The notes under the pieces: generated by a model
What the model was told of the DNA's origin: nothing
The model's input: the letters and a program-made list of their open reading frames with translations, nothing else
The model's database searches: none
NCBI GenBank assembly: GCA_031296915.1
Contig: JAVDPC010000008.1
Location: 155,440-219,439, forward strand
Source of the DNA: Cerasicoccus frondis
GTDB taxonomy: Bacteria > Verrucomicrobiota > Verrucomicrobiia > Opitutales > Cerasicoccaceae
Direction: 5' to 3'
Length of the DNA stretch: 64,000 nucleotides
Shown here: positions 1 to 64,000 of the stretch, one piece after another
Position numbering within the stretch: position 1 is the stretch's first letter
Layout: each line of letters opens with the position of its first letter
Program-made: the position numbers and the translations under genes

Positions 1-2658
1 AAAGCCAAAACCATAATTGGCATTCAGAATGCCAATCGTGAGCGGGCAGGAGAGGGTCGGTATCGAAGTCGTGCTGATGGTGGTTGAGGCAACTTCGGAT
101 CCGTCGATGTAGAGCTTGAGGTTGTCGCTTGATTGCGAGCCATCATACGTCAAGACCATGTGTTTCCATACACCAATCTCGCTGAGCGAATAATTCGTCG
201 TGAAACGCTGGTCGCCGATGTCCAGATTGATGTTTGAATTTGTGTGGCTAAAAATGCTGAAACAGCGTTGGTTGGCAGTGAGCCCTTGTCGCTTCGAAAT
301 CAGACCGCGTGGCTGTGAGTCGGCTATAGACGGACGAACCCACATCGAGATGCTTAGAGCGTCACTGCTGTACTCGTCTTGGTGTGGCGCTTCCACCCAG
401 TCATCGGTTCCGTCCAATGAAATGGCGTGACTGGCGACTGCTTCATCCGTGCGCACTGAGTCTCCAGAAAGCGTCCCATCATTAAATCCTGTCGAATCGA
501 AAGTAGTTTCGCCCGCTTGCTCATCGAACTTCCAACGCGAGATTAGTCCATTACTTAAGCTGCCCTCAAATTCAGCTGTCGATGCAGTGATGGTTACGTC
601 GGCCGATTCCCCTGCGGTATTGGTTGCTTCTAGCCAAAAGTAGTACTGAGTGTCAGGCGATAGTCCGCTGACGAGTGTGCTGCTGCTATCGGATGCGAGT
701 TGCTGGGTAGGCGTAGCCGGTTTAGCGTTTAGGGTATTCCAATATAGATTGTAGGCTTCTTCGTTATCAGCGTTGTCCTGCCAGCTTAGGGAAATGCTGG
801 TCGCGGTTGGTCCAGAAGCGGCGAAGCTGGTTGGGGCTGCTGGTGGAATCAGGATATCAGTCATTTGCGATACGCTGATTGCAGCTGACTCACCACTGTC
901 ATTGCTGGCTGAGACCCAGAAAAAGTATTCGGTGTTTGGCAGTAGGCCTTCCGAGAAAAAGCTAGTTTGATCACCGGTGACAGTCGCCTGTGGGGTGGAA
1001 GGCTGCGCATCCATTGTGCTCCAAAAAATGTGGTGTTGGTCGATGACGCCAGTCGCGCCGCTCCACGCTAATTGAACACCGCCAGAGGTAACGTCCGTTA
1101 CGCTAAGACTAGTTGGAGCTGTCGGCGGCTCCGGCGGGTCGTATGCTTCCAGCACGACCATTTCATAAACCTTGGCGCGGTGCTCATGCTCCGGCAAATC
1201 GGTGCGATTGGAGTCACTGATATGCAGGCGAACGTAGCGCAGGGAAGTCGCTTCGAATTTATGCTGGCGGCTGAATTCGTAGTTGTCGTTGATATCGGCA
1301 AGGGTAAACCAATCGCTTCCGTTCATGCTGCCTTGAAGCGTGTAGGCGACGACGGTTTCATTGAGCGTATACCAAGCGCCCGTGCTGTCACCTGCGTACT
1401 CGGCTTCAATTTCGAACCAACCGCTTTCCTTGTTATAGTCACGATCATTGAGGATCGTGTAGGGGCCGCCATCATAGTGGCCTGTGTTTTGGAGGTAAAC
1501 TTCGTGGGCGGCGATGCTTCCAATTTTGGTGCGTCGATTGTGGAAAGGGGCATATACACGAATGCGTCCCGCTGTTGGCGATGCTTCAATCGAGGTGATG
1601 CTGCCCTTGGGCGCTACAGGTTCAATGGACGCGCTGGTCGACCAAGAGAATCGCAAGAAGACTTGATCAACTGTGAATGCTTCGCCGAGGTCTAGTTGAA
1701 CCCACTTGTTGTCGTAGTCGTCAGTGTCCGATGCCCAATAGGAGCCTGAGCTGTTCTTTACGCGGATGGCCGGGTGGCTGGATTCCTCGTCGCCAGATGT
1801 CGCGCTGGTGGCGGCGCGATTACTTAGATTGACTCGATCTGCCCTGCCGGGCGCTTGGCGTTCTTTGGATAAAAACCACTCATAGATATTGGGATCATGG
1901 TAGGTGTGCCCGGTATTATACTGACGCGAAGATGAGTGGGAATAGCTGGGGTACATCGTCACCAAGTGCTCAGCCTCGGGAAAATATGAGCGCAACGCGT
2001 TGTTGGCTGACAACACTCTCTCAGGCGTGTGTTCGGTGGGGTCGCTCAAGCCACTCATTGACCATACGGCAACATTGTCATCGGCGATTTTGGAGTGCTT
2101 GTTCACGACTACTGATCGGCCTGCCACGATTACCGCTGCCGCAAACCGGTTGGGGGTATTGGCGTCGCCAGTCAGCACATTCCAGGTTCCTTGCCCCCCA
2201 AAACTGAAGCCCGTCAAGTAAACGCGATTCGGATCAATGCGGTAGTCGCTGGAAACCTCATCGAGCAGCGCAACGACATCATCGGCATTCCAGTCGCCGC
2301 GACCTTTGCGAATTTGGGGTGAGATGACGATGAAGTATTCCTCCTGCCCATTGACGGTGAACTTCATCGGATTCCCATTGCGCACGTGGTTTGGCGGGAT
2401 GTTGCCCGCATTCTCGATCCGACTCAGTTCATTGGTTGTTCCGTATGTGCCGTTTTCGCAGCGCTCGCCGTAGCCGTGGAGGTAGATGATGGTTGGGAAT
2501 TCACGGGATGGCTCGTCGTCATAAATCTCAGGCAGATGAAGCAGGTAGGGCATGCCTCCATCAACGCTTGAAACACGATACTCGTTCGCAGCGAAAAGAG
2601 CTGAATGACTCGCTAGGCATACAGTCCAAAATATTGTGTATAACCGAAAAATTTTCAT
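1..2658 (-). CDS. Secreted esterase-like alpha/beta hydrolase with discoidin, two Fn3 and LamG modules (3' end cut by window)
   Basis: The reading frame is open from an ATG at 2658 to the window edge (886 codons), so the C-terminus is missing. A signal peptide covers about residues 1-24. An alpha/beta-hydrolase domain follows: the oxyanion-type loop YLHGYGE lies near residue 59 and the nucleophile elbow GFSFGG has Ser152, as in feruloyl-esterase/PHB-depolymerase-like enzymes. A discoidin-like region, two fibronectin-III domains (each starting PTS...) and a LamG-type jelly roll (LDGTDDWVEAP) follow. It is 41 bp downstream of the FAD oxidoreductase on the same strand, so probably co-transcribed. 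Likely role: exported carbohydrate esterase with binding modules; the substrate cannot be read from sequence. Confidence 0.85.
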   Translation of the reverse strand, partial: MKIFRLYTIFWTVCLASHSALFAANEYRVSSVDGGMPYLLHLPEIYDDEPSREFPTIIYLHGYGERCENGTYGTTNELSRIENAGNIPPNHVRNGNPMKFTVNGQEEYFIVISPQIRKGRGDWNADDVVALLDEVSSDYRIDPNRVYLTGFSFGGQGTWNVLTGDANTPNRFAAAVIVAGRSVVVNKHSKIADDNVAVWSMSGLSDPTEHTPERVLSANNALRSYFPEAEHLVTMYPSYSHSSSRQYNTGHTYHDPNIYEWFLSKERQAPGRADRVNLSNRAATSATSGDEESSHPAIRVKNSSGSYWASDTDDYDNKWVQLDLGEAFTVDQVFLRFSWSTSASIEPVAPKGSITSIEASPTAGRIRVYAPFHNRRTKIGSIAAHEVYLQNTGHYDGGPYTILNDRDYNKESGWFEIEAEYAGDSTGAWYTLNETVVAYTLQGSMNGSDWFTLADINDNYEFSRQHKFEATSLRYVRLHISDSNRTDLPEHEHRAKVYEMVVLEAYDPPEPPTAPTSLSVTDVTSGGVQLAWSGATGVIDQHHIFWSTMDAQPSTPQATVTGDQTSFFSEGLLPNTEYFFWVSASNDSGESAAISVSQMTDILIPPAAPTSFAASGPTATSISLSWQDNADNEEAYNLYWNTLNAKPATPTQQLASDSSSTLVSGLSPDTQYYFWLEATNTAGESADVTITASTAEFEGSLSNGLISRWKFDEQAGETTFDSTGFNDGTLSGDSVRTDEAVASHAISLDGTDDWVEAPHQDEYSSDALSISMWVRPSIADSQPRGLISKRQGLTANQRCFSIFSHTNSNINLDIGDQRFTTNYSLSEIGVWKHMVLTYDGSQSSDNLKLYIDGSEVASTTISTTSIPTLSCPLTIGILNANYGFGF

Positions 2659-2699
2659 GGGGTGCTTCACAAAAAGTAGATCGCGATTTGTTTGTTTAT

Positions 2700-5552
2700 T
2701 TACTCAACAGCTATGCGGAAAAATACGGATTCAAAGTCGTCGATAGCCATCCATTGCCGGAGTGTGCGGGCGCCAGTTGCCTGAGCCCAGTGGAGAGTTT
2801 CAATTGCGGTTGGGAGAGGAATCCACTCGTTGGAAAGACTGGAGTGCTGATACTCAACATGCGCGTTCAGATCGTTTGCCTGGCCAGAGCGAGACCATAT
2901 CAAGCCGCACCAACGTTGATTGTTTATCCTTTCTGTGATGATGCGCGGCGCCGACTCAAGTAGGCTCGATCCATTGATTGGGTCAGAGTCGAAGTAGCGC
3001 TCCAATAGATTGCTTCTACCGTCGTTATCCGGGTCTGCATCGGGCCCGCTTTCAGGACTGTGGTGGTCGTTGACCGGAGAGAAATTCTGGTGCCGCCAAT
3101 GATCTGCCGGCTTGTCCAATATGCTGATCTCGGCTTCATCGTTTACCCCAATCGTGTAGTCCGTGCTGGAAGTTAGGCTGACAATCACTTGGCGGCTGCC
3201 CTGGGGGAGGTCATCACTCAGAGGGACAATCCACACATCAACAGATTTGTGATTGGCTGGAATGATTACTTGCGTTGGCAGCGCTTGATAATGCTCTCCG
3301 GCGATAGCCGATCCGCTGACGGTTATTGCTACATTGAGCGGGGACGCGTAGGAGTCGCCTTCGCGCAATACCTGAATCCGCGCGGGCTTGGCGCTGTCTT
3401 CCCATGCATAGGGGTTGGCGGTCATGACATGCACGGTGGGGATGCTGGATTCAATGTGTTGAACCAGGCGAACCGCATCGACAATGACGTAGCCATTTGC
3501 ATCTTCATTGCTGACGGTGATCGCTCCATCGGTTCCAGCGTTGAAGCTCCACGTTCCCAGCAGCACCCATTCGCCGCCATTCTCTTGCTGATTGACAAGC
3601 AGATCAACGTTGCCGTTGGCATGCGTTACACGAACTGGCGCATTGGTCGCCCGGTTGGCAAACGCCGTCCAGCGGAGGTAAACGTCGTAAGTATCCGTTG
3701 CGGGTAGAGACGGGCGAAATGATGCTGATTTGCCGGTGTGGGCATCGTCATCATGGAAATAGTTTCCGCCATAAAAGCCCGGCGTGCTGGAGCTTGTAGT
3801 CCAGCTTCCGGTTAGCGTAACGTGCTCAGTTTCCAAATTATCTACAATGATCTCATTGCTCGCGGTTGGTAATTCTCCCAGCAATTGTCCGTCTGCATAG
3901 AGGCGCAATCGAAGGGTGTCATAGCTGATGTCCTGAACGCTTTTTTCTTCTTTAATTGCGATGCCGGCGGCGGTGCTGGCGGATTGGGAAAGGACCATGA
4001 AGCAGGGCTCCATGCGCATGGAGCAAAACGCAACGTGCGATGCAGATATACACCACGGGACCAGCAAGTTCGTTACGCTGTCAGCGGGTGGGGTGAGAGA
4101 GCGGTAAGCGATTGGCCAAGGTGTGTGGTTGTGTCCGCCAGTATCGCCTTCTACGCGAACGGCGCCATCGGCTGCGGCAAAGCGTCGGCTGTGGTGGGCG
4201 TCTGCCCGATAATTGGCCAAGCCTACTGGATCGCTGACCGGCGCCAAGCGGTCGTAGTGAGCTTGCGTTGTCACAAAGTCGGAGACCATCCGTCGGGCTT
4301 CGCGGACATACAGCTCATGTGGCCAGCCATTTGTTTCCGGATACTCGCCGTTTGGCAGCCCGATCGCGTTGGCGGTGTTGATGGCGCCCCGAATTGCATC
4401 CTGCTGAGCGGGGTCGACGCTGGGATCATTGGTCAGGGCTGCATAGTCTGGGTCCGTCTTAACGTACCAAAGCATGCCAAGCTGCCAGTTTACATGACTC
4501 TGGAAAATGAGCTCGCGCGTCTCATAGTCAGCCTCCCACCAGGGGATGTAGCCGCCATTGCCGTCTGGCCAGCGATTACCGCCAATGTGGTCGGTGGAAA
4601 CGCCACGATTAAACATTTCGTGGTTGTTGATGTCATTTCCCACCGAGATGCGTGTGCTGCCGCCGTTTTTATGGTAGCGATAGAGCAGTTGAAAATCGTC
4701 GGGGTTGTAGCCGGCTGGTTCCCACAGTGGCAGTTTGTCCGACCAAGTGGTAAACATGCGGAAATTATAGGCTTGGACGTGGTCATCTGCCTGGCCTGCT
4801 ACGCCTTCTGCTTCATCCTGGATCAGGTTGTAGATTAAGCCGCTTTCTGGCTCGCCAGGGGTCTTGTAGGCATCGACTCCTGAAATGGCGACTGAGCTCC
4901 GGCGACCCGCCAAATACTCGCCATAAGCATCTCGTGACTCGCGTCCGTATGTATAGGGCACGCCAGCCATTGCCATCAAATCGCCTTCGTAGGTGCAGTC
5001 GATAAAGACTTTTCCCCGAAAGACGCTTCCGTTCTCCATATGAATGGCGACTATTTGTGTGCCTTCCATCGCAACGGACTCCAAACGCTGCTCATAGTAG
5101 GTCGGGATAGGCGCATCCCAGGTTGCGTTGGGAACCGGATCTGAAAGCAGGGCTTCGAATGCAGCTTCCGCTGCTGATGGTTTGAAGCCTTTGTTGCCAA
5201 CCATGTCGAAATACTCACGCGTTAGTCCTCCCTGGACTGATGCATCCACGCCGTCTGTCTCGGTTAACCCGCCGGAAGTCATGCCGCCTACATGCCGACC
5301 GAAAACGACGAGGGCCACTGAGTTGCCTTGCCTAACTGCTTGTTGGGCTGCAATCACGCCGCCCGATGTGCCACCGTAAACGATGATATCCGCCTCAACA
5401 TCGACTACTGGGGCTTCCGGAGCGGGGTAGTAGTACTTCAATCCTGGGTTCGGCGTATTGGCCGCTGCTTCAAGGGTGGAGCTTAGCGCGGGGTTGAGGC
5501 AGGCTAAAATCAGTAGCCACGATCTGAGGTATTGTCTGAACGCTTTGAGCAT
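2700..5552 (-). CDS. Secreted FAD-dependent oxidoreductase with golvesin-like and Calx-beta modules
   Basis: 950 residues with a signal peptide (about 1-30). Residues about 35-545 match the FAD_oxidored type (PF12831-like): dinucleotide-binding loop YGGTSGGVIAA and the downstream HVGGMTSGGLTETDG segment. Residues about 570-700 form a golvesin/xanthan-lyase-like module (DNLETEHVTLTGSW... to NGYVIVDAVRL), clearly homologous to the N-terminal module of the protein at 11617-15057. A Calx-beta-like domain follows (about 712-815), then a DxDxDG calcium-type motif (DADPDNDGRSN) and a short C-terminal domain. First gene of a two-gene minus-strand unit with the esterase-like protein. The family occurs in polysaccharide loci of Verrucomicrobiota and Planctomycetota, but its reaction is mostly uncharacterised. 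Confidence 0.85.
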   Translation of the reverse strand: MLKAFRQYLRSWLLILACLNPALSSTLEAAANTPNPGLKYYYPAPEAPVVDVEADIIVYGGTSGGVIAAQQAVRQGNSVALVVFGRHVGGMTSGGLTETDGVDASVQGGLTREYFDMVGNKGFKPSAAEAAFEALLSDPVPNATWDAPIPTYYEQRLESVAMEGTQIVAIHMENGSVFRGKVFIDCTYEGDLMAMAGVPYTYGRESRDAYGEYLAGRRSSVAISGVDAYKTPGEPESGLIYNLIQDEAEGVAGQADDHVQAYNFRMFTTWSDKLPLWEPAGYNPDDFQLLYRYHKNGGSTRISVGNDINNHEMFNRGVSTDHIGGNRWPDGNGGYIPWWEADYETRELIFQSHVNWQLGMLWYVKTDPDYAALTNDPSVDPAQQDAIRGAINTANAIGLPNGEYPETNGWPHELYVREARRMVSDFVTTQAHYDRLAPVSDPVGLANYRADAHHSRRFAAADGAVRVEGDTGGHNHTPWPIAYRSLTPPADSVTNLLVPWCISASHVAFCSMRMEPCFMVLSQSASTAAGIAIKEEKSVQDISYDTLRLRLYADGQLLGELPTASNEIIVDNLETEHVTLTGSWTTSSSTPGFYGGNYFHDDDAHTGKSASFRPSLPATDTYDVYLRWTAFANRATNAPVRVTHANGNVDLLVNQQENGGEWVLLGTWSFNAGTDGAITVSNEDANGYVIVDAVRLVQHIESSIPTVHVMTANPYAWEDSAKPARIQVLREGDSYASPLNVAITVSGSAIAGEHYQALPTQVIIPANHKSVDVWIVPLSDDLPQGSRQVIVSLTSSTDYTIGVNDEAEISILDKPADHWRHQNFSPVNDHHSPESGPDADPDNDGRSNLLERYFDSDPINGSSLLESAPRIITERINNQRWCGLIWSRSGQANDLNAHVEYQHSSLSNEWIPLPTAIETLHWAQATGARTLRQWMAIDDFESVFFRIAVE

Positions 5553-5625
5553 TTCGGGGGTTAATTAAACTGAAACGATATACCCTGCGGTTGGGGATCG
5601 CAATTACGTTAGCGTCGCTTTGCCA

Positions 5626-5638
5626 TGCACCAGGTGCA
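5626..5638. promoter_or_regulatory. Palindrome upstream of the FAD oxidoreductase gene
   Basis: Perfect palindrome TGCACC-A-GGTGCA, 74 bp upstream of the start at 5552, followed 8 bp later by ATGCACTC. The same two elements, in opposite orientation and with a 16-bp gap, lie at 11327-11361 upstream of the other golvesin-module gene. Possible shared operator; inference only. Confidence 0.35.
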
Positions 5639-5696
5639 TTGAGTCGATGCACTCAAGGCGTCAACTGACCACATCCTGGCTTCGACCTCAGTGTGG

Positions 5697-5820
5697 GACC
5701 GGCGTCCCGCCTGTGTATTCAGTCAGTTGGAAATCAGGACACAGGCGTCCCGCCTGTGCTACTTAACTCCCAACTCCCCTGAACCTTACACACCTTACTC
5801 ACCCTACGAACTTTACCCAC
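5697..5820. repeat. REP-like palindromes plus a 37-bp conserved block
   Basis: Two copies of a short palindrome with core AGGCG-TCC-CGCCT lie at 5697-5715 (imperfect) and 5740-5758 (perfect CACAGGCG/CGCCTGTG arms). They are followed by a C-rich block at 5784-5820 that matches 34 of 37 positions of 19249-19285. The same pairing of palindrome and block recurs near 19.2 kb, so this is a dispersed intergenic element between the AraC gene's 3' end and the FAD-oxidoreductase promoter. Confidence 0.7.
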
Positions 5821-5830
5821 TCTCCGCAGC

Positions 5831-6655
5831 CTACTTCTGGATGCGCATCAACTCTTTGCGGTAGTGACGCGGTGTCGTTTCCTTGAGTCTGCGAAAGCAT
5901 TTGTGAAAGTAGCTTGAGCTTTCGAAGCCACAATCGAGCGCAATTTCGAGAACTGAAAGGCGTGTTGTGGCGAGCAACAGGCAGGCGCGCTGGATGCGCT
6001 CTCTGGTCAGCCATTCCGTGGGCGACATGCCTAGATAACTCTGGAAGCAACGGGCGACATGTTCGCGGGATCTGCCCATTAATTGGTTTAGTAGAGGAAG
6101 TCCTTCGGTTAGCACTTCGCTGTCGGCTGCCTTGGAGAGGCCGCGAGCCATCCAGTCCGGCATATCGGGCTGCTGTGGCGCGTTACTATGCTTTTGGTGC
6201 AGCAGTCTGGAAATGCTCAAAATTAGCCAAGATGCGCTTGGGCGATCACGTTCATTCGCCACGGCGGAAACCAGAGAGGTGAATTCCTTAACCTGATTAT
6301 TGTCAAGAGCTTCACTTCTAATCGGTTTGCCTGATTCCCAATGGGCCGGGGCAAAGTTTGACAAAGCGTATGACGCTTCAAAAGTCGCTTTTTCGAATGC
6401 TAGATTCAGAAAAACCAAATTTTTATGACCATTGATTGCGTGCTGATGCTCGGGACGAACGAAATACAGGGCGTGCCGTTTTAAGTCTGAGATTTCAGTG
6501 GGCGTGATTTGCTGACCATTGCCTTCCAGGACCAAGAAACATTCGTAAAAATCATGCCGATGCATCGAGGGCGTGTGCATACGCTTGAGCTCAATAGTGG
6601 CGACATGCAGGCATTCGCTTTTTTGGCAAATTTGACGCCAAAGTATTGTTTTCAT
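5831..6655 (-). CDS. AraC-family transcriptional regulator
   Basis: The N-terminal half looks like a cupin-type ligand domain (HRHDFYECFLVLEGNG, then HALYFVRPEHQHAI). The C-terminal 100 residues are an AraC DNA-binding domain (RIQRACLLLATTRLSVLEIA, then GFESSSYFHKCFRRLKETTP). I choose the ATG at 6655 (MKTILWRQICQ) rather than the longer frame from 6709, because the extra N-terminus would overlap a direct-repeat operator candidate at 6674-6717. It is divergent from the dioxygenase/glycyl-radical operon and is its likely regulator. About 274 residues, normal for the family. Confidence 0.85.
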   Translation of the reverse strand: MKTILWRQICQKSECLHVATIELKRMHTPSMHRHDFYECFLVLEGNGQQITPTEISDLKRHALYFVRPEHQHAINGHKNLVFLNLAFEKATFEASYALSNFAPAHWESGKPIRSEALDNNQVKEFTSLVSAVANERDRPSASWLILSISRLLHQKHSNAPQQPDMPDWMARGLSKAADSEVLTEGLPLLNQLMGRSREHVARCFQSYLGMSPTEWLTRERIQRACLLLATTRLSVLEIALDCGFESSSYFHKCFRRLKETTPRHYRKELMRIQK

Positions 6656-6673
6656 GATATCACAATAGAGCGT

Positions 6674-6717
6674 AAATATGCTAATGGAAAGGACGATTGT
6701 TTTGAGCAAATATGCTA
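6674..6717. promoter_or_regulatory. Direct-repeat operator candidate for the AraC regulator
   Basis: AAATATGCTA occurs exactly twice, at 6674-6683 and 6708-6717, 34 bp start to start; each is preceded by GAGC. Both copies lie in the 73-bp divergent intergenic region. Direct-repeat half-sites about three helical turns apart fit AraC-family binding. Assignment to the adjacent regulator is inference. Confidence 0.5.
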
Positions 6718-6728
6718 TGCTCTAGGCT

Positions 6729-7547
6729 ATGATTACCACCTCACAACCACGCCTCACCCCCGAAGAAGTTGAACACTACCAGACGGAGGGCTACGTCATC
6801 CCGAAGGTCAAAGTATTTTCGGATGAAAAGTTTGCCGCACTGTCGGATTACTTCGATGAGAAACTGGCAGCTTGGCCCAAGGACGAGCGTCCAGAGCAGA
6901 TGGACACGCCGCATTTCGCTGACCCCAAATTGAACGAATGGGCCTTGGCGCCAGTAGTCGTTGATTTGGTTGAGCCGTTGCTCGGGCCGGATATCATTCT
7001 CTTTTCTACTCACTTTATCTGTAAGCCACAAGGGGATGGACGCCGTGTGCCGTGGCACGAGGACAGCGCTTATTGGCGTCGTATGTTGAACCCCATGGAA
7101 GTCGCAACGGTCTGGTTGGCCATTGACCCATCCACGACCAAGAACGGTTGCATGTATGTGATCCCGCAAACGCACAATACAGGCCAGAAGGGTTTCTCTG
7201 ACTATGAAGGAGTCGATATCAATACGAGTGTATTTGACTCGGAAATTGTTAAGCGACATCGGAAGGATGAGCTGGCCGTGCCTTGTGAATTGGATCGCAA
7301 TCAGTGCTCGCTGCATGACGCGCGGACTCAGCATGGCAGCCCGCCCAATACTTCTGATATGCGCCGTTGTGGCTGGACGTTGCGTTTCATACCTGCCGCG
7401 ACGAAGCTAAGCGAAGATTATCATGATCGCCACTTGATGTATTTGGCGCGTGGGAAAAATGTGCTCAACCAGCCGTTGGCCGATCCAACAAAGAGCTATG
7501 CGCACATAAATGATCTGCGTCGAAAGCTCGGTGTGAAGGCGCACTGA
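6729..7547 (+). CDS. Phytanoyl-CoA dioxygenase (PhyH)-family Fe(II)/2-oxoglutarate oxygenase
   Basis: 272 residues with the PhyH fold signature. The iron-binding facial triad is visible: HxD in VPWHED (His110, Asp112) and distal His202 in QHGSPPN, followed 11 residues later by Arg213, which matches the 2-oxoglutarate-binding Arg of the family. Predicted to be a cytoplasmic hydroxylase using O2 and 2-oxoglutarate; the substrate is unknown. First gene of a translationally coupled operon: its stop overlaps the start of the next gene (TGATG). It is unusual that an O2-requiring enzyme leads an operon that also encodes an O2-sensitive glycyl radical enzyme. Confidence 0.85.
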   Translation: MITTSQPRLTPEEVEHYQTEGYVIPKVKVFSDEKFAALSDYFDEKLAAWPKDERPEQMDTPHFADPKLNEWALAPVVVDLVEPLLGPDIILFSTHFICKPQGDGRRVPWHEDSAYWRRMLNPMEVATVWLAIDPSTTKNGCMYVIPQTHNTGQKGFSDYEGVDINTSVFDSEIVKRHRKDELAVPCELDRNQCSLHDARTQHGSPPNTSDMRRCGWTLRFIPAATKLSEDYHDRHLMYLARGKNVLNQPLADPTKSYAHINDLRRKLGVKAH

Positions 7548-8386
7548 TGAAGCTGATTTTCACCAAGTCGAAGTGGGAAATGTGGGACGACCCGTTAGAG
7601 ACCTTTCTCCAGCGGGCGAAAGCGGATGGTTTTGATGCAGTGGAGTTCTATCTGCCGGCGCAACCGGAGTCGGCGATAGAGATCACACAGCGAGTGGCGG
7701 ATCATGGCTTGAAGCTTGTTGCTCAAATCACCACGGAAGGGGCCACGGTTGCAGAGCATGTGGCGACGTTGCGCGAGCGCTTTGCTTTTGCCGTTGAGAC
7801 CAGACCGCTCTTCGTCAACAGCCATACCGGGTCTGACGTGTTTTGCTTCGAGGAGAATTGTGACATATTGCGCGAGGCCTGTCGATTGGCGGAGGAGGCG
7901 GGCCTCTGGTTGACACATGAGACCCACCGTGGCCGACCAACGAGTAGTGGACCACAAACCAGGCAATTCCTTGAGGCGATTCCGGAGCTAAGGCTCAATG
8001 CGGATTTTTCACATTGGTTTTGCGTGCACGAGAGCGACTTGAGTAATCAGCAGGCTAATGTCGAGCTGGCGATTCAGCGCTCATTGCACATTCATGCCCG
8101 CGTTGGATTTGCGGAAGGGCCACAGGTTCCAGATCCGCTCGCGCCGGAATACAGGGAGTGGACGGAGCGACACACTGCGCTGTGGATGCGCATTATCGAA
8201 GCCCGCCAAACTGCCAATGCGCCATACCTTACCATCACTCCAGAATTCGGGCCGCCTCCCTATATGCCCGTTGAGCCATTCACTGGTCGCCCACTCGCAG
8301 ATGCCTGGGAAGTGAATGTAAAGTTTAAGGATTATTTAAAATCTGTGCTTCTTCCCAATGAAAACCCTGTCGGAGCTTTCGCCTGA
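7547..8386 (+). CDS. Xylose-isomerase-like TIM-barrel sugar isomerase/epimerase
   Basis: 279 residues of the AP-endonuclease-2/sugar-phosphate isomerase fold, without signal peptide. Four expected metal-ligand segments are visible in order: Glu in LTHETHRGR, Asp in LNADFSHWF, His in HIHARVG and Glu in TPEFGPPPYMP. The start overlaps the preceding stop by one base, and the 3' end overlaps the next gene by 29 bp, so translation is tightly coupled. Likely converts or epimerises a small sugar or polyol produced or used by its neighbours; no specific substrate can be named. Confidence 0.8.
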   Translation: MKLIFTKSKWEMWDDPLETFLQRAKADGFDAVEFYLPAQPESAIEITQRVADHGLKLVAQITTEGATVAEHVATLRERFAFAVETRPLFVNSHTGSDVFCFEENCDILREACRLAEEAGLWLTHETHRGRPTSSGPQTRQFLEAIPELRLNADFSHWFCVHESDLSNQQANVELAIQRSLHIHARVGFAEGPQVPDPLAPEYREWTERHTALWMRIIEARQTANAPYLTITPEFGPPPYMPVEPFTGRPLADAWEVNVKFKDYLKSVLLPNENPVGAFA

Positions 8387-10541
8387 GTATTGGCTATCTT
8401 CATCAAGTCTGTTTGCGCGCGCCATCGAGCAAGCCTGCGCGATAACGGACGCGTATCGTGAGCTTGCCAATGCGCCTGCTGCGAAGCGGGAGGCTGCGGT
8501 GCTGAAAGTTCAGTTTTCGGCGATGTTTCAGCCGATTCAAGCGGGCGACGAATTTGCAGGGCGCGTGTACTATCCGCTGGTTGGCTTGAGCCCTGAGCCT
8601 GTTGACTTAGGATACTACTGCGTGTTTTCCGCTCTTGAAGAAGGGGCGCGCCTTTACCCGGAGAACAGAATCAGCGCTCAAACAATAATCGATTTTTGGC
8701 GGGACAAAACCACAACTGGCAAAGTGCGATTAGCTTTCCCGGGTTGGGTTGCTGCGCGTTTGACTTCGGATGCTTGGACGGAGGAGAGTGGGGCGGCGTT
8801 TCCACTGTATCGCATGGCGGGCTCGTGTCTGGATTATCCTAAGCTCCTGCGAGGGGGGCTCGCTGCATTGGAGGATGAATTGCGGCGAACCCAGTTTGAT
8901 TATGTTGTCCCATTGATCCAGGCGACCATCGATCGCTATCAACATGAGTCGCCTTCGGCTGAAATCGCTAGCAGTTTACGGGCGATCCGACATGAGCCAC
9001 CGCAGACTTTTAGGCAAGCAATACAGCTCTTTTGGCTATATGCACTACATTCTGGAACTTGGAATTACGGCCGGCTGGATGTGGCGCTGGGGCCGTTTCT
9101 GAAAGCTGACTTGGATGGGGGGCGTATTACGTGGGAAGACGCGCTCCAGATGGCCTGCGCACTATGGCGCCTGATGCATTGTTATGACAACATGTATGAT
9201 AACCGACTCATTGTCGGTGGGCGTGGGCGAGACGACGTCGAAGCCGCTGACCTGTTTGCGCTTCTAGCGATAGAGGCGACGCGCAAAGTGCGACTTAACC
9301 AGCCGCAGCTATCGTTGCGTTTCGATCAACGGCAGAACCGCGAGCTTTGGGATCGGGCAATGGATGCGATAGGTGAAGGCTGCACGTTTCCCATGCTCTA
9401 CAATGACGCCGTAAATGTCCCAGCTGTGATGCGCGCGTTTGGCGTTGATGAGCGAATGGCCGAGCAGTATACGCCTTACGGCTGCGGCGAGTATGTGCTC
9501 AATCACTGCAGCGAGGGTTCGCCCAATGGCGTGATCAATTTGCTCAAGGTATTGGAGCTTTGCTTACACGAAGGAGTTGACCGCAATACCGGCCAGTGTG
9601 TTGTGCCGGGTCTGCCTCGCGTTGATGACATTGAGGATATTGATGCACTGTGGGACGTTTATCAGTTCGCTGTTGATTACTATGTCGAGGCCTTGGCTTG
9701 CCAGCAGAAGATTGAATACGACGTAATGGCGGCTGACGCTCCGCTCGGATTTATCAGTGCGCTTACTTCAGATTGCGTTGCTCGCGACTGCTCGGCATTT
9801 GGCCAGGGGTCGCGCTACCTCGGTGGCTGCCTGGAGACCTATGGCAACACGAATACCGCAGATAGCTTGCACGTGATTAATGAGCTCGTGTTCAAGCAGC
9901 AGCGTTACACACTTCAAGCAATCGTGGACGCCATGGACGCCAACTTTGATGGCCATGCAGAGATGCTAAAGGCATGTCAGCAGGTGAGCAGATATGGCAA
10001 TGACGAAGGGCTGGCCGATGCTATGGCTCAGCGTGTTCATGAGCATGTATGTAGGGCTGCCATGGATCACGGTCGCGCGGTTGGCTTGGACAGTTATTTG
10101 GTCGTCGTGATTAACAATTGGGCCAATACCGTGCTGGGTTGGAAAACTTGCGCTAGCGCAGACGGTCGTTTGTCCGGACAGCCAATGGCGAATGCAAACA
10201 ACCCATCGCCGGGGGCGGATGTTAATGGTGTGACGGCTTTCCTGAATTCGCTCATCAAGCTCGATCCGTCGCTGCATGCAGGCTCGGTCCAGAATATGAA
10301 GTTTTCCAAAGAGTGGTTTGGTGAAATGCGTCCGAAGCTTGATGCGCTCTTGCAGGTGTATTTCGCCCGTGGCGGTTCACAGGCGATGATTACGGTTGTT
10401 TCACGCTCGGACATGGAGGACGCCATGAGGGAGCCGGAAAAGTGGGGGCACTTGATGGTGCGCGTTGGCGGATTCAGCATACGCTTCATTGACCTGCCTC
10501 GGCCAGGCCAGTTGGAGGTTCTTTCTCGCACACTAAACTAA
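8358..10541 (+). CDS. Glycyl radical enzyme of the pyruvate-formate-lyase/dehydratase superfamily
   Basis: 727 residues. The C-terminal glycyl-radical loop RVGGFSIRF places the radical on Gly705, and the catalytic thiyl residue is Cys376 in YGCGEYVLN. Most characterised diol dehydratases and C-N or C-S lyases of this superfamily have GCVE; pyruvate formate lyase has adjacent cysteines. Here the Cys and following Glu378 are kept but the middle residue is Gly, pointing to a non-PFL dehydratase or lyase of an unassigned clade. The cognate activase follows six bases downstream. No bacterial microcompartment gene is seen nearby. The length is slightly below the usual 780-850. Confidence 0.85.
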   Translation: MKTLSELSPEYWLSSSSLFARAIEQACAITDAYRELANAPAAKREAAVLKVQFSAMFQPIQAGDEFAGRVYYPLVGLSPEPVDLGYYCVFSALEEGARLYPENRISAQTIIDFWRDKTTTGKVRLAFPGWVAARLTSDAWTEESGAAFPLYRMAGSCLDYPKLLRGGLAALEDELRRTQFDYVVPLIQATIDRYQHESPSAEIASSLRAIRHEPPQTFRQAIQLFWLYALHSGTWNYGRLDVALGPFLKADLDGGRITWEDALQMACALWRLMHCYDNMYDNRLIVGGRGRDDVEAADLFALLAIEATRKVRLNQPQLSLRFDQRQNRELWDRAMDAIGEGCTFPMLYNDAVNVPAVMRAFGVDERMAEQYTPYGCGEYVLNHCSEGSPNGVINLLKVLELCLHEGVDRNTGQCVVPGLPRVDDIEDIDALWDVYQFAVDYYVEALACQQKIEYDVMAADAPLGFISALTSDCVARDCSAFGQGSRYLGGCLETYGNTNTADSLHVINELVFKQQRYTLQAIVDAMDANFDGHAEMLKACQQVSRYGNDEGLADAMAQRVHEHVCRAAMDHGRAVGLDSYLVVVINNWANTVLGWKTCASADGRLSGQPMANANNPSPGADVNGVTAFLNSLIKLDPSLHAGSVQNMKFSKEWFGEMRPKLDALLQVYFARGGSQAMITVVSRSDMEDAMREPEKWGHLMVRVGGFSIRFIDLPRPGQLEVLSRTLN

Positions 10542-10546
10542 AGTCG

Positions 10547-11245
10547 ATGAATGCAGTGGAGGCCAGCGACTCATGCGGTGTTGTGTTTGATATACAACGC
10601 GCATCGCTGCATGATGGGCCGGGGTTGAGGACGACCGTGTTCCTCAAGGGCTGTCCGTTGCGTTGCGCTTGGTGCCACAACCCAGAGTCTCAGCAAAGAG
10701 CGCCACAGATGGGGCAGTCGGGGAAGGTCTATGGCTGTTGGATGTCAGTGGAAGAAGTAATGGCGGTCGTTCGAGCGGATCGTGCGTTTTACGAAAGTTC
10801 AGGCGGCGGGCTGACGATTTCTGGTGGCGAGCCGACGGTTCAGTTCGAGTTCTGTCTGGCGCTCTTAGCTACCGCGAAAGCCGACGGCATTCACACCTGT
10901 CTGGATACCTGTGGGCAGGTGTCACCGAAGCGATTAAGCCAACTCCTGCCTTGGGTTGATTTATTTCACTACGACCTCAAACATTTTGACCCTCATGAGC
11001 ACCAGCGTTGGACGGGCGTTGATGGGAAACTAATTCTGCAAAACTTGCGGATGCTGATTGAGGCGGGCGCTCGCATCCATCTACGCTGTCCCATCGTGCC
11101 GGGAGTTAACGACAATCAGGACCACGAGGCGTTTCTTCAAGAGTGGGAGTCTCGGGAAGAAATCGAGTTTTTGGAGCGCTTGAATTATCATTCAATTGGC
11201 AATGCCAAGTATGAGGATTTGGCGATGGAGCCATTTGCTCCGTGA
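10547..11245 (+). CDS. Glycyl-radical-enzyme activating protein (radical SAM)
   Basis: 232 residues. The radical-SAM cluster motif CPLRCAWCHNPE (CxxxCxxC) follows the activase signature GPGLRTTVFLKG, and the SAM-binding segment TISGGEPT is present. It lacks the ferredoxin-like double [4Fe-4S] insertion found in many dehydratase activases and so resembles the compact PflA type. It would install the glycyl radical on the enzyme encoded six bases upstream. The C-terminus stops soon after the SIGNAKY element, some residues shorter than PflA, and no frameshifted continuation was recognised downstream. Confidence 0.85.
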   Translation: MNAVEASDSCGVVFDIQRASLHDGPGLRTTVFLKGCPLRCAWCHNPESQQRAPQMGQSGKVYGCWMSVEEVMAVVRADRAFYESSGGGLTISGGEPTVQFEFCLALLATAKADGIHTCLDTCGQVSPKRLSQLLPWVDLFHYDLKHFDPHEHQRWTGVDGKLILQNLRMLIEAGARIHLRCPIVPGVNDNQDHEAFLQEWESREEIEFLERLNYHSIGNAKYEDLAMEPFAP

Positions 11246-11616
11246 GCGTTTCAAAGTCTGTATTTTAATGGCGGTTGTGCTTCATTTCAGCAGTGAAGTG
11301 CTAAAGAGAAAGCAAATAAATACAGAGTGCATTCAACAACGCTTACTGTGCACCTGGTGCTTGGGAATGTTCGTCAAATTGATTGCTTTCGGATTACACT
11401 CAGAGCAAGCATGTGAGCGCTTCCTGCATCGTTCTTCGTATTCAGATTGTCGATGAAGGCAGCTTAAATTTCCCCCCTGTTTTACCCACGATATTTAATA
11501 TCCGTGAGATGATCATTAGTGACCTTATAAGATTATTATAAGTATCACTTGGTTTGTCTTATTGGATTGCCACCCCGAAGACGCGTGTGTCTTCAAAGAA
11601 CTAACCCCCAATCGCA
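11246..11616. other. Intergenic region, 371 bp
   Basis: No gene supported. It holds a GCACC-T-GGTGC palindrome (11350-11360), matching the one upstream of the FAD-oxidoreductase gene, and the AT-rich inverted repeat listed separately. No convincing terminator follows the activase gene. It presumably contains the promoter of the secreted glycosidase. Confidence 0.5.
11524..11542. promoter_or_regulatory. AT-rich inverted repeat upstream of the secreted glycosidase
   Basis: Perfect 7-bp arms CTTATAA and TTATAAG around a 5-bp centre, 75 bp before the ATG at 11617. Could be an operator; there is no experimental or comparative support. Confidence 0.35.
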
Positions 11617-14600
11617 ATGAAGCACTTGTACTTACGAAAGAGAACCTCCCTGTTGCCGACGCTGTTGTGTATTTCCAGCAGTCTGTTGGCAGTCGATTTC
11701 GTCATCGATAATCTCGATACTGCGGATGTCTCCACAACTGGCAGTTGGTCGAACTCCGGATCAACTCCTGGCTACTACGCCCAGAATTATGCACATGACA
11801 ATAATTCTGGTAAGGGCCAAAAAACGTTTACCTTCACGCCGGATATTCCGTTTGCAGGAGATTATGAGATATCCCTCCGGTGGACATCTTTTACGAATCG
11901 CGCTAGCAATGTTCCCGTTACCGTGACGCATGCTGGCGGAGCCGATACTTTCATCATTGATCAAACAGTCGCCGGGGGGCAGTGGGTTCCTTTAGGAACG
12001 TATTCATTCAACGCTGGTCAGGCTGGTAGCGTTTTGATCGAAAACACTGGGACAAATGGGTATGTGGTCGCTGACGCCATACGTGTTTCCTCGGCAGTTG
12101 CGGCGCCCGCCGGGCTTGTCGCGAAGTGGACTCTGGATGAAGATGCAGGTCTCGTCGCCTTTGATTCTGCTGGCATGCACGACGCGATGCTTTACGGCGA
12201 TGCCGTATGGGCGCCCCGTGGCAAGCAGTTTGGCGCAATTGAGCTGGATGGCGACAACGACTGGTTGGATGCGCTCGATAGTGAGGATTTCGACGGCGGC
12301 GAAGTCACTCTCTCATGCTGGTTCAGTCCGCGGGTTCTTGATGGGCAGCCGCGTGGCATCCTGTCCAAACGCCATAGCTACTCGCAGCAACGCGCGTTCA
12401 GCATATTCCTTTGGCAAAACAACGAGCTGATCATCGACATTGGCGCCGAGCGTTTTGCAACGGGCTATGTGGTCACTGATCTCAATACCTGGCGACACTT
12501 GAGCGTGGTCTTCGATGGCGCGTTGAGTCAGAGTCGCTTGAAGCTCTACATTGATGGGGCGCTGGAATACGAGGGCCAGCCGAACGCGACTGAGGTTCCT
12601 GACACCACTGCGAACTTTCACATCGGCACGCTGAATGCCAACTACGGTGTCGCATTCGATGGTTACATCGATGATGTGCGTTTCTATGCTGACTCGCTGG
12701 ATGCTTCGGAGATTGCCAGCATATTCACCGAGACTTCGGCTCATACCAAGATACGCCTCGACGCCAACATGATTATCGATGAGACGGGAGCCACGAACAT
12801 GGAAACGTTGGTCGATGAGCAAGCGCTGGTTGGTGATCCCGTGAATGACTTACCGAACGCCACTGCGCCTTCATCCACTTATGATCAAGTTGCCCAGTGG
12901 TATTTCCCGCTGCACGCGACGATCGATCTCGGCGCAGAATACGACATCAGCTACATTGCGTTTTACGATAGTAATAATTCTGGTGAGATTAAGATTTCCT
13001 CCGGCGATCCTTTCAACTGGACGGAGCTCATTACGGACAACCTTACGTCGTATCAGCAGTGGAAGATCTATCCAGTCGACCTCACGACGCGTTACCTGCG
13101 CTACAGTGATTTTGTTGGCGTTTCCACCCCTGAAATTGTGATTTACGGCACGCCACATGGAACCGTTGAGAAGGTCCCCGAGCCTGTGTCTTACAGCCCG
13201 CCCCCATTCGAAAAATTCCTGGGTGTGAATATCCACGGATGGGACCCACTGCACCGTCTGGAGGCATTTGGCTTTGTGCGTCAGTTTCGTGACTGGGAGT
13301 ACTGCGAAGGGCACAATGACTATGCGAACTACCCGGGGTATCCGAACAATGAAAACGCGTTTGCGCCGGCGTATACGGGTGCGAACTACGACAAAATGTA
13401 TGCCAACTACCAAACCGTTGGCTTGGACATGGTGATGACAATTCAAGATTCCGTGAGGTGGTTGAATGCGACACCAGGAGCAGTGAAACCCATACCGGAT
13501 GGTTCAGGACGCGACCCCATCGCTGCTGCTTCGTACATTGAGCACGCTGACCACATGTTCCAGACTGTCGCACGCTACGGTGGCCAAGCGGTTGACGACA
13601 GCCTGTTGAAATTGCGTTCAGACAATGCGCGTCTCTCGGGTTTGGATTACGTCCGTTACTACGAAAACTGGAATGAGCAAAACCAGTGGTGGAAGTATCG
13701 CGAGCATTACTTCACCCCTTACGAATACGCCGCGATGTCCAGCGCGGATGCAGACGGTCACCAAGGAACGATGGGCAACCATGTAGGGGTTTGGAACGCC
13801 GACCCGAATGCGCTCCATGTCATGGGTGGCATTATCAAACTGGACCTTAATTACATTAAAGCAATGAAGTTTTGGTGCGACCACAATCGCGCTGATGGAG
13901 AACTTCCCTGGGATGTGATTAATCTCCACATTTACAGTAATGACCGCGACGGCCAACAGCACGTCAACGCGCAAGGGATCAGCCCAGAGGAAGACAACCT
14001 CGCTGAAAAGCTGCGTGTCTTCCGCGACTATTGCGACCGCTACATGCCGGGCGTTGAGCTTTGGGTATCGGAGTTCGGTTACGACACCGCTCAAACCTCG
14101 CCCCAGCATGCGCCGATTATCGGAAGCTTCTCTGCCCAGGAAGTGCAGGCGCAGTGGAATGTCCGCGCCTTTCTAGCGATGGCGGCTGGTGGTGTGGATC
14201 GCGCTCAGATCTACTGCCTCTCCGATGTCAACTCGGCCTCGACCGGGCTCTATGGAACGACAGGGTTAACTTCAGATCGTTGGTCTGGCTTCGTGCCGAA
14301 GGTCTCCTGGTGGTATCTCTATACTTTGAAGAACCGCTTGAAGGGTCTGTACTTCGAAGCCGATCAGGATTCCGGCAACGCAGATGTCCGCATCTATCGT
14401 TTTAAGGACATCAATGGCGTCACGAAGGCTTACGTGGTTTGGTGCCCAACTACCGAACAGGTTGAGGTCAACGGTTACTCCCTCGCATTGCAAGGCGCGC
14501 CGAATACCGCACAGCTGGTTGAGCTTGAGGAGGGCGATCCCGATGGCGTGAAAACGCAGCTCGCGATCAACAGCGGCAACGTGACCGTGGACGTCAGCGA

Positions 14601-15057
14601 GCGCCCGGTTCTGGTCATGATCGACTACGATGCGCCCGAGTTTGAAATGACTCAAAAGCTAACGCTCACACCTGCCATGGTGACCAATGAAACCGGCCTG
14701 GGTGACGCCACCTTGATGGTCGACGAGCAATCCCTTGCAGGCGATCCGCGCGAAGCTGAAGCGACTCAACCAATCACTGGCTGGTCGCCGGGCAGCAGCG
14801 CCGCAAGCGCCTACATCGATCTGGGCCAAGTCTATAGCATCGACCGCATCTATCTCTACGATACGCAAAACACCGGCAGACTCACCATTGAGGTCGGTTC
14901 ACCGGGCAACTGGGCTACCTTGACTGAGTCCGATATGTCTGCCTACAACTCATGGAGCGAGTTCGTGTATGATGTCGACATCACCCAATCGCGGTATCTG
15001 CGCATTACCCGCATCGGAGGCGCTAACTTCAGCGAAATCGTTGTTTACGGTAAATAA
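11617..15057 (+). CDS. Large secreted multimodular glycoside hydrolase (clan-A-like TIM barrel)
   Basis: 1146 residues with a signal peptide (about 1-26). Domain order: golvesin-like module (about 30-150, closely similar to that in the FAD oxidoreductase), LamG module (about 168-370), discoidin-like module (about 385-510), TIM barrel (about 520-930) and a second discoidin-like module (about 1010-1146) resembling the first. The barrel shows Asn-Glu in ENWNEQN (Glu687, candidate acid/base) and Glu819 in LWVSEFGYD (candidate nucleophile), the pattern of retaining clan GH-A enzymes such as GH39/GH5 relatives. No PEP-CTERM tail. The exact GH family and substrate are not determined. Followed by a strong terminator. 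Confidence 0.8.
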   Translation: MKHLYLRKRTSLLPTLLCISSSLLAVDFVIDNLDTADVSTTGSWSNSGSTPGYYAQNYAHDNNSGKGQKTFTFTPDIPFAGDYEISLRWTSFTNRASNVPVTVTHAGGADTFIIDQTVAGGQWVPLGTYSFNAGQAGSVLIENTGTNGYVVADAIRVSSAVAAPAGLVAKWTLDEDAGLVAFDSAGMHDAMLYGDAVWAPRGKQFGAIELDGDNDWLDALDSEDFDGGEVTLSCWFSPRVLDGQPRGILSKRHSYSQQRAFSIFLWQNNELIIDIGAERFATGYVVTDLNTWRHLSVVFDGALSQSRLKLYIDGALEYEGQPNATEVPDTTANFHIGTLNANYGVAFDGYIDDVRFYADSLDASEIASIFTETSAHTKIRLDANMIIDETGATNMETLVDEQALVGDPVNDLPNATAPSSTYDQVAQWYFPLHATIDLGAEYDISYIAFYDSNNSGEIKISSGDPFNWTELITDNLTSYQQWKIYPVDLTTRYLRYSDFVGVSTPEIVIYGTPHGTVEKVPEPVSYSPPPFEKFLGVNIHGWDPLHRLEAFGFVRQFRDWEYCEGHNDYANYPGYPNNENAFAPAYTGANYDKMYANYQTVGLDMVMTIQDSVRWLNATPGAVKPIPDGSGRDPIAAASYIEHADHMFQTVARYGGQAVDDSLLKLRSDNARLSGLDYVRYYENWNEQNQWWKYREHYFTPYEYAAMSSADADGHQGTMGNHVGVWNADPNALHVMGGIIKLDLNYIKAMKFWCDHNRADGELPWDVINLHIYSNDRDGQQHVNAQGISPEEDNLAEKLRVFRDYCDRYMPGVELWVSEFGYDTAQTSPQHAPIIGSFSAQEVQAQWNVRAFLAMAAGGVDRAQIYCLSDVNSASTGLYGTTGLTSDRWSGFVPKVSWWYLYTLKNRLKGLYFEADQDSGNADVRIYRFKDINGVTKAYVVWCPTTEQVEVNGYSLALQGAPNTAQLVELEEGDPDGVKTQLAINSGNVTVDVSERPVLVMIDYDAPEFEMTQKLTLTPAMVTNETGLGDATLMVDEQSLAGDPREAEATQPITGWSPGSSAASAYIDLGQVYSIDRIYLYDTQNTGRLTIEVGSPGNWATLTESDMSAYNSWSEFVYDVDITQSRYLRITRIGGANFSEIVVYGK

Positions 15058-15088
15058 GCGATGCCAATGCTAACCTTATAAAGAAGCT

Positions 15089-15124
15089 GATGGCGGAGTC
15101 TTTCTCGGTGGAGACTCCGCCATC
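15089..15124 (+). terminator. Rho-independent-type terminator after the secreted glycosidase
   Basis: Perfect 13-bp arms (15089-15101 and 15112-15124; GATGGCGGAGTCT and its complement) around a 10-nt loop, 32 bp after the stop codon and followed by a short T-containing tail. Confidence 0.75.
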
Positions 15125-15262
15125 AAGTTTTCTATCCTAAACTAAGAATAGTTACATTGACCGGCTTTCTCTCAGATCAACTGGGCGATTCCAAAACTCG
15201 TGCTGTTTGGCCTGTGGTCGCTGATGATAAATGCTGTTTTTCTAATTTTTTTCTGGTCACCT

Positions 15263-15283
15263 TAACGTTTAACTATAACGTTT
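15263..15283. promoter_or_regulatory. Paired AACGTT sites, possible LacI-family operator
   Basis: TAACGTTT occurs at 15263-15270 and 15276-15283, each centred on the palindrome AACGTT, about 130 bp upstream of the secreted protein at 15410. A central CpG flanked by A/T-rich arms is typical of LacI-family operators, and a LacI-family gene lies just downstream (17809). Tentative. Confidence 0.4.
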
Positions 15284-15409
15284 TACTTGTTTGGTTTCAA
15301 AGTTTGCAACGACCTACCTAAAACCAAAACGCAAACCTCAATGCAGAGAGTCCCGGCTTACCATTCCCTAGGCCTCGGAGTCTGAATGCACGCGTGTCAT
15401 TTCTGAATT

Positions 15410-17677
15410 ATGAAACATACCTATCTCTTATCGCTTGTCGCCAGTTGCTTGGGCTGTATCTCACTGAGTGCGGCGACTCCCTTGAACCCGAATCTTCGAC
15501 TCATCCAAGAGATTGATGTTTCGCAAGCCCCGGAATCGGCGGAAGCATTCAGGGAATACCCGCAAGACATTAGTGAAGTGGTCACCATCCTGGGAGAGCC
15601 CGTTCGCACGCTGCCCAACGACAAGCCGGGAGTGAAATACTTTGGCTACCTGATCGGGGAGGGGAAAGGCCTGAAGGCTAATGGCAACTACATACTGGAG
15701 GTTGTTTACCCGGAAGATGCGCCGCGCTCCGCTGTTGTTCTCAATCGCGGAAATGGCACAATGCGAGGGTTTTACACCGGTAACACAGTAGGGGACGCCA
15801 TGTATCCGCGGTATGTTTACCAGAGCCCCGAATCGTTGGAGATCCCGCTTTCTGAAAAGTTTGAGACAGTGCAAATGCTCATGCGCCTGCAGGACAGAAC
15901 GTCTGTGACTGGGGGCATTCGCAAAGCAGAGGTTCCCAATGTCGATGACACCAAGCGCACCTTGACGCCTGAAGATGGATTCTGGGTTTACATTGCTCAA
16001 TATGAGCCCGAGCAGGACCCGCTGTCGCAAGGCGCAGCTGTCTCAAAAATCCGCTTGTATGAGGCGCCTGATTTCGAAGATTTCGATTTAAAAATCAACT
16101 ATCCTCCGAGTGATTTGCCTCGTCGGCATTTGTTCTTTCGCGAGGAAATGGCGGATGGCGTTATCACTGGCCCACGCGAAGAGTGGGGCTGGGTAGACGA
16201 GAAGGACTATTATCGTGGCAAAGCTGAGCTGATGCGCTTTTTGGGCATGAACACCATGGCCAAAGATCTTCTGGAGTTCGGCGCTAACCAGGGCTGGGAT
16301 TCCGCAAAATATGGTGGCGACGAGTGGGTCTATCAAAATAAATCACCCAATCGGTGGGATGGCGTTCTCGAAATCGCTGATCAATACGACCTCAGTGTCT
16401 TGCCGTACTATGAGTATTCAGGCAGCAAAGGCATCAAAGGCCTCGGCTTTGAGCGCCGGGCCGAGCCGCTCAATGGCGATACTTACACGCATATTAAATT
16501 CACGGAAACCGCGCGGGCTGACCTAACCGATCCGGATACCTTTGAGGACTTCCGTAGAATGCTGGAGCTCACCATTGTCGATCAGAAGGATAAGGCGGAA
16601 ATTATCGGAGCCTGGTTGCGGCCGCGATCCAGCCAATTGCCCATCAGCTTCGCTGACTCGACACGTAAGCGCTTTGCCGAAGAGACTGGTCGCAGCGAGG
16701 TGACAAGGGCCGAGCTCAACAAGCGTGGCGAGACATACGACGCTTACATTGATTGGTGGTACGACAAGCGTGAGGAGTTCTTGTTGAAGCTGCGGGATTA
16801 TCTGCGCAGCGAGGGCGTCAAGGATGCCGAAATTTTCTACACGGCGGACCCGACTGAGCCTGGCTGGATTCATCCAGAGGGGGGCGTTGCTGGCCTGGTT
16901 GCTGAAGACCCCTCAGCCTGGGAGGGCGTCGACCTGAAAAAGCCGCCCGTGCCATTGCAAGAAACCATTGACGACCATTGGTCCTATCGGGCGCTGACCA
17001 ATGCGCGTATGACATGGGGCAAGTGGGAGCACGAACACGCCAAGCCAATTTACGATCCAGAGCGCTATCAGGACACAGAGGGAGTTTACCCAACCTATTC
17101 GTTCAACCGTCTGTCATCGGTTTCTGACCCCATGGCCCTTGAAGCCTTTGAAACGGAATCCGGAATGGTGATGATACGTCACTATGGTCTCAACGAAGAT
17201 ATGCTACGTGTGCCCAATGGCAAGGATGGCAAGGATCTGGACCCATTGGGATATTACGCTGGAGACATGGAGCGCGTGGGCCCGTACATTGTCTTACCGG
17301 AAGTCAACGCAATGGCCAATGGCAACCCCACCGCGATTGGCTATTTGACGTCGAATAATTTCAACCGTTTGTCTCCCGCCTACGTGCGTCGGTTCAATGC
17401 CGCCTACCTGGCCTTGCCTGCGCTGCCTTCGGAGCTGGTCAAGGGCGCTGCTTCAAACGATCAGGTCGTCGTGCGTCGGATCGATGCAGGCAAGCATGGC
17501 GCGTATTATGCAGTGGTAAACCCCGGGTATGCTGCGGTAGGGGAGGTTACCATCAATCTGCCGGACCAGGGGCATGTCACGAATGCGGCGACTGGTGAGG
17601 CAATACAGCAATCCTCCACTGGCGGCATCCGTTTGAATTTGGATGCCTGTCACATGGTTGCCCTGAGAGTGGACTGA
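15410..17677 (+). CDS. Secreted protein of unrecognised family, glycosidase-like
   Basis: 755 residues with a signal peptide (about 1-22, MKHTYLLSLVASCLGCISLS). An N-terminal beta-rich domain (about 25-230) resembles a binding or jelly-roll module. The central part alternates predicted strands and helices in a TIM-barrel-like manner (for example ELMRFLGMNTMAKDLLEFG, YDLSVLPYYEYSG, IIGAWLRPRSS). The C-terminal part (about 690-755) resembles the beta-sandwich that closes many glycosidases. I cannot assign a GH family or catalytic residues. Between a secreted glycosidase and a LacI regulator, it is probably part of the same polysaccharide-use unit. Confidence 0.7.
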   Translation: MKHTYLLSLVASCLGCISLSAATPLNPNLRLIQEIDVSQAPESAEAFREYPQDISEVVTILGEPVRTLPNDKPGVKYFGYLIGEGKGLKANGNYILEVVYPEDAPRSAVVLNRGNGTMRGFYTGNTVGDAMYPRYVYQSPESLEIPLSEKFETVQMLMRLQDRTSVTGGIRKAEVPNVDDTKRTLTPEDGFWVYIAQYEPEQDPLSQGAAVSKIRLYEAPDFEDFDLKINYPPSDLPRRHLFFREEMADGVITGPREEWGWVDEKDYYRGKAELMRFLGMNTMAKDLLEFGANQGWDSAKYGGDEWVYQNKSPNRWDGVLEIADQYDLSVLPYYEYSGSKGIKGLGFERRAEPLNGDTYTHIKFTETARADLTDPDTFEDFRRMLELTIVDQKDKAEIIGAWLRPRSSQLPISFADSTRKRFAEETGRSEVTRAELNKRGETYDAYIDWWYDKREEFLLKLRDYLRSEGVKDAEIFYTADPTEPGWIHPEGGVAGLVAEDPSAWEGVDLKKPPVPLQETIDDHWSYRALTNARMTWGKWEHEHAKPIYDPERYQDTEGVYPTYSFNRLSSVSDPMALEAFETESGMVMIRHYGLNEDMLRVPNGKDGKDLDPLGYYAGDMERVGPYIVLPEVNAMANGNPTAIGYLTSNNFNRLSPAYVRRFNAAYLALPALPSELVKGAASNDQVVVRRIDAGKHGAYYAVVNPGYAAVGEVTINLPDQGHVTNAATGEAIQQSSTGGIRLNLDACHMVALRVD

Positions 17678-17808
17678 ATAATCAGAACACACATTAGGAC
17701 GCTGGCTTGAGACTGATCCCGTGGATTCCCAGCGGAAAACGAAGCTTGAGTAATGGGGGACGCCTATGGTTGGATTATTTTTAATCCTCTCCATGAAACG
17801 TATTCGGT

Positions 17809-18849
17809 ATGCCCAAGAAGCAATCGCCCCTTAGCTCAACTGGTCGCCCAACCATCTTGCAACTTGCCAAGTTGACGGGTTTTTCGCAAGGGGCTGTTTC
17901 GCGGGCCATTAACGGGCAAGGCGGGATTAGCGATCCTACCCGGGAGCGTATTCTCAAGGCCGCTCGCGAAATTGGCTATGTCGCCAATCCGTCAGCGCGT
18001 AACTTTAAGCGTGGCTACACCAAGCGCATCGGCATGCTCTTGCCAGACTTGGCCAACGCGAATTATTCTGAGCTTTACGAGAATCTGGATTTAGTCGCAT
18101 CGGATGATGACTACTCCTCACTGCTTGCCTTGACGCATCATTGTGGCGAACGGGAGCGAAATCTCCTGCTAAAGCTGTCAGCAGGCGAGGTGGACGGGTT
18201 GATTGTTAATCCGGTTCAGCAATTCGAAAACCTGGATACCTACCGCAAGATTAAGTCCTGGAAATTTCCGTTGGTATTTCTCTATCGCGGATATGAGGAT
18301 GAGTTTGACAGCTTAGGCGTGGACTACGCCACCAGCTTGCGCAAGGCAGTCGGCTATTTGCGAGATGTGGGGCACCGCAGGGTGGCCTATGCTGGGCCCA
18401 ACTCCTCCGCCAAGGAGCCTGTTGGTAAATTGCTATCGTTGATGGAGATACTTGACGAGTTGGGCATGGAGTATGACCGTGAGCTCTCAGTCCTTGAGGT
18501 GCAGGCTGATCTCGCTGGGCCAGAGGCATTTGAGAAATGGGTTAGTCGAGGGAAGCGGCCTACCGCGGTCGTGGCTTTCAATGACCAAACAGCGATTTCA
18601 ATTCATACGGAGGCGAGGCGTTTAGGGCTAACTATCCCTCGTGATTTGTCCATTTTGGGGAGCGACGATATTAGCTCGGCAGAGCCGCTTGAAATTTCGA
18701 CATTGAGAGTAGATCGAGCAGCAATGGCCAAGGCCGCCTTCAAATTACTCGAAAATCGCATCAAGCATTTTGAGTCGCCAATCAGGCAGCAAAGCTTGAG
18801 CTCGGAGTTCATCCTGCGCAGTTCGATGGGGCCTTGTCAGAAGTCTTAA
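17809..18849 (+). CDS. LacI-family transcriptional regulator
   Basis: 346 residues. The N-terminal HTH (TILQLAKLTGFSQGAVSRAI, then YVANPSARNFKRG hinge) is followed by a periplasmic-binding-like effector domain (RIGMLLPDLANANYSELYEN, GHRRVAYAG, TAVVAFNDQTAI, LSILGSDDI). Its recognition helix (FSQGAVSRA) differs from the two LacI proteins at 49-56 kb, so a different operator is expected. Likely controls the secreted glycosidase genes immediately upstream; the ATG at 17809 is preceded by a small inverted repeat (GGATTA/TAATCC, 17772-17787). Confidence 0.85.
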   Translation: MPKKQSPLSSTGRPTILQLAKLTGFSQGAVSRAINGQGGISDPTRERILKAAREIGYVANPSARNFKRGYTKRIGMLLPDLANANYSELYENLDLVASDDDYSSLLALTHHCGERERNLLLKLSAGEVDGLIVNPVQQFENLDTYRKIKSWKFPLVFLYRGYEDEFDSLGVDYATSLRKAVGYLRDVGHRRVAYAGPNSSAKEPVGKLLSLMEILDELGMEYDRELSVLEVQADLAGPEAFEKWVSRGKRPTAVVAFNDQTAISIHTEARRLGLTIPRDLSILGSDDISSAEPLEISTLRVDRAAMAKAAFKLLENRIKHFESPIRQQSLSSEFILRSSMGPCQKS

Positions 18850-19149
18850 GAGGGCTTCTCAAACTCAAGTTTGCTTCGTTGGAGTTGGTTTCGTGGCTTT
18901 TGCCAGAGCGGGGGGCGGATACCCTGCGGTTTGCATGCTCTGCTGTTTGTCGGAACCTTCATTTGCGTGCATAAGTCGTTGATGACCAGCGCGGATTATT
19001 AGTGAGAGCTACTCACTAACAAAATGCTCGTGCGTTCACTTTTTGTTTGTCGCAACGCACGAATTGATTAGTGTCTTATTGATCACTCAAGTCGGGCTCC
19101 ATGCATTCGAACAACCGGGCGCCCGCCTCGCCGTAGCCCAGGCGTCCCG

Positions 19150-19285
19150 CATTGGCCGTAGCACAGGCGTCCCGCCTGTGTTGTTTCGGTTAGATGGAGT
19201 AGGGCACAGGCGGGACGCCTATGCTACGGCCAATGCACCTCCCCAAAACCTTACCCACCTTACTCACCCTACAAACCTTACCCAC
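19150..19285. repeat. REP-like inverted pair and 37-bp conserved block
   Basis: Arms at 19150-19180 and 19205-19235 are complementary at 30 of 31 positions and carry the CACAGGCG-TCC-CGCCTGTG palindrome also found at 5740-5758. A partial third copy is at 19138-19154. The C-rich block 19249-19285 matches 5784-5820 at 34 of 37 positions. Dispersed composite intergenic repeat. Confidence 0.75.
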
Positions 19286-19740
19286 CCCCCCATTCCATGC
19301 ACCACACTCCCCTCAATTTCGCCTTTGCCGCAATGCGGCAAACTCTGGATCCAACGGCACGTTGGTGAGGTATCCCAGTCGACGCCATGCGGGGCCATTC
19401 GGGCCGCGTGCATTGCGTGACGGGTAAACGGGCTCATTCGCAGGCTGACTTGGTGACAGCAACCAGTCCGCGACGCCCAGCTTTTTGTCCGACCCACTCT
19501 CTGCACGACGCTCTATGCCAGCCTGGTCAGCGCCGCGTCGACGTGTGAGCAACGGAGTTTATCCGTCGCTCCAGCCGGCGGCCCCTGAGCCGCCTGCGCC
19601 CCACCTGCGCCTCGTCCCGGCGAGCGGGCGGGTAGGGCAGTGTTCTTTGATAAACAATTCAGGCGGATTTACCCCCCCCCCGGCGCGCAAAAACGCACGG
19701 TTGAAGCCTTGGGACGCAAATGAATTGTCTCTGGGTTGGA

Positions 19741-19800
19741 GTTCCGCCTTTAGGCGGCCATGCTGCCCACCTTACTGGCATGACCGCCTAAAGGCGGAAC
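19741..19800. repeat. Long inverted repeat (hairpin)
   Basis: Arms 19741-19763 and 19778-19800 pair at 22 of 23 positions (starting GTTCCGCCTTTAGGCGG) around a 14-nt loop. The arm itself contains the smaller palindrome CCGCCTTTAGGCGG. No T-tract follows, so it is more like a REP-type element than a terminator. Confidence 0.7.
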
Positions 19801-19998
19801 CCCAACCTTGAGCAACCGAGCATAGTCTGTATAGAACTTAGCTGACACCACACTAGAGATAACATGAAGTTCAATCGTCCCGCTTTGCGCTGAATTCATT
19901 TTCACTCCCGCCTGGGCAGACAATTCAAACGAAAATTGCTTTAGTTTTCGCGAATCGTTTTGGTTGTGTGGCCTGGCTTTGCGATTGGGGCAATGGCT

Positions 19999-20028
19999 TT
20001 GACTGTGTCTCTCTTGATGGGGTAAGAT
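19999..20028 (+). promoter_or_regulatory. Candidate sigma-70 promoter of the fab genes
   Basis: TTGACT and TAAGAT separated by 18 bp, about 155 bp upstream of fabG. It fits the -35/-10 consensus reasonably but is unsupported otherwise. Confidence 0.35.
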
Positions 20029-20182
20029 CCATTATGTCATTGGCTTACGGATTTTTGTAGAAGTTCCTTTGTCGATGTTGAAATGCGATCTCAGGCGCGA
20101 AGGATCGCAGTTCTTTTGTTGTGAATAAAATCCGATTTTTCTTGCCAGCACATGCCTCCCGCCGCATCCCTTGGCCCCTTAC

Positions 20183-20929
20183 ATGAAACTCACCTTCGAC
20201 AACAAGATTGCTCTGGTGACGGGCGCAGGCCGAGGAATCGGCCGAGCCATCGCCGAAAGCCTCGCGGCCGAAGGCGTCCACGTCATCTGTGTTAGCCGTA
20301 GCGAAAGCTCTTGCGGCGCCGCAGCGGAAGCCATTCGCGCCAACGGCGGCAAGGCGGAAGCGCTCGCGGTAGACGTTGGCGACTCCGCCGCTGTTTCTGC
20401 TGCCTGCGAAAAGCTCCTCAAGGAACACGAGAACATCGACATCCTCGTGAACAACGCCGGCATCACCAAGGACATGCTGCTCCTGCGCATGACCGATGAA
20501 GACTGGCTGGACGTCATCAACACCAACCTGTCCTCCTGCTTCTACTGGACCAAGGGGCTGCTGCGCCCGATGACCCGTAAGCGCTGGGGCCGCATCATTA
20601 ACATTTCATCCGTGGTTGGCATTATTGGCAACCCCGGCCAAACCAACTACGGCGCCGCCAAGGCGGGCATGATCGGCTTTACCAAGTCCACCGCCCGCGA
20701 AGTTGCTTCACGCAGCATCACTTGCAACGTCGTAGCGCCTGGCTTTATTGAGACAGACATGACGGCTGATCTCAATGACACCATCAAAACCGAAGCCACT
20801 AAGATCATCCCGCTCAAGCGTTTTGGTCAAGTGGCTGATATCTCAAACATGGTCACTTATCTCGCCAGCGAAGAAGCCGGTTATGTCACCGGACAAACTT
20901 TTTCGGTTGACGGCGGCATGGCGATGTAA
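20183..20929 (+). CDS. fabG: 3-oxoacyl-ACP reductase
   Basis: 248 residues from the ATG at 20183; a TTG 12 bp upstream in frame is less likely. Classical SDR features: TGAGRGIGRA cofactor loop, NNAGITKD, catalytic Ser in NISSVVG, Tyr156 and Lys160 in NYGAAKAG, and the C-terminal FabG ending TGQTFSVDGGMAM. It reduces 3-oxoacyl-ACP with NADPH in fatty acid elongation. Followed by acpP and fabF on the same strand, the conserved FASII gene order. This is core metabolism embedded between catabolic islands. Confidence 0.95.
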   Translation: MKLTFDNKIALVTGAGRGIGRAIAESLAAEGVHVICVSRSESSCGAAAEAIRANGGKAEALAVDVGDSAAVSAACEKLLKEHENIDILVNNAGITKDMLLLRMTDEDWLDVINTNLSSCFYWTKGLLRPMTRKRWGRIINISSVVGIIGNPGQTNYGAAKAGMIGFTKSTAREVASRSITCNVVAPGFIETDMTADLNDTIKTEATKIIPLKRFGQVADISNMVTYLASEEAGYVTGQTFSVDGGMAM

Positions 20930-20965
20930 ACAACTTTCCCTTTTAATCCATACACCTCCCGAAAC

Positions 20966-21223
20966 ATGTCGGACAAAAGCATCGAAGAACGCGTAAAAGA
21001 AATCATTGTTAACCAGCTCAACGTAAACGAAGAGCAGGTAACCCCCGAAGCATCCTTCCTGGATGATCTCGGCGCCGACTCGCTTGACTTGGTCGAGCTT
21101 GTCATGGCTTTTGAAGAAGAATTCAAGGATGAGATTCAGGGCGAAATTCCTGAGTCGGATTCTGAGAAGCTGCAAACCGTCGGAGACGTTGTCAGCTACA
21201 TCAAGGAAAAGTCCGCCAGCTAA
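20966..21223 (+). CDS. acpP: Acyl carrier protein
   Basis: 85 residues, acidic. The phosphopantetheine attachment site is Ser39 in [13 protein letters not shown]. Carries growing acyl chains for the flanking FabG and FabF. 36 bp after fabG and followed by a strong hairpin before fabF, which may set its expression above that of fabF. Confidence 0.95.
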
Positions 21224-21233
21224 TTTTTCTGAA

Positions 21234-21266
21234 AAGGGGCGGCGTTTAAGTTAAGCGCCGCCCCTT
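21234..21266 (+). terminator. Hairpin between acpP and fabF
   Basis: Perfect 11-bp arms AAGGGGCGGCG (21234-21244) and CGCCGCCCCTT (21256-21266) with an 11-nt loop, directly after acpP. It could partially terminate or stabilise the acpP message, since fabF starts only 15 bp later. Confidence 0.7.
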
Positions 21267-21280
21267 CATTATATACCTAC

Positions 21281-22543
21281 ATGAGTGACCCAAGCTCCAA
21301 GCCGAAGGTTGTTGTCACTGGCATCGGCGTAGTCCATGCCCTCGGCAACACGAAAGATGAGTTCTGGTCCAGCATCATTGCTGGCAAGAGCGGCATTGAT
21401 AAAGTGAGCGCGTTTGACGCCTCAGTCTACACCTGCCACATTGGCGCGGAGGTGAAGGGTTTTGAAGCGGCGCCGTATTTCAACGATCCCAAAGACGCCC
21501 GTCGCAACGACCGCTATGTCCACTACGCCATCGGCGCGGGCAAGCAGGCAGTCGCTGACGCCAAGCTCGATATGGAGCAGGAAGACCCTTACAAGGTCGG
21601 TGTGCTCATTGGCTCGGGTATCGGTGGTTTGGAAACCGTTCAGGAGCAAGCTTGGAAGCTTAAGGAATCGGGACCCCGCCGCGTGTCTCCGTTCATGATC
21701 CCCTCCCTGATCGCCAATATGGCGTCCGGGGTTATGGCCATTGAAATCAAGGCCAAGGGACCGAATTTCGCTGTTGTGAGTGCGTGCTCCACGGCAACCC
21801 ATGCCTTGGGCGAAGCCGCCCACATGATCATGCGCGGCGATGCCGACGTAATGATCGCAGGTGGCAGTGAGGCCGCCATTACACACGTTGGCTATGCGGG
21901 CTTCTGCCAGATGAAGGCAATGAGCACCAGCTACAACGAGACTCCCGAAAAGGCATCCCGCCCCTTCGATATGGGCCGCGATGGCTTCGTGATGGGGGAG
22001 GGCGCTGGCGTGCTCGTTCTCGAGTCTGAGGAGCATGCGAAGGCCCGTGGCGCCAAGATTTATTGTGAGCTGTCGGGCTATTCGGCGACTTGTGACGCCT
22101 ACCACATCACCAGCCCCGACGTAGAAGGAGAGGGGCTCGCCATGGCGCTCAACCGTGCGCTTAAAATGGCGAATATGGAGCCCGAGCAAGTCGGCTACAT
22201 CAACGCCCACGGCACCTCCACGCCCTATAACGACAAATTTGAAACCCTGGCCATCAAGAAGGTCTTCGGTGAGCATGCTTACAAGCTGCCAGTCAGCAGC
22301 ACCAAGGGCATGACTGGCCACCTCCTCGGCGCAGCGGGCGGCATCGAAGCCGCAATCATCGCCAAGGTCATCGAGACGGGCATCATCCCGCCGACGATCA
22401 ATTACGAAACCCCCGACCCGGATTGTGACCTCGACTACGTGCCCAACGTGGCCCGTGAAGGTCAGCAAGTCGATGTCGCCATGAGCAACAACCTCGGGTT
22501 TGGCGGACACAATGCGACGATTATTTTTAATCGACTGACTTAA
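21281..22543 (+). CDS. fabF: 3-oxoacyl-ACP synthase II
   Basis: 420 residues of the thiolase-fold KAS II family. The catalytic Cys169 lies in VVSACSTATHA, His310 in NAHGTSTPYND, and Lys342/His347 in TKGMTGHLLGAAGG, all in the expected order and spacing. It condenses malonyl-ACP with acyl-ACP in chain elongation. Third gene of the fabG-acpP-fabF set. The C-terminus ends with the typical SNNLGFGGHNATIIF. Confidence 0.95.
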   Translation: MSDPSSKPKVVVTGIGVVHALGNTKDEFWSSIIAGKSGIDKVSAFDASVYTCHIGAEVKGFEAAPYFNDPKDARRNDRYVHYAIGAGKQAVADAKLDMEQEDPYKVGVLIGSGIGGLETVQEQAWKLKESGPRRVSPFMIPSLIANMASGVMAIEIKAKGPNFAVVSACSTATHALGEAAHMIMRGDADVMIAGGSEAAITHVGYAGFCQMKAMSTSYNETPEKASRPFDMGRDGFVMGEGAGVLVLESEEHAKARGAKIYCELSGYSATCDAYHITSPDVEGEGLAMALNRALKMANMEPEQVGYINAHGTSTPYNDKFETLAIKKVFGEHAYKLPVSSTKGMTGHLLGAAGGIEAAIIAKVIETGIIPPTINYETPDPDCDLDYVPNVAREGQQVDVAMSNNLGFGGHNATIIFNRLT

Positions 22544-22730
22544 GCCGAATTGGATTCAGTTGATAAGCCATGCGCATGATTCTCATTAATCGCTGTTGCC
22601 ATGGAACAAATTTTTCCCATAGTGATCGCACTAATGGGCACGCAATGCCCTGAATGCATGACTCTATATTCAACTCCGCGACCTGCTCAACGCATGGGCG
22701 CGTCTAAACATTTCTGATTCTAAGGCTTTT

Positions 22731-23864
22731 ATGTTCAAGTATATACCGTTTGATCGCGTGGAATGGATTACCTTCGTTTTCCTATTCGGCACGCTGTTTA
22801 CTTCGCTCACTGTTGTCCCGTGGTATCTGTTTACCCACGGTATGGATTGGTTTCAATTCGGCCTCTTTTTCTTTTATTGCTGTGCGACGGGCATCAGCAT
22901 CACCCTCGGCTATCACCGACTTTTTTCCCATATTTCCTTCAAGGCAAAGTGGCCAGTGCGTCTTTTTGTGACGCTCTTTGGCGCCGCCGCTTTTGAGAAT
23001 TCGGTCTTCGACTGGTGCAGCGACCACCGCCGCCACCACAAGCATGTCGACCACGACGACGACCCTTACAACATCAACAACGGCTTCTTCTACGCTCACA
23101 TGGGTTGGTTGCTTTTCAAGCTGAAGCCAGAACCGCCTCAGGACAACATCAACGACCTGCGCAAAGACCCGATGCTCGTTTGGCAGCACAAGTATGTGCA
23201 CCTCATCGCCATGTTCATGAGCTTCGTTTTGCCAGCCGCAATTGGCTACCTCTACAACGGTGGTCAGGGCGCGATGGCTGCATTCCTCTACGCTGGCGTG
23301 CTCCGCGTGGTGGTGGTTCAGCATGCGACGTTCTTCATCAACTCCGCCTGCCACTGCGTTGGCAATCAGCCTTATTCCACGAAGCACAGCGCACGTGACA
23401 GCTGGCTCATGGCCATCTTCACTTTCGGTGAGGGCTACCACAATTACCACCACGAGTTCCAGCACGACTACCGCAACGGCGTGAAGCCCTGGCAGTGGGA
23501 TCCTACCAAGTGGACCATTTGGGCGCTTTCCAAGGTCGGTATGACTTCCAACTTGCGCACGGTTTCCGATGCGAAGATCCTGCTGGCCGAGCTGACCGAA
23601 GCCCGTCGGCGCATTCAAAATGGTCTTGAGCCTTACCAGCTTAGCCCACAACTGCGTGAGCAAGTGACCCACGGCGTGCAACTGACCCTTGATCGCCTGC
23701 ACGAAGCGCAGGAAGAGCTAGCGACACGTTACTACCAGGTGGAAAAGAGCGTTCGTGATCGTGTCGAGCTTTCTAAGAGCAAGGTTAGCCAATGGCGTCG
23801 TGAGCTCAAGGATACCTTGGAGCACTTGGATAAATTGCCAGGGCTGCATCCCATGGCCGTTTAA
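22731..23864 (+). CDS. Membrane acyl-CoA/acyl-lipid delta-9-type desaturase
   Basis: 377 residues. The three histidine boxes of type-1 fatty acid desaturases are intact: HRLFSH (62-67), HRRHH (99-103) and HNYHH (237-241), with several hydrophobic segments between them. It introduces a double bond into saturated acyl chains at the membrane using O2 and a di-iron centre. Residues about 285-377 form an extra helical, charged, probably coiled-coil tail (LREQVTHGVQLTLDRLHEAQ) beyond the usual catalytic core. It sits next to the FASII genes, consistent with membrane-lipid tuning, and ends in a good terminator. Confidence 0.9.
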   Translation: MFKYIPFDRVEWITFVFLFGTLFTSLTVVPWYLFTHGMDWFQFGLFFFYCCATGISITLGYHRLFSHISFKAKWPVRLFVTLFGAAAFENSVFDWCSDHRRHHKHVDHDDDPYNINNGFFYAHMGWLLFKLKPEPPQDNINDLRKDPMLVWQHKYVHLIAMFMSFVLPAAIGYLYNGGQGAMAAFLYAGVLRVVVVQHATFFINSACHCVGNQPYSTKHSARDSWLMAIFTFGEGYHNYHHEFQHDYRNGVKPWQWDPTKWTIWALSKVGMTSNLRTVSDAKILLAELTEARRRIQNGLEPYQLSPQLREQVTHGVQLTLDRLHEAQEELATRYYQVEKSVRDRVELSKSKVSQWRRELKDTLEHLDKLPGLHPMAV

Positions 23865-23885
23865 GCTCAGCCAAATATCTTTTTC

Positions 23886-23911
23886 AAAGCCCGTCCATTG
23901 TGACGGGCTTT
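23886..23911 (+). terminator. Terminator of the desaturase gene
   Basis: Perfect 10-bp arms AAAGCCCGTC and GACGGGCTTT, 6-nt loop, followed by T residues; 22 bp after the stop. Confidence 0.85.
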
Positions 23912-23974
23912 TTGCATGATCCTCGCTGAGCAATTGGGTGTTGCTACATTTTCATCCCTAGGTTCTGTTCGGAC

Positions 23975-24008
23975 AGGTGGAGCCCGGTGTCCCTACCGGG
24001 CTCCACCT
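23975..24008. repeat. Strong perfect hairpin
   Basis: 14-bp perfect arms (AGGTGGAGCCCGGT at 23975-23988, complement 23995-24008) with a 6-nt loop and a T run after it. It lies 60 bp beyond the desaturase terminator and just before the MITE-like element. It may be a second terminator or a small dispersed palindrome. Confidence 0.6.
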
Positions 24009-24047
24009 TTTGAAATAGCTTTTTTCATTTTCGAACACACCTTAGGT

Positions 24048-24307
24048 AGTGTTTTCGTATTAAAGCTTTTGATGGCGGCATGGATTTTTTCCAATCAGCG
24101 AGGCATCTGAGGTTGAATAGGCTGGAAGCCTTTCGACCGAAAGATAACGAAGCTGATGGGAAAAAGCCATCCGGGGCCTGAACGAGTAAAAATGAAAGGT
24201 CGCAGCGTTAGCTTTTCACTCACGCACTTGCAGTGCGCTTCGTTCAAGCCGCCTTGTGCTGCATTCATTTTTACTCGTTCCATCAACAGTTTTTATTTGA
24301 AAACACT
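24048..24307. mobile_element. MITE-like element, about 260 bp
   Basis: Terminal inverted repeats at 24048-24075 and 24280-24307 match at 23 of 28 positions, starting AGTGTTTTC. A second, perfect 17-bp inverted repeat lies inside (24180-24196 and 24264-24280). The left 41 bp recur with about four mismatches at 63834-63874, next to an IS630-like transposase start. No coding sequence inside. The pattern suggests a non-autonomous element; no clear target-site duplication was identified. Confidence 0.65.
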
Positions 24308-24329
24308 GCCTGAAGATTTACCGGCCAAA

Positions 24330-25040
24330 TTAAGCGTATTTTGATAGTGCTGAACGGATTGCTTTGATCGCCTCGCTGGCATTTTCTTCAGAGAATCGAA
24401 ATATCGGCCAAGCGACAGCAATCATTGGCTCGGTTTGGGTGTTGTTGAATCCGGGGTGCGCTATGGCGATCATGCCTTGAACCGATTCTTCGCGGTTCCA
24501 GGCAATCCCGGTTTTCCGAATGTTGGCAAGTTCTTCCTTCAGTTGCTCGTTGTCTAGTTGCTGCTCCAAGTCTGGTCGGCGGCTTAGCGCGAGCTTACCC
24601 AGAGCATTGACCCGAATGTTATGCCTTGTTTGCGGGGCAGGAGCGACGCGAATCACGTGGTCTGATTCGATGTAGTCAATATGGACTATGCCATTACCCT
24701 CATGCAGACCTAGTAGCACCAGTTCGCCAGTTGCAGCCGCGACGTCCTTGAGTACTGGACGGTAGCGCGTAATGTAATGATGACAGCGCTCACGCAAGAC
24801 CCAGGAATGAAAGTTCTCCGTAGTTTTCCAGTTGCGGTCATCCTGAGCAATAAGCCCGTACAATTGCAAACTGTTGATAAGGCGAAGCACGTTTGAGCGC
24901 GGCAAGCTCAGGGCTTCGATTAGCTCAGGCGTGGTCATGCCGGTTTCGCGCCCTGATATCAAATTCAGGGCATCCAGGCCTTTGATCAGTGTGGCGGAAA
25001 TATGCTTCGCGCCCTTATCGACTGTCCGACTATCGGTCAT
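24330..25040 (-). CDS. IclR-family transcriptional regulator
   Basis: 236 residues. The N-terminal winged HTH (MTTPELIEALSLPRSNVLRL, then LYGLIAQD) and C-terminal GAF-like effector domain (GELVLLGLHEGNGIVHIDYI, then RVNALGKLALS, GIAWNREESVQGMIAIAHP) fit IclR/KdgR-type regulators. Divergent from the RraA-like/enolase/SDR operon, which it presumably controls in response to a sugar-acid intermediate. The 65-bp intergenic region holds an inverted repeat. The start ATG at 25040 gives normal family length. Confidence 0.85.
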   Translation of the reverse strand: MTDSRTVDKGAKHISATLIKGLDALNLISGRETGMTTPELIEALSLPRSNVLRLINSLQLYGLIAQDDRNWKTTENFHSWVLRERCHHYITRYRPVLKDVAAATGELVLLGLHEGNGIVHIDYIESDHVIRVAPAPQTRHNIRVNALGKLALSRRPDLEQQLDNEQLKEELANIRKTGIAWNREESVQGMIAIAHPGFNNTQTEPMIAVAWPIFRFSEENASEAIKAIRSALSKYA

Positions 25041-25056
25041 TAATGACGACTATGCG

Positions 25057-25077
25057 GGCTTGTCGGAGTGTCAAGCC
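25057..25077. promoter_or_regulatory. Inverted repeat in the IclR divergent promoter
   Basis: GGCTTG (25057-25062) and CAAGCC (25072-25077) around 9 bp, 17 bp from the IclR start codon and 29 bp from the RraA-like start. Candidate IclR operator. Confidence 0.4.
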
Positions 25078-25105
25078 AGTCAAATGATGGAAAAAACTTC
25101 AGAAG

Positions 25106-25795
25106 ATGATTTGGAAAAACGATACGGAACTCTTCCAGCTTGTTCGTCAGGAACTTTACACTGCGGTAGTTGGTGACGTGATGGATTTAATGGGGCGTTG
25201 TGACCAATTCTTGTCGCCCCGGATTCAGCCGTTGCGTGATGACATGGTAGTTGTGGGGCGCGCTATGCCGGTGCTTGAAGCCGATGATGAAGGCGGGGAG
25301 GGCCCAGGTCGAAAGAATGAGCTGCTCAACAAGCCATTTGGTTTGATGCTGAGCGCGCTAGACGACTTGCAACAGGACGAGGTATACATCTGCTCTGGAT
25401 CATCTCCAAACTATGCGCTGTGGGGCGAATTGATGAGCACAGCAGCAATGAATCGTGGCGCCGCAGGCGCGGTGGTCGATGGCTGGTCGCGCGATACGCG
25501 AGGCATTCTGAGCCTTAATTTCCCTTGTTTCTCCTACGGTCGCTATGCGCAGGATCAGCGTCCGCGGGGCAAAGTCCTCGATTTCCGCTGCCGCATTCGC
25601 TTGGGCGCAGTCGAAGTTAATCCGGGTGATGTCGTTTTGGGTGATTTGGACGGCGTGTGCATCGTGCCAAAAGAAATTGAGAAGGACGTTTTTGCGCAGG
25701 CGCTCGAAAAGGCGCGGGGCGAAAAGGCCGTCTTTAATGCGATCAAGGGTGGCATGGGGGCACAGGAAGCCTGGGATCGATTTGGCATATTCTAA
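25106..25795 (+). CDS. RraA-like / HMG-aldolase-family protein
   Basis: 229 residues. Family motifs are GAAGAVVDGWSRD (Asp125, Arg129, Asp130) and GDVVLGDLDGVCIVP; WGELMSTAA precedes the first. Members are divalent-metal aldolases or decarboxylases acting on 4-hydroxy-2-oxo acids, or RNase E regulators in Enterobacteria; the catabolic context favours an aldolase or related lyase. First gene of the plus-strand operon, 40 bp before the enolase-superfamily gene. Confidence 0.8.
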   Translation: MIWKNDTELFQLVRQELYTAVVGDVMDLMGRCDQFLSPRIQPLRDDMVVVGRAMPVLEADDEGGEGPGRKNELLNKPFGLMLSALDDLQQDEVYICSGSSPNYALWGELMSTAAMNRGAAGAVVDGWSRDTRGILSLNFPCFSYGRYAQDQRPRGKVLDFRCRIRLGAVEVNPGDVVLGDLDGVCIVPKEIEKDVFAQALEKARGEKAVFNAIKGGMGAQEAWDRFGIF

Positions 25796-25835
25796 GTCAG
25801 CGCCTTGGACCAATTTCTATTTTCAATTATCTCAC

Positions 25836-27002
25836 ATGAAAATTACTGAAGTAAAAGTCTGGCTCGTCGAGGGTGTAAAATACAACTGGACGATGCTCAA
25901 GGTTTATACTGACACCGGTCATACTGGTGTTGGTGAAGCAACGAATTGGCCTGGATCACCGATTGTCGAAGCTGCCGCGAAGCATGTTGGAGAGCGTGTA
26001 ATCGGCATGGACCCACGTCGGGTGGACTTTATCTGGAGCAAGCTCTATCGTGACTTGAATTGGATTGGGCCTTTTGGCGCCAGCATGTGCGCCATCAGCG
26101 GCATCGACATGGCTTTGCTGGACCTGAAGGGCAAACTCTTGAGTGTGCCCTGTTATGAGCTCTTGGGAGGCGCTTACCAGAAGTCGCTCCGATTATACGC
26201 TAACTACTGGTTCGCGAAGGGCGGGCACAACGCGGCTGACTATGCGGAGCAGGCCAGGAAGGTAAAGCAATCCGGCTTTAAGGGGCTGAAATTCGACCCG
26301 TTTGCTCACACGAATTATTTCTATGGCGAAGATCTCTCGACGAATCTCGAGCTCTCGCATGCACAACAGAATTTGGCGTTCGAGGTGACGAAGGCAGTCC
26401 GCGAGGCAGTTGGACCGGAGTTCGATATGATGATTGAAACTCATGCGTTGATGAATACCCAGACTGCGCTGAGCATGGCAGAGCGGCTCGCGCCACTTGG
26501 CGTGACGTGGTATGAGGAACCGGCTGGGCCTGAAAATGTCAATACCCTCAAGGCAATTCGCCAGCGCTTACATTCTTCGGTGCCGATGTGCGTCGGTGAG
26601 CGCCACTACACGCGCCACGGTTTTCGTCCAGTGCTTGAGCAACACTTGTGTGATGTGATTATGCCGGACATTACTCGCTGTGGCGGCCCGTCCGAAATGA
26701 AGCGTATTGCAACGATGGCCGAAGCTTACGGCGTGCCGATCGCGCCACACAATCCGAATGGTCCGTTGAGCACGCTGGCCAGCGCTCACGTCTGCGCCAG
26801 CATCCCTAATTTCTTTCGATGTGAGTTTATGTATAACGATGTGCCATGGCGCGATCAGGTCATTTCACACCCGCTGGATGTGCGCGACGGGCACTTGCAC
26901 TTAAGCGAACGCCCGGGGCTTGGCGTTGATTTGATCGAAGAGGAATTGGAGAAACATCCTGGCATTCGTGGATTCCAGGAACGCGAAAATTTCTATGTTT
27001 AG
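25836..27002 (+). CDS. Enolase-superfamily sugar-acid dehydratase (galactonate/mannonate dehydratase-like)
   Basis: 388 residues from the ATG at 25836; the open frame extends upstream but overlaps the preceding gene. Mandelate-racemase-like domain order: N-terminal capping domain, then Lys152 in GLKFDPF, acidic/His segment IETHAL (Glu201, His203), WYEEP (Glu227), GERHYTR (Glu255) and catalytic-type His305 in APHNPNGP. The APHNPxGP segment resembles D-galactonate-type dehydratases. Predicted to dehydrate an aldonic or uronic-derived acid to a 2-keto-3-deoxy acid, which the RraA-like protein could cleave. Substrate unproven. Confidence 0.8.
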   Translation: MKITEVKVWLVEGVKYNWTMLKVYTDTGHTGVGEATNWPGSPIVEAAAKHVGERVIGMDPRRVDFIWSKLYRDLNWIGPFGASMCAISGIDMALLDLKGKLLSVPCYELLGGAYQKSLRLYANYWFAKGGHNAADYAEQARKVKQSGFKGLKFDPFAHTNYFYGEDLSTNLELSHAQQNLAFEVTKAVREAVGPEFDMMIETHALMNTQTALSMAERLAPLGVTWYEEPAGPENVNTLKAIRQRLHSSVPMCVGERHYTRHGFRPVLEQHLCDVIMPDITRCGGPSEMKRIATMAEAYGVPIAPHNPNGPLSTLASAHVCASIPNFFRCEFMYNDVPWRDQVISHPLDVRDGHLHLSERPGLGVDLIEEELEKHPGIRGFQERENFYV

Positions 27003-27008
27003 TAAGCT

Positions 27009-27806
27009 ATGCCTTTGACTATAGATTTAACGGGCAAACATGCTCTTGTGACGGGCGTGACGAGCGGCATTGGCGCTGGAATTGCCAGAGTGCTGGCTCA
27101 AGCCGGCGCAAATGTTTTTGGTTGTGGTCGGTCAGAGCTTGCTTCGAAAGGAGCTCAAGAATTTCTGTCCAATGGCAAAGATGAAGGCGTTTCGGTAGCC
27201 TACCGTCAGGTGGACGTACTAAGTGGTTTGGAGCTACAGGAATTGCCCTTGGTGATGGCTGAAGAATTTGGCGGAATTGACATCCTCATTTCCAATGCGG
27301 GAAACAATGTGTTTAAAGGCGCGGCGGGCTGCACTGAAGGCGAGTGGCAGCATAATATGGATTTGAATCTCGCCAGTCATTGGCGACTCGCCAACTACTG
27401 CCGTCCTTATTTGGAGCAGAATGGCGGCGTTATTCAGATCATGACGTCAAACCATGCATTTGCATCGATGCCGGGGTGCTTCCCATACAATGTCACCAAA
27501 ACAGCGTTGACTGGTCTGGTGCGTAGCTTGGCCATTGAATGGGGGCCACGGATTCGAACCGTTGGCATTGCGCCGGGTTTTATCGATAGCGCTGGCAATG
27601 ATAAATGGTTTGAAACCTTCCCCAATGCAGTTGAAGCGCGGGCTAAGACGATTGCAATGCATCCTGTTGGCAAACTGGGAACGCCCGAGGAAATCGGGGG
27701 CTGGTGTGCATTTCTTGCTAGTGATTACGCGGCGTTTGCCAGCGGCGCGACTTACATCATCGATGGTGGTCGACTGGCTCTATTGCAGGATTCTATGGGC
27801 AACTAA
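27009..27806 (+). CDS. SDR-family NAD(P)-dependent oxidoreductase
   Basis: 265 residues, six bases after the enolase-superfamily gene. TGVTSGIGAG cofactor loop, ISNAGNN, Ser-containing strand IMTSNHAF, catalytic YNVTK and C-terminal SGATYIIDGGR. Typical sugar or sugar-acid dehydrogenase of pathways with IclR control. Probably oxidises the sugar or reduces a keto intermediate in the same route. Confidence 0.85.
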   Translation: MPLTIDLTGKHALVTGVTSGIGAGIARVLAQAGANVFGCGRSELASKGAQEFLSNGKDEGVSVAYRQVDVLSGLELQELPLVMAEEFGGIDILISNAGNNVFKGAAGCTEGEWQHNMDLNLASHWRLANYCRPYLEQNGGVIQIMTSNHAFASMPGCFPYNVTKTALTGLVRSLAIEWGPRIRTVGIAPGFIDSAGNDKWFETFPNAVEARAKTIAMHPVGKLGTPEEIGGWCAFLASDYAAFASGATYIIDGGRLALLQDSMGN

Positions 27807-27915
27807 GAGCCAAAGAGCCAAGAACATATCCTGATGCGCAACGGCATGGATATTTGCGCGTTTGCCGGGATTGATTTATGAACCGCTTCGCTGAATTTTA
27901 GTATTTTGACACTGC

Positions 27916-28995
27916 CTACACCTGATGGTCGACTTCCAGTCCCATCATTCGAAGTAGTTCGTAGTCTGGCGTTCGGGTGTCGCCATCAGTGTCAATGATG
28001 GAAAAGTCCCCGGAGTAATCCCACATTGCCCAGCCAATGCCCAAGTGCTCGAAGCTATTTATCACATCGTGAATCCATGCTATTCGTGACTTGCGATCAC
28101 AGTATTTTTTATAGACGCCAAACTCATTGCAAATTACTGGAACGCCTAGTTGCTTTCCAAGCTCTACGGCAGGTGCGAGGTATTCCCGGTATTTTTGTGC
28201 GTTCCAGCCTACATCAATGTATTCCTGCAATTGCCTTATGGCGTCCTCGTCACTCTGCCCATGGAGTAATTCTGGCGCATTAGAGGTTTTGGCAGGATAG
28301 GTCAGGCCAATCGTGTGCTCCATCCAGGGATTCCCCCATCCGGCTCCCTGATGGGTGAAGGATGAGGGCTCATACATGTGGAAATTGATGATTTGGTTGG
28401 AATCAGCCGGTAACTCAATTTCTAGCAATTGCGGTAATTGAGACCATTGGTCGCCGGTTACAACCTGAGTATGGTCGGGGGCATGCTCTCGAATCGCCTC
28501 GGCGCATCGCTGTTGGATCTGCGACCAGCGAGACGGGTTCCACAAGCAGGGCTCATTCAAAATTTCGAGCAATGTTTTTTCCGGGTCAAATGAGCTTAGA
28601 TACGATGCGAAGGATCGCCAAAAAGTAATGAATGTGTCGACGGCTTCATCAGAACTTGCCAGGGCGTTTTTGAAAGGAGTCTCAGGATGGATGTCCACCA
28701 TGACCGCCAAGCCAGCATCATGGCATGCTGATATTGCTTTGCCAATACGCCGCAGATACTGGTGGGGGAGTTTGTCTGGAGATCCCATTCCGAGAATCGG
28801 CTCACAGGCGATCGGCAAGCGCACATGGTCAAACCCCAGCATACTGATGAGCTCTATATCGTCGCGATCAAGGTGCGTATCAAAATGTTCGAAGGTGTAA
28901 CCTCGGTCTGTATAGACTTGAGAAAACCAATGGCTCAGATTGATGCCTCGTCGGAATTGCGCGGCGCGCCGAAATGGGATTGAAGCTTGAATCAT
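27916..28995 (-). CDS. GH5-like glycoside hydrolase, apparently cytoplasmic
   Basis: 359 residues with a cellulase-fold (GH5) barrel. Conserved pieces: FRRGINLSHWF at the first strand, DHVRLPI, HPETPF, acid/base Glu148 in LEILNEP, INFHMYEP with His206, and nucleophile Glu291 in VICNEFGVY; terminal AMWDYSG. No signal peptide is visible, so it probably acts on imported oligosaccharides, such as beta-glucan or mannan fragments. Convergent with the SDR gene; transcribed away from the PEP-CTERM gene's region. Confidence 0.85.
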   Translation of the reverse strand: MIQASIPFRRAAQFRRGINLSHWFSQVYTDRGYTFEHFDTHLDRDDIELISMLGFDHVRLPIACEPILGMGSPDKLPHQYLRRIGKAISACHDAGLAVMVDIHPETPFKNALASSDEAVDTFITFWRSFASYLSSFDPEKTLLEILNEPCLWNPSRWSQIQQRCAEAIREHAPDHTQVVTGDQWSQLPQLLEIELPADSNQIINFHMYEPSSFTHQGAGWGNPWMEHTIGLTYPAKTSNAPELLHGQSDEDAIRQLQEYIDVGWNAQKYREYLAPAVELGKQLGVPVICNEFGVYKKYCDRKSRIAWIHDVINSFEHLGIGWAMWDYSGDFSIIDTDGDTRTPDYELLRMMGLEVDHQV

Positions 28996-29413
28996 GGCAT
29001 GTATGTCTGTGCTAACTGAGGCGTCATTGACTGGCTCATTGCGAAATGATGAGAACGCTGGTTGATCCTCAATTCATTATAGTAATCGATGCGGGCCAAT
29101 GCGGTTAGTCGAATGCTGATTCGTATTATGCATATCTCCGATACCGGCTGCTTGGATGTTGTTATCGTAGAAGGGGTGGATGATCAGAAACTTGCCCCTG
29201 GAACCTTCGGCTAGCTTGAGGATATGAGCAGGCTGATAGTCTATATCTGTCCGGGCCTTTGTAGATTTCTGATCGTGCTGATTCTATAGGTGCTGAATCT
29301 GACGTTGGATCGTTTATGTGTTCAGTCGATCTCGTTTCGTTGCCTTGATAAGACAAAGAAAGGGCCAGTCCGAAAGCGAACTGGCCCTGTGTGCGAATTA
29401 AAGTTTTTCAGTT
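28996..29413. other. Intergenic region, 418 bp
   Basis: Upstream region of the GH5 gene and downstream of the PEP-CTERM gene. Apart from the terminator at 29361-29388 I see no gene or clear operator. Confidence 0.5.
29361..29388 (-). terminator. Terminator of the PEP-CTERM gene
   Basis: 9-bp perfect arms AGGGCCAGT/ACTGGCCCT with a 10-nt loop; read on the minus strand it is followed by TTTCTTT, 26 bp beyond the stop at 29414. Confidence 0.8.
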
Positions 29414-30244
29414 CTAAACGCGGCGGCGGCGGCGAGCAAATGCCAGAGCGCCGAGAGCAGAGCCGATAATTAGAGCGTAAGTGCCAGGCTCGGGGATGTT
29501 CGACATTTCGAAGTTGTCGAAGTCGATCGTGGTTGATCCACCTGCCAGCGGAGAGCGGTTACGGTAACCAAAGTTTTCGCCCGTAAGCGGGGATGTGTCG
29601 CTGACAATTGCCGATGTGCCGATTTGCGACGTGCCTGTGGCGTCATACAAGCTCAGGGTCATGTTGAGCGTGCTGCCGGCGATGGTTGCTTCGAGGCGCA
29701 AGGTGTAGGTGGTGTCTAGGTTGACTGCCAGGATGCTGCTGCCGCTGTTATCATCGGCCAGACCAGTGGAAGTTACGCTCAAGCTTGAGCCAGAGTCGCC
29801 GAGACGGAGGATGCGCAGTGTGCCCTCGCTGGATCCGCTATTGCCGTTGGCATAGCTGTAGTCCGCGAGGTAGTAGGCATTGCCACCGCTGGCGCCGGAG
29901 CCGCTGAACGCGCTGTCCGCGCCGAAGACGCCGAAGCCGAGCGTTTGGGCGGTGCCTTGCAGGTTGCCAAGGCTGGTAAGCGTGAACTGAGTTTCCATCG
30001 TGAACGACGTGTCTGCGTTCGTGACAGGCAGAGAGGCAGTAGACGGAGAGCCACCGCCCACAGTGTTGGAGTAGTTCCACTGGTATGAGCCGGAAGAAAC
30101 CGTCCATTCGGCATCTGTGTTTTCGGCAGGAAATGCGGTGTTATCGCCGCTTCCGCTGAAGTCGTTCGTGTAAGGAATCGTTACGGCTCCAAGGGGGCAA
30201 ACGCTAGCCAGGACAATAGATGTTAGGAGGGATTGTAATTTCAT
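29414..30244 (-). CDS. PEP-CTERM-anchored secreted protein, LamG-like
   Basis: 276 residues. A signal peptide (MKLQSLLTSIVLASVCPLGA) is followed by a Ser/Gly/Thr-rich beta-sandwich (MNDFSGSGDN-like start, then TSFTMETQFTLTSL) and the sorting tag IPEPGTYALIIGSALGALAF followed by RRRRRV. PEP-CTERM proteins are exported and processed by exosortase, which is not in this window. Function beyond a surface or matrix protein is unknown; it lies between GH5 and GH16 genes and may bind polysaccharide. Confidence 0.8.
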   Translation of the reverse strand: MKLQSLLTSIVLASVCPLGAVTIPYTNDFSGSGDNTAFPAENTDAEWTVSSGSYQWNYSNTVGGGSPSTASLPVTNADTSFTMETQFTLTSLGNLQGTAQTLGFGVFGADSAFSGSGASGGNAYYLADYSYANGNSGSSEGTLRILRLGDSGSSLSVTSTGLADDNSGSSILAVNLDTTYTLRLEATIAGSTLNMTLSLYDATGTSQIGTSAIVSDTSPLTGENFGYRNRSPLAGGSTTIDFDNFEMSNIPEPGTYALIIGSALGALAFARRRRRV

Positions 30245-30300
30245 GGATCTTAATGGTTAACAAACATCGTATTCGACGCCAATTTATGGTTTGGGGTGGG

Positions 30301-30354
30301 CAATGCTTATTGTATCTCGCACCTACAGTGCATTGCTCGATACAATAGGCATTG
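30301..30354. repeat. Inverted repeat between PEP-CTERM and GH16 genes
   Basis: 16-bp arms (30301-30316 and 30339-30354) with one mismatch, starting CAATGC and ending GCATTG, plus an inner GCAC/GTGC pair. It lies 57 bp upstream of the PEP-CTERM start (30244) within the 305-bp gap; operator or hairpin, with no terminator-like T-tract. Confidence 0.55.
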
Positions 30355-30549
30355 GCGTGTTAACATAATAGCATGTTTCCCGTAGAGGGAGCTAGTTCAT
30401 CTCTGCTTTCAGAATTGCATATTGCCGACCACGGTTGGGGGGCACTTATGTCAAAAACTGTATTTGGATTGATTGAGTTCTTTGTTTTGGGAGGAGAATC
30501 GTTGCGCATTTCGTCTGAAATTTGGCAATTTCGGCTCTGTGCGCTGAGG

Positions 30550-32493
30550 CTAGTCCTTAGTGGTCGGAGCCGCTGGAGTCGGCTGGGTGGACTTAACGCC
30601 GTCGACGTCTGATGCCAAGTCGGCGCGTTGCCAGGCGCGGACGTAATCGATCACGAAATCATCGGGCAAGGGCTCGTCCTGCAGCGGGACATTTGCCCAG
30701 CCACCGGATACATGGGTGAACATGATGTCGGCCGGGACATCGGAAATGCGCGGCGTTTCCCATTCGGCGACCAGACGTCCGTTGTTGTAAATCGCGGCGT
30801 AGCCGGGCAGCCAAAGCAGGCCGGTGGTGATGTAACCATCCTCGTCGTGCGCGACATAGATCTGCTCGGTGCCGGTTTGCTTGTGGTCTTTGCCATAGCC
30901 GTCCCAGTGGAAGGCGATGTTGTAGCGGTAGGGGCCCCAACCGCTGAGATATTCCATGATGTCAAACTCCATGCCGCCGCGACCGGTGTCGGCGCGTTTC
31001 CATTGAGGACCTTCGTCGATGCCGCGATCGGGCATGAGCCAAAGTGCAGGCCATACGCCGGGCGCGGTTGGGAGCTTCATGCGTGCTTCAAAGTAGCCAT
31101 ATCGCTGAACCCATTTTCCGTAGGTATCAAGAAAGCCGGATGCATAGTCGGTGACTTTACCATCGGGGTCGTCGTTGTGGTGACCGCGCTTTTTCTCGTA
31201 GCGCAAAATGGCTGTGCCGTCTTCGATGATTACATTGTCTTTGGAAAAGTGCGTGCGCTTGTCCCAATAGTTTTCGGTGTAGATATTCCACTTTGTCAGG
31301 TCAATGGTGTCGCCTTTGAACTCTTCCTCGAAGGTCAGTTTCCAATCACCCTCCACAGGCGGACGCTGGCCAACCCATTCGGGGAGCTGGATGCTTGGGG
31401 CATCGAGCTTGGCAGAAATGATTTCAATCACTTGCTTGCCGCCTTGGGCATCGGCGGAGACGATGAAGTTCTTTACCTTGTCGCTGGCAAAACGAGTGCC
31501 GGCGCCTTTCTCTCCATCCCAGTTTGTCTTGCTGGACCCGGTGATGCCGCGCCATGGAGTTTCCGGAATGAAGGAGACGATGATCTCGCCGGTTTCTCCG
31601 GGTGCGATGGGGCTCTTGGGCTGGCTGCCGCTCGTGGGGCCTTTTTCGCTATCCAGTTTGATCGTCGGGGAAATGCTGGAGCGACCCATATTGCGAACTT
31701 TGAAGACGACTTGGTTGCCGTCGATCAGGCGCCACTTGCCTTGCGGCGGTGATACCTTCACATATTGGCCTTTATCGCTGAAGGCGATTTGCAGCGCGTT
31801 TTTATCCTCGGGGGATGGGCGCACGTGGGCATCGCCGTGAACCTTTACTTGCTTGTCCACATCGAGAGGAATGCCTTGCCCCAGGATGTAGCCATTCTGC
31901 GGGTCGACTTTGATTTTGCTCGGGTCGACTGGCGGCTTCTCACCGGACGGTCCACCAGCCACCAGCGATTGGATCAGCAGCTTGCGCTCGTCCTTAACTT
32001 TGCCGGTGAAGACGAGGATACGGGTGATTTTGGCCGGGTCCAGCTTGTAGCTGGGCTTGTTGCCATTGGAGTAGCCGAAAATGACTTTGACCGTTTTGGT
32101 TTGGCCTTCTTTCAGGTAAGTATTCTCGGTGTTCCATGGCGAGGAGCCGGGCTCATAGGCGTTGTCAACGCGCAGGCTTACCGACATCGACTCTTTACCA
32201 ATGTTGGTGACGGTCACGGCGACATGGCCGTAGTTTGATAAATCCCAGGAGGCGCCAGTGGTGGGCTGAAACTCTATGCCGGGATAATTTTCACTGCCGG
32301 GTGTGACAGTCATGACCACACCGGGTTCGCTGGCGTTCGTGCTTTCCTCAACCGTGACTTGGGAGGAACTGGGTTTGATGGACTCGGTGACCGTGGGGGA
32401 ATCGAGATCCAGGATTTCTTGGGTATCGGCGGCGTGGCTGTTGAGGCCGCTGATACTGAAAGCGAGAAGCAACAATGCATTCAATTTTCGCAT
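30550..32493 (-). CDS. Secreted GH16 glycoside hydrolase with N-terminal beta-sandwich modules
   Basis: 647 residues with a signal peptide (about 1-21). Residues about 25-380 hold two similar beta-sandwich modules (each with GxxVAVTVTNIG- or NQVVFKVRNMG-type strands), probably carbohydrate binding. GH16 catalytic domain about 385-625: WKLTFEEEF start and active-site motif MEFDIMEYLSG (Glu509, Asp511, Glu514; the ExDxxE form with beta-bulge used by agarases, porphyranases, carrageenases and laminarinases), then FHWDGYG. A Pro/Thr-rich tail closes the protein. Acts outside the cell on a marine-type galactan or beta-1,3-glucan; the exact subfamily is not determined. Confidence 0.88.
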   Translation of the reverse strand: MRKLNALLLLAFSISGLNSHAADTQEILDLDSPTVTESIKPSSSQVTVEESTNASEPGVVMTVTPGSENYPGIEFQPTTGASWDLSNYGHVAVTVTNIGKESMSVSLRVDNAYEPGSSPWNTENTYLKEGQTKTVKVIFGYSNGNKPSYKLDPAKITRILVFTGKVKDERKLLIQSLVAGGPSGEKPPVDPSKIKVDPQNGYILGQGIPLDVDKQVKVHGDAHVRPSPEDKNALQIAFSDKGQYVKVSPPQGKWRLIDGNQVVFKVRNMGRSSISPTIKLDSEKGPTSGSQPKSPIAPGETGEIIVSFIPETPWRGITGSSKTNWDGEKGAGTRFASDKVKNFIVSADAQGGKQVIEIISAKLDAPSIQLPEWVGQRPPVEGDWKLTFEEEFKGDTIDLTKWNIYTENYWDKRTHFSKDNVIIEDGTAILRYEKKRGHHNDDPDGKVTDYASGFLDTYGKWVQRYGYFEARMKLPTAPGVWPALWLMPDRGIDEGPQWKRADTGRGGMEFDIMEYLSGWGPYRYNIAFHWDGYGKDHKQTGTEQIYVAHDEDGYITTGLLWLPGYAAIYNNGRLVAEWETPRISDVPADIMFTHVSGGWANVPLQDEPLPDDFVIDYVRAWQRADLASDVDGVKSTQPTPAAPTTKD

Positions 32494-32964
32494 CTGTAAA
32501 TGTATCGGATGTTGGAGTACGGGGTGTTAAGGAGAAGCAGCAGTGTGGCAGGAGCCTCACTGCGCTTGGTGATGGATAGACTATATACGCTTTCTTGCGT
32601 TTCGGGTAGTCTATAGCTGATCTGAATTATGGTGAATTTCAGAGCGGAGAAAATGGCCTGATTCATGATTTCAGATCACTCAATCCTGTTGCAGTGATGG
32701 ACTAAGCCTGGAAGTCGGAGCGAGTAGGGAGAGGGGCGGAGAATCGCTTGATGGCCGTCGAGAGAAGATTGTCGCATGGATTTTAATCAATTAGAGAGCC
32801 CTTGTTTTGTGAGTTGTTGATATCCATTTAGCATTTGTCGACTATGTCAGGTATCGACCGTTTTTTTGTGGCAAGCCGACCATGAGTCTACAAAGATACT
32901 TTTCTGAAAACCGACCTCACACCGCAAAGGTATCTTCTGAATTCCCCCAAATTTCTCGTTACCG
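32494..32964. other. Intergenic region between divergent GH16 and GH1-AraC genes, 471 bp
   Basis: Contains divergent promoters. The only clear structure is the direct repeat at 32891-32941 listed separately. No credible small gene. Confidence 0.5.
32891..32941. promoter_or_regulatory. Direct repeat upstream of the GH1-AraC fusion gene
   Basis: CAAAGATACTTTTCTGAA (32891-32908) and CAAAGGTATCTTCTGAA (from 32925) are the same element with two substitutions and one base deleted, 34 bp start to start and 24 bp before the start codon. The spacing equals that of the AraC-type repeat at 6674-6717. Candidate binding site for the AraC domain encoded just downstream. Confidence 0.45.
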
Positions 32965-34752
32965 ATGAGCACAACATCCACTTCTTTCCCGGATAATTTT
33001 ACCTGGGGCGTGGCCACATCCTCCTACCAAATCGAAGGCTCGCCCGATGCTGATGGGAAGGGGCCGTCCATATGGGACGCTTTTACCCAGCAGGAGGGGA
33101 AGATTTGGAACGACCACGATGGCCGCATCGCGTGTGATCATTATCAGCGATATCGTGACGATGTGGAACTGATGGCCAAGATGGGCATCAAGGCGTATCG
33201 GTTTTCAGTATCGTGGCCGCGGGTGGCGCCCGATGGGTTTGGCCCGGTGAACCATGACGGGCTGGCGTTCTATGATCGCCTCGTTGATACCTTGCTTGAG
33301 CATGGCATTGAGCCTTGGGTGACGCTCTTTCATTGGGAGCTGCCGTATGCATTGCATCTGCGCGGTGGCTGGCTTAACCCGGATATCGCCGGACATTTTG
33401 CGAGGTATGCCGGCGTGGTGACCGAGCGCCTGTCTGATCGCGTGAGTAACTGGATTACCATTAACGAGCCGCAGTGCTTTCTTGGCTTGGGTTATTTGAC
33501 TGGTGAGCATGCGCCCGGCCTGAAGTGCTGTTTGAAAGAGGTGCTCCTGGCAGGGCACAATGTGCTGCTGGCTCACGGACGCGCGGTGATGGCGATTCGG
33601 GAGAAGGCAAAAAAGCCGGCGCAGATCGGCTGGTCGCCAGCGGGGCCAATCTACTGCCCAGCGACACCTCGGCTCGAAGATATCAAAGCTGCGCAACAAG
33701 CAATGAAGGCCATTTTTCCCGGCACGATTTGGAACAATCGCTGGTGGGTGGACCCAGTGGTGCTCGGTGGCTACCCGGAGGATGGCATGCTGGTGTATGG
33801 TAAGGATGCGCCAAAGGCGCCTGATTCGGATTTCGACATCATTAAGCAGCCGATCGATTTCTTTGGGTGCAATATCTTCCAAGGCGTCCCGGTGAAGCCA
33901 GGGCCGGATGGAGCGCCCGTTATGGCGAAGCAATCGCCCGGTCAGCCACTGTCGCTCTACGAATGGCATCAGGCGCCAGCGTCTCTTTACTGGGGTCCGC
34001 GCCTGATTCAGGAGATGTATGGCCTGCCCATTGTCATCACGGAAAACGGTCTTTCAATCGGTGATCAGGTTAACCGCGATGGGGGAGTCCATGATCACAA
34101 CCGTATCGATTTCCTTGTCGAATATTTGATCTCTTTAAAGCGAGCGCTCGATGAGGGGATCGATATTCGCGGTTATTTTCACTGGTCGTTCATGGACAAC
34201 TTCGAATGGCAAGAGGGCTACAAGCACCGGTTTGGTTTGGTCTATGTCGACTACGAGTCGCAACGTCGCTTGCTCAAGGATTCGGCTTTTTGGTACAAGG
34301 AGCTGATCGAGACCAACGGCGAGAGCCTGAATCAATACATAAATACCACGGAAGCGCCGCAGCCGTATATCATCAAGGCGACGATTCGCTATGTGGATGA
34401 GAATATTCGGGAGAATTTTAACATTAAAACCATCGCCGCGCACCTGAAGTGCCACCCTGACTTTTTGAGCCGCGCGTTCAAGCAACACACGGGAAGAAAC
34501 TTAAGCGACTACATTCGCCGGTCACGCATTGATCTGGCGATGGAGAAGTTGAGAACGCCGGGCATTTACATCAACGATGCTGCGGATGAATCCGGCTTCT
34601 CGGACCCGGTTCACTTTGCCAAGGTATTTCGGAAACTAGTGGGCATGACGCCGGGGCAATACCAGAAGCAGTATCGTGCATCACTGGAGCCGTCTTCGCC
34701 TGATTCACCGCTGCCACTTTCGCAACCACGGTCGTCCGGATTTTTTGACTAA
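32965..34752 (+). CDS. GH1 beta-glucosidase fused to an AraC-type DNA-binding domain
   Basis: 595 residues in one uninterrupted frame, without signal peptide. Residues about 7-452 are a complete GH1 barrel: acid/base Glu168 in TINEPQ, nucleophile Glu360 in VITENG, and the conserved FTWGVATSSYQIEG start and FHWSFMDNFEW end. Residues about 468-572 are a full AraC two-helix-turn-helix domain (FNIKTIAAHLKCHPDFLSRA, then DAADESGFSDPVHFAKVFRK). GH1 enzymes are normally about 450 residues, so the DNA-binding domain is an addition. Both glycosidase catalytic residues are kept, so it may be an active enzyme that also binds DNA, or a sensor using the barrel to bind a beta-glucoside. Divergent from the GH16 gene. 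Confidence 0.88.
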   Translation: MSTTSTSFPDNFTWGVATSSYQIEGSPDADGKGPSIWDAFTQQEGKIWNDHDGRIACDHYQRYRDDVELMAKMGIKAYRFSVSWPRVAPDGFGPVNHDGLAFYDRLVDTLLEHGIEPWVTLFHWELPYALHLRGGWLNPDIAGHFARYAGVVTERLSDRVSNWITINEPQCFLGLGYLTGEHAPGLKCCLKEVLLAGHNVLLAHGRAVMAIREKAKKPAQIGWSPAGPIYCPATPRLEDIKAAQQAMKAIFPGTIWNNRWWVDPVVLGGYPEDGMLVYGKDAPKAPDSDFDIIKQPIDFFGCNIFQGVPVKPGPDGAPVMAKQSPGQPLSLYEWHQAPASLYWGPRLIQEMYGLPIVITENGLSIGDQVNRDGGVHDHNRIDFLVEYLISLKRALDEGIDIRGYFHWSFMDNFEWQEGYKHRFGLVYVDYESQRRLLKDSAFWYKELIETNGESLNQYINTTEAPQPYIIKATIRYVDENIRENFNIKTIAAHLKCHPDFLSRAFKQHTGRNLSDYIRRSRIDLAMEKLRTPGIYINDAADESGFSDPVHFAKVFRKLVGMTPGQYQKQYRASLEPSSPDSPLPLSQPRSSGFFD

Positions 34753-35138
34753 ATCAGGCATCGTTCAAGCCCATTGATTATCTGCCGGAGAAAATTTATG
34801 GTCGGCCTGTCTGTTTATTTTTTGCAATGAGTAAGGGCGGTCGATTGCTGATAGAGTTCGTGCAGCCGTTGAGTTGAAGGCGTCAATCTAGACTCTGCTT
34901 TGGGGCAAAACGATCGGAAGTTTTTCTTGGAGTCGAAAATTGCTTGATAAGCCGAGAGGCATTCACTGCGCAAAAAAAACATTCCGATATCGCATGGCGT
35001 ATCGGGCGCTCGACTGTTGCTGCTATTGGGCGAAACCGGGTAAGAGTCCTTGACATATTCACTCATGGCGGGATTACTGGAGGGACTTGAGCCACAGATC
35101 ATCGTTTAAATGCGGCATCTTCGGATGCTCAAGCTACT
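34753..35138. other. Intergenic region, 386 bp
   Basis: No recognised gene. A 95-codon minus-strand frame (34815-35102) has no family features and I do not support it. No terminator or operator stands out. Confidence 0.45.
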
Positions 35139-38100
35139 ATGAAAGCTCTTGCCAGTCCGGATACTGCACTGCCTTGCTGTCTCAAACCGTTTTACGGATT
35201 TTGTATCCGTTTGTGGAATAGTGTCCTGAAGCCACTAGCCCGTAAGCTTGCTGGGGGCATGCGTCGCATGGGAACCGTGTTTTGTGGTGCTTCCTTGGGA
35301 ACGCTTCTCGCAGTGAGCTTCATTTCAACACCGGTGAATGCCGACGATGCGCCAGCTTTGACGGCATCCCCCGGCTTCCTTACCGAAACTTTTTACGAGT
35401 TTAATAGAGCCTCGGCGATCTTACCCCTTGAGGAGAGCAACCCTACGCTTCCCGGTTATGTGACGCTGGAAGCAGCCGGAACTGGAGAGCCAGTCGAGCT
35501 GCAGATCGACCTTTTTCCCAGCATCAACTACAGCCCCGCGACGGCTTTCTATGGGTCACTGTTTCAATTCTCAACCGAACTGGGTACGCCAACGGCCATC
35601 GATGAAAGGCATCCACTGATCGTAAATAGTCATGGGTCCCTCAGTGTTTCCAATATACAGGCTCCGGACGATGCAACGGTTATCGGCAATGCCGCCATCT
35701 TAGCTCTCGGTCGACCCAACGGAAATGCGGATGGCATTGGCTCGGATGTCACGGTAAACGTATCGAATGATATCACGGTTAGCGGCGTCGGGACGGGAAA
35801 TCCAGGTGCAGGAACGAATCCCATCACGCTATCTCCATCCGCCCTGCGCACCGCGCAACTGAGCGGCGTTACGGCGGTTTCTTGGGGGCTGCAGGATTCC
35901 GGCAACGAGTCTAACTCTCTCACCGGTACGACCGTTACTGTAAACACGGATGAATCAGCCAATATCACCGTGACGCAAAGCAGTGATGCCGTAATTACCG
36001 CCGGCATTTCTGCTTCGTCCGCTTCGGGGCCGGCAACCGACGGCTTCGGTACCGATGTAAACGGATTCCATAAGGTCGCAATCAGTCACAGCGGAGACAT
36101 CACGGTTAATGCGCAAACGGGTGTAGGGATTTTTGCGAATACTACCGGAGCTCAGAAGAAAAATGATGATAGCGAAACGACTGCTGTCGGTGGTGAGGTC
36201 AAAGTCGACCTCAAAGAAACGGCCTCGATCACGACTTCGGGCGTCGGCATTTTTGCTTTAAGTGAGGTCTCACCGGTTTCAGATAAGGGTAAGGACACCA
36301 TTGAAGGTGGTGAGGTCAAAGTCGACTTGGGCGAGCATACTTCAATCACTGCAGGAAATGAATCAGACGGCTCCACGCTGTCGATTGGCGTGTTGGCGGT
36401 CAGCGCCGCGAGCAATCAACTGCTCAACCCGTTCTCCAGTGTGGATGTGCCCAACGACTCGAAGGGAGACGGCAAGGGTGGCGGAGTGACGGTCAAGAAC
36501 CACGGCATGATCACCACCTATGGCGATACTTCAGCTGGCATTGCGGCATTAAGCATCGGAGGCGCAAGCGTCGTTGCGTCCACGAATGAGGGGACGGCTC
36601 AGAATGATAGTTACCTGGGTGCGAACGATGCGTATAAAGGTGGTGGCAAGCAGGTCACGGTCGAGAATCTGGAGAGCGGCGTGATTTCCACGACCGGTTT
36701 GGCTGCACATGGAATGGTCGGCCTGAGCAGCGCCAGCGGTGGATTGCTGAACAACTTGGAGGAAGCGAACCGGGACCAGAACCCACCGGTTGGCCTGACC
36801 ATCGGTAATGGCCCGTCTTCGAGCTCCGATATCGGTCACGATGGCGGCGATGTTAGCATGACGAATGCAGGCACGATTGTCACCGGAGCCGGCAGCGGCG
36901 ACTCGATGGCCTCGGTCGGGATGCTGGCCCAGTCTATCGGTGGTGGAGGTGGCAGCGCGGGGAATAAAGCTTCACTCTTCGTTGGTGACAAGGGAGGAGC
37001 CGGCGGCCATGGCGGAACGGTAGACATTACGACCAAGAGCACGAGTTCGCTGACCACCAATGACATCAACTCTGTGGGCATCCTGGCTCAGTCCATCGGT
37101 GGCGGTGGCGGCAACGGCGGCAATGCGGAAGGGTTCTTTGTGGCTGTCGGTGGTGGTGGCGGCGCTGGCGGTGAAGGCGGCGACATCACGCTTAACTTCG
37201 ATGGATCGCTCAGCACGAATCAAATGCACTCTGGCGGCATCATTTCTCAATCCGTTGGTGGTGGAGGCGGACACGGCGGAGGCGCGACCGCGGTCAGTCC
37301 TATCTTTTCTCCAGAAGATTTTAGCATTGGTGGAAGCGGTGGTTCGGGGGGAAGTGGTGGCATGGTGACGGCCACCCTCGCGGCGGATTCGACAGTATCC
37401 ACGCTTGGAAACAATTCAGCTGGTCTAACCATTCAAAGTATTGGCGGTGGCGGTGGAACCGGCGGAGCGGCCACGACTTTCACGGCCGACGTTTTTTTTA
37501 GCCTTGCGGCGGCGGTCGGCGGCTCAGGAGAGGGCGGTGGCCACGGCAGCAGGGTGGTCCTGAACAATAGTGGTATGATTACTACCGGTAGTTCAGCCAG
37601 CGCTTCTCCTTCGGGGCAACCGGTCAATGAGGGCGCCGATTCCATTGGGGCTATTGTTCAATCGATTGGTGGTGGCGGTGGTCATGGGGGCTCTGCTTCG
37701 GCATTTGCAGGTGTCTTTGCCGCGACCGATGAAATTCCGATCGGCGTTGCTGTTTCTCTTGGACTTGGTGGCGAAGGAGCCGGGGGTGGCAATGGCGGTG
37801 ACGCCTTTTTTAACCATGATGGATCAATCACGACTTGGGGTGATGGCTCTCATGGCGCCTTGGTTCAGAGCATCGGTGGTGGTGGTGGAAATGGTGGCGA
37901 TTCCACAGCTTATAGCGCGGCGCTGACGGCCAAGGCCGATGGCGTGACGCTGCAAGCCAGCCACGGCGGTGTGGCCGGTAATGGGGGCGTGGGCGGCGGC
38001 GTGGCCGTTAATATTGAGGATCATCAAGAGGCCTTCACCACGCATGGGCAGAATGCCGCTGGCTTGGTGGCGCAGTCGATTGGTGGCGGTGGCGGCAATG

Positions 38101-41100
38101 GTGGTTTCGGCACGGCGAGATCCAGCAACATTAATTTGACGGGAGGCCAGACGGTGAATATTGGATTTGCTCTGGGCGGTAGTGGTGGTGATGGCGGACA
38201 CAGTGGCGCCGTCGCAATTGCCAGTGCGGGTGATATCAGCACCAATGGCTCAGGTTCGCAGGGAATCCTGGCACAGTCCATCGGCGGCGGTGGCGGCAAT
38301 GCCGGTGGTGGGAGCGTTGGAGGTGGTAATAACAACTACGAAGTAAACGTCGCGGTCGGCGCTTCTGGCGGTGATGGTGGCGATGGCGGTAGAGTGGGCG
38401 TTGCCAACGAAGGCTCCATTCAGACGACGAGGGGTGACGCGACCGGTATTTTGGCTCAGTCGATTGGCGGCGGTGGTGGCACTGGCGGCAGTGCCGATGT
38501 TCGGGCTCCGACCGGGTATCTTGGCAATGTGCTGGACACGTTTTCTCCGGCCTTGTCCTACAGCTCGGCTGTTTCAGTCGGTGGTACCGGAGGCAGCGGA
38601 GGTATGGGGGGGGACGTGGTTGTAGAAAACCTTGAGGGCGCTAGCATCAGCACCGAAGGGGTCCGTGCCTACGGTATTTTGGCCCACTCCATTAGCGGTG
38701 GCGGTGGCACTGGGGGCTCCGCCAACGCCAGTTCGAATGCGGCGCTTCTACCAGTGGTTCTCCATCGCGACTACGCTAGCTTCAGCATCAACGTCTCGGT
38801 TGGTGGCCTGGGCGGAAGCTCCCAAACTGGCGGTGTGGTTACGGTGGATAACCACTCGCTCGTTGAAACCAGTGGATATGCTTCTCATGGCATCGTGGCG
38901 CAGTCGATTGGTGGCGGTGGCGGAGTCGGTGCGGATGGCTCTTTGGATACGACAACGACGCTCAACCTCGGATTCATCGTTGATCGCGGTAGTGGCGCCA
39001 GCGGTCATGGCGGAGAGGTGCATGTTACCCAGGATGCGACGGTTACCACTACTGGTCACAATAGTTACGGCGTCCTGGCTCAGTCGATTGGCGGTGGTGG
39101 CGGGATCGCTTCACAGGGCACGGATATTGCCTCCACCGGCGGTAACATCGGTATTTTCCCGAACCCGGAAATGGGCATGAACTTTGGCTTCAATATCGAT
39201 TCCAAAGAAGGCGAGTACATTAACGGTGGATCGGTCACCCTCAAGTTGAATGAGCCGGATGATCTCATTGCGAACCCTTCGACCACGACCACGGAAGGTG
39301 ATTGGTCGATGGGGGTGGTGGCTCAGTCCGTCGGTGCGGGAGGCGGCAAGGGAGACACGATTTCTGGAACAAATACCACCGCTATTCCGAACCTCGACTT
39401 GCAACTTGGCGCGCTCAGCGGTAACGGGTCTGGCGGTTCGCTTGAAATTGATACGGTCGGAACGGCTAGCATCATGACGGGGACAGACACGAGCGGCTTT
39501 GGAGCCTATGGCCTGTTGGCTCAATCCATTGGTGGTGGCGGCGGCATTGCTACCGACGGGTCAAGCGCCGCCACGGGCAGTTTGAGTTTGGGAGGCCAGG
39601 CAGGTAGCGTCGACGGGGATGGCGGAACCATTACCCTTATTTCCGATGCGCTTTCGGTTCAGACCCAGGGAGCCGCCGCGCATGGCGTGGTGCTACAATC
39701 GATTGGCGGCGGTGGCGGTCTGGCTGGCACGGGTGCTAGCGCCGACTATTCGGGGAGCCTGACGGATACTAAAGCTCCAAGCCTTAGCCTTGGGGGACAA
39801 GATTCCATTGGCATTGGTCAGGCGATCACGATGGATGATGCTGTCGTTACCGTATCGACGAGCGGGGACCATGCATTCGGGTTTGTTGCTCAAAGTATCG
39901 GTGGAGGAGGGGGCATCGCCACCACCAAGCAAATGGGCGGTGATGTCGCGGTAGGCATGACCATAACCGATGGTAGCACTGACAGTGCAGGGCGCGATGG
40001 AAATGAAGTGGAGCTTACCTTTGCAGTGGGGAGCTCGATCAACACCACTGGGATAGGGGCTCATGGCGTTGTCGCTCAGAGCATTGGTGGGGGTGGTGGC
40101 ATCGCCAATCCGGATTCCAGCAGTGGCCTTGATTTGAGCCCGGATCAACGTTCCGAAACGGCTTTAGGTTACGGGGGTGATGTCACCCTGAATTTGCACG
40201 GTTCCATCACCTCTCACGGTGATGGCGCCAACGGCGTGGTAGCCCAGGTCATTGGCGGTGGAGGCGGGCTATTCAATCAGTTTGCCGGTAGCACCGGGGG
40301 CGCAAGTTCCTCTGCTGATGGAAGTAGTAACGGGCTGCTGACTATCAACGTCGGGCATGAGGCGAGGATCCGGTCTCATGGTTCGACCACGAACACCATC
40401 CTCGCCCAAAACGCAGTGGGAAATGGCCAGTCGGGTAACACGATCACGATCACCGTCGATGGCATGGTCTCGAGCGAAAACGGCGCAGCCATTATGGTCA
40501 ATGGCGGTAGGGGAAGCGAGACGGATGGCGTCACCAATTCTGTTACGATCAATCTCGGAGGTGAGGTCACTAGCAGTTACAACGAAAAAGCCATTCAGTT
40601 TGAGGGAATTGGTGGGAGCGAAGTTTATACGATCAACAACCATGGACTGCTTTCCGGTAGCGTCTCTGTCGATAGCACGGGCTCAGGGAGCCTGTTTTTC
40701 AACAATGAGACTGGCGTGTTCCATTCCGGGGAGACCGTCAACATGGTCATGGAGGACTCTGGCAGGTTTGTCGTGGGGGGGGCCGATATTGTGAAAACGG
40801 AGATGCACCAAAACTACATCCAATATTCGAATGCCGAAGCGATCCTGCAATTCGATGTCGAGTCCCAGGAGTCATTCGATCACTTGGTGTTTGGAACCGC
40901 ATACGGGATGTTTAACGGCCTTCTGGAAATCATATTGACCGACAATGGCACGCAACTCCAGGTAGGGGATGAGATGACGCTCATCACCGCATCCACCGGC
41001 GAAACTGCACACAGCTTCTCAACGGAATTCTACGAAGATGCGTCATTCATAAATGTTCCGGAGAGCATGATCTTGGACCTGAATGTGGATAGCGGCGCCC

Positions 41101-41207
41101 TGGTGCTGAGCGTTGTCGCCGTCCCGGAACCTAACTCTACCCTACCGGTTGGTTTGGCTGTCCTCATTTACCTTTTAAGGCGTTCGAGGTATTCCCGTGG
41201 TGCTTAG
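35139..41207 (+). CDS. Giant repetitive surface protein (SIGGGGG repeats) with PEP-CTERM tail
   Basis: 2022 residues. A long N-terminal extension with a hydrophobic core, ending near residue 68 (VSFISTPVNADD), resembles the extended signal peptides of autotransporters. From about residue 590 to 1710 a unit ending GxxAQSIGGGGGxGG occurs 18 times, 40-90 residues apart, alternating with beta-strand-rich blocks (xGxItTxGxxSxG). This is the passenger pattern of large autotransporter adhesins. Instead of a C-terminal beta-barrel the protein ends with VPEPNSTLPVGLAVLIYLL and a basic tail, a PEP-CTERM sorting signal. Likely an exported beta-helical adhesin or matrix protein. No neighbours share its operon. 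Confidence 0.82.
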   Translation: MKALASPDTALPCCLKPFYGFCIRLWNSVLKPLARKLAGGMRRMGTVFCGASLGTLLAVSFISTPVNADDAPALTASPGFLTETFYEFNRASAILPLEESNPTLPGYVTLEAAGTGEPVELQIDLFPSINYSPATAFYGSLFQFSTELGTPTAIDERHPLIVNSHGSLSVSNIQAPDDATVIGNAAILALGRPNGNADGIGSDVTVNVSNDITVSGVGTGNPGAGTNPITLSPSALRTAQLSGVTAVSWGLQDSGNESNSLTGTTVTVNTDESANITVTQSSDAVITAGISASSASGPATDGFGTDVNGFHKVAISHSGDITVNAQTGVGIFANTTGAQKKNDDSETTAVGGEVKVDLKETASITTSGVGIFALSEVSPVSDKGKDTIEGGEVKVDLGEHTSITAGNESDGSTLSIGVLAVSAASNQLLNPFSSVDVPNDSKGDGKGGGVTVKNHGMITTYGDTSAGIAALSIGGASVVASTNEGTAQNDSYLGANDAYKGGGKQVTVENLESGVISTTGLAAHGMVGLSSASGGLLNNLEEANRDQNPPVGLTIGNGPSSSSDIGHDGGDVSMTNAGTIVTGAGSGDSMASVGMLAQSIGGGGGSAGNKASLFVGDKGGAGGHGGTVDITTKSTSSLTTNDINSVGILAQSIGGGGGNGGNAEGFFVAVGGGGGAGGEGGDITLNFDGSLSTNQMHSGGIISQSVGGGGGHGGGATAVSPIFSPEDFSIGGSGGSGGSGGMVTATLAADSTVSTLGNNSAGLTIQSIGGGGGTGGAATTFTADVFFSLAAAVGGSGEGGGHGSRVVLNNSGMITTGSSASASPSGQPVNEGADSIGAIVQSIGGGGGHGGSASAFAGVFAATDEIPIGVAVSLGLGGEGAGGGNGGDAFFNHDGSITTWGDGSHGALVQSIGGGGGNGGDSTAYSAALTAKADGVTLQASHGGVAGNGGVGGGVAVNIEDHQEAFTTHGQNAAGLVAQSIGGGGGNGGFGTARSSNINLTGGQTVNIGFALGGSGGDGGHSGAVAIASAGDISTNGSGSQGILAQSIGGGGGNAGGGSVGGGNNNYEVNVAVGASGGDGGDGGRVGVANEGSIQTTRGDATGILAQSIGGGGGTGGSADVRAPTGYLGNVLDTFSPALSYSSAVSVGGTGGSGGMGGDVVVENLEGASISTEGVRAYGILAHSISGGGGTGGSANASSNAALLPVVLHRDYASFSINVSVGGLGGSSQTGGVVTVDNHSLVETSGYASHGIVAQSIGGGGGVGADGSLDTTTTLNLGFIVDRGSGASGHGGEVHVTQDATVTTTGHNSYGVLAQSIGGGGGIASQGTDIASTGGNIGIFPNPEMGMNFGFNIDSKEGEYINGGSVTLKLNEPDDLIANPSTTTTEGDWSMGVVAQSVGAGGGKGDTISGTNTTAIPNLDLQLGALSGNGSGGSLEIDTVGTASIMTGTDTSGFGAYGLLAQSIGGGGGIATDGSSAATGSLSLGGQAGSVDGDGGTITLISDALSVQTQGAAAHGVVLQSIGGGGGLAGTGASADYSGSLTDTKAPSLSLGGQDSIGIGQAITMDDAVVTVSTSGDHAFGFVAQSIGGGGGIATTKQMGGDVAVGMTITDGSTDSAGRDGNEVELTFAVGSSINTTGIGAHGVVAQSIGGGGGIANPDSSSGLDLSPDQRSETALGYGGDVTLNLHGSITSHGDGANGVVAQVIGGGGGLFNQFAGSTGGASSSADGSSNGLLTINVGHEARIRSHGSTTNTILAQNAVGNGQSGNTITITVDGMVSSENGAAIMVNGGRGSETDGVTNSVTINLGGEVTSSYNEKAIQFEGIGGSEVYTINNHGLLSGSVSVDSTGSGSLFFNNETGVFHSGETVNMVMEDSGRFVVGGADIVKTEMHQNYIQYSNAEAILQFDVESQESFDHLVFGTAYGMFNGLLEIILTDNGTQLQVGDEMTLITASTGETAHSFSTEFYEDASFINVPESMILDLNVDSGALVLSVVAVPEPNSTLPVGLAVLIYLLRRSRYSRGA

Positions 41208-41660
41208 AAATTCGTCTGACCTTAATATACGCAAGGGGTTGAAGACTTCCGGTGGTAGCGTTAAGTATGTTACAAATGGAGGGGAAATTGGCTCTCATGA
41301 TCAGTGCCTGGCGTTGGCTGAAGGGGAGGAGGCTTTCTAGCTTTGGCGGAAATGGTGCGAATGGGTCCCGCCATTATCAAGTATAACTGAGAGCCTTGGA
41401 GTTGAAGATACGGCACGGTTAGTCCGTTGGTTCATTTCGAATTAGCAGCTAGACTATATTCGATGGAAAAGTATTGTAAGCGGTTACGCATTTTGTTTTC
41501 CTGAAACCGCACTGTTTCGAGCATGCGTTCTTTAGCTTCATATTCGAAGTGCGTGCATTGCAGCGGTTGAGTTCGCTTAAACTGCTTTTGATAAACCCCA
41601 TCTTGAACGCCGTGAGCTATCTGATTCACGGCATCTATGAACTCATAACTCTTGTCTATC
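41208..41660. other. Intergenic region, 453 bp
   Basis: Holds the LacI-type operator at 41475-41490 and the promoter of the spherulin-4-like gene. A minus-strand 81-codon frame (41432-41677) overlaps the operator and the next gene's start and is not supported. Confidence 0.5.
41475..41490. promoter_or_regulatory. LacI-type operator, site 1
   Basis: TGTAAG-CG-GTTACGCA, about 170 bp upstream of the spherulin-4-like gene. Shares the TAA-n-CG-n-TTACGC plan of the five other sites in this locus. Confidence 0.6.
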
Positions 41661-42443
41661 ATGATTCGGAATCTCAAAATGTTAATTGTAATCTTGGGCC
41701 TGACCGCGGCTAATCTCCTTCACGCAGGGCCGCTGTCGGTTATTGTGCCGGCGTATTTTTATCCCACCCCGTCGGGTAGTGATTGGGATATGATTGGCGT
41801 TGGATTGGATGCCGGCGCTGATATTATCACTGTGATGAATCCCGCCAGTGGGCCCGGGGCATCCTACGATGTCAATTATGATAACGCCGTTGATAACCTA
41901 AGGCTAAAGGGAGGTTTGGTTATTGGATATGTTCCGACAACTTACAGCGCCAGACCTATTGCCCAAGTGAAAGCGGATATTGATCAGTATGTTGCCTGGT
42001 ACGACATTGACGGCATTTTCCTTGATGAAACCTTGGGAGACGGCGCATTGGGCACTCTTCAGTATTACAGCGAGATTTATCACTACATCAAAAACAACTA
42101 TCCTGGCTTCCTGGTTATAGGCAACGCGGGTAACGACGCCACCGATCTCTACCTTTGGTGGCCGGTGGTCGATGTGCTCGTGACTTACGAAGGCTACTCG
42201 TGGGATTATTATTCGGATTCCGTGCCTAGTTGGCGTTGGACGTTTTCTGAGGACTATTTTGCGATGATTGTACATTCGATGGTCGCTACCCCGTCAGAGT
42301 ATTACGTCAATGAGATCTCTGATATCGCGCGTAGTCGTAATACGCGATACATTTACATTACGGATGAAACTTTCGCGGGGAATCCATTCGATCAGCTGCC
42401 AAGTTTTTGGTGGGAGTTGATGTATGATGTAATCTATCGCTAA
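41661..42443 (+). CDS. Secreted spherulin-4 family (GH135-like) polygalactosaminidase candidate
   Basis: 260 residues from the ATG at 41661. Signal peptide about 1-22 (MIRNLKMLIVILGLTAANLL). Conserved spherulin-4 pieces: VIVPAYFYP at the first strand, VMNPASGPG, VIGYVPTTYSARP, WYDIDGIFLDE (Asp122-Glu123) and YEGYSWD. The characterised member Sph3 (GH135) cleaves alpha-1,4-N-acetylgalactosamine in fungal galactosaminogalactan, with an Asp-Glu pair at this position as active-site candidates. With two GH114-like genes in the same regulon, an alpha-1,4-GalNAc/GalN polymer is the likely substrate; this is inference, as many spherulin-4 proteins are untested. Confidence 0.8.
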   Translation: MIRNLKMLIVILGLTAANLLHAGPLSVIVPAYFYPTPSGSDWDMIGVGLDAGADIITVMNPASGPGASYDVNYDNAVDNLRLKGGLVIGYVPTTYSARPIAQVKADIDQYVAWYDIDGIFLDETLGDGALGTLQYYSEIYHYIKNNYPGFLVIGNAGNDATDLYLWWPVVDVLVTYEGYSWDYYSDSVPSWRWTFSEDYFAMIVHSMVATPSEYYVNEISDIARSRNTRYIYITDETFAGNPFDQLPSFWWELMYDVIYR

Positions 42444-42563
42444 CTGCCTCTGCGATTATTTGTTCTTTTGTTGGTGGCGGAGCTGTGTGCTCCGTCCCCT
42501 TTTTATCTAGTTGTTCAGCAACCCTCTACGGGGAAGATCAAAAATTTTTCTTGCGAAATAAAG

Positions 42564-42579
42564 TGTAAACGCTTACGCA
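42564..42579. promoter_or_regulatory. LacI-type operator, site 2
   Basis: TGTAAA-CG-CTTACGCA, 85 bp upstream of the first GH114-like gene. Central CG with near-palindromic arms. Confidence 0.7.
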
Positions 42580-42663
42580 AATGTTTGTTTCTTCAAAAAC
42601 TCTACTTTGAGGAAGCGTCCGTTGAGCGGCTTATCGTATATCCAATTCAACACCAATAGCACC

Positions 42664-44889
42664 ATGAATAAAGCATCTGCAGGCATGATCGCACTCTTTA
42701 CGGCCGCGATCACCCTATCTTCGCCCGCCGAAGCCCGTGGCCCGATGTCCGGCGTCACGTCCGACTCGAAGTTCATCATCTATTACGGTGATGACTACTA
42801 CTCATCCAATACCGGTGACCCCAGCACCTGGGTGCTGGACAGCACGATTATGAGCGGCCTTGCGTCGTTTGACGTTGTCGTGATTAATCCTGGTCAACCA
42901 CACTGCACGCCGGAAGTTGTCAAATACTTGAAGGACAACGGTGTCGATTACGTCATCGGTTACATCAGTATTGGCGAGGACTTTATCAACGACGCGATTG
43001 AGGATCCTCTGGCTGGTGGTTCTGGCATGGTAAAGTATGACTCGGCCACCGGTGACCTCATCCCGACTCCCGGCAATACGCTGCAAAGCTTTTATGTCGA
43101 TGTGGATTCTCAAACGGTTACCTACGATGGTACGGGGCGCGCCATTTCCGTTACGACAACTGCGCGCCTTACGCCCGATGGCAATCCGGACTATAATCCA
43201 ATCTTCCTGGGGTACATGGTAAATCCGGATACGAACTGGCGCTGGGTTCTGAACAATATGCGTATCGGTGGCACTGGCGTGACTGGTCGTTCGTTGACGG
43301 CAGGCCTTGCGCAAATTGCTGGTGCATGGGACACGGCGAACTTACGTGATCGCTCAACTAACTTCGGTTGCGATGGCTTTTTCCTCGATACCCTGGACAC
43401 CGCCGGACCGTATGATGCGGCGGGTTGGTATCCCTGGACTGTGGATGAAATGCGGGACACCGTGAAATATATTAGCGATAACTATACGGACAAAGTTGTG
43501 TTCGCTAATCGTGGCGCATTCTACTTCAGCGCCGGCTTGCAGAGTCCTGTGACTGGCGAGTATCCGATCGACTACTCAATCCGTCCTTATATCAACGCCT
43601 TCCTTTTTGAAAGCTTCCGCTATGACAGTGATCCAGGCACCGACGGTCCTGGTGGAATCTCGGAATACTACAATGAAAACCGCTACAATGTGGCGCCCAA
43701 GGTATTTGCGGAAGCGAATCGTGACGACGGCTTTACCATGTTCAGTCTGGAGTATGAGTCTGGCCGTACGGGGATTGTGACCGATGCGTTTAATACAGAC
43801 ATCCGGGAGTTTGGCTACATCGGCTACCTCTGCGAAGATGGTTTGCTAATTACAGTCGACACAGACTTCGCGAACTTGCTGCCGGATTCGTCGAATGACA
43901 ACAACGCGCCGACTTGGGACACCACGGGTAACGTGCTCTACAACACCGCTTCGACTTCGTTTCGCGTTGGCGTGCAGGAAGTGGAAGAGGGCAGTGCCGT
44001 GACTGAAGCAATCGTTCGTTGGGATGTCGCCATCGATCAGTCCTATCCGATCACTTACGATATCATCGTCACTGATATCGCCGCCAGCACGTCGACCACT
44101 TATTCGGACGTCGCCTTCGACGCCAACCCGGCTTGGGGGCATGATCCGGCGAACAGCTCGGCCAATGAATACACCATCACGGGCCTGACCGCTAACAAGA
44201 ACTACAACTTCAAGGTCGTGGCCAAGGATGCCTTCGGAAATCAAAACACCGAAGACACAGGTCTGAACTACTACGCTTCCGCCGCGCTCAGTAATCCGAT
44301 TTTGAATAGCGCAATTACGCTAGACGGATTATTGTCTGAATGGGGTTCGCTAAGCAGCTATATCGGGGATCCAGATGACGTGGTTGGAGTGAGTGATTCG
44401 AGCCACATTTCTGGCTCCGGTAATCAAGCGAACTGGCGTCAAATTCAGGTGGCGCACACGACGGACACGGGCACCCTCTATTTCGCCTATACCAACGATA
44501 CGAATATCTACGTGAGCTGGGGCTTCCAGATCTTCATTGATACCGACGACAATCCTGCGACAGGTTTCCAAGGTTCATTCGCTGGCATCGCGAATTTTCC
44601 GATTGGCGCCGACTACTTGATCGAAGGTGTCAACGTCTACCAGTACAATGGCACTGGCCTTGACTGGAGTTGGATTGCAGCCCCGGCAGCCGGCGGTTTT
44701 CAAGTGGGTCGCATCTGGAGTGGAACGACGGGCGAGGTCTATTTGCCGCTGAGCTGGATTGGCAGCCCAACGGGGACCATGAGTTTTGTCTGTTTCGGAA
44801 ATAACGAGTTCTATACTGGAGTCTCGGGTGAGTACGATTGGTATCCCGATGGCGCTACCAGCGGAGCGTCCTTCCGCTACTCGTTCTAG
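42664..44889 (+). CDS. Secreted GH114-like endo-alpha-1,4-polygalactosaminidase with Fn3 and DOMON/CBM9-like modules
   Basis: 741 residues from ATG 42664, where the signal peptide MNKASAGMIALFTAAITLSS starts; a longer frame from a TTG would lack a sensible N-terminus. TIM barrel about 35-430: INPGQPH, GYISIGED (Glu105), FGCDGFFLDTLDT (Asp237, Asp242) and FANRGAF, as in GH114-type and related glycosidases. About 440-555 is Fn3-like (YPITYDIIVTD..., ITGLTANKNYNFKV). The C-terminal 185 residues form a sandwich with ITLDGLLSEWG and IFIDTDDNPATGF...GADYLIEG, shared with two neighbouring proteins. The founding GH114 activity is cleavage of alpha-1,4-polygalactosamine. Confidence 0.8.
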   Translation: MNKASAGMIALFTAAITLSSPAEARGPMSGVTSDSKFIIYYGDDYYSSNTGDPSTWVLDSTIMSGLASFDVVVINPGQPHCTPEVVKYLKDNGVDYVIGYISIGEDFINDAIEDPLAGGSGMVKYDSATGDLIPTPGNTLQSFYVDVDSQTVTYDGTGRAISVTTTARLTPDGNPDYNPIFLGYMVNPDTNWRWVLNNMRIGGTGVTGRSLTAGLAQIAGAWDTANLRDRSTNFGCDGFFLDTLDTAGPYDAAGWYPWTVDEMRDTVKYISDNYTDKVVFANRGAFYFSAGLQSPVTGEYPIDYSIRPYINAFLFESFRYDSDPGTDGPGGISEYYNENRYNVAPKVFAEANRDDGFTMFSLEYESGRTGIVTDAFNTDIREFGYIGYLCEDGLLITVDTDFANLLPDSSNDNNAPTWDTTGNVLYNTASTSFRVGVQEVEEGSAVTEAIVRWDVAIDQSYPITYDIIVTDIAASTSTTYSDVAFDANPAWGHDPANSSANEYTITGLTANKNYNFKVVAKDAFGNQNTEDTGLNYYASAALSNPILNSAITLDGLLSEWGSLSSYIGDPDDVVGVSDSSHISGSGNQANWRQIQVAHTTDTGTLYFAYTNDTNIYVSWGFQIFIDTDDNPATGFQGSFAGIANFPIGADYLIEGVNVYQYNGTGLDWSWIAAPAAGGFQVGRIWSGTTGEVYLPLSWIGSPTGTMSFVCFGNNEFYTGVSGEYDWYPDGATSGASFRYSF

Positions 44890-45063
44890 CTAATATTAGC
44901 ATAGGAAAATTTTCCATAAATACGTCCAGTAGTGGGGCGGCGCGGGGGATCTCGCGCTGCTCTTTTCTTGGAGTTTTTATCTTATTTGATTCGTAGTCGT
45001 GCACACATTGCAGACCACTATTTATTAGAAAAATATTCCAAAGGGCTTGACTTCCTTTACATT

Positions 45064-45081
45064 TGCGTAAATGTTTACGCA
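45064..45081. promoter_or_regulatory. LacI-type operator, site 3
   Basis: TGCGTAAA-TG-TTTACGCA: perfect 8-bp arms, the most symmetrical of the six sites, 35 bp before the start codon of the 1373-residue protein, where binding would block transcription. Confidence 0.75.
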
Positions 45082-45116
45082 ATAATTTTGAAACAGCTTA
45101 ACCCCGCGTATACATC

Positions 45117-48100
45117 ATGCGATCAATAGACTTTTCTTTGGATTTTCATCGAACCTTAAAGCGTTCATTACAGGGTATTGCTGGCTTATCTTTGGTGGTT
45201 GCGCCAGCGCTTGCGATCGACACTGTATCAGTTGGGCATGCCGGGAGCGGCGCTTTACAAGTAGGGATTAAAGAGTCAGCTGCTGAAGTTCAGCAAACGC
45301 GTGTCATGTTTGATATCGACAGCGATTCCAGTAGTGGCTTCGGCGAATACGGCGCTGACTATATGATCGAAGGCGCGACGCTTTACGCTTATCCGGCTTA
45401 TGCCACTGGCTGGGAGTGGGAGCAGGTGGGGGTCGTGCCGCATATGGTTTCCGATGGGTGGCTTACTTACACCATCAACGACCTGCCAAAGTTTAAGGTG
45501 ATGCGGCTTTATGTGGAGAATTTCGATGCTGATTGGAGCGTGGTTGAACGCTATCCTGAGACCGATGCTATTTCAATCGATTACGCACAGTTAGAGCCAG
45601 CGAATCCTGTCTCGGATACTGGTTTCCGGGGTAGCCTTTACCGAAGTGGCCGGAATGGACTGGCGGTGAAAGTGTTGGGAGATGGCGTGGAGCCCGCGCG
45701 ACTGCGTGTCCTGATCAACAACGACGGCGATACCGCGACGGGTTTAGCGCCTTTTGGCGCAGACTACATGATTGAGGGGCTGACGCTTTACCAGCATGCT
45801 GGCACGGACAACGGCTGGAATTGGACACCGCTCTATCAACTGACGCCCGAAGTCAACCCTGGCGGAGTCGTGTATCCCATCGATAATATCGAAACCGGGG
45901 AATCGATGGAGTTCGGCGTTGAGAGGACGAACAGTAATTGGGAAGTGTTGGATCGGTATCCCGCGCAAGGGCTTAAACGGGTGAATAAAGACACGATGGG
46001 TGACTACTCTTTCAACGGGCCCGACCAACAAGTCGGGCCTAAAAAATATCTAGTTGAGGAGCTCATCGAGTTTGTGCCCGATGCGTTGAGCATTTCCTTC
46101 AACGAACGATTCGATTCTTTGCCTTGGAATGATGCGAGGCTGTCTGAACCCACTTGGGATGCGACGGGTTTTGCTGAGCCACTCAAATTGCGATTTGAAC
46201 TCTGCGATGCAAAGTCTGGCGAAGTCTTTGACCTGCAGCCTGATCGCGTGCGCCGAGCTGAAGGACTGATCCAGTGGCAAGGCAAAGCGGACGGAGTCGC
46301 CTGGCGCGTCATTGCGCAATCATCCGAGCACGGGGATCTGGAACTGTATGCCCAGCTAAAGAGTGAAGGGGAGAGGCTGCTTCGTTTTAGCATTGGAGTG
46401 CAGACGCCGTTTGCCGGGTGGACGTGGCATGACGACGTGCAATTTGCCCGTGAGATTAAATCCGACAATATCGAATACGCGCATGTTGGAAGCAGTCCTT
46501 ACGGGATGGACAGTAGTGTCTCGAAGTATCCATTTGGTGTTGTTGACAATGGCGCGCAGGCGCTCGTGCTCGAAACGGATTTAAGCGAGCCTTGCGTGTT
46601 TAAAATTTCGGCAAACACTGATCGGGATCAGCTCGTGATCGACTATCATGTCGCGCTTACGCCATTGACCAAAAAATTCCCGGGTCAGGCAGCGTTCCAC
46701 GTTTCATTGCGGAGTCGGCCGACAGTGGAGGGGCAGGCATTTCGTCAAGCGCTTTCAGAATTTTATCAGCGGAATGCATCTCTTTTTGAGCGTCGCCCAG
46801 ATGAGGTTGGTCTTTGGATGCCCTTTACGGATATCTCAAAAATTCCGAGTCCAAAGGATTTCGGTTTTGCCTACTATGAGAAGGGCGGCGCAATCGGATC
46901 GGACGTCGATTTCTGCCACGACAACGGTGTGCTGACCTTAGTTTACACTGAGCCATGGCTCTACTGGCTGCCAATGCCAAGTGGGATGGAGCGGACGCCA
47001 GACAACGCCATTGGCATGATGGAGCGCCTCGCAGTGAGCGGCTTTGGCAAGGCGAATGAATTTGCATCGGGTGGTGTGTTAGGCGCCGCGAGAAAGCCCG
47101 ATGGCGAGATCAATATGACCTTCTCGGATGTGCCTTGGAATTCAGGCGCCCGTATGGAGGTCAGCACCGATCCTGAGTTGCCAACTACGTCGGGGGCGCC
47201 GGTTAATCGCGCAATGGCGGAGTTTTATTTCATGCGGGAGCAAGTTGCACATGAGAAGGTGGATGGCATCTACCTAGATTCGCTTTCAGCCATGTTCATC
47301 ATGGACTACAACCCTGAGGCCATGGCGGTGACGAACTACCCCGCAACGTTTACCACCGAAGCTATGAAGCCAGGACTCGCTACGCCTATTGCCGCGTATG
47401 AATTCATCGCGGGATTGGGTGGCTACATGAGTGAACATGGCAAGTATCTGATGGGCAATTTTCCTTGCTGGAATTTTCCGTTCTTTATGCCCTATATCGA
47501 CATTCCGGGTGAAGAGACACATTGGTTTCATGAAGGGCATTACGAGCGCATGTCTGACCGTGAATTGAACTACCGACGCGCGATGTCAGGCCAGAAAGCC
47601 TGGGGCTTTTTGATGAATGGAAAATACGACCACTTTGAGGCAGAGTTTGCTAAGCGCTATTTTGAGGACAGTCTATACTGGGCATTTCAACCAAGCCTTT
47701 TTAGTCACGATGCCGCCAATGATCCATACTGGGAAAACGCTGCATGGTATGAGCGTGATCGGCATTGGTTCCAGCGTTACATGCCTTGGATTCAGCGGCT
47801 GGCGAATGTTGGCTGGCAACCGGTTGGACCGGCGCTGTCGTCCAATGATTCTATCGAGTTTGAGCAGTTCTATGGCGATCGCGATTCAGCGCAATTCATA
47901 ACCGTGCGCAACACTGCTAAGGCGCCGGCCTCTGGTCAGATCGCATTAGCGCTAGCCGGAGAAGCAGAGGATTGGATTGTGCTGAACCCCTTAGCTGGCG
48001 ATGCCGGATGGCTTTCGGTAAATGCTAATGGGCGTGCAGAGATTCCAGTCTTTCTGCAACCTGAGCAAGTGCGCTTTTTCATGATTTTCCGCAGCAGTGA

Positions 48101-49238
48101 AATCTCGAATGAAATGGATTTCCTCCGTAGTTGGAAAGATGGTCTGGGACAAGCCGAACAGTTGCTTAGTCAGTTGAAATCGATGCAGGATCAGCAGGCG
48201 CTGGAGATGAGGCTCCTGATCAGTTTGCCACAGCCTGCAGTGCGTGGTTTGGAGCAGGACATACGCATCCAAATTGAAAACGTGAGCAGCGCCGCTTTGC
48301 TAGTTGACCGAGTTAGCTTATTGTCCGTAGGGGCATCGATCGAAAAGAAGCCAGACGTCGCTTTGGCCGCTGGCGAGATGCGTGAATTTGAGCTGACTGT
48401 TCCTGCGAATTTTGACGAGGATACGTTCCGCCTAAGCTTTCTGATTTCAAAAGAAGGCGTGGCGCATAGCTTGGCGATTCCGCTTTCCTGGAAGCGCTTG
48501 AATCCTGTCGATGTCGCCTTGCCGCAAGACAAGGTGATTTCGATTCAGGAGATCGCTCAAATTCCTCTGCGCATGACGAATTTGCTCCAGCAGGTCAGCT
48601 TGGTCGATGTCCGTTGGAGTGGCGATTTTGGGGAGGGGCGTAAGGCATTTCCGCTAAATGCGGGCGAAGAGAAAACTATCTACATCCCGATTCCTGCTGC
48701 TGGACGCGAGTCCGGTTCAGTTGAGCTGAAGGCATCAGGGATGGGCTTTGAGATATTCGATAGCGAGGTGAAGCTACAATTCCTGGGCCAGCAGGCGAGT
48801 GTGGTGCGTGACACCGCAGTGCTTGTGGAAACAAGTAGCGATTTTCCAGGTTATGGCCCTTCACCGCTGCGCGATGGCGTTACCCAGCCGCCTGCTAGCA
48901 TGGCGTTTAACGAAGCTGCCTGGGCTTCGGAGGAATCAGCTTCGCCACATTGGGTCCGCTTTGAATTTCCAGAGCCCGTCGAGATAAGTGAAGTAAAGCT
49001 CTATTGGAATAATGAGGGTGGCGTCACATATACATCTCAAGAGGGGGTCATACAGGGGCGCACTATAGACGGAGATCGACGCCAGTTGACTCGTTTTCAA
49101 AACGATAAGACAACTGATGTGACGACAGTTGTTTTTGAGCCTGCCACCTTGGCGAGTTTAGAGATTCTCCAACCTGCGCGGCGTGGCCCGGAAATTCGAC
49201 CCAATATCCTTTGGCTGACAGAAATCGAAGTGCGTTAG
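45117..49238 (+). CDS. Very large secreted TIM-barrel protein, candidate glycoside hydrolase
   Basis: 1373 residues with signal peptide (about 1-39). Two N-terminal DOMON/CBM9-like modules (about 40-155 and 160-290), each with a FDIDSDSSSGF- or NNDGDTATG-type loop and GADYMIEG. Next a beta-sandwich of galactose-mutarotase type (about 320-545), then a TIM barrel (about 560-930) with VDGIYLDSLSAM (Asp716, Asp721). Two beta domains and a C-terminal discoidin-like module (VRFEFPEPVEISEVKLYW) follow, similar to the C-terminus of the second GH114-like protein. A supersandwich before a barrel recalls GH101/GH129 alpha-N-acetylgalactosaminidases, but I cannot confirm this. Under operator site 3 of the regulon. 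Confidence 0.65.
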   Translation: MRSIDFSLDFHRTLKRSLQGIAGLSLVVAPALAIDTVSVGHAGSGALQVGIKESAAEVQQTRVMFDIDSDSSSGFGEYGADYMIEGATLYAYPAYATGWEWEQVGVVPHMVSDGWLTYTINDLPKFKVMRLYVENFDADWSVVERYPETDAISIDYAQLEPANPVSDTGFRGSLYRSGRNGLAVKVLGDGVEPARLRVLINNDGDTATGLAPFGADYMIEGLTLYQHAGTDNGWNWTPLYQLTPEVNPGGVVYPIDNIETGESMEFGVERTNSNWEVLDRYPAQGLKRVNKDTMGDYSFNGPDQQVGPKKYLVEELIEFVPDALSISFNERFDSLPWNDARLSEPTWDATGFAEPLKLRFELCDAKSGEVFDLQPDRVRRAEGLIQWQGKADGVAWRVIAQSSEHGDLELYAQLKSEGERLLRFSIGVQTPFAGWTWHDDVQFAREIKSDNIEYAHVGSSPYGMDSSVSKYPFGVVDNGAQALVLETDLSEPCVFKISANTDRDQLVIDYHVALTPLTKKFPGQAAFHVSLRSRPTVEGQAFRQALSEFYQRNASLFERRPDEVGLWMPFTDISKIPSPKDFGFAYYEKGGAIGSDVDFCHDNGVLTLVYTEPWLYWLPMPSGMERTPDNAIGMMERLAVSGFGKANEFASGGVLGAARKPDGEINMTFSDVPWNSGARMEVSTDPELPTTSGAPVNRAMAEFYFMREQVAHEKVDGIYLDSLSAMFIMDYNPEAMAVTNYPATFTTEAMKPGLATPIAAYEFIAGLGGYMSEHGKYLMGNFPCWNFPFFMPYIDIPGEETHWFHEGHYERMSDRELNYRRAMSGQKAWGFLMNGKYDHFEAEFAKRYFEDSLYWAFQPSLFSHDAANDPYWENAAWYERDRHWFQRYMPWIQRLANVGWQPVGPALSSNDSIEFEQFYGDRDSAQFITVRNTAKAPASGQIALALAGEAEDWIVLNPLAGDAGWLSVNANGRAEIPVFLQPEQVRFFMIFRSSEISNEMDFLRSWKDGLGQAEQLLSQLKSMQDQQALEMRLLISLPQPAVRGLEQDIRIQIENVSSAALLVDRVSLLSVGASIEKKPDVALAAGEMREFELTVPANFDEDTFRLSFLISKEGVAHSLAIPLSWKRLNPVDVALPQDKVISIQEIAQIPLRMTNLLQQVSLVDVRWSGDFGEGRKAFPLNAGEEKTIYIPIPAAGRESGSVELKASGMGFEIFDSEVKLQFLGQQASVVRDTAVLVETSSDFPGYGPSPLRDGVTQPPASMAFNEAAWASEESASPHWVRFEFPEPVEISEVKLYWNNEGGVTYTSQEGVIQGRTIDGDRRQLTRFQNDKTTDVTTVVFEPATLASLEILQPARRGPEIRPNILWLTEIEVR

Positions 49239-49328
49239 CTTGGCGTTGAACTGGCAGCTTTGCCGTTTTTCTACGTATATCTTGATTTTTAATGGATAAT
49301 GCAATGGACCTGAATAATTAGGGCCATT

Positions 49329-49344
49329 TGCGTAAGCGTTTGTC
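49329..49344. promoter_or_regulatory. LacI-type operator, site 4
   Basis: TGCGTAAG-CG-TTTGTC; strong left half, weak right half, 82 bp upstream of the first regulon LacI gene. Suggests autoregulation or cross-regulation. Confidence 0.55.
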
Positions 49345-49425
49345 CTTTACCCTGTCACGGTGATTCCCCACGATTCTGCATGCTAGTTCTTGGTTTGCAC
49401 TAAAGCAAGCGGGGCAATACTGCAG

Positions 49426-50439
49426 ATGGACATTCGTGAATTTTCAGAGATCGTAGGCGTTTCGACCGCGACAGTATCGCGCGCTTTTTCCGGGCGTGGG
49501 CGTATCAGTAAAAAGACTCAGGAGCGAATCCTGGAGGAAGCGCGAAAGCATGGCTTTGCGCCCAACATCAATGCGCGTCGCTTGTCCTCGAAGTTTAGCG
49601 GCGTGATCGGGCTTTACTACACGTTTGGTGAGGAAATCATTTTTGATTACTACAATATGGAGCTCGCGCAGGAGATTGCCAAAGCGTGCGCAGGACGGGG
49701 CATCTCATTGCATTTAGTGCTCAGGAGCCCATCGCAGCCAGACTTGCAACTGAATAATCTGATTGCGGGCAAAGGCCTTGACGGTGTCATCATTGTAGCG
49801 GACAGCGAGCGTAGCTTGGACGGGTTGGGAAAGGTCATCTCCGACTGTCCCACGATTGTCATTGCGAATCAGGTCTGGCCGAAAAATCCGTCCACAGGAT
49901 TCATTCATTTGGACTTTGAAAGCGGTATCGAACAGGCTGTCAAATGCCTAGTACGGCTTCGGCATCGCCGCATCGGCTTTATCCGTGGCTTATCGGATAG
50001 CACTAAGTTCAAGGCCTACCAAAGCACCATGGAAGCATGCGGGCTCAAGCTCGATAAGTCACTCATCGCAGAAGGGCCCAAGACGATTGAGGACGGCCAG
50101 CGGGCGATTGGTGTTTTGCTGAAAAAGAAGGTCGACGCAGTTGTCTGTTGCACAGACTTGTTGGCGATCGGCGCTTTGCAAGGCGCTGCTAAGCTTGGCG
50201 TTTCCGTGCCCGATCAACTGTCCATTGTTGGTATGGATGACCTCGCGCTGGCGTCGCAAACCTCGCCGCCATTGGCCAGCATTGGCGTGCCGCGCTCCAA
50301 GATCGCTGCGAGCGCCTTACAGATGCTCGAAAACGTGATGAACGCATCGGATGGCAACACAGCGGCTACGCCTCAGTTCATGCACACGGTGAACACGTTC
50401 TTTGTCGAACGTGAATCAATTAGCTCAGTAAAGGGCTAG
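49426..50439 (+). CDS. LacI-family regulator A of the galactosamine-polymer locus
   Basis: 337 residues from ATG 49426 (MDIREFSEIVG); a TTG 36 bp upstream in frame is less likely. HTH VSTATVSRAFSGRGRIS is identical in recognition-helix region to the paralogue at 54733. The effector domain (IGLYYTFGEEIIFDYYNMEL, HRRIGFIRGLSD, AVVCCTDLLAIGAL, LSIVGMDDLALAS) is complete. Probably a repressor released by a sugar from the target polymer. Its 3' end overlaps the convergent epimerase gene by 20 bp. Confidence 0.88.
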   Translation: MDIREFSEIVGVSTATVSRAFSGRGRISKKTQERILEEARKHGFAPNINARRLSSKFSGVIGLYYTFGEEIIFDYYNMELAQEIAKACAGRGISLHLVLRSPSQPDLQLNNLIAGKGLDGVIIVADSERSLDGLGKVISDCPTIVIANQVWPKNPSTGFIHLDFESGIEQAVKCLVRLRHRRIGFIRGLSDSTKFKAYQSTMEACGLKLDKSLIAEGPKTIEDGQRAIGVLLKKKVDAVVCCTDLLAIGALQGAAKLGVSVPDQLSIVGMDDLALASQTSPPLASIGVPRSKIAASALQMLENVMNASDGNTAATPQFMHTVNTFFVERESISSVKG

Positions 50440-51400
50440 TTTTGGTTGTGCTTTGCAGGTAGTGGGCAAGCCCATCTTGCAGGGGAACTGAAGCGGAGAA
50501 GCCTAGCAGACTGCGCGCGCGATCAGGACAGCCTAAAGAGTGGATGATGTCGCCGGTGCGCGCATTTTTGAAGACAGTCTCTGGCGTATCGGGAAAGTGC
50601 AGGCGCAGCGCTTCGAGGATGTCGAGCAGACTCGTGGCTTTGCCCGTGCAAACATTGACCGCAATGAATCCTAGCTGTGTGGAGCTGGCTGCGAGCACGT
50701 TCATGCGGGCGACGTCTTTCACGTTAATGAAGTCGCGTGTCTGTTGACCGTCGCCAAACACAGTCGGCGCAGCACCTTGGGTAAAGCGATCAAGGAAGAT
50801 GGACATCACACCGGAATATGGCGACTTCGGATCCTGACGTGGGCCGTAAACATTGAAGTAGCGGTTGGCGGTGACTTTGATGTGATAGGTGTTGGCGGCC
50901 GCGAGCAGCAGTGCTTCGCTGGCTAATTTCGCGCCACCGTAGGGCGAAAGTGGGCGCTTTTCCGCGTTTTCTTTTAGTGGCAAATTTGGATTGTCGCCAT
51001 AGATTGCGGCCGAAGATGCAAAGACCAGGTTTTCCACCTGTGTGCGCTGAGCAGCATCGATTACCGACTGTGTCGCCAGGACGTTTCGTTCAAAATTTAG
51101 CGCCGGGTTTTGAATGCTTTCCTGCACGCTCACTAGGGCAGCAAGGTGGATGATGGCGTGTGGTCGAAATGCTTCTACGGTGCGGCAAAATACATCACTG
51201 CGGGCGACGTCGAATTGCTCAAAACGGAAGCTGGATGAGGCTTTGGCTGTATCGAGGTTTTCGATTTTACCGGTGGCCAGGTTGTCGACGACTAAGACTT
51301 CGACTTCTTGAGCTAAAAGCTGATCGACGGTATGTGAGCCGATGAAGCCAGCGCCGCCGGTTACGAGCACCCGTCGTGAGGATAATGTTTTTTCAGGCAT
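50420..51400 (-). CDS. UDP-sugar 4-epimerase-like extended SDR
   Basis: 326 residues. Extended SDR with VLVTGGAGFIGSHTV NAD loop, VVDNLATGK, catalytic YGGAK (in RPLSPYGGAKLASEA), and NRYFNVYGPRQDP. Typical of GalE/UDP-GlcNAc 4-epimerase-like enzymes. Last gene of a minus-strand trio with the nucleotidyltransferase (8-bp overlap) and the sugar kinase. In this context it could interconvert UDP-GalNAc and UDP-GlcNAc. The substrate is inferred. Confidence 0.85.
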   Translation of the reverse strand: MPEKTLSSRRVLVTGGAGFIGSHTVDQLLAQEVEVLVVDNLATGKIENLDTAKASSSFRFEQFDVARSDVFCRTVEAFRPHAIIHLAALVSVQESIQNPALNFERNVLATQSVIDAAQRTQVENLVFASSAAIYGDNPNLPLKENAEKRPLSPYGGAKLASEALLLAAANTYHIKVTANRYFNVYGPRQDPKSPYSGVMSIFLDRFTQGAAPTVFGDGQQTRDFINVKDVARMNVLAASSTQLGFIAVNVCTGKATSLLDILEALRLHFPDTPETVFKNARTGDIIHSLGCPDRARSLLGFSASVPLQDGLAHYLQSTTKTSPLLS

Positions 51401-52286
51401 ATTGTCCGCTTTCGGATAGTTCTTTTAGGCTCGCGACTACGCGCGTTCTGTCTTCAGGATAAGTAACGCCAAACCACGGGCTACTGGTCAGCATGACTTG
51501 GCACTTGGCAGCTCCGCTATGGATCAATTCATCAACCACCGTGGGGATGTAGCATTCGGACTTCATTTCGTTCCCACGTTCTTTGAGGAATGCGATGAAA
51601 TGCGATTCGATTGCGGCAAAAATGGTCGGCGTGAAGCCCCAGCAATTCATTGAGACGACGGTGTTGGAGCGTAGTACTTCTTGAGTGCCTTGAAGATTTT
51701 TTCCAATGATTACGCCTGCGGCATTGGCGGCAATGTCGGTGTATTCCTCGACGGCTTTCAGCTTGTCTTTGCGGATCTGGCAAACGCCGCGATTCACTGA
51801 GCCATGAGGCGACAGGGTTTTGATGAGCTGATAGCCCACCATACTGATTGCAAGTGCTGATGCATCTGTTGCGGAGAGCTGCCTGGCGAGGATTTGATAA
51901 GATTCTTTGCCATAGAAATCATCCGCATTGATTACCGCAAAGGGCTCGGCAATCACATTGCGCGCAGCATAGATGGCCTGGGCGGTTCCCCAGGGCTTGG
52001 TGCGTCCCGGTGGAGGCGTGAAGTCGGCAGGCAAGTCATCAAGAGACTGGTAGGCGAACTGCAAGTCAATGTGCGTATCGTAGCGACTGCTGATGTGTTC
52101 GTGAAACTCGGTTTCGAAGTCACGGCGGATGACAAAGACGATTTTCGCGAAGCCTGCGCTGATCGCGTCTTGCACCGCGTAGTCGAGCATGGTCTCGCCC
52201 ATTGGGCCCATGGCGTCGAGTTGCTTCAGGCCGCCGTAGCGGCTACCCATGCCGGCGGCTAAAATTAGGAGGGTGGGGGGTGTCAT
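51393..52286 (-). CDS. NDP-sugar nucleotidyltransferase
   Basis: 297 residues. N-terminal signature LLILAAGMGSRYGG with KQLD, GTAQAIYAARN and INADDFYGKESY metal-binding Asp pair; a GT-A-like Rossmann fold of sugar-1-phosphate nucleotidyltransferases. Middle gene of the minus-strand trio: 26 bp after the kinase and overlapping the epimerase by 8 bp. Likely transfers UMP to the sugar 1-phosphate made by the kinase, replacing the GalT step of the bifidobacterial lacto-N-biose pathway. Confidence 0.82.
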   Translation of the reverse strand: MTPPTLLILAAGMGSRYGGLKQLDAMGPMGETMLDYAVQDAISAGFAKIVFVIRRDFETEFHEHISSRYDTHIDLQFAYQSLDDLPADFTPPPGRTKPWGTAQAIYAARNVIAEPFAVINADDFYGKESYQILARQLSATDASALAISMVGYQLIKTLSPHGSVNRGVCQIRKDKLKAVEEYTDIAANAAGVIIGKNLQGTQEVLRSNTVVSMNCWGFTPTIFAAIESHFIAFLKERGNEMKSECYIPTVVDELIHSGAAKCQVMLTSSPWFGVTYPEDRTRVVASLKELSESGQYA

Positions 52287-52312
52287 GGTTGGTTGTTTTT
52301 GAGAGTACTTTT

Positions 52313-53449
52313 TTACGAGTAGTTGAATTCTGAATCGATAAAGGTGCGCTGGATGAGGCGGTCGATTTCCGACTGCTGCTGCTCAATCGACTTCACGAGT
52401 GCGAATTGCGTGCGGCAGCGATCAAGGTTGTGCGCCGGGCGTTTAATTTTGAAGTAGGTGTCTCCCAGTAGGTAATCCGTCAGGAAGCGCATGCCACATT
52501 CCAGGGCCATCAGTTTGGCGCTCTGGCCGAGGCCTTCCTTTTCATAGTCGTTAAGGAAACACGCTGCGCCGCTTAGATAACCTTGCAAGAGCGCCTCGAA
52601 CATGGGCATTTGCATGGAAACTTTGCTCAGGTCAGTTTCATCCTCGAGGGCAGAATTCGTCGCGGTGCGGACCATGTCGCTAAAGTCGTAGAGCACGCTG
52701 CCGGGCATGACGGTGTCCAGGTCGATTACACAAACGCCCTCGCCAGAGAAGTCGTCAATCATGACGTTGTTCAGCTTAGTGTCGTTGTGCGTGACGCGCT
52801 CGGGGATGTTGCCCGCAGTCATTTGGTCGACGATCATTCCGAAGTCGTCCTGCCGTGCATGTAGAAAATCGATCTCTGCCTTAACGGTGATGGCGCGATT
52901 GTGTGCGTCTTCTTCGAGCGCCTGGCACAGTGCCGCATACCGCTTGGGTGTATGGTGAAAGTCAGGTATAGTTTCGTGCAGTCGCTCACCTTGGAGCGAA
53001 GCGGCGAGCTTTTGGAATTGAGCAAAGGCTGCTGCTGCTGCTGCTGCTTGCTTGGGTGATTCGATCTTATCATACGTGCGTGCTCGCTCGATGAATAGGT
53101 AGGTTCGCCAGTACTCGCCCTGGGCGTCTATTGCGTAAGGCTTGCCCGTGTGTGCGGGGATGAGCGTTAGGCCGCGGCGTAGGCGCTCGGGATTTGCCTC
53201 GCGTAAGAGGGTCGACTGATTGTGGTCAGTGACACGTTGGATGTTTTCCATCAACGCCTCGGGTTTCTTGAAGATGCTCTTGTTGATCCGCTGATGAATG
53301 TAGCGTAGCCGATGTCCTGCTTGATCGTATTCGGCGCAGTAGGTGTCGTTAATGTGGCCGCTGCCGTAGGGCGAGGACACGACATAGTCTGCCCGCATAT
53401 TGAACAGCTTGGCGATGGCTGAAAGGTCCGCTGATGGTTGATTATTCAT
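52313..53449 (-). CDS. Aminoglycoside-phosphotransferase-fold sugar kinase, N-acetylhexosamine 1-kinase-like
   Basis: 378 residues. APH/choline-kinase fold: YGSGHINDTY glycine-rich loop, catalytic HNDTKLNN (His221, Asp223, Asn228) and metal-binding VIDLDTVMPG (Asp243/Asp245). Overall layout (QRINKSIFKKPEALMENI, YLFIERARTYDKIES) is that of NahK/LnpB, which makes GalNAc/GlcNAc 1-phosphate. First gene of the minus trio; operator site 5 lies 73 bp upstream. A (GCT)7 microsatellite at 53028-53048 encodes a seven-alanine run (about residues 135-141). Confidence 0.83.
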   Translation of the reverse strand: MNNQPSADLSAIAKLFNMRADYVVSSPYGSGHINDTYCAEYDQAGHRLRYIHQRINKSIFKKPEALMENIQRVTDHNQSTLLREANPERLRRGLTLIPAHTGKPYAIDAQGEYWRTYLFIERARTYDKIESPKQAAAAAAAFAQFQKLAASLQGERLHETIPDFHHTPKRYAALCQALEEDAHNRAITVKAEIDFLHARQDDFGMIVDQMTAGNIPERVTHNDTKLNNVMIDDFSGEGVCVIDLDTVMPGSVLYDFSDMVRTATNSALEDETDLSKVSMQMPMFEALLQGYLSGAACFLNDYEKEGLGQSAKLMALECGMRFLTDYLLGDTYFKIKRPAHNLDRCRTQFALVKSIEQQQSEIDRLIQRTFIDSEFNYS

Positions 53450-53521
53450 GCAGTTTTCTTTGGTTTCGAATCGGGGGTATGGCGTCGTTTTTAGGAGATG
53501 TAGAATTATTTGGCAAGAAAA

Positions 53522-53539
53522 TGCGTAAACATTTACACA
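53522..53539. promoter_or_regulatory. LacI-type operator, site 5
   Basis: TGCGTAAA-CA-TTTACACA, between the divergent kinase (53449) and Gfo/Idh/MocA (53582) genes, so it can control both directions. Confidence 0.7.
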
Positions 53540-53581
53540 AAAATCTTGACGATGGCTTTGAGCATTGTTTTTATGACTAGC

Positions 53582-54700
53582 ATGAAGATTGGAGTAATTG
53601 GACTAGGCAAGCGCCTGAACCATATGGTGAATACCTGTATGCGTGAAGCAGAGCCCGGACTTTCTATTGTCGCTGCGATCGACCCCGATGAAGCCGCCGT
53701 GCGTGAAGCGCTTCCCGAGAAAGAAGCGAAAGCAGTCAAATTTGTGCGTTCAGTTGAAGAGCTTGCGGCTGCAGGAGTGGATGCGATTGCTGTAGGAACA
53801 CGTTGTAATTTACACGCGAAGTACGCGATCGATGTTGCCGCCACCGGATTGCCTTTATTTTTGGAAAAGCCCGTCGCTACGACACTTGAAGATGCCTTAG
53901 AATTGGAGGCTGCATATCAGAATACGGAAACAGAGGTGGTGGTTAGTTTTCCGCTACGCACATCACCGCTTTGCGCTCGTGTTAAGCATCTATTGGATGA
54001 AGGCGCACTCGGGATTCCGCAGCATGTGCTGGCGGTTAATTATGTGCCCTATGGCGACGTTTATTTTAACTCCTGGTATCGAGACTACGGCGTGACAGCC
54101 GGATTATTCCTACAAAAAGCGACACATGACCTCGATTATTTAGCCTTTTGTCTTCGTAGTCCTATCGTTCGCGTCGGCGCAATGAAGTCCTGCGGGCGAG
54201 TTTATCGAGACGCAAAATTTGCCGATGTCGAGCCCGATCCAAATTGCGGTTTTTTTAAGCAAATTGGAACGCCCGAAACCGGTATGAATGAGGACGCATC
54301 GAGCGCGCTCATTGAGTTCGAAAACGGCGCTCAAGGGGTCTACACGCAGGTGTTTTATTCCAAGCGTGGAGCGGCGCGTCGCGGGGCAACTTTCTCGGGG
54401 CACCAGGGGACGCTGAGTTTTGATTGGTATGAAAATCAAGCGAAGCTGGTGCACCATTTTAAACCGTTTGAGGACACGGTGCGCGTAGATAGCGACTTGC
54501 ATCACCACGGTGGCGATGGCGCATTGGCGGACAACTTCCTCAAGGTTGTTCGTGGAGAGGCTAGCTCGATCTCGAACATCTGGGCAGGGTTACAAAGTGT
54601 GTATGCCTGCTTGGCGGCCAAAGAGAGCTCTGAAACGGGACAATTCTGTGAAGTTCGTCAATTGGCCCAAGTAGGCATGGGAGAAGCTTCCTACCGCTAA
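53582..54700 (+). CDS. Gfo/Idh/MocA-family NAD-dependent enzyme
   Basis: 372 residues from ATG 53582 (MKIGVIGLG); the longer open frame would put operator site 5 inside the gene. Rossmann domain IGVIGLGKR, then VSVEELAA-type linker and LFLEKPVATTLEDA, the EKP signature of sugar dehydrogenases, and a C-terminal alpha/beta domain with KATHDLDYLAF and HHHGGDGALADNF. May oxidise a hexosamine or its derivative. Because the GH109 alpha-N-acetylgalactosaminidases share this fold and NAD use, a glycosidase role is a possibility in this locus. No signal peptide. Confidence 0.8.
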   Translation: MKIGVIGLGKRLNHMVNTCMREAEPGLSIVAAIDPDEAAVREALPEKEAKAVKFVRSVEELAAAGVDAIAVGTRCNLHAKYAIDVAATGLPLFLEKPVATTLEDALELEAAYQNTETEVVVSFPLRTSPLCARVKHLLDEGALGIPQHVLAVNYVPYGDVYFNSWYRDYGVTAGLFLQKATHDLDYLAFCLRSPIVRVGAMKSCGRVYRDAKFADVEPDPNCGFFKQIGTPETGMNEDASSALIEFENGAQGVYTQVFYSKRGAARRGATFSGHQGTLSFDWYENQAKLVHHFKPFEDTVRVDSDLHHHGGDGALADNFLKVVRGEASSISNIWAGLQSVYACLAAKESSETGQFCEVRQLAQVGMGEASYR

Positions 54701-54713
54701 TTTTCCTATATTT

Positions 54714-54731
54714 TGCGTAAACACTATTACA
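54714..54731. promoter_or_regulatory. LacI-type operator, site 6
   Basis: TGCGTAAA-CA-CTATTACA; perfect left half, shifted right half. It ends one base before the ATG at 54733, so binding would cover the ribosome-binding region: probable autorepression. Confidence 0.6.
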
Positions 54732-54732
54732 A

Positions 54733-55755
54733 ATGCCACTCGATATTGTAGAATTCTCAAAGCAAATCGGCGTCTCGACGGCGACGGTTTCCCGTGCGTT
54801 TTCCGGACGCGGACGCATTAGCGAAAAAACGCGTGAGCGCGTGTTGGAAGAAGCGCGTGCTCGTGGTTTTTCTCCCAATGTGCATGCGAGCCGACTTAAT
54901 TCGAAGCGAACCAATCAGATTGGTCTTTACTATAGTTTCTCGGAAGACCCGATATTTGACTACTATAACATGGAACTCGCGCAAGAGATCGCCAAGGCGG
55001 CAGAAAAGCGTGGGCAAGCGGTTCATCTTGAACTCAGCCGAACTGGTAAGGGCGAGAACCACCGGTTGCGTCAACTGACTGGCGGCGGCGGCCTGGATGG
55101 CATCATCCTCGTCGTCGATGGTCGCACCAGTGGCGCTCGACTATTAGAGTCTGTGCAGGGGTGCCCGGTGGTTGTCGTGACTAATCGCGCCTGGGCTCCG
55201 ATTCAGAAAGAGATCGTGGTCGAGTTGGATATTTTCAGTGGAATGGTCGACGCAGTGCGGGATCTGGCAAGCTTGGGTCACAAGCGGATTGGGTTTATCG
55301 GCGGCACTGGGATCACAGCCAAGGTTAACGGCTTTCGGCGTATCTTGGAAGATTGTAAGCTCACTGTTGATCCAAAGTTAATTGCGGAAGGTTCGGTCAG
55401 CTTTTCTGATGGCCAAAAGGCATTTCATCAAGTCGCCTCGCAGCGCCCGTCTGCAGTATTTTGTGCAACGGACGTTTTGGCGATGGGCGCTCTGAATGAA
55501 GCCAATGCTATGGGGCTAAATGTTCCGGGAGATATTTCCATTGTCGGCATGGATGACTTGGCCTTCACCGCCTACACCACGCCTTCCTTGAGCACTGTGG
55601 GCATACCTCGCAGTCAAATCGCGAAGACTGCGGTCGATAGCATTATTTCCCAGCTCGATGACGAAGAGAGCGAATCTCCGCGCGCATTGGCTAAGCATGT
55701 CATCGGTAGCTACTACGTGCCGCGCGCATCCGTGGGCGCTTTCACTGGCGCTTAG
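54733..55755 (+). CDS. LacI-family regulator B, paralogue of regulator A
   Basis: 340 residues. HTH VSTATVSRAFSGRGRIS identical to regulator A; the first 90 residues are nearly superimposable (both have FDYYNMELAQEIAKA). Effector domain differs more in the ligand half (VHLELSRTGKGENHRLRQLT), so the inducer may differ. Starts one base after operator site 6. Followed by the PEP-CTERM binding protein, pseudopilin, GH114-like, symporter and beta-helix genes on the same strand with gaps of up to 49 bp and one overlap, possibly one long transcript. Confidence 0.88.
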   Translation: MPLDIVEFSKQIGVSTATVSRAFSGRGRISEKTRERVLEEARARGFSPNVHASRLNSKRTNQIGLYYSFSEDPIFDYYNMELAQEIAKAAEKRGQAVHLELSRTGKGENHRLRQLTGGGGLDGIILVVDGRTSGARLLESVQGCPVVVVTNRAWAPIQKEIVVELDIFSGMVDAVRDLASLGHKRIGFIGGTGITAKVNGFRRILEDCKLTVDPKLIAEGSVSFSDGQKAFHQVASQRPSAVFCATDVLAMGALNEANAMGLNVPGDISIVGMDDLAFTAYTTPSLSTVGIPRSQIAKTAVDSIISQLDDEESESPRALAKHVIGSYYVPRASVGAFTGA

Positions 55756-55804
55756 GTTTAAGCAATTTTTCAAGCCTCAAAGCATTCATTAAATCCATAT
55801 CACT

Positions 55805-56491
55805 ATGAAATCAATAAACACTACGAAACTGGTCTGCGGCATTTTGGGCTCACTTGCGCTTAGCGCATCGGCCGTTGCAGGCACCTACGCAAACATCACC
55901 ATTGATGGTGATTTTTCAGACTGGGTCGGTGTGCCGATCTTGACCTCTGACACCACCGGTGATGGTGATCCTGTTGACTTCTTCACGTTGTATGCAGCCA
56001 ATGACGAGAATAACCTCTACTTGCGCGTGGTTTATAACAACCCTGTCGGCGTCAATGGCGCTAATGCCCAAGTATTCATTGCCCTTGATAATGACAACAA
56101 TACCGCAACAGGTTTCGATGTTTATGGCTTGGGTTTGATTGGCTCGGAGGTAGGGTGGCAAAATGATTTTCCCTTTGAGCAAACCACGGGGAACTTCAAT
56201 ACTGGCAACGGTATTACCGATGGTGGCGCCTCAATTGCGCTTTACAATACCACGGTCAGCGAGCAGGAAATTTCCATCAGTCGTTCGGCTACCTTTACAA
56301 TAGGCGGCGCCACAATTTTCCCGAATGACACTTTTGCGATCGCCATGTATAGCAACGGGACCACGCTGGATGACTTCATCGGGGCCGGTGTCTATACCTT
56401 TGCTTCGGTTCCTGAGCCGGCTCATTATGCAATGATTTTTGTGGGGCTGGCTGGCGCGATTACCTTGCTTCGTCGCCGCAACCGAGCATAA
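55805..56491 (+). CDS. PEP-CTERM secreted protein with DOMON/CBM9-like binding module
   Basis: 228 residues. Signal peptide about 1-25, then one beta-sandwich (ITIDGDFSDWVGV, LYLRVVYNNP, VFIALDNDNNTATGFDV) and the sorting tag SVPEPAHYAMIFVGLAGA, with TM helix and RRRNRA. The DNDNNTATG loop is the same motif as in the 741- and 1373-residue enzymes of this regulon. Likely a surface-exposed polysaccharide-binding protein. 49 bp after regulator B. Confidence 0.82.
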   Translation: MKSINTTKLVCGILGSLALSASAVAGTYANITIDGDFSDWVGVPILTSDTTGDGDPVDFFTLYAANDENNLYLRVVYNNPVGVNGANAQVFIALDNDNNTATGFDVYGLGLIGSEVGWQNDFPFEQTTGNFNTGNGITDGGASIALYNTTVSEQEISISRSATFTIGGATIFPNDTFAIAMYSNGTTLDDFIGAGVYTFASVPEPAHYAMIFVGLAGAITLLRRRNRA

Positions 56492-56513
56492 TATCTGCTT
56501 ACACAGCTACGAT

Positions 56514-57155
56514 ATGGAATGGCGTAAGCAATCTGGGTTCACTTTGGTGGAGCTACTCGTCTGTGTGGCGGTAATCGGCATACTGGCGAGTATCCTCATC
56601 GCAGTGCTAGGCGCTGTTCGTGAGAAAAGTCTACTCACGAACAGCATCTCCAATGTGCGCAACATTGGAGGCGGAACCCAGATGTATGCGCAAGAGCACG
56701 ACAATAATATACCGGTGTGGCATAACTATAACACCGGCCAATATTGGTGGCAATTGCTGCTCCCATACCTTGGCGAAGATACGGACATCTTTCACAGTCC
56801 GGCCCATGAAGAGTTTAACGACACCGACGACACTACGCTGGCTCAGACTATTTCCTATGGCTGGAATTACGTGGTGATGGGGCGGCATCTTGGCGATACA
56901 TCCCGTGAAGGCGATCATGTGCTGTCGCAGTTCATCTTTGCCGATCCTTCGAAGACACTGGTGCTTGCCGATGGGCCCAAGACTGATTGCTGGGGCTACA
57001 TTGCTCCTGATCATCCGGCGGACCCGGACCGCTATGGCAATAACCTTGTAGTGGCGCTGTTCCTTGATGGCCATGTGGACACTTTGGATTACGCCGAAGT
57101 TACCGCAGAGGAACCTTACTTCGTGCCGATTCGAGAGATGCCGGATTTTAAATAA
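56514..57155 (+). CDS. Type II secretion pseudopilin-like protein
   Basis: 213 residues from ATG 56514, 22 bp after the PEP-CTERM gene. The prepilin signature QSGFTLVELLVCVAVIGILA is at residues 6-26, with Glu at position +5 after the GF cleavage site. The rest is DUF1559-like: ISNVRNIGGGTQMYAQEHDN, then YGWNYVVMGRH and VVALFLDGHVDTL near the C-terminus. Such proteins are abundant in Verrucomicrobiota and Planctomycetota, often next to glycosidases. Here it might form or cap a fibre that presents enzymes. The peptidase is not encoded in this window. Confidence 0.82.
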   Translation: MEWRKQSGFTLVELLVCVAVIGILASILIAVLGAVREKSLLTNSISNVRNIGGGTQMYAQEHDNNIPVWHNYNTGQYWWQLLLPYLGEDTDIFHSPAHEEFNDTDDTTLAQTISYGWNYVVMGRHLGDTSREGDHVLSQFIFADPSKTLVLADGPKTDCWGYIAPDHPADPDRYGNNLVVALFLDGHVDTLDYAEVTAEEPYFVPIREMPDFK

Positions 57156-57171
57156 CCTTACCCCAATAACC

Positions 57172-58560
57172 ATGCGATTAATATTCCCTTTCGCGGCCTT
57201 TCTTTGGGTTGCGTGCCTGACCCATGCCTCCGATTTGCGTGACCGATTCCAGCGGATCGATTCCTATGCCTGCTATTATGGCCCGGGCAAGGTCGAGGAG
57301 CTCGTTTCGCGAGGCGCTGTGATCATCGAGACCCAGCAGCAAAGCCCTGCGTCAATTGCGCAAATGCAAGAGGGGGGCGCTATTGTCATTGGCTACATAA
57401 GCATCGGGGAAGACGATGCCCTGCGCGTGGGGGATGGTGAAGGGCCTGGCGGCATGGACTCCGGATATTTTGACCGCGATGGCAACGATGCGCCGGATAA
57501 AAACAAAATCTGGAACTCCTACTACGCCGATGCGCGTCAATTGGCCTGGCGTGAATATTTCCTGAAGAGAACTGCCGCCATGCGCGATGAATACGGCGTC
57601 GATGGCTTCTTCCTCGATACGGTGGACACCAGCGAGCTTTACCCGGAATCCAAGGACGCGATGATTTCGCTCATAAAAGATTTGCGCTCTCAACAGCCGG
57701 ATAGCGTAATCGTGATCAACCGTGGCTTCCACACGATCCCATTCCTTGCCGATACGGTCGATGGCGTCATGTTTGAAAGCGGCACGGCGAGCTATGATTT
57801 TGCGGCAAAGGAGTACATGCTGCTGAAGCCATCGGCTTGGGATTACGGTCTTGTGTTGTGGCGCGATGTGCTCAAGCCCGTTATGGACGAGCATGGAATA
57901 GTGGTGCTGGCGCTGGATTACGCGGAATCGGCTGAACATGAAAATACACGCATCGCCATGGACCGTGCATTGACCTTTGGCTACGTGCCAGAGGTGTCGA
58001 CTATCTACCTGGACGCCATCTACGACATCGATTACTCACCCGCGCCGGATGAAAAATACCTCGAACTGCAGAACACTCCCGAGCGCATGACTTATCAACT
58101 GCCGGAGCCGACGAACGGCTTTCCCGAGGGAACAAAGGTGGCGCCAAGTTCGATTTATCCGGACTACGATGTGACGCCGGTGGTCGACGGAATCGCTGAC
58201 CGTGAGCAACTGGATTGGCGTCGCCGCGCCTGGGCGTCCTGGGAAAGAGGTGGTGAGCATTTTCTGGAGTTTCAATTTCCACAACCAGTCTCTGCCGATG
58301 GGCTCTCAGTGGACTGGGCATTTGACAATGGAGTCCACCACCAAGCGCGCGAATTTCGTGTCGAAGTCATGCCCGCAGATCAGGCGGAAGAGTGGGTGCC
58401 GGTGGTTGCCGTTGAGGACAACGAACAGTCAAGCAACGACTTGAAATTCGACGCGATGGACATCGTTGCTTTGCGCCTGGTGCAAGAGGATGGTATGGGC
58501 TCTCCGGATCGCCCCGATCTCATGTGGGTGGAGCAGGTTCGGCTTAAGTCGCTCAACTAA
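57172..58560 (+). CDS. Second secreted GH114-like polygalactosaminidase with discoidin-like tail
   Basis: 462 residues from ATG 57172 with signal peptide (about 1-20). TIM barrel about 25-335: YACYYGP, VIGYISIGED (Glu80), YGVDGFFLDTVDT (Asp144, Asp149), VINRGFHTIP and MFESGTASYD. The arrangement matches GH114 and the enzyme at 42664. C-terminal about 345-462 is discoidin-like (FLEFQFPQPVSADGLSVDW...), similar to that of the 1373-residue protein. Predicted to be exported and to cleave alpha-1,4-galactosamine polymers. 16 bp after the pseudopilin gene and 9 bp before the symporter gene. Confidence 0.8.
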   Translation: MRLIFPFAAFLWVACLTHASDLRDRFQRIDSYACYYGPGKVEELVSRGAVIIETQQQSPASIAQMQEGGAIVIGYISIGEDDALRVGDGEGPGGMDSGYFDRDGNDAPDKNKIWNSYYADARQLAWREYFLKRTAAMRDEYGVDGFFLDTVDTSELYPESKDAMISLIKDLRSQQPDSVIVINRGFHTIPFLADTVDGVMFESGTASYDFAAKEYMLLKPSAWDYGLVLWRDVLKPVMDEHGIVVLALDYAESAEHENTRIAMDRALTFGYVPEVSTIYLDAIYDIDYSPAPDEKYLELQNTPERMTYQLPEPTNGFPEGTKVAPSSIYPDYDVTPVVDGIADREQLDWRRRAWASWERGGEHFLEFQFPQPVSADGLSVDWAFDNGVHHQAREFRVEVMPADQAEEWVPVVAVEDNEQSSNDLKFDAMDIVALRLVQEDGMGSPDRPDLMWVEQVRLKSLN

Positions 58561-58569
58561 GGTCTTTCT

Positions 58570-60579
58570 ATGAGCATTATCGACTGGGGAATCGTCACGG
58601 TATTCCTACTCGCTCTCTTGGGCCTCGTGCTCTACTCGCGGCGCTACATGCGTGGGGTGGCGGACTACCTCGTGGCCAACCGCTGCGCCGGTCGTTACTT
58701 GCTGACGCTTTCGGAAGGGATCGCGGGACTCGGCGCGATCACGATTGTGGGCGCTTTTGAAATCACCTACCAAGCCGGTTTTGTTCCGATCTGGTGGAGC
58801 TATTTTCTGTCGCCACTCGGGCTGATCATTGCGCTTTCGGGCTTCGTCATTTACCGCTTCCGGCAAACGCGCTCCATGACGATGCCACAGTTCATCGAGA
58901 TGCGCTACAGCAGAAGCTTTCGTGTGTTTTGTGGGCTGCTTGCATTTCTCTCGGGGCTGATTAATTACGGAGTTTTTCCAGCGATTACGGCGCGGTTCTT
59001 TATCCACTTTTGTCAATTGCCGGATGTGGTCATGATCTTCGGGACGCCCGTGGCGGTGTTCCCTATCGTCATGGCGATCGAGCTGCTCATTGCGCTGCTG
59101 TTTGTCTTTCTGGGCGGTCAAATCACAGTGCTGCTGACTGACTTTGCGCAGTCGATGTTTAGCCTCATCGCGTTTATGGTGATCCTGATTTTCCTCCTGT
59201 GGATGTTTAATTGGGGCGACATTATTGCGGGGCTTCAAACGCGGCCAGTTGATCAGTCAATGATTCATCCGTTCCAAGCCGGTGGTATGGATGATTTCAA
59301 CATCGGCTACTACCTGATCGGCGTTTTCATGGTGGTTTACACCACGCGAGCCTGGCAAGGGAGCAGCGCCTACAACGCCTCGGCCCGCTCGCCGCATGAG
59401 GCGCGTATGGCGGGCATTTTGGGCAACTGGCGGGCTATGGCGCAGGGCATGGCAATGTTGCTGATGCCGTTGTGCGTGTTTGCTGTGTTGCACAATCCTG
59501 TTTTCAGCGAGCAAGCAGTTGAGATTACGCGCGACCTGAGTCAGTTTAGCGAGCCTGCCATTCGCCATCAAATGACGGTGCCGGTCGGCTTGCAGCATAT
59601 CCTTCCAATTGGCGTCACCGGTCTACTTGCGGCGGTGATCGTGGCGGCGGCGGTCAGCACGGATAACACTTACCTGCACTCTTGGAGCAGCATATTTATC
59701 CAGGACGTGATTCTGCCATTTCGAAAGAAACCGCTGAGCATGAAGCAGCACATTTTACTCTTACGCTGTGGTTTGCTGGGCGTGGCGTTTTTTGCGTGGT
59801 GTTTTAGCATGATCTTCCCTCTGCGTGATTACATATATATGTTCTTTGATATCACGGGGGCGATATTCCTCGGAGGGGCGGGCTCTGTGATCATTGGCGG
59901 GCTCTATTGGAAGCGTGGCACGACGGCTGGGGCATGGGCGGCGATGATTATTGGCGCAACTTTCTCGGCGGGGGGGCTGCTGCTACAGTCCTATTGGGCA
60001 GAAGTCGCACCAGTCTTGCTCGAGTGGTTCCCGGCTAACTCTGCGTTGCAAAGTATCGCGCATGATTTTCCCTTTAACGGGCGTCAGATGATGTTCTTTT
60101 CGATGCTGTGTGCGATTGTCGGCTATGTGGTGTTCTCGCTCTTGCAGAACTACGCGCATAACATGGACAAGCTCCTGCATCGTGGAGAGTATCGGCGTGC
60201 GGATGATCCTTCCGTTGAGAAGCCAATCAAGTCTTGGCGCAATTTGGGCATGGGCCCGGAGTTTTCGAGGTGGGATAAAGTCATCTACATCGGCACAATT
60301 GTTTGGGTGATTGGCTGGTGGTGCGTATTTTTGATTGGTAGCGCGGTTAATTTAACCGTTGGCGTCAGCGAGGAAACTTGGATTACTTTCTGGCAAGTGA
60401 ATCTCTGGATATCCGTAATCCTTGGCATCTTTACCACCGGCTGGTTTATCTACGGCGGGGTGGGGGATGTGCGCCGCATGTTTGCTGATCTCAATGAAGT
60501 GCAACTGGACGTGGATGATGACGGCACCGTCGTTGATGGGATGAATGCCGATGACCTACATGAGCATGATAAACTTTGA
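58570..60579 (+). CDS. Sodium/solute symporter (SSS family)
   Basis: 669 residues, strongly hydrophobic, with about 13-14 predicted membrane segments and the SSS-type middle region (GLLAAVIVAAAVSTDNTYLH). It begins SIIDWGIVTVFLLALLGLV. Likely takes up a sugar or amino sugar released by the secreted glycosidases with Na+. No SusC/SusD pair or ABC transporter is present in the locus, so this is the only visible importer. The 3' end overlaps the beta-helix gene by 35 bp. Confidence 0.85.
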   Translation: MSIIDWGIVTVFLLALLGLVLYSRRYMRGVADYLVANRCAGRYLLTLSEGIAGLGAITIVGAFEITYQAGFVPIWWSYFLSPLGLIIALSGFVIYRFRQTRSMTMPQFIEMRYSRSFRVFCGLLAFLSGLINYGVFPAITARFFIHFCQLPDVVMIFGTPVAVFPIVMAIELLIALLFVFLGGQITVLLTDFAQSMFSLIAFMVILIFLLWMFNWGDIIAGLQTRPVDQSMIHPFQAGGMDDFNIGYYLIGVFMVVYTTRAWQGSSAYNASARSPHEARMAGILGNWRAMAQGMAMLLMPLCVFAVLHNPVFSEQAVEITRDLSQFSEPAIRHQMTVPVGLQHILPIGVTGLLAAVIVAAAVSTDNTYLHSWSSIFIQDVILPFRKKPLSMKQHILLLRCGLLGVAFFAWCFSMIFPLRDYIYMFFDITGAIFLGGAGSVIIGGLYWKRGTTAGAWAAMIIGATFSAGGLLLQSYWAEVAPVLLEWFPANSALQSIAHDFPFNGRQMMFFSMLCAIVGYVVFSLLQNYAHNMDKLLHRGEYRRADDPSVEKPIKSWRNLGMGPEFSRWDKVIYIGTIVWVIGWWCVFLIGSAVNLTVGVSEETWITFWQVNLWISVILGIFTTGWFIYGGVGDVRRMFADLNEVQLDVDDDGTVVDGMNADDLHEHDKL

Positions 60580-62299
60580 AACGTTACTTGGCTATGTAGC
60601 CTTGGCGATGGTTCCAGTCGGAGCATCGGCTGCCGAATATTATCTGGCTGGCAATGGCAGTGATTCAGCAGCGGGAGACATCGATGCGCCATGGGCAACC
60701 TTTGCACACGCGCTCACCCAGGTGGCGCCGGGAGATGGCGTCAACGTGCGCGCGGGATCTTACGCAGAGCGTCTGTTGATCAATCAATCAGGCAGCGAAG
60801 GCGCGTACATTACCATTCGTGCTTATGACGGCGAAGCGGTGGTGATTGATGGCTCCGCGATGAACGTTTCGGGCCGTATGGGCTTGGTCGAGCTGCAGGA
60901 CTGTTCCTACGTGCGCGTTGAGGGACTGACGCTTCGAAACTTATCGACTAGCAACCGCGATCAGGTACCCGTTGGCATACTTTATGAGGGATCGGGCACA
61001 GGTGTTGAACTGGTTAACAACACGGTTGAGCAAATCGCTACGCTCGCAAATCCTCGGGCTAATGGATCCGGGCGTGACGCACATGGCATCGGTGTATTCG
61101 GTACGGAAACCATATCGATCAGCGACCTCTTGGTCTTGGGCAATACCGTACGAGACCTGACGCTTGGTTCCAGTGAAGCGCTGGTGATTAATGGCAACGT
61201 AGATGGTTTTCGAATCATAGAGAATTCAGTTTTCGACTGCGATAACATCGGGATTGATTGCATCGGCTATGAAGGCGTTGGTCCGACCGATGCATTGGAC
61301 CAAGCGCGGAACGGATGGATCAGCGGCAACCAAGTCAGTGGCATTTCGACGGTCGGTAATCCGTCCTACAGCGGACCATCCTCAGCAGGGATATACGTCG
61401 ATGGCGGACGGGATATCGTCATCGAGCGCAATCAAGTGAGCATGTGTGATATCGGCGTTGAGGTGGCGTCCGAGCATCTCGGCAAGTCGACTTCGAATGT
61501 CATCGTGCGGTCCAACTTGCTGACCGAATGCTTGATGGCCGGACTGTTCATCGGCGGCTATGAGTCTGGCTCCACGGGGAGCGCGGCAAATTGCGTCATT
61601 ACGCACAATACGTTTTATAACAATGACACACAGGCCAACGGCGATGAATTTGGTCAACTGCACATTCAATACCAGGTGATCGATACCGAAATTACCGCCA
61701 ACATCTTTTACCACGACATTACTAAGTCGGGGGCATACAATACCTTCATCGTTCAATGGAATAACGATGCCTCGGGGCTTGTGATTAATCGTAACCTTTA
61801 TTACGGGCCGGAGACGCCGGTTTGGGTCTTGGGGGGCGATTGGATCGAGGGTTGGGCCGCGTATGATAACCTTGCCCTAAGTGGAGCGGAGGAGGTGTTT
61901 GCTGCGCCCGGTTTTATCGATGCTGCTGCGGATGATTTTCGACTGACTACGGAGTCTCCTGCTATCGACCTCGGCTCAACGAGTGAAGCCGCAGGCGTGC
62001 GGGATTTAGATGGCCTTGGGCGCACAGCAGGGGAGAGTCCGGATGCGGGCGCTTATGAGTTCGGCGCAGAAGCCTCTACTTGGGGTGGCGCTAGCATTGA
62101 GGCGATTGACCAAGAGGTCCATTTTTCCATGACAGCGAATCCAGGCTGGATGTGTGGTCTTCAATATAGCAACAACCTTGAGGAATGGCTCCAGGCGCCT
62201 GGAGTTTGGATTGGTCAACATGACTTATCTAGCGTTGCGGTTCATGAACAATCGCTCACCAGCATTGATCCAATATTCTTTCGTATAGTGATCTACTAG
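60545..62299 (+). CDS. Secreted right-handed parallel beta-helix protein
   Basis: 584 residues with a signal peptide (ending near SAAEYYLAG, about residue 30); starts at 60560 or 60566 would also give it. A pectate-lyase-like beta-helix (about 35-420) is made of repeated strands such as ITIRAYDGEAVVIDGSAM, VELVNNTVEQ, IEIDRNQV- and ITHNTFYNND-type turns. Near residue 490-525 the ending SPAIDLGSTSEAAGVRDLDG followed by SPDAGAYEFG is a choice-of-anchor-Q type element. Polysaccharide lyase or hydrolase of unknown substrate; catalytic residues are not recognisable. Confidence 0.8.
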   Translation: MPMTYMSMINFETLLGYVALAMVPVGASAAEYYLAGNGSDSAAGDIDAPWATFAHALTQVAPGDGVNVRAGSYAERLLINQSGSEGAYITIRAYDGEAVVIDGSAMNVSGRMGLVELQDCSYVRVEGLTLRNLSTSNRDQVPVGILYEGSGTGVELVNNTVEQIATLANPRANGSGRDAHGIGVFGTETISISDLLVLGNTVRDLTLGSSEALVINGNVDGFRIIENSVFDCDNIGIDCIGYEGVGPTDALDQARNGWISGNQVSGISTVGNPSYSGPSSAGIYVDGGRDIVIERNQVSMCDIGVEVASEHLGKSTSNVIVRSNLLTECLMAGLFIGGYESGSTGSAANCVITHNTFYNNDTQANGDEFGQLHIQYQVIDTEITANIFYHDITKSGAYNTFIVQWNNDASGLVINRNLYYGPETPVWVLGGDWIEGWAAYDNLALSGAEEVFAAPGFIDAAADDFRLTTESPAIDLGSTSEAAGVRDLDGLGRTAGESPDAGAYEFGAEASTWGGASIEAIDQEVHFSMTANPGWMCGLQYSNNLEEWLQAPGVWIGQHDLSSVAVHEQSLTSIDPIFFRIVIY

Positions 62300-63076
62300 T
62301 TTAATGTTCTGGTTATGGTGGGTGGCAGGCTTTCACCAACCCTTCGGAATCGCACGCACTATTAATATTCAAATGGAAGGCTGTTCTCCTTGTTATGTTT
62401 AGTCTGTAGGGACATTTTATTATAGAAGAGCTGGAGCATCGATTACAAACTATCTGTTGGTTTGTTCCAAGTTGCGTAAATCAGCAAGATTCTTGACATG
62501 ATAGTCGGCTAGGGGGGAGAGAGTTGGAGCGGGAAAAGCTGGGGCGAACGTAGATTGTAAATATTGATAGGAATCAATAAATAGTTATTTTAATGTTTAG
62601 TCGGGTCTTGGCAAACTGAATGAATCAGTCGCTGCTCGTTCGCAACTATCTGGCGTCCGTTCAGGAAACTGTCAATTCCTGCCCGAGGATCTAACGATTC
62701 CTCGCCGAGGAACTGATAACTCCTAACCGAGGAACTGGCAGATCCTCGGCGAGGCATTGCCAGATCCCAACCGAGGCATTGATGGTATGCTGCGGTAGCG
62801 ACTTAAGCTATTTCAGAAATACGAATCAACATCCGTAACATTATCCTATATTGACCGATAATATTCCCTTTGAGCAGGTCTCCGGGTCTTCAACGTTTTG
62901 ACGGCCAATTATCGATCATGTTTCGCTTCCATCCGTCAAGACCGGAGCTATGGTCGTCCGATGGACTCCCTCCGCCCTGGCCTTGACTTACTCAAACACC
63001 TATCTCATCATTAGCCAACACGCTAAGCCAAAGGCTTGGATGAAATACATTGCTTAACTTCGCCAATACTACGTAA
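62300..63076. other. Intergenic region, 777 bp
   Basis: No gene supported. Contains a half-site resembling the regulon operator (TTGCGTAAA at 62473-62481) and the 22-bp repeat array listed separately. Confidence 0.55.
62675..62784. repeat. Degenerate 22-bp tandem repeat, five units
   Basis: Five consecutive 22-bp units (62675-62696, 62697-62718, 62719-62740, 62741-62762, 62763-62784) share TCC near the start and a GAGG core, usually CCGAGG; a weaker sixth copy precedes them. CCTCGCCGAGG and CCTCGGCGAGG are near-palindromic. Non-coding; could be a protein-binding array or a decaying satellite. Confidence 0.75.
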
Positions 63077-63682
63077 ATGAAAATACGACTCCTTACATCA
63101 TCCATCGGTATCCTGTTCGCCTGCCTGCCCTTGAGCGCAATCACTTTCTATATGACAGAGGTGACTTTTGACCAGCAGGACCTGGACGGCACCCTCTTCG
63201 ACAGCGCGCAAATCCTGTGGTCCACCGATACCAGTGGCTCCGGTTCTTCGAGCGACCTCATTGACCTGAGTTTCTACCTCTATAACGGCGACAGCCTTAT
63301 CTATACGGATGACGCAATCAGCAATGGTGTCGCAGAGTCCATCGGTGGGGCGTCACGCAGCCTAGATGACATCGAGTTTACCTTCGATACGAATTTGGGT
63401 GCGAGCTTGATCGTCGACTTCTTCAATAATGACGTCGATACGGTAGAGTTCGGGGGTTCCAGTGGCGAGACCTACAATATTTTCACCCACTTCGAAGGCG
63501 GTCTGAGGTTTTATACGGAGAAGTACCTCGATGGAGTCTTCAAAGGGAGTGTCATCTTATACGAAGTTGAGTATAGTAAGAGCACATCAGTCGTCCCAGA
63601 GCCAGGCCACTATGGGTTGGTGCTGGCGCTGCTCAGCTTGAGTGCAGTCTACGTGTGGCGCAAACGCGCCCAGCATTGCTAG
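63077..63682 (+). CDS. PEP-CTERM-anchored secreted protein of unknown function
   Basis: 201 residues. Signal peptide about 1-21 (MKIRLLTSSIGILFACLPLS), a Ser/Asp-rich beta-domain (DDIEFTFDTNLGASLIVDFF) and the sorting tag VVPEPGHYGLVLALLSLSAV with final WRKRAQHC. Exported surface protein; no catalytic feature seen. Stands alone, between the tandem repeats and the mobile element. Confidence 0.75.
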   Translation: MKIRLLTSSIGILFACLPLSAITFYMTEVTFDQQDLDGTLFDSAQILWSTDTSGSGSSSDLIDLSFYLYNGDSLIYTDDAISNGVAESIGGASRSLDDIEFTFDTNLGASLIVDFFNNDVDTVEFGGSSGETYNIFTHFEGGLRFYTEKYLDGVFKGSVILYEVEYSKSTSVVPEPGHYGLVLALLSLSAVYVWRKRAQHC

Positions 63683-63833
63683 GCCGCAGACCTGCCGCAT
63701 CAAAGATGCTCTCTAACTTCAATCAGTTCGAATTCTGAAGAGTATTTAGGCAGCCATTGAATGCATTGTGCTTAGTACGCTAGATATGCCCTGAGCAAGT
63801 CTTCTATCTTTTTATCGATGACGTGCTCTATGG

Positions 63834-63882
63834 AGTGTTTTCAAATTAAAGCTGTTGATGGCGGCATGGATTTGAAAACACT
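63834..63882. mobile_element. 49-bp miniature inverted-repeat element
   Basis: Perfect 13-bp terminal inverted repeats AGTGTTTTCAAAT/ATTTGAAAACACT around 23 bp. The first 41 bp match the left part of the MITE-like element at 24048. Probably an internally deleted relative. Confidence 0.6.
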
Positions 63883-63941
63883 AACTAGTGTTCCGTTAGC
63901 TTAGTTCTTGGCAAAACCATACGATGCATCATTCTACGTTC

Positions 63942-64000
63942 ATGGCACGACCAGGACGCCCGAGTGAGCCCATAGATTTGAACGATTCAGACCGCGCTGA
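63942..64000 (+). CDS. IS630-like transposase, N-terminus only (cut by window)
   Basis: Open frame starting MARPGRPSEPIDLNDSDRA, the usual N-terminus of IS630-family transposases, running off the window end. The preceding 50 bp (TAGTGTTCCG...) may be the insertion sequence's left end; AGTGTT is shared with the miniature elements. Confidence 0.55.
   Translation, partial: MARPGRPSEPIDLNDSDRA

Follow-up and report, generated by a model that had tools for sequence, protein, structure and literature searches.

Pel and galactosaminogalactan are matrix polymers that give bacterial and fungal biofilms their cohesion. Among the enzymes that cleave them, those studied in most depth (PelA, Sph3, and Ega3) come, to our knowledge, from organisms that make these polymers. 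The lacto-N-biose/galacto-N-biose pathway of Bifidobacterium consists of NahK, a uridylyltransferase, and an epimerase. PelX is described as a UDP-GlcNAc C4-epimerase required for Pel. The PelA hydrolase domain of Pseudomonas aeruginosa belongs to GH166, and Sph3 (GH135) and Ega3 (GH114) belong to fungal galactosaminogalactan clusters; Env-GH191, from the same endo-galactosaminidase superfamily, acts on Pel (PMC12054363).

We analyzed a 64,000-nucleotide stretch of DNA from Cerasicoccus frondis (the window), in which open reading frames between positions 41652 and 62299 encode all of the proteins discussed here (Table 1). From its sequence, the locus is likely to be a regulon, probably LacI-controlled, that breaks down an extracellular alpha-1,4-GalN/GalNAc polymer; the polymer may be Pel or fungal galactosaminogalactan, both of which are compatible with the sequence. 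A preliminary description of the same DNA had listed a GH135-like protein, barrel proteins, a kinase, a nucleotidyltransferase, an epimerase, a Gfo/Idh/MocA enzyme, and a symporter, and all of these are present as open reading frames, most with Pfam support. No SusC/SusD pair, by which a Bacteroidota-type PUL is defined, was detected with Pfam in the proteins of the locus that were scanned. No published account of such a locus was among the matched titles listed, in a search that covered a minority of subscription papers and no preprints.

Table 1. Genes and operator sites of the Cerasicoccus frondis locus (window positions)
Feature	Position	Strand	Basis or remark
Operator upstream of GH135-like gene	41473..41490	-	2 mismatches
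GH135/spherulin-4-like protein, 263 aa	41661..42443 (ORF from 41652)	+	Pfam PF12138
Operator upstream of 760-aa gene	42562..42579	-	1 mismatch
760-aa protein, predicted remote GH166 relative	42664..44889 (ORF from 42607)	+	fn3-like region; C-terminal module common with 1373-aa protein
Palindromic operator upstream of 1373-aa gene	45064..45081	.	exact match
1373-aa protein	45117..49238	+	two N-terminal modules, sandwich-plus-barrel core, C-terminal F5/8-type module
Operator-like site upstream of first LacI gene	49329..49346	+	left half TGCGTAA, right half degenerate
LacI-family regulator 1	49426..50439 (ORF from 49390)	+	Pfam LacI and Peripla_BP_3
UDP-sugar 4-epimerase	50420..51400	-	closest PDB 6wjb/6wj9, phmmer E 4.2e-60; Pfam epimerase
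Sugar-1-phosphate nucleotidyltransferase	51393..52286	-	PDB 3pnn (function unnamed there) E 2.2e-89; Pfam NTP_transferase
NahK-like N-acetylhexosamine 1-kinase	52313..53449	-	PDB 4wh1 E 3.5e-76
Operator between divergent kinase and Gfo genes	53522..53539	.	exact match
Gfo/Idh/MocA oxidoreductase	53573..54700 (ORF from 53510)	+	Pfam; weak similarity to several dehydrogenases
Operator-like site, one extra base, upstream of second LacI gene	54714..54732	+	
LacI-family regulator 2	54733..55755	+	Pfam
Small PEP-CTERM-type protein	55805..56491	+	Pfam PEP-CTERM E 0.0057, below cut-off; kept in synteny
Pseudopilin-like protein, N-methylation motif	56514..57155 (ORF from 56439)	+	Pfam N_methyl
GH166 (PelA-hydrolase)-like protein, 498 aa	57172..58560 (ORF from 57064)	+	PelA 5tcb; C-terminal F5/8-type module
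SSS-family sodium:solute symporter	58570..60579	+	Pfam SSF
Parallel beta-helix-type protein, possible auxiliary enzyme	60566..62299 (ORF from 60545)	+	Pfam Disaggr_assoc 30.9 bits, cut-off 22.6

The spherulin-4/GH135 assignment made in the preliminary description was borne out by the Spherulin4 family (E 7.6e-41; 140.6 bits, cut-off 30.2) and by the spherulin-4 structure 5d6t (E 2e-13). D125, which lines up with an Asp in Sph3, and E180 are candidates for the catalytic Asp/Glu pair; both are kept in a distant homologue (G007), and E180 was judged by its conservation in that one sequence only. Set against the GH166-like profile, this protein showed no supported relationship. Unlike the fungal Sph3 and Ega3, the C. 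frondis protein is bacterial and is encoded beside a symporter and salvage genes.

Two further proteins had been called GH114-like. The 498-aa protein does exceed the Pfam GH114 cut-off (PF03537, 32.4 bits against 27), but its residues 76-320 match PelA 5tcb with an E of 3.7e-24. Its meaningful PDB matches are all PelA, and neither Ega3 nor 2aam was found among its matches at E<=1; we therefore set GH114 aside and filed the protein under GH166. 2aam is the T. maritima GH191 structure (PMC12054363). D185 and E238 (ORF numbering), invariant in all five sequences aligned, correspond to D160 and E218 of PelA, so that both catalytic carboxylates are kept. The catalytic Glu of PelA is printed as Glu223 (PMC12054363); the PelA entry 5tsy, in which the Glu aligned with E238 is mutated to Ala, agrees with E218 and not with the printed number. 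By sequence the protein is GH166-like, and we predict that it is an endo-type enzyme. Unlike the PelA hydrolase domain, it is encoded as a protein of its own that carries an F5/8-type module, and the Pfam scan found no deacetylase domain in it.

The 760-aa protein, by contrast, stays below the GH114 cut-off (13.7 bits), and that assignment was rejected. Profile comparison aligned its barrel with the GH166-like profile (hhalign 99.7% probability, E 7.3e-27), with D261 and E335 in columns invariant in all four sequences, and gave no meaningful match in the PDB. Judged from these alignments it is probably only a remote relative of the GH166-like protein. An AlphaFold model of the barrel was too poor for use (pLDDT 37.9).

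Structure prediction fared better with the 1373-residue protein, for which a barrel had been claimed: its core (residues 316-965) was modelled as a sandwich plus barrel with a pLDDT of 91.9. Foldseek gave E values down to 8.5e-12 and a fold common with GH31, GH36, and GH129. The best matches include the Flavonifractor plautii alpha-galactosaminidase 9awt/9ayu, which we take to be GH36, and the alpha-N-acetylgalactosaminidase NagBb (5wzn), presumably GH129 (best chains, E 1.6e-11 and 5.1e-11). The overall fold is alike in these two, but identity is about 10%, TM is below 0.5, and there is no match at the sequence level. The top match is MYORG, also at about 10% identity, and alpha-glucosidases match too; over the best ten rows TM ranges from 0.41 to 0.48 and rmsd from 8.8 to 11.2 A, so that the fold says little about specificity. 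D721 and E800 lie in columns invariant in all 29 core sequences, in an alignment from which four of 32 phmmer stretches were omitted (one with a large insertion, one truncated, and two that are fragments of a single split gene). None of the 29 members has a glycosidase Pfam match in the core (one matched PilX, E 0.078), the core sequence has no PDB match at E<=10, and profile comparison with GH166 gave no support (0.9%). On this basis it forms a glycosidase-like family of its own, as yet unclassified, with members in 33 of 288 genomes from the phylum. Tentatively, and at somewhat less than even odds in our judgment, the protein could be the founder of a new GH family of exo-alpha-galactosaminidases, with D721/E800 as catalytic pair and a GH31/36/129-like fold, and would complete a secreted route taking Pel-type cationic biofilm matrix fully to single sugars as food.

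Proteins of the locus also have modules in common. Beyond itself, the 1373-aa protein matched only two proteins in a search of the whole genome: its C-terminal module recurs in the GH166-like protein (E 8.7e-10) and, weakly, its N-terminal module in the 760-aa protein (E 0.003); the C-terminal module common to the 760-aa and 1373-aa proteins gave an E of 5.5e-8. Two weaker module hits on the PEP-CTERM protein (E 0.021 and 0.033) were discarded, as a shuffled control yielded 10 matches at E<=0.05 in 20 rounds.

Shared operators, another feature of the preliminary description, were confirmed. In the 5.8-Mb genome (96% complete), exact copies of the pattern TGCGTAA-N4-TTACnCA are confined to two places, both inside the locus. 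With up to two mismatches, TGCGTAANNNNTTACNCA matched 7 times in the window, where 1.15 matches were expected, and none of 100 shuffles reached this number (maximum 6); the 7 matches represent four places, since near-palindromes score on both strands. Genome-wide, 8 forward and 7 reverse matches with up to one mismatch compare with 5 and 5 for the reversed pattern used as control, so that sites with one mismatch elsewhere in the genome are probably due to chance. In six relatives' loci (L081, L082, L032, L033, L083, and L086) the palindrome also precedes the gene for the 1373-aa homologue; it was not found there in L084, L087, or L088. Cerasicoccus maritimus (L082) also has a similar site upstream of its GH135 gene and an operator-like site resembling that before the second LacI gene. 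One or both LacI-family proteins would presumably act at these sites.

The kinase, a NahK homologue as claimed earlier, has an APH-type Pfam match, and the PDB entries closest to the epimerase, 6wjb/6wj9, are presumably PelX; together these make salvage of GalNAc to UDP-GlcNAc the natural reading. The kinase-nucleotidyltransferase-epimerase triplet recalls the Bifidobacterium pathway, from which the locus differs in its linked polymer hydrolases; GH112 phosphorylase matched none of five genomes, in a search whose control matched nowhere. In the proposed pathway, the GH135-like, GH166-like, and 760-aa enzymes, apparently secreted, would cut the polymer internally, GH135 acting on acetylated and GH166 on partly deacetylated stretches. 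The oligomers would be trimmed to single sugars by the 1373-aa protein, whose fold also occurs in alpha-galactosidases and alpha-galactosaminidases, and the SSS symporter would take up these sugars. GalNAc would then be converted to GalNAc-1-phosphate, UDP-GalNAc, and UDP-GlcNAc by the triplet, and amino-sugar genes elsewhere in the genome would finish the route. A part in it might also be played by the Gfo/Idh/MocA enzyme and by the beta-helix protein, which has relatives in G045 and L081.

Synteny is kept with C. maritimus, L081, G228, and G045, as judged from gene lists made by ORF picking, in which genes can be missed. L081 is otherwise very similar, but the part of it that was covered contains no gene of the GH166, GH135, or 760 type, and a search of G228 at E 1e-20 found no NahK; PIG-L and NagB-PIG-L genes occur in G045, and NagB-PIG-L in G228. 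Among 288 genomes, six had a strong 1373-type match (E<1e-100) and four a strong GH166 barrel (E<1e-40), and three had both, in the same DNA stretch (hypergeometric P 2e-5, with cut-offs chosen after viewing the lists and kinship ignored). In three of the four strong-GH166 genomes (G000, G045, and G006), NahK is found no more than 10 kb from GH166, and in the distant GH166 locus of G006 the GH166 gene also has beside it nagA and nagB, both above NCBIfam equivalog cut-offs, and an epimerase. NahK is present in 202 of the 288 genomes and is thus not specific alone. GH135 was found in only two, in G007 on another contig than the 1373-type match. Of 29 loci surrounding 1373-type genes, many of them distant members or short contigs, one showed GH166 (L082), two a 760-type barrel (L082 and L083), one GH135 (L082), four NahK, and six the symporter; none of the three endo-type genes occurs in 27 of the 29.

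The enzyme families, operators, salvage triplet, synteny, and the nagA/nagB or PIG-L genes of some related loci, together with the failure to find PelG, support the attack on an alpha-1,4-GalN/GalNAc polymer with salvage that was proposed at the outset. The well-studied GH135, GH114, and GH166 enzymes belong to biosynthetic systems (PMC12054363), as PelA does for Pel and Sph3/Ega3 for galactosaminogalactan, and PelX makes UDP-GalNAc for Pel; the locus might accordingly build or remodel the organism's own galactosamine exopolysaccharide, with the PelX-like epimerase as supplier. We regard this as improbable. PelG had no match in any of the five locus-bearing genomes tested, the window genome among them, which argues against Pel synthesis; one of six genomes searched (G271) did match, as did the control, in Thermotoga maritima. 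In G271, from the same order, some 8 kb separate PelG from a PelA-like protein of 941 aa, an arrangement unlike that seen here. The GH166 protein lacks a detectable deacetylase domain, no glycosyltransferase was found among the locus proteins scanned, and the symporter, kinase, LacI regulators, and the nagA and nagB of G006 fit catabolism.

Degradation of a different glycan that contains GalNAc (mucin-type O-glycans, for example, or a polymer resembling chondroitin or methanochondroitin) would suit the wide occurrence of NahK in the phylum, the resemblance of the 1373-aa core to NagBb and blood-group A galactosaminidase folds, and the beta-helix protein, which scores above the cut-off for a disaggregatase-associated family. 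It seems unlikely, given three relatives of endo-alpha-1,4-galactosaminidases within one operator-bearing locus and the lack of sulfatase, sialidase, and fucosidase matches in those of its proteins that were scanned. Finally, a Zobellia GH114 gene is listed as agar-responsive, suggesting that these GH families may act on other polymers, and TmGH191 showed no galactosaminidase activity (PMC12054363). That the GH166, GH135, and 760-aa proteins have diverged to act on an unrelated polymer, their pairing with GalNAc salvage being incidental, is nevertheless very improbable in view of the strong similarity to PelA, the proximity of NahK in three genomes, and the nagA and nagB genes of G006.

If breakdown of a galactosamine polymer is indeed the function of this locus, a bacterium that lives on this kind of material would reveal which organisms recycle biofilm matrix, and its matched endo- and exo-enzymes would serve for dismantling or analyzing biofilms. 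The 1373-type glycosidase-like family would likewise gain a function. This marine-type verrucomicrobial bacterium appears to have a single co-regulated gene set for cutting galactosamine slime, taking up the sugar, and metabolizing it.

All of the genes listed in the preliminary description were found at 41.4-62.3 kb of the window by ORF listing and Pfam; by eye, several are likely to start downstream of their listed ORF starts, and the N-termini, also assessed by eye, suggest that the hydrolases are secreted. Because the window reaches the end of contig C8 (219439 bases) of the 5.8-Mb genome (G000), the locus may be incomplete downstream, with genes possibly missing.

The 498-aa protein matched PelA in the PDB (E 3.7e-24), and its D185 and E238, both invariant in 5/5 aligned sequences, aligned with PelA D160 and E218. 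The inactive PelA double mutant is given as D160A E218A in PMC12022489, and the Glu as Glu223 in PMC12054363; the PDB mutant 5tsy has Ala at the place aligned with the 498-aa Glu, which fits E218. Profile alignment matched the 760-aa barrel to a GH166-like profile (99.7% probability); against Pfam GH114 the protein scored below the cut-off. An AlphaFold model of this barrel was unusable and was set aside. Both its Pfam match and its resemblance to spherulin-4 structures clearly identified the GH135-like protein. PMC12054363 treats GH114, GH135, GH166 and GH191 as a set of related families of endo-acting galactosaminidases, with Sph3 (GH135) working on acetylated polymer and GH166 favouring partly deacetylated polymer. 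By its PelA match, the best-preserved enzyme (498-aa) is GH166-like rather than GH114.

The barrel proposed for the 1373-residue protein was recovered in an AlphaFold model of its core (pLDDT 91.9). The protein belongs to an unclassified family: no glycosidase Pfam match to the core was found in any of the 29 members, nor any match in a PDB sequence search with the 1373-aa core. Foldseek matches of the model included MYORG (GH31), a Flavonifractor alpha-galactosaminidase and the alpha-N-acetylgalactosaminidase NagBb; the top ten rows had TM 0.41-0.48 and rmsd 8.8-11.2 Å, with alpha-glucosidases ranking lower. D721 and E800, which follow barrel strands 4 and 6 in our own reading of the modelled secondary structure, were invariant across 29 aligned sequences. 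GH101 and GH129 also use a D/E pair. The predicted fold and D/E pair would be compatible with an exo-acting alpha-galactosaminidase, leaving specificity unproven. The family occurs in 33 of 288 phylum genomes at E 1e-10 (six at E <1e-100).

In the 1373-aa protein, the pair of modules at the N-terminus are related to each other (E 1.4e-21) and to the 760-aa C-terminus (E 5.5e-8), and the F5/8-type module at the C-terminus has a related counterpart at the C-terminus of the GH166-like protein (E 1.1e-13). When the whole genome was searched with this protein, the only matches besides itself, at the sensitivity used, were the GH166-like (E 8.7e-10) and 760-aa (E 0.003) proteins. These common modules suggest that the three proteins may share a target.

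Sites of the pattern TGCGTAA-N4-TTACnCA precede the GH135, 760-aa and 1373-aa genes, those of GH135 and the 760-aa gene with mismatches, and a further site separates the kinase gene from Gfo; degenerate forms stand before both LacI genes, and we infer that the LacI proteins bind this palindrome. The shared operators originally described were thus borne out, exact matches in the genome (96% complete) being limited to two places, both within the locus. Among loci from relatives, the palindrome precedes the 1373-type gene in L081, L082, L032, L033, L083 and L086 and was not found there in L084, L087 or L088; in genome G006 (L075), a related site lies ahead of the LacI gene.

The closest of the 29 named loci, L082 (Cerasicoccus maritimus NBRC 105382), has the same gene order up to its stretch's limit, inside the symporter gene. 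Genomes G228 and G045 retain the 1373-aa, LacI, Gfo, PEP-CTERM, pilin-like, GH166 and symporter genes, with the 1373-type gene relocated and inverted in G045. The L081 stretch follows the order but contains no GH166, GH135, 760-type or first LacI gene; in L083 there are two 760-type proteins and no GH166. Across the 29 loci, which include many distant members or short contigs, the symporter occurred in six, NahK in four, the 760-type barrel in two, and GH166 and GH135 in one each; L084 and L085 equal contigs of G206 and G074, respectively, in length and probably duplicate those records. L087 and G074 carry DUF4832 proteins, possibly a further partner enzyme family, and partner enzymes therefore seem to vary between loci.

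Features of the window and of related stretches
Location	Features	Remark
Window 8358-10541	pyruvate formate-lyase-like protein with glycine-radical domain	
Window 27916-34752	GH5 enzyme, PEP-CTERM protein, GH16 protein, GH1-AraC fusion (Pfam)	possibly a beta-glucan locus of its own
Window 35139-41207	2022-aa glycine-rich repetitive protein	directly upstream of locus; PEP-CTERM-looking end by eye
L134:2441-9177 (G000:C7, other contig)	PIG-L deacetylase, weakly ROK-like protein, NagB-PIG-L fusion	50-68% identical to G045 trio; GH2 mannosidase-like gene adjoins
L036:8229-10016	DUF4832 protein	near 1373-type gene
L087:3362-5854 (Kiritimatiellae)	DUF4832 protein	near 1373-type gene
L077:7462-10284 and L121 (G271)	PelG and 941-aa protein with N-terminal GH114/GH166-like domain	~8 kb apart

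For the proposed GalNAc salvage, the kinase is NahK-like, the nucleotidyltransferase matches PDB 3pnn, and the best PDB matches of the epimerase are 6wjb/6wj9, which we take to be PelX. PelX is described in PMC9135694 as a UDP-GlcNAc C4-epimerase for Pel. NahK is common in the phylum (202/288 genomes), so its presence carries little information; more informative is its proximity to GH166, within 10 kb in 3/4 genomes having a strong GH166 barrel. In G006, NahK and GH166 are accompanied by nagA (259 bits against a cut-off of 226), nagB (259 bits against 237) and an epimerase that shares 35% identity with that of the window. G045 combines kinase, nucleotidyltransferase and epimerase genes with a PIG-L deacetylase, a family-less protein and a NagB-PIG-L fusion. 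In G228, the fusion occurs along with a counterpart of the family-less protein, weakly ROK-like below the cut-off.

A role of the locus in making the organism's own polymer is disfavoured: searches for PelG gave no match in G000, G228, G045, G006 or G074, whereas G271, which belongs to the same order, carries PelG as well as a PelA-like protein, probably in a Pel operon of a verrucomicrobial bacterium. Mucin or another GalNAc glycan is a possible target, consistent with the beta-helix protein in the locus and the breadth of NahK occurrence. Family alone is an unsafe guide to substrate, since a Zobellia GH114 gene stands as agar-responsive in a listing within PMC5613140. On homology and gene context, the overall interpretation, probable breakdown of an alpha-1,4-GalN/GalNAc polymer, holds; the best-preserved enzyme is reassigned from GH114 to GH166, and the largest protein goes to an unclassified family.
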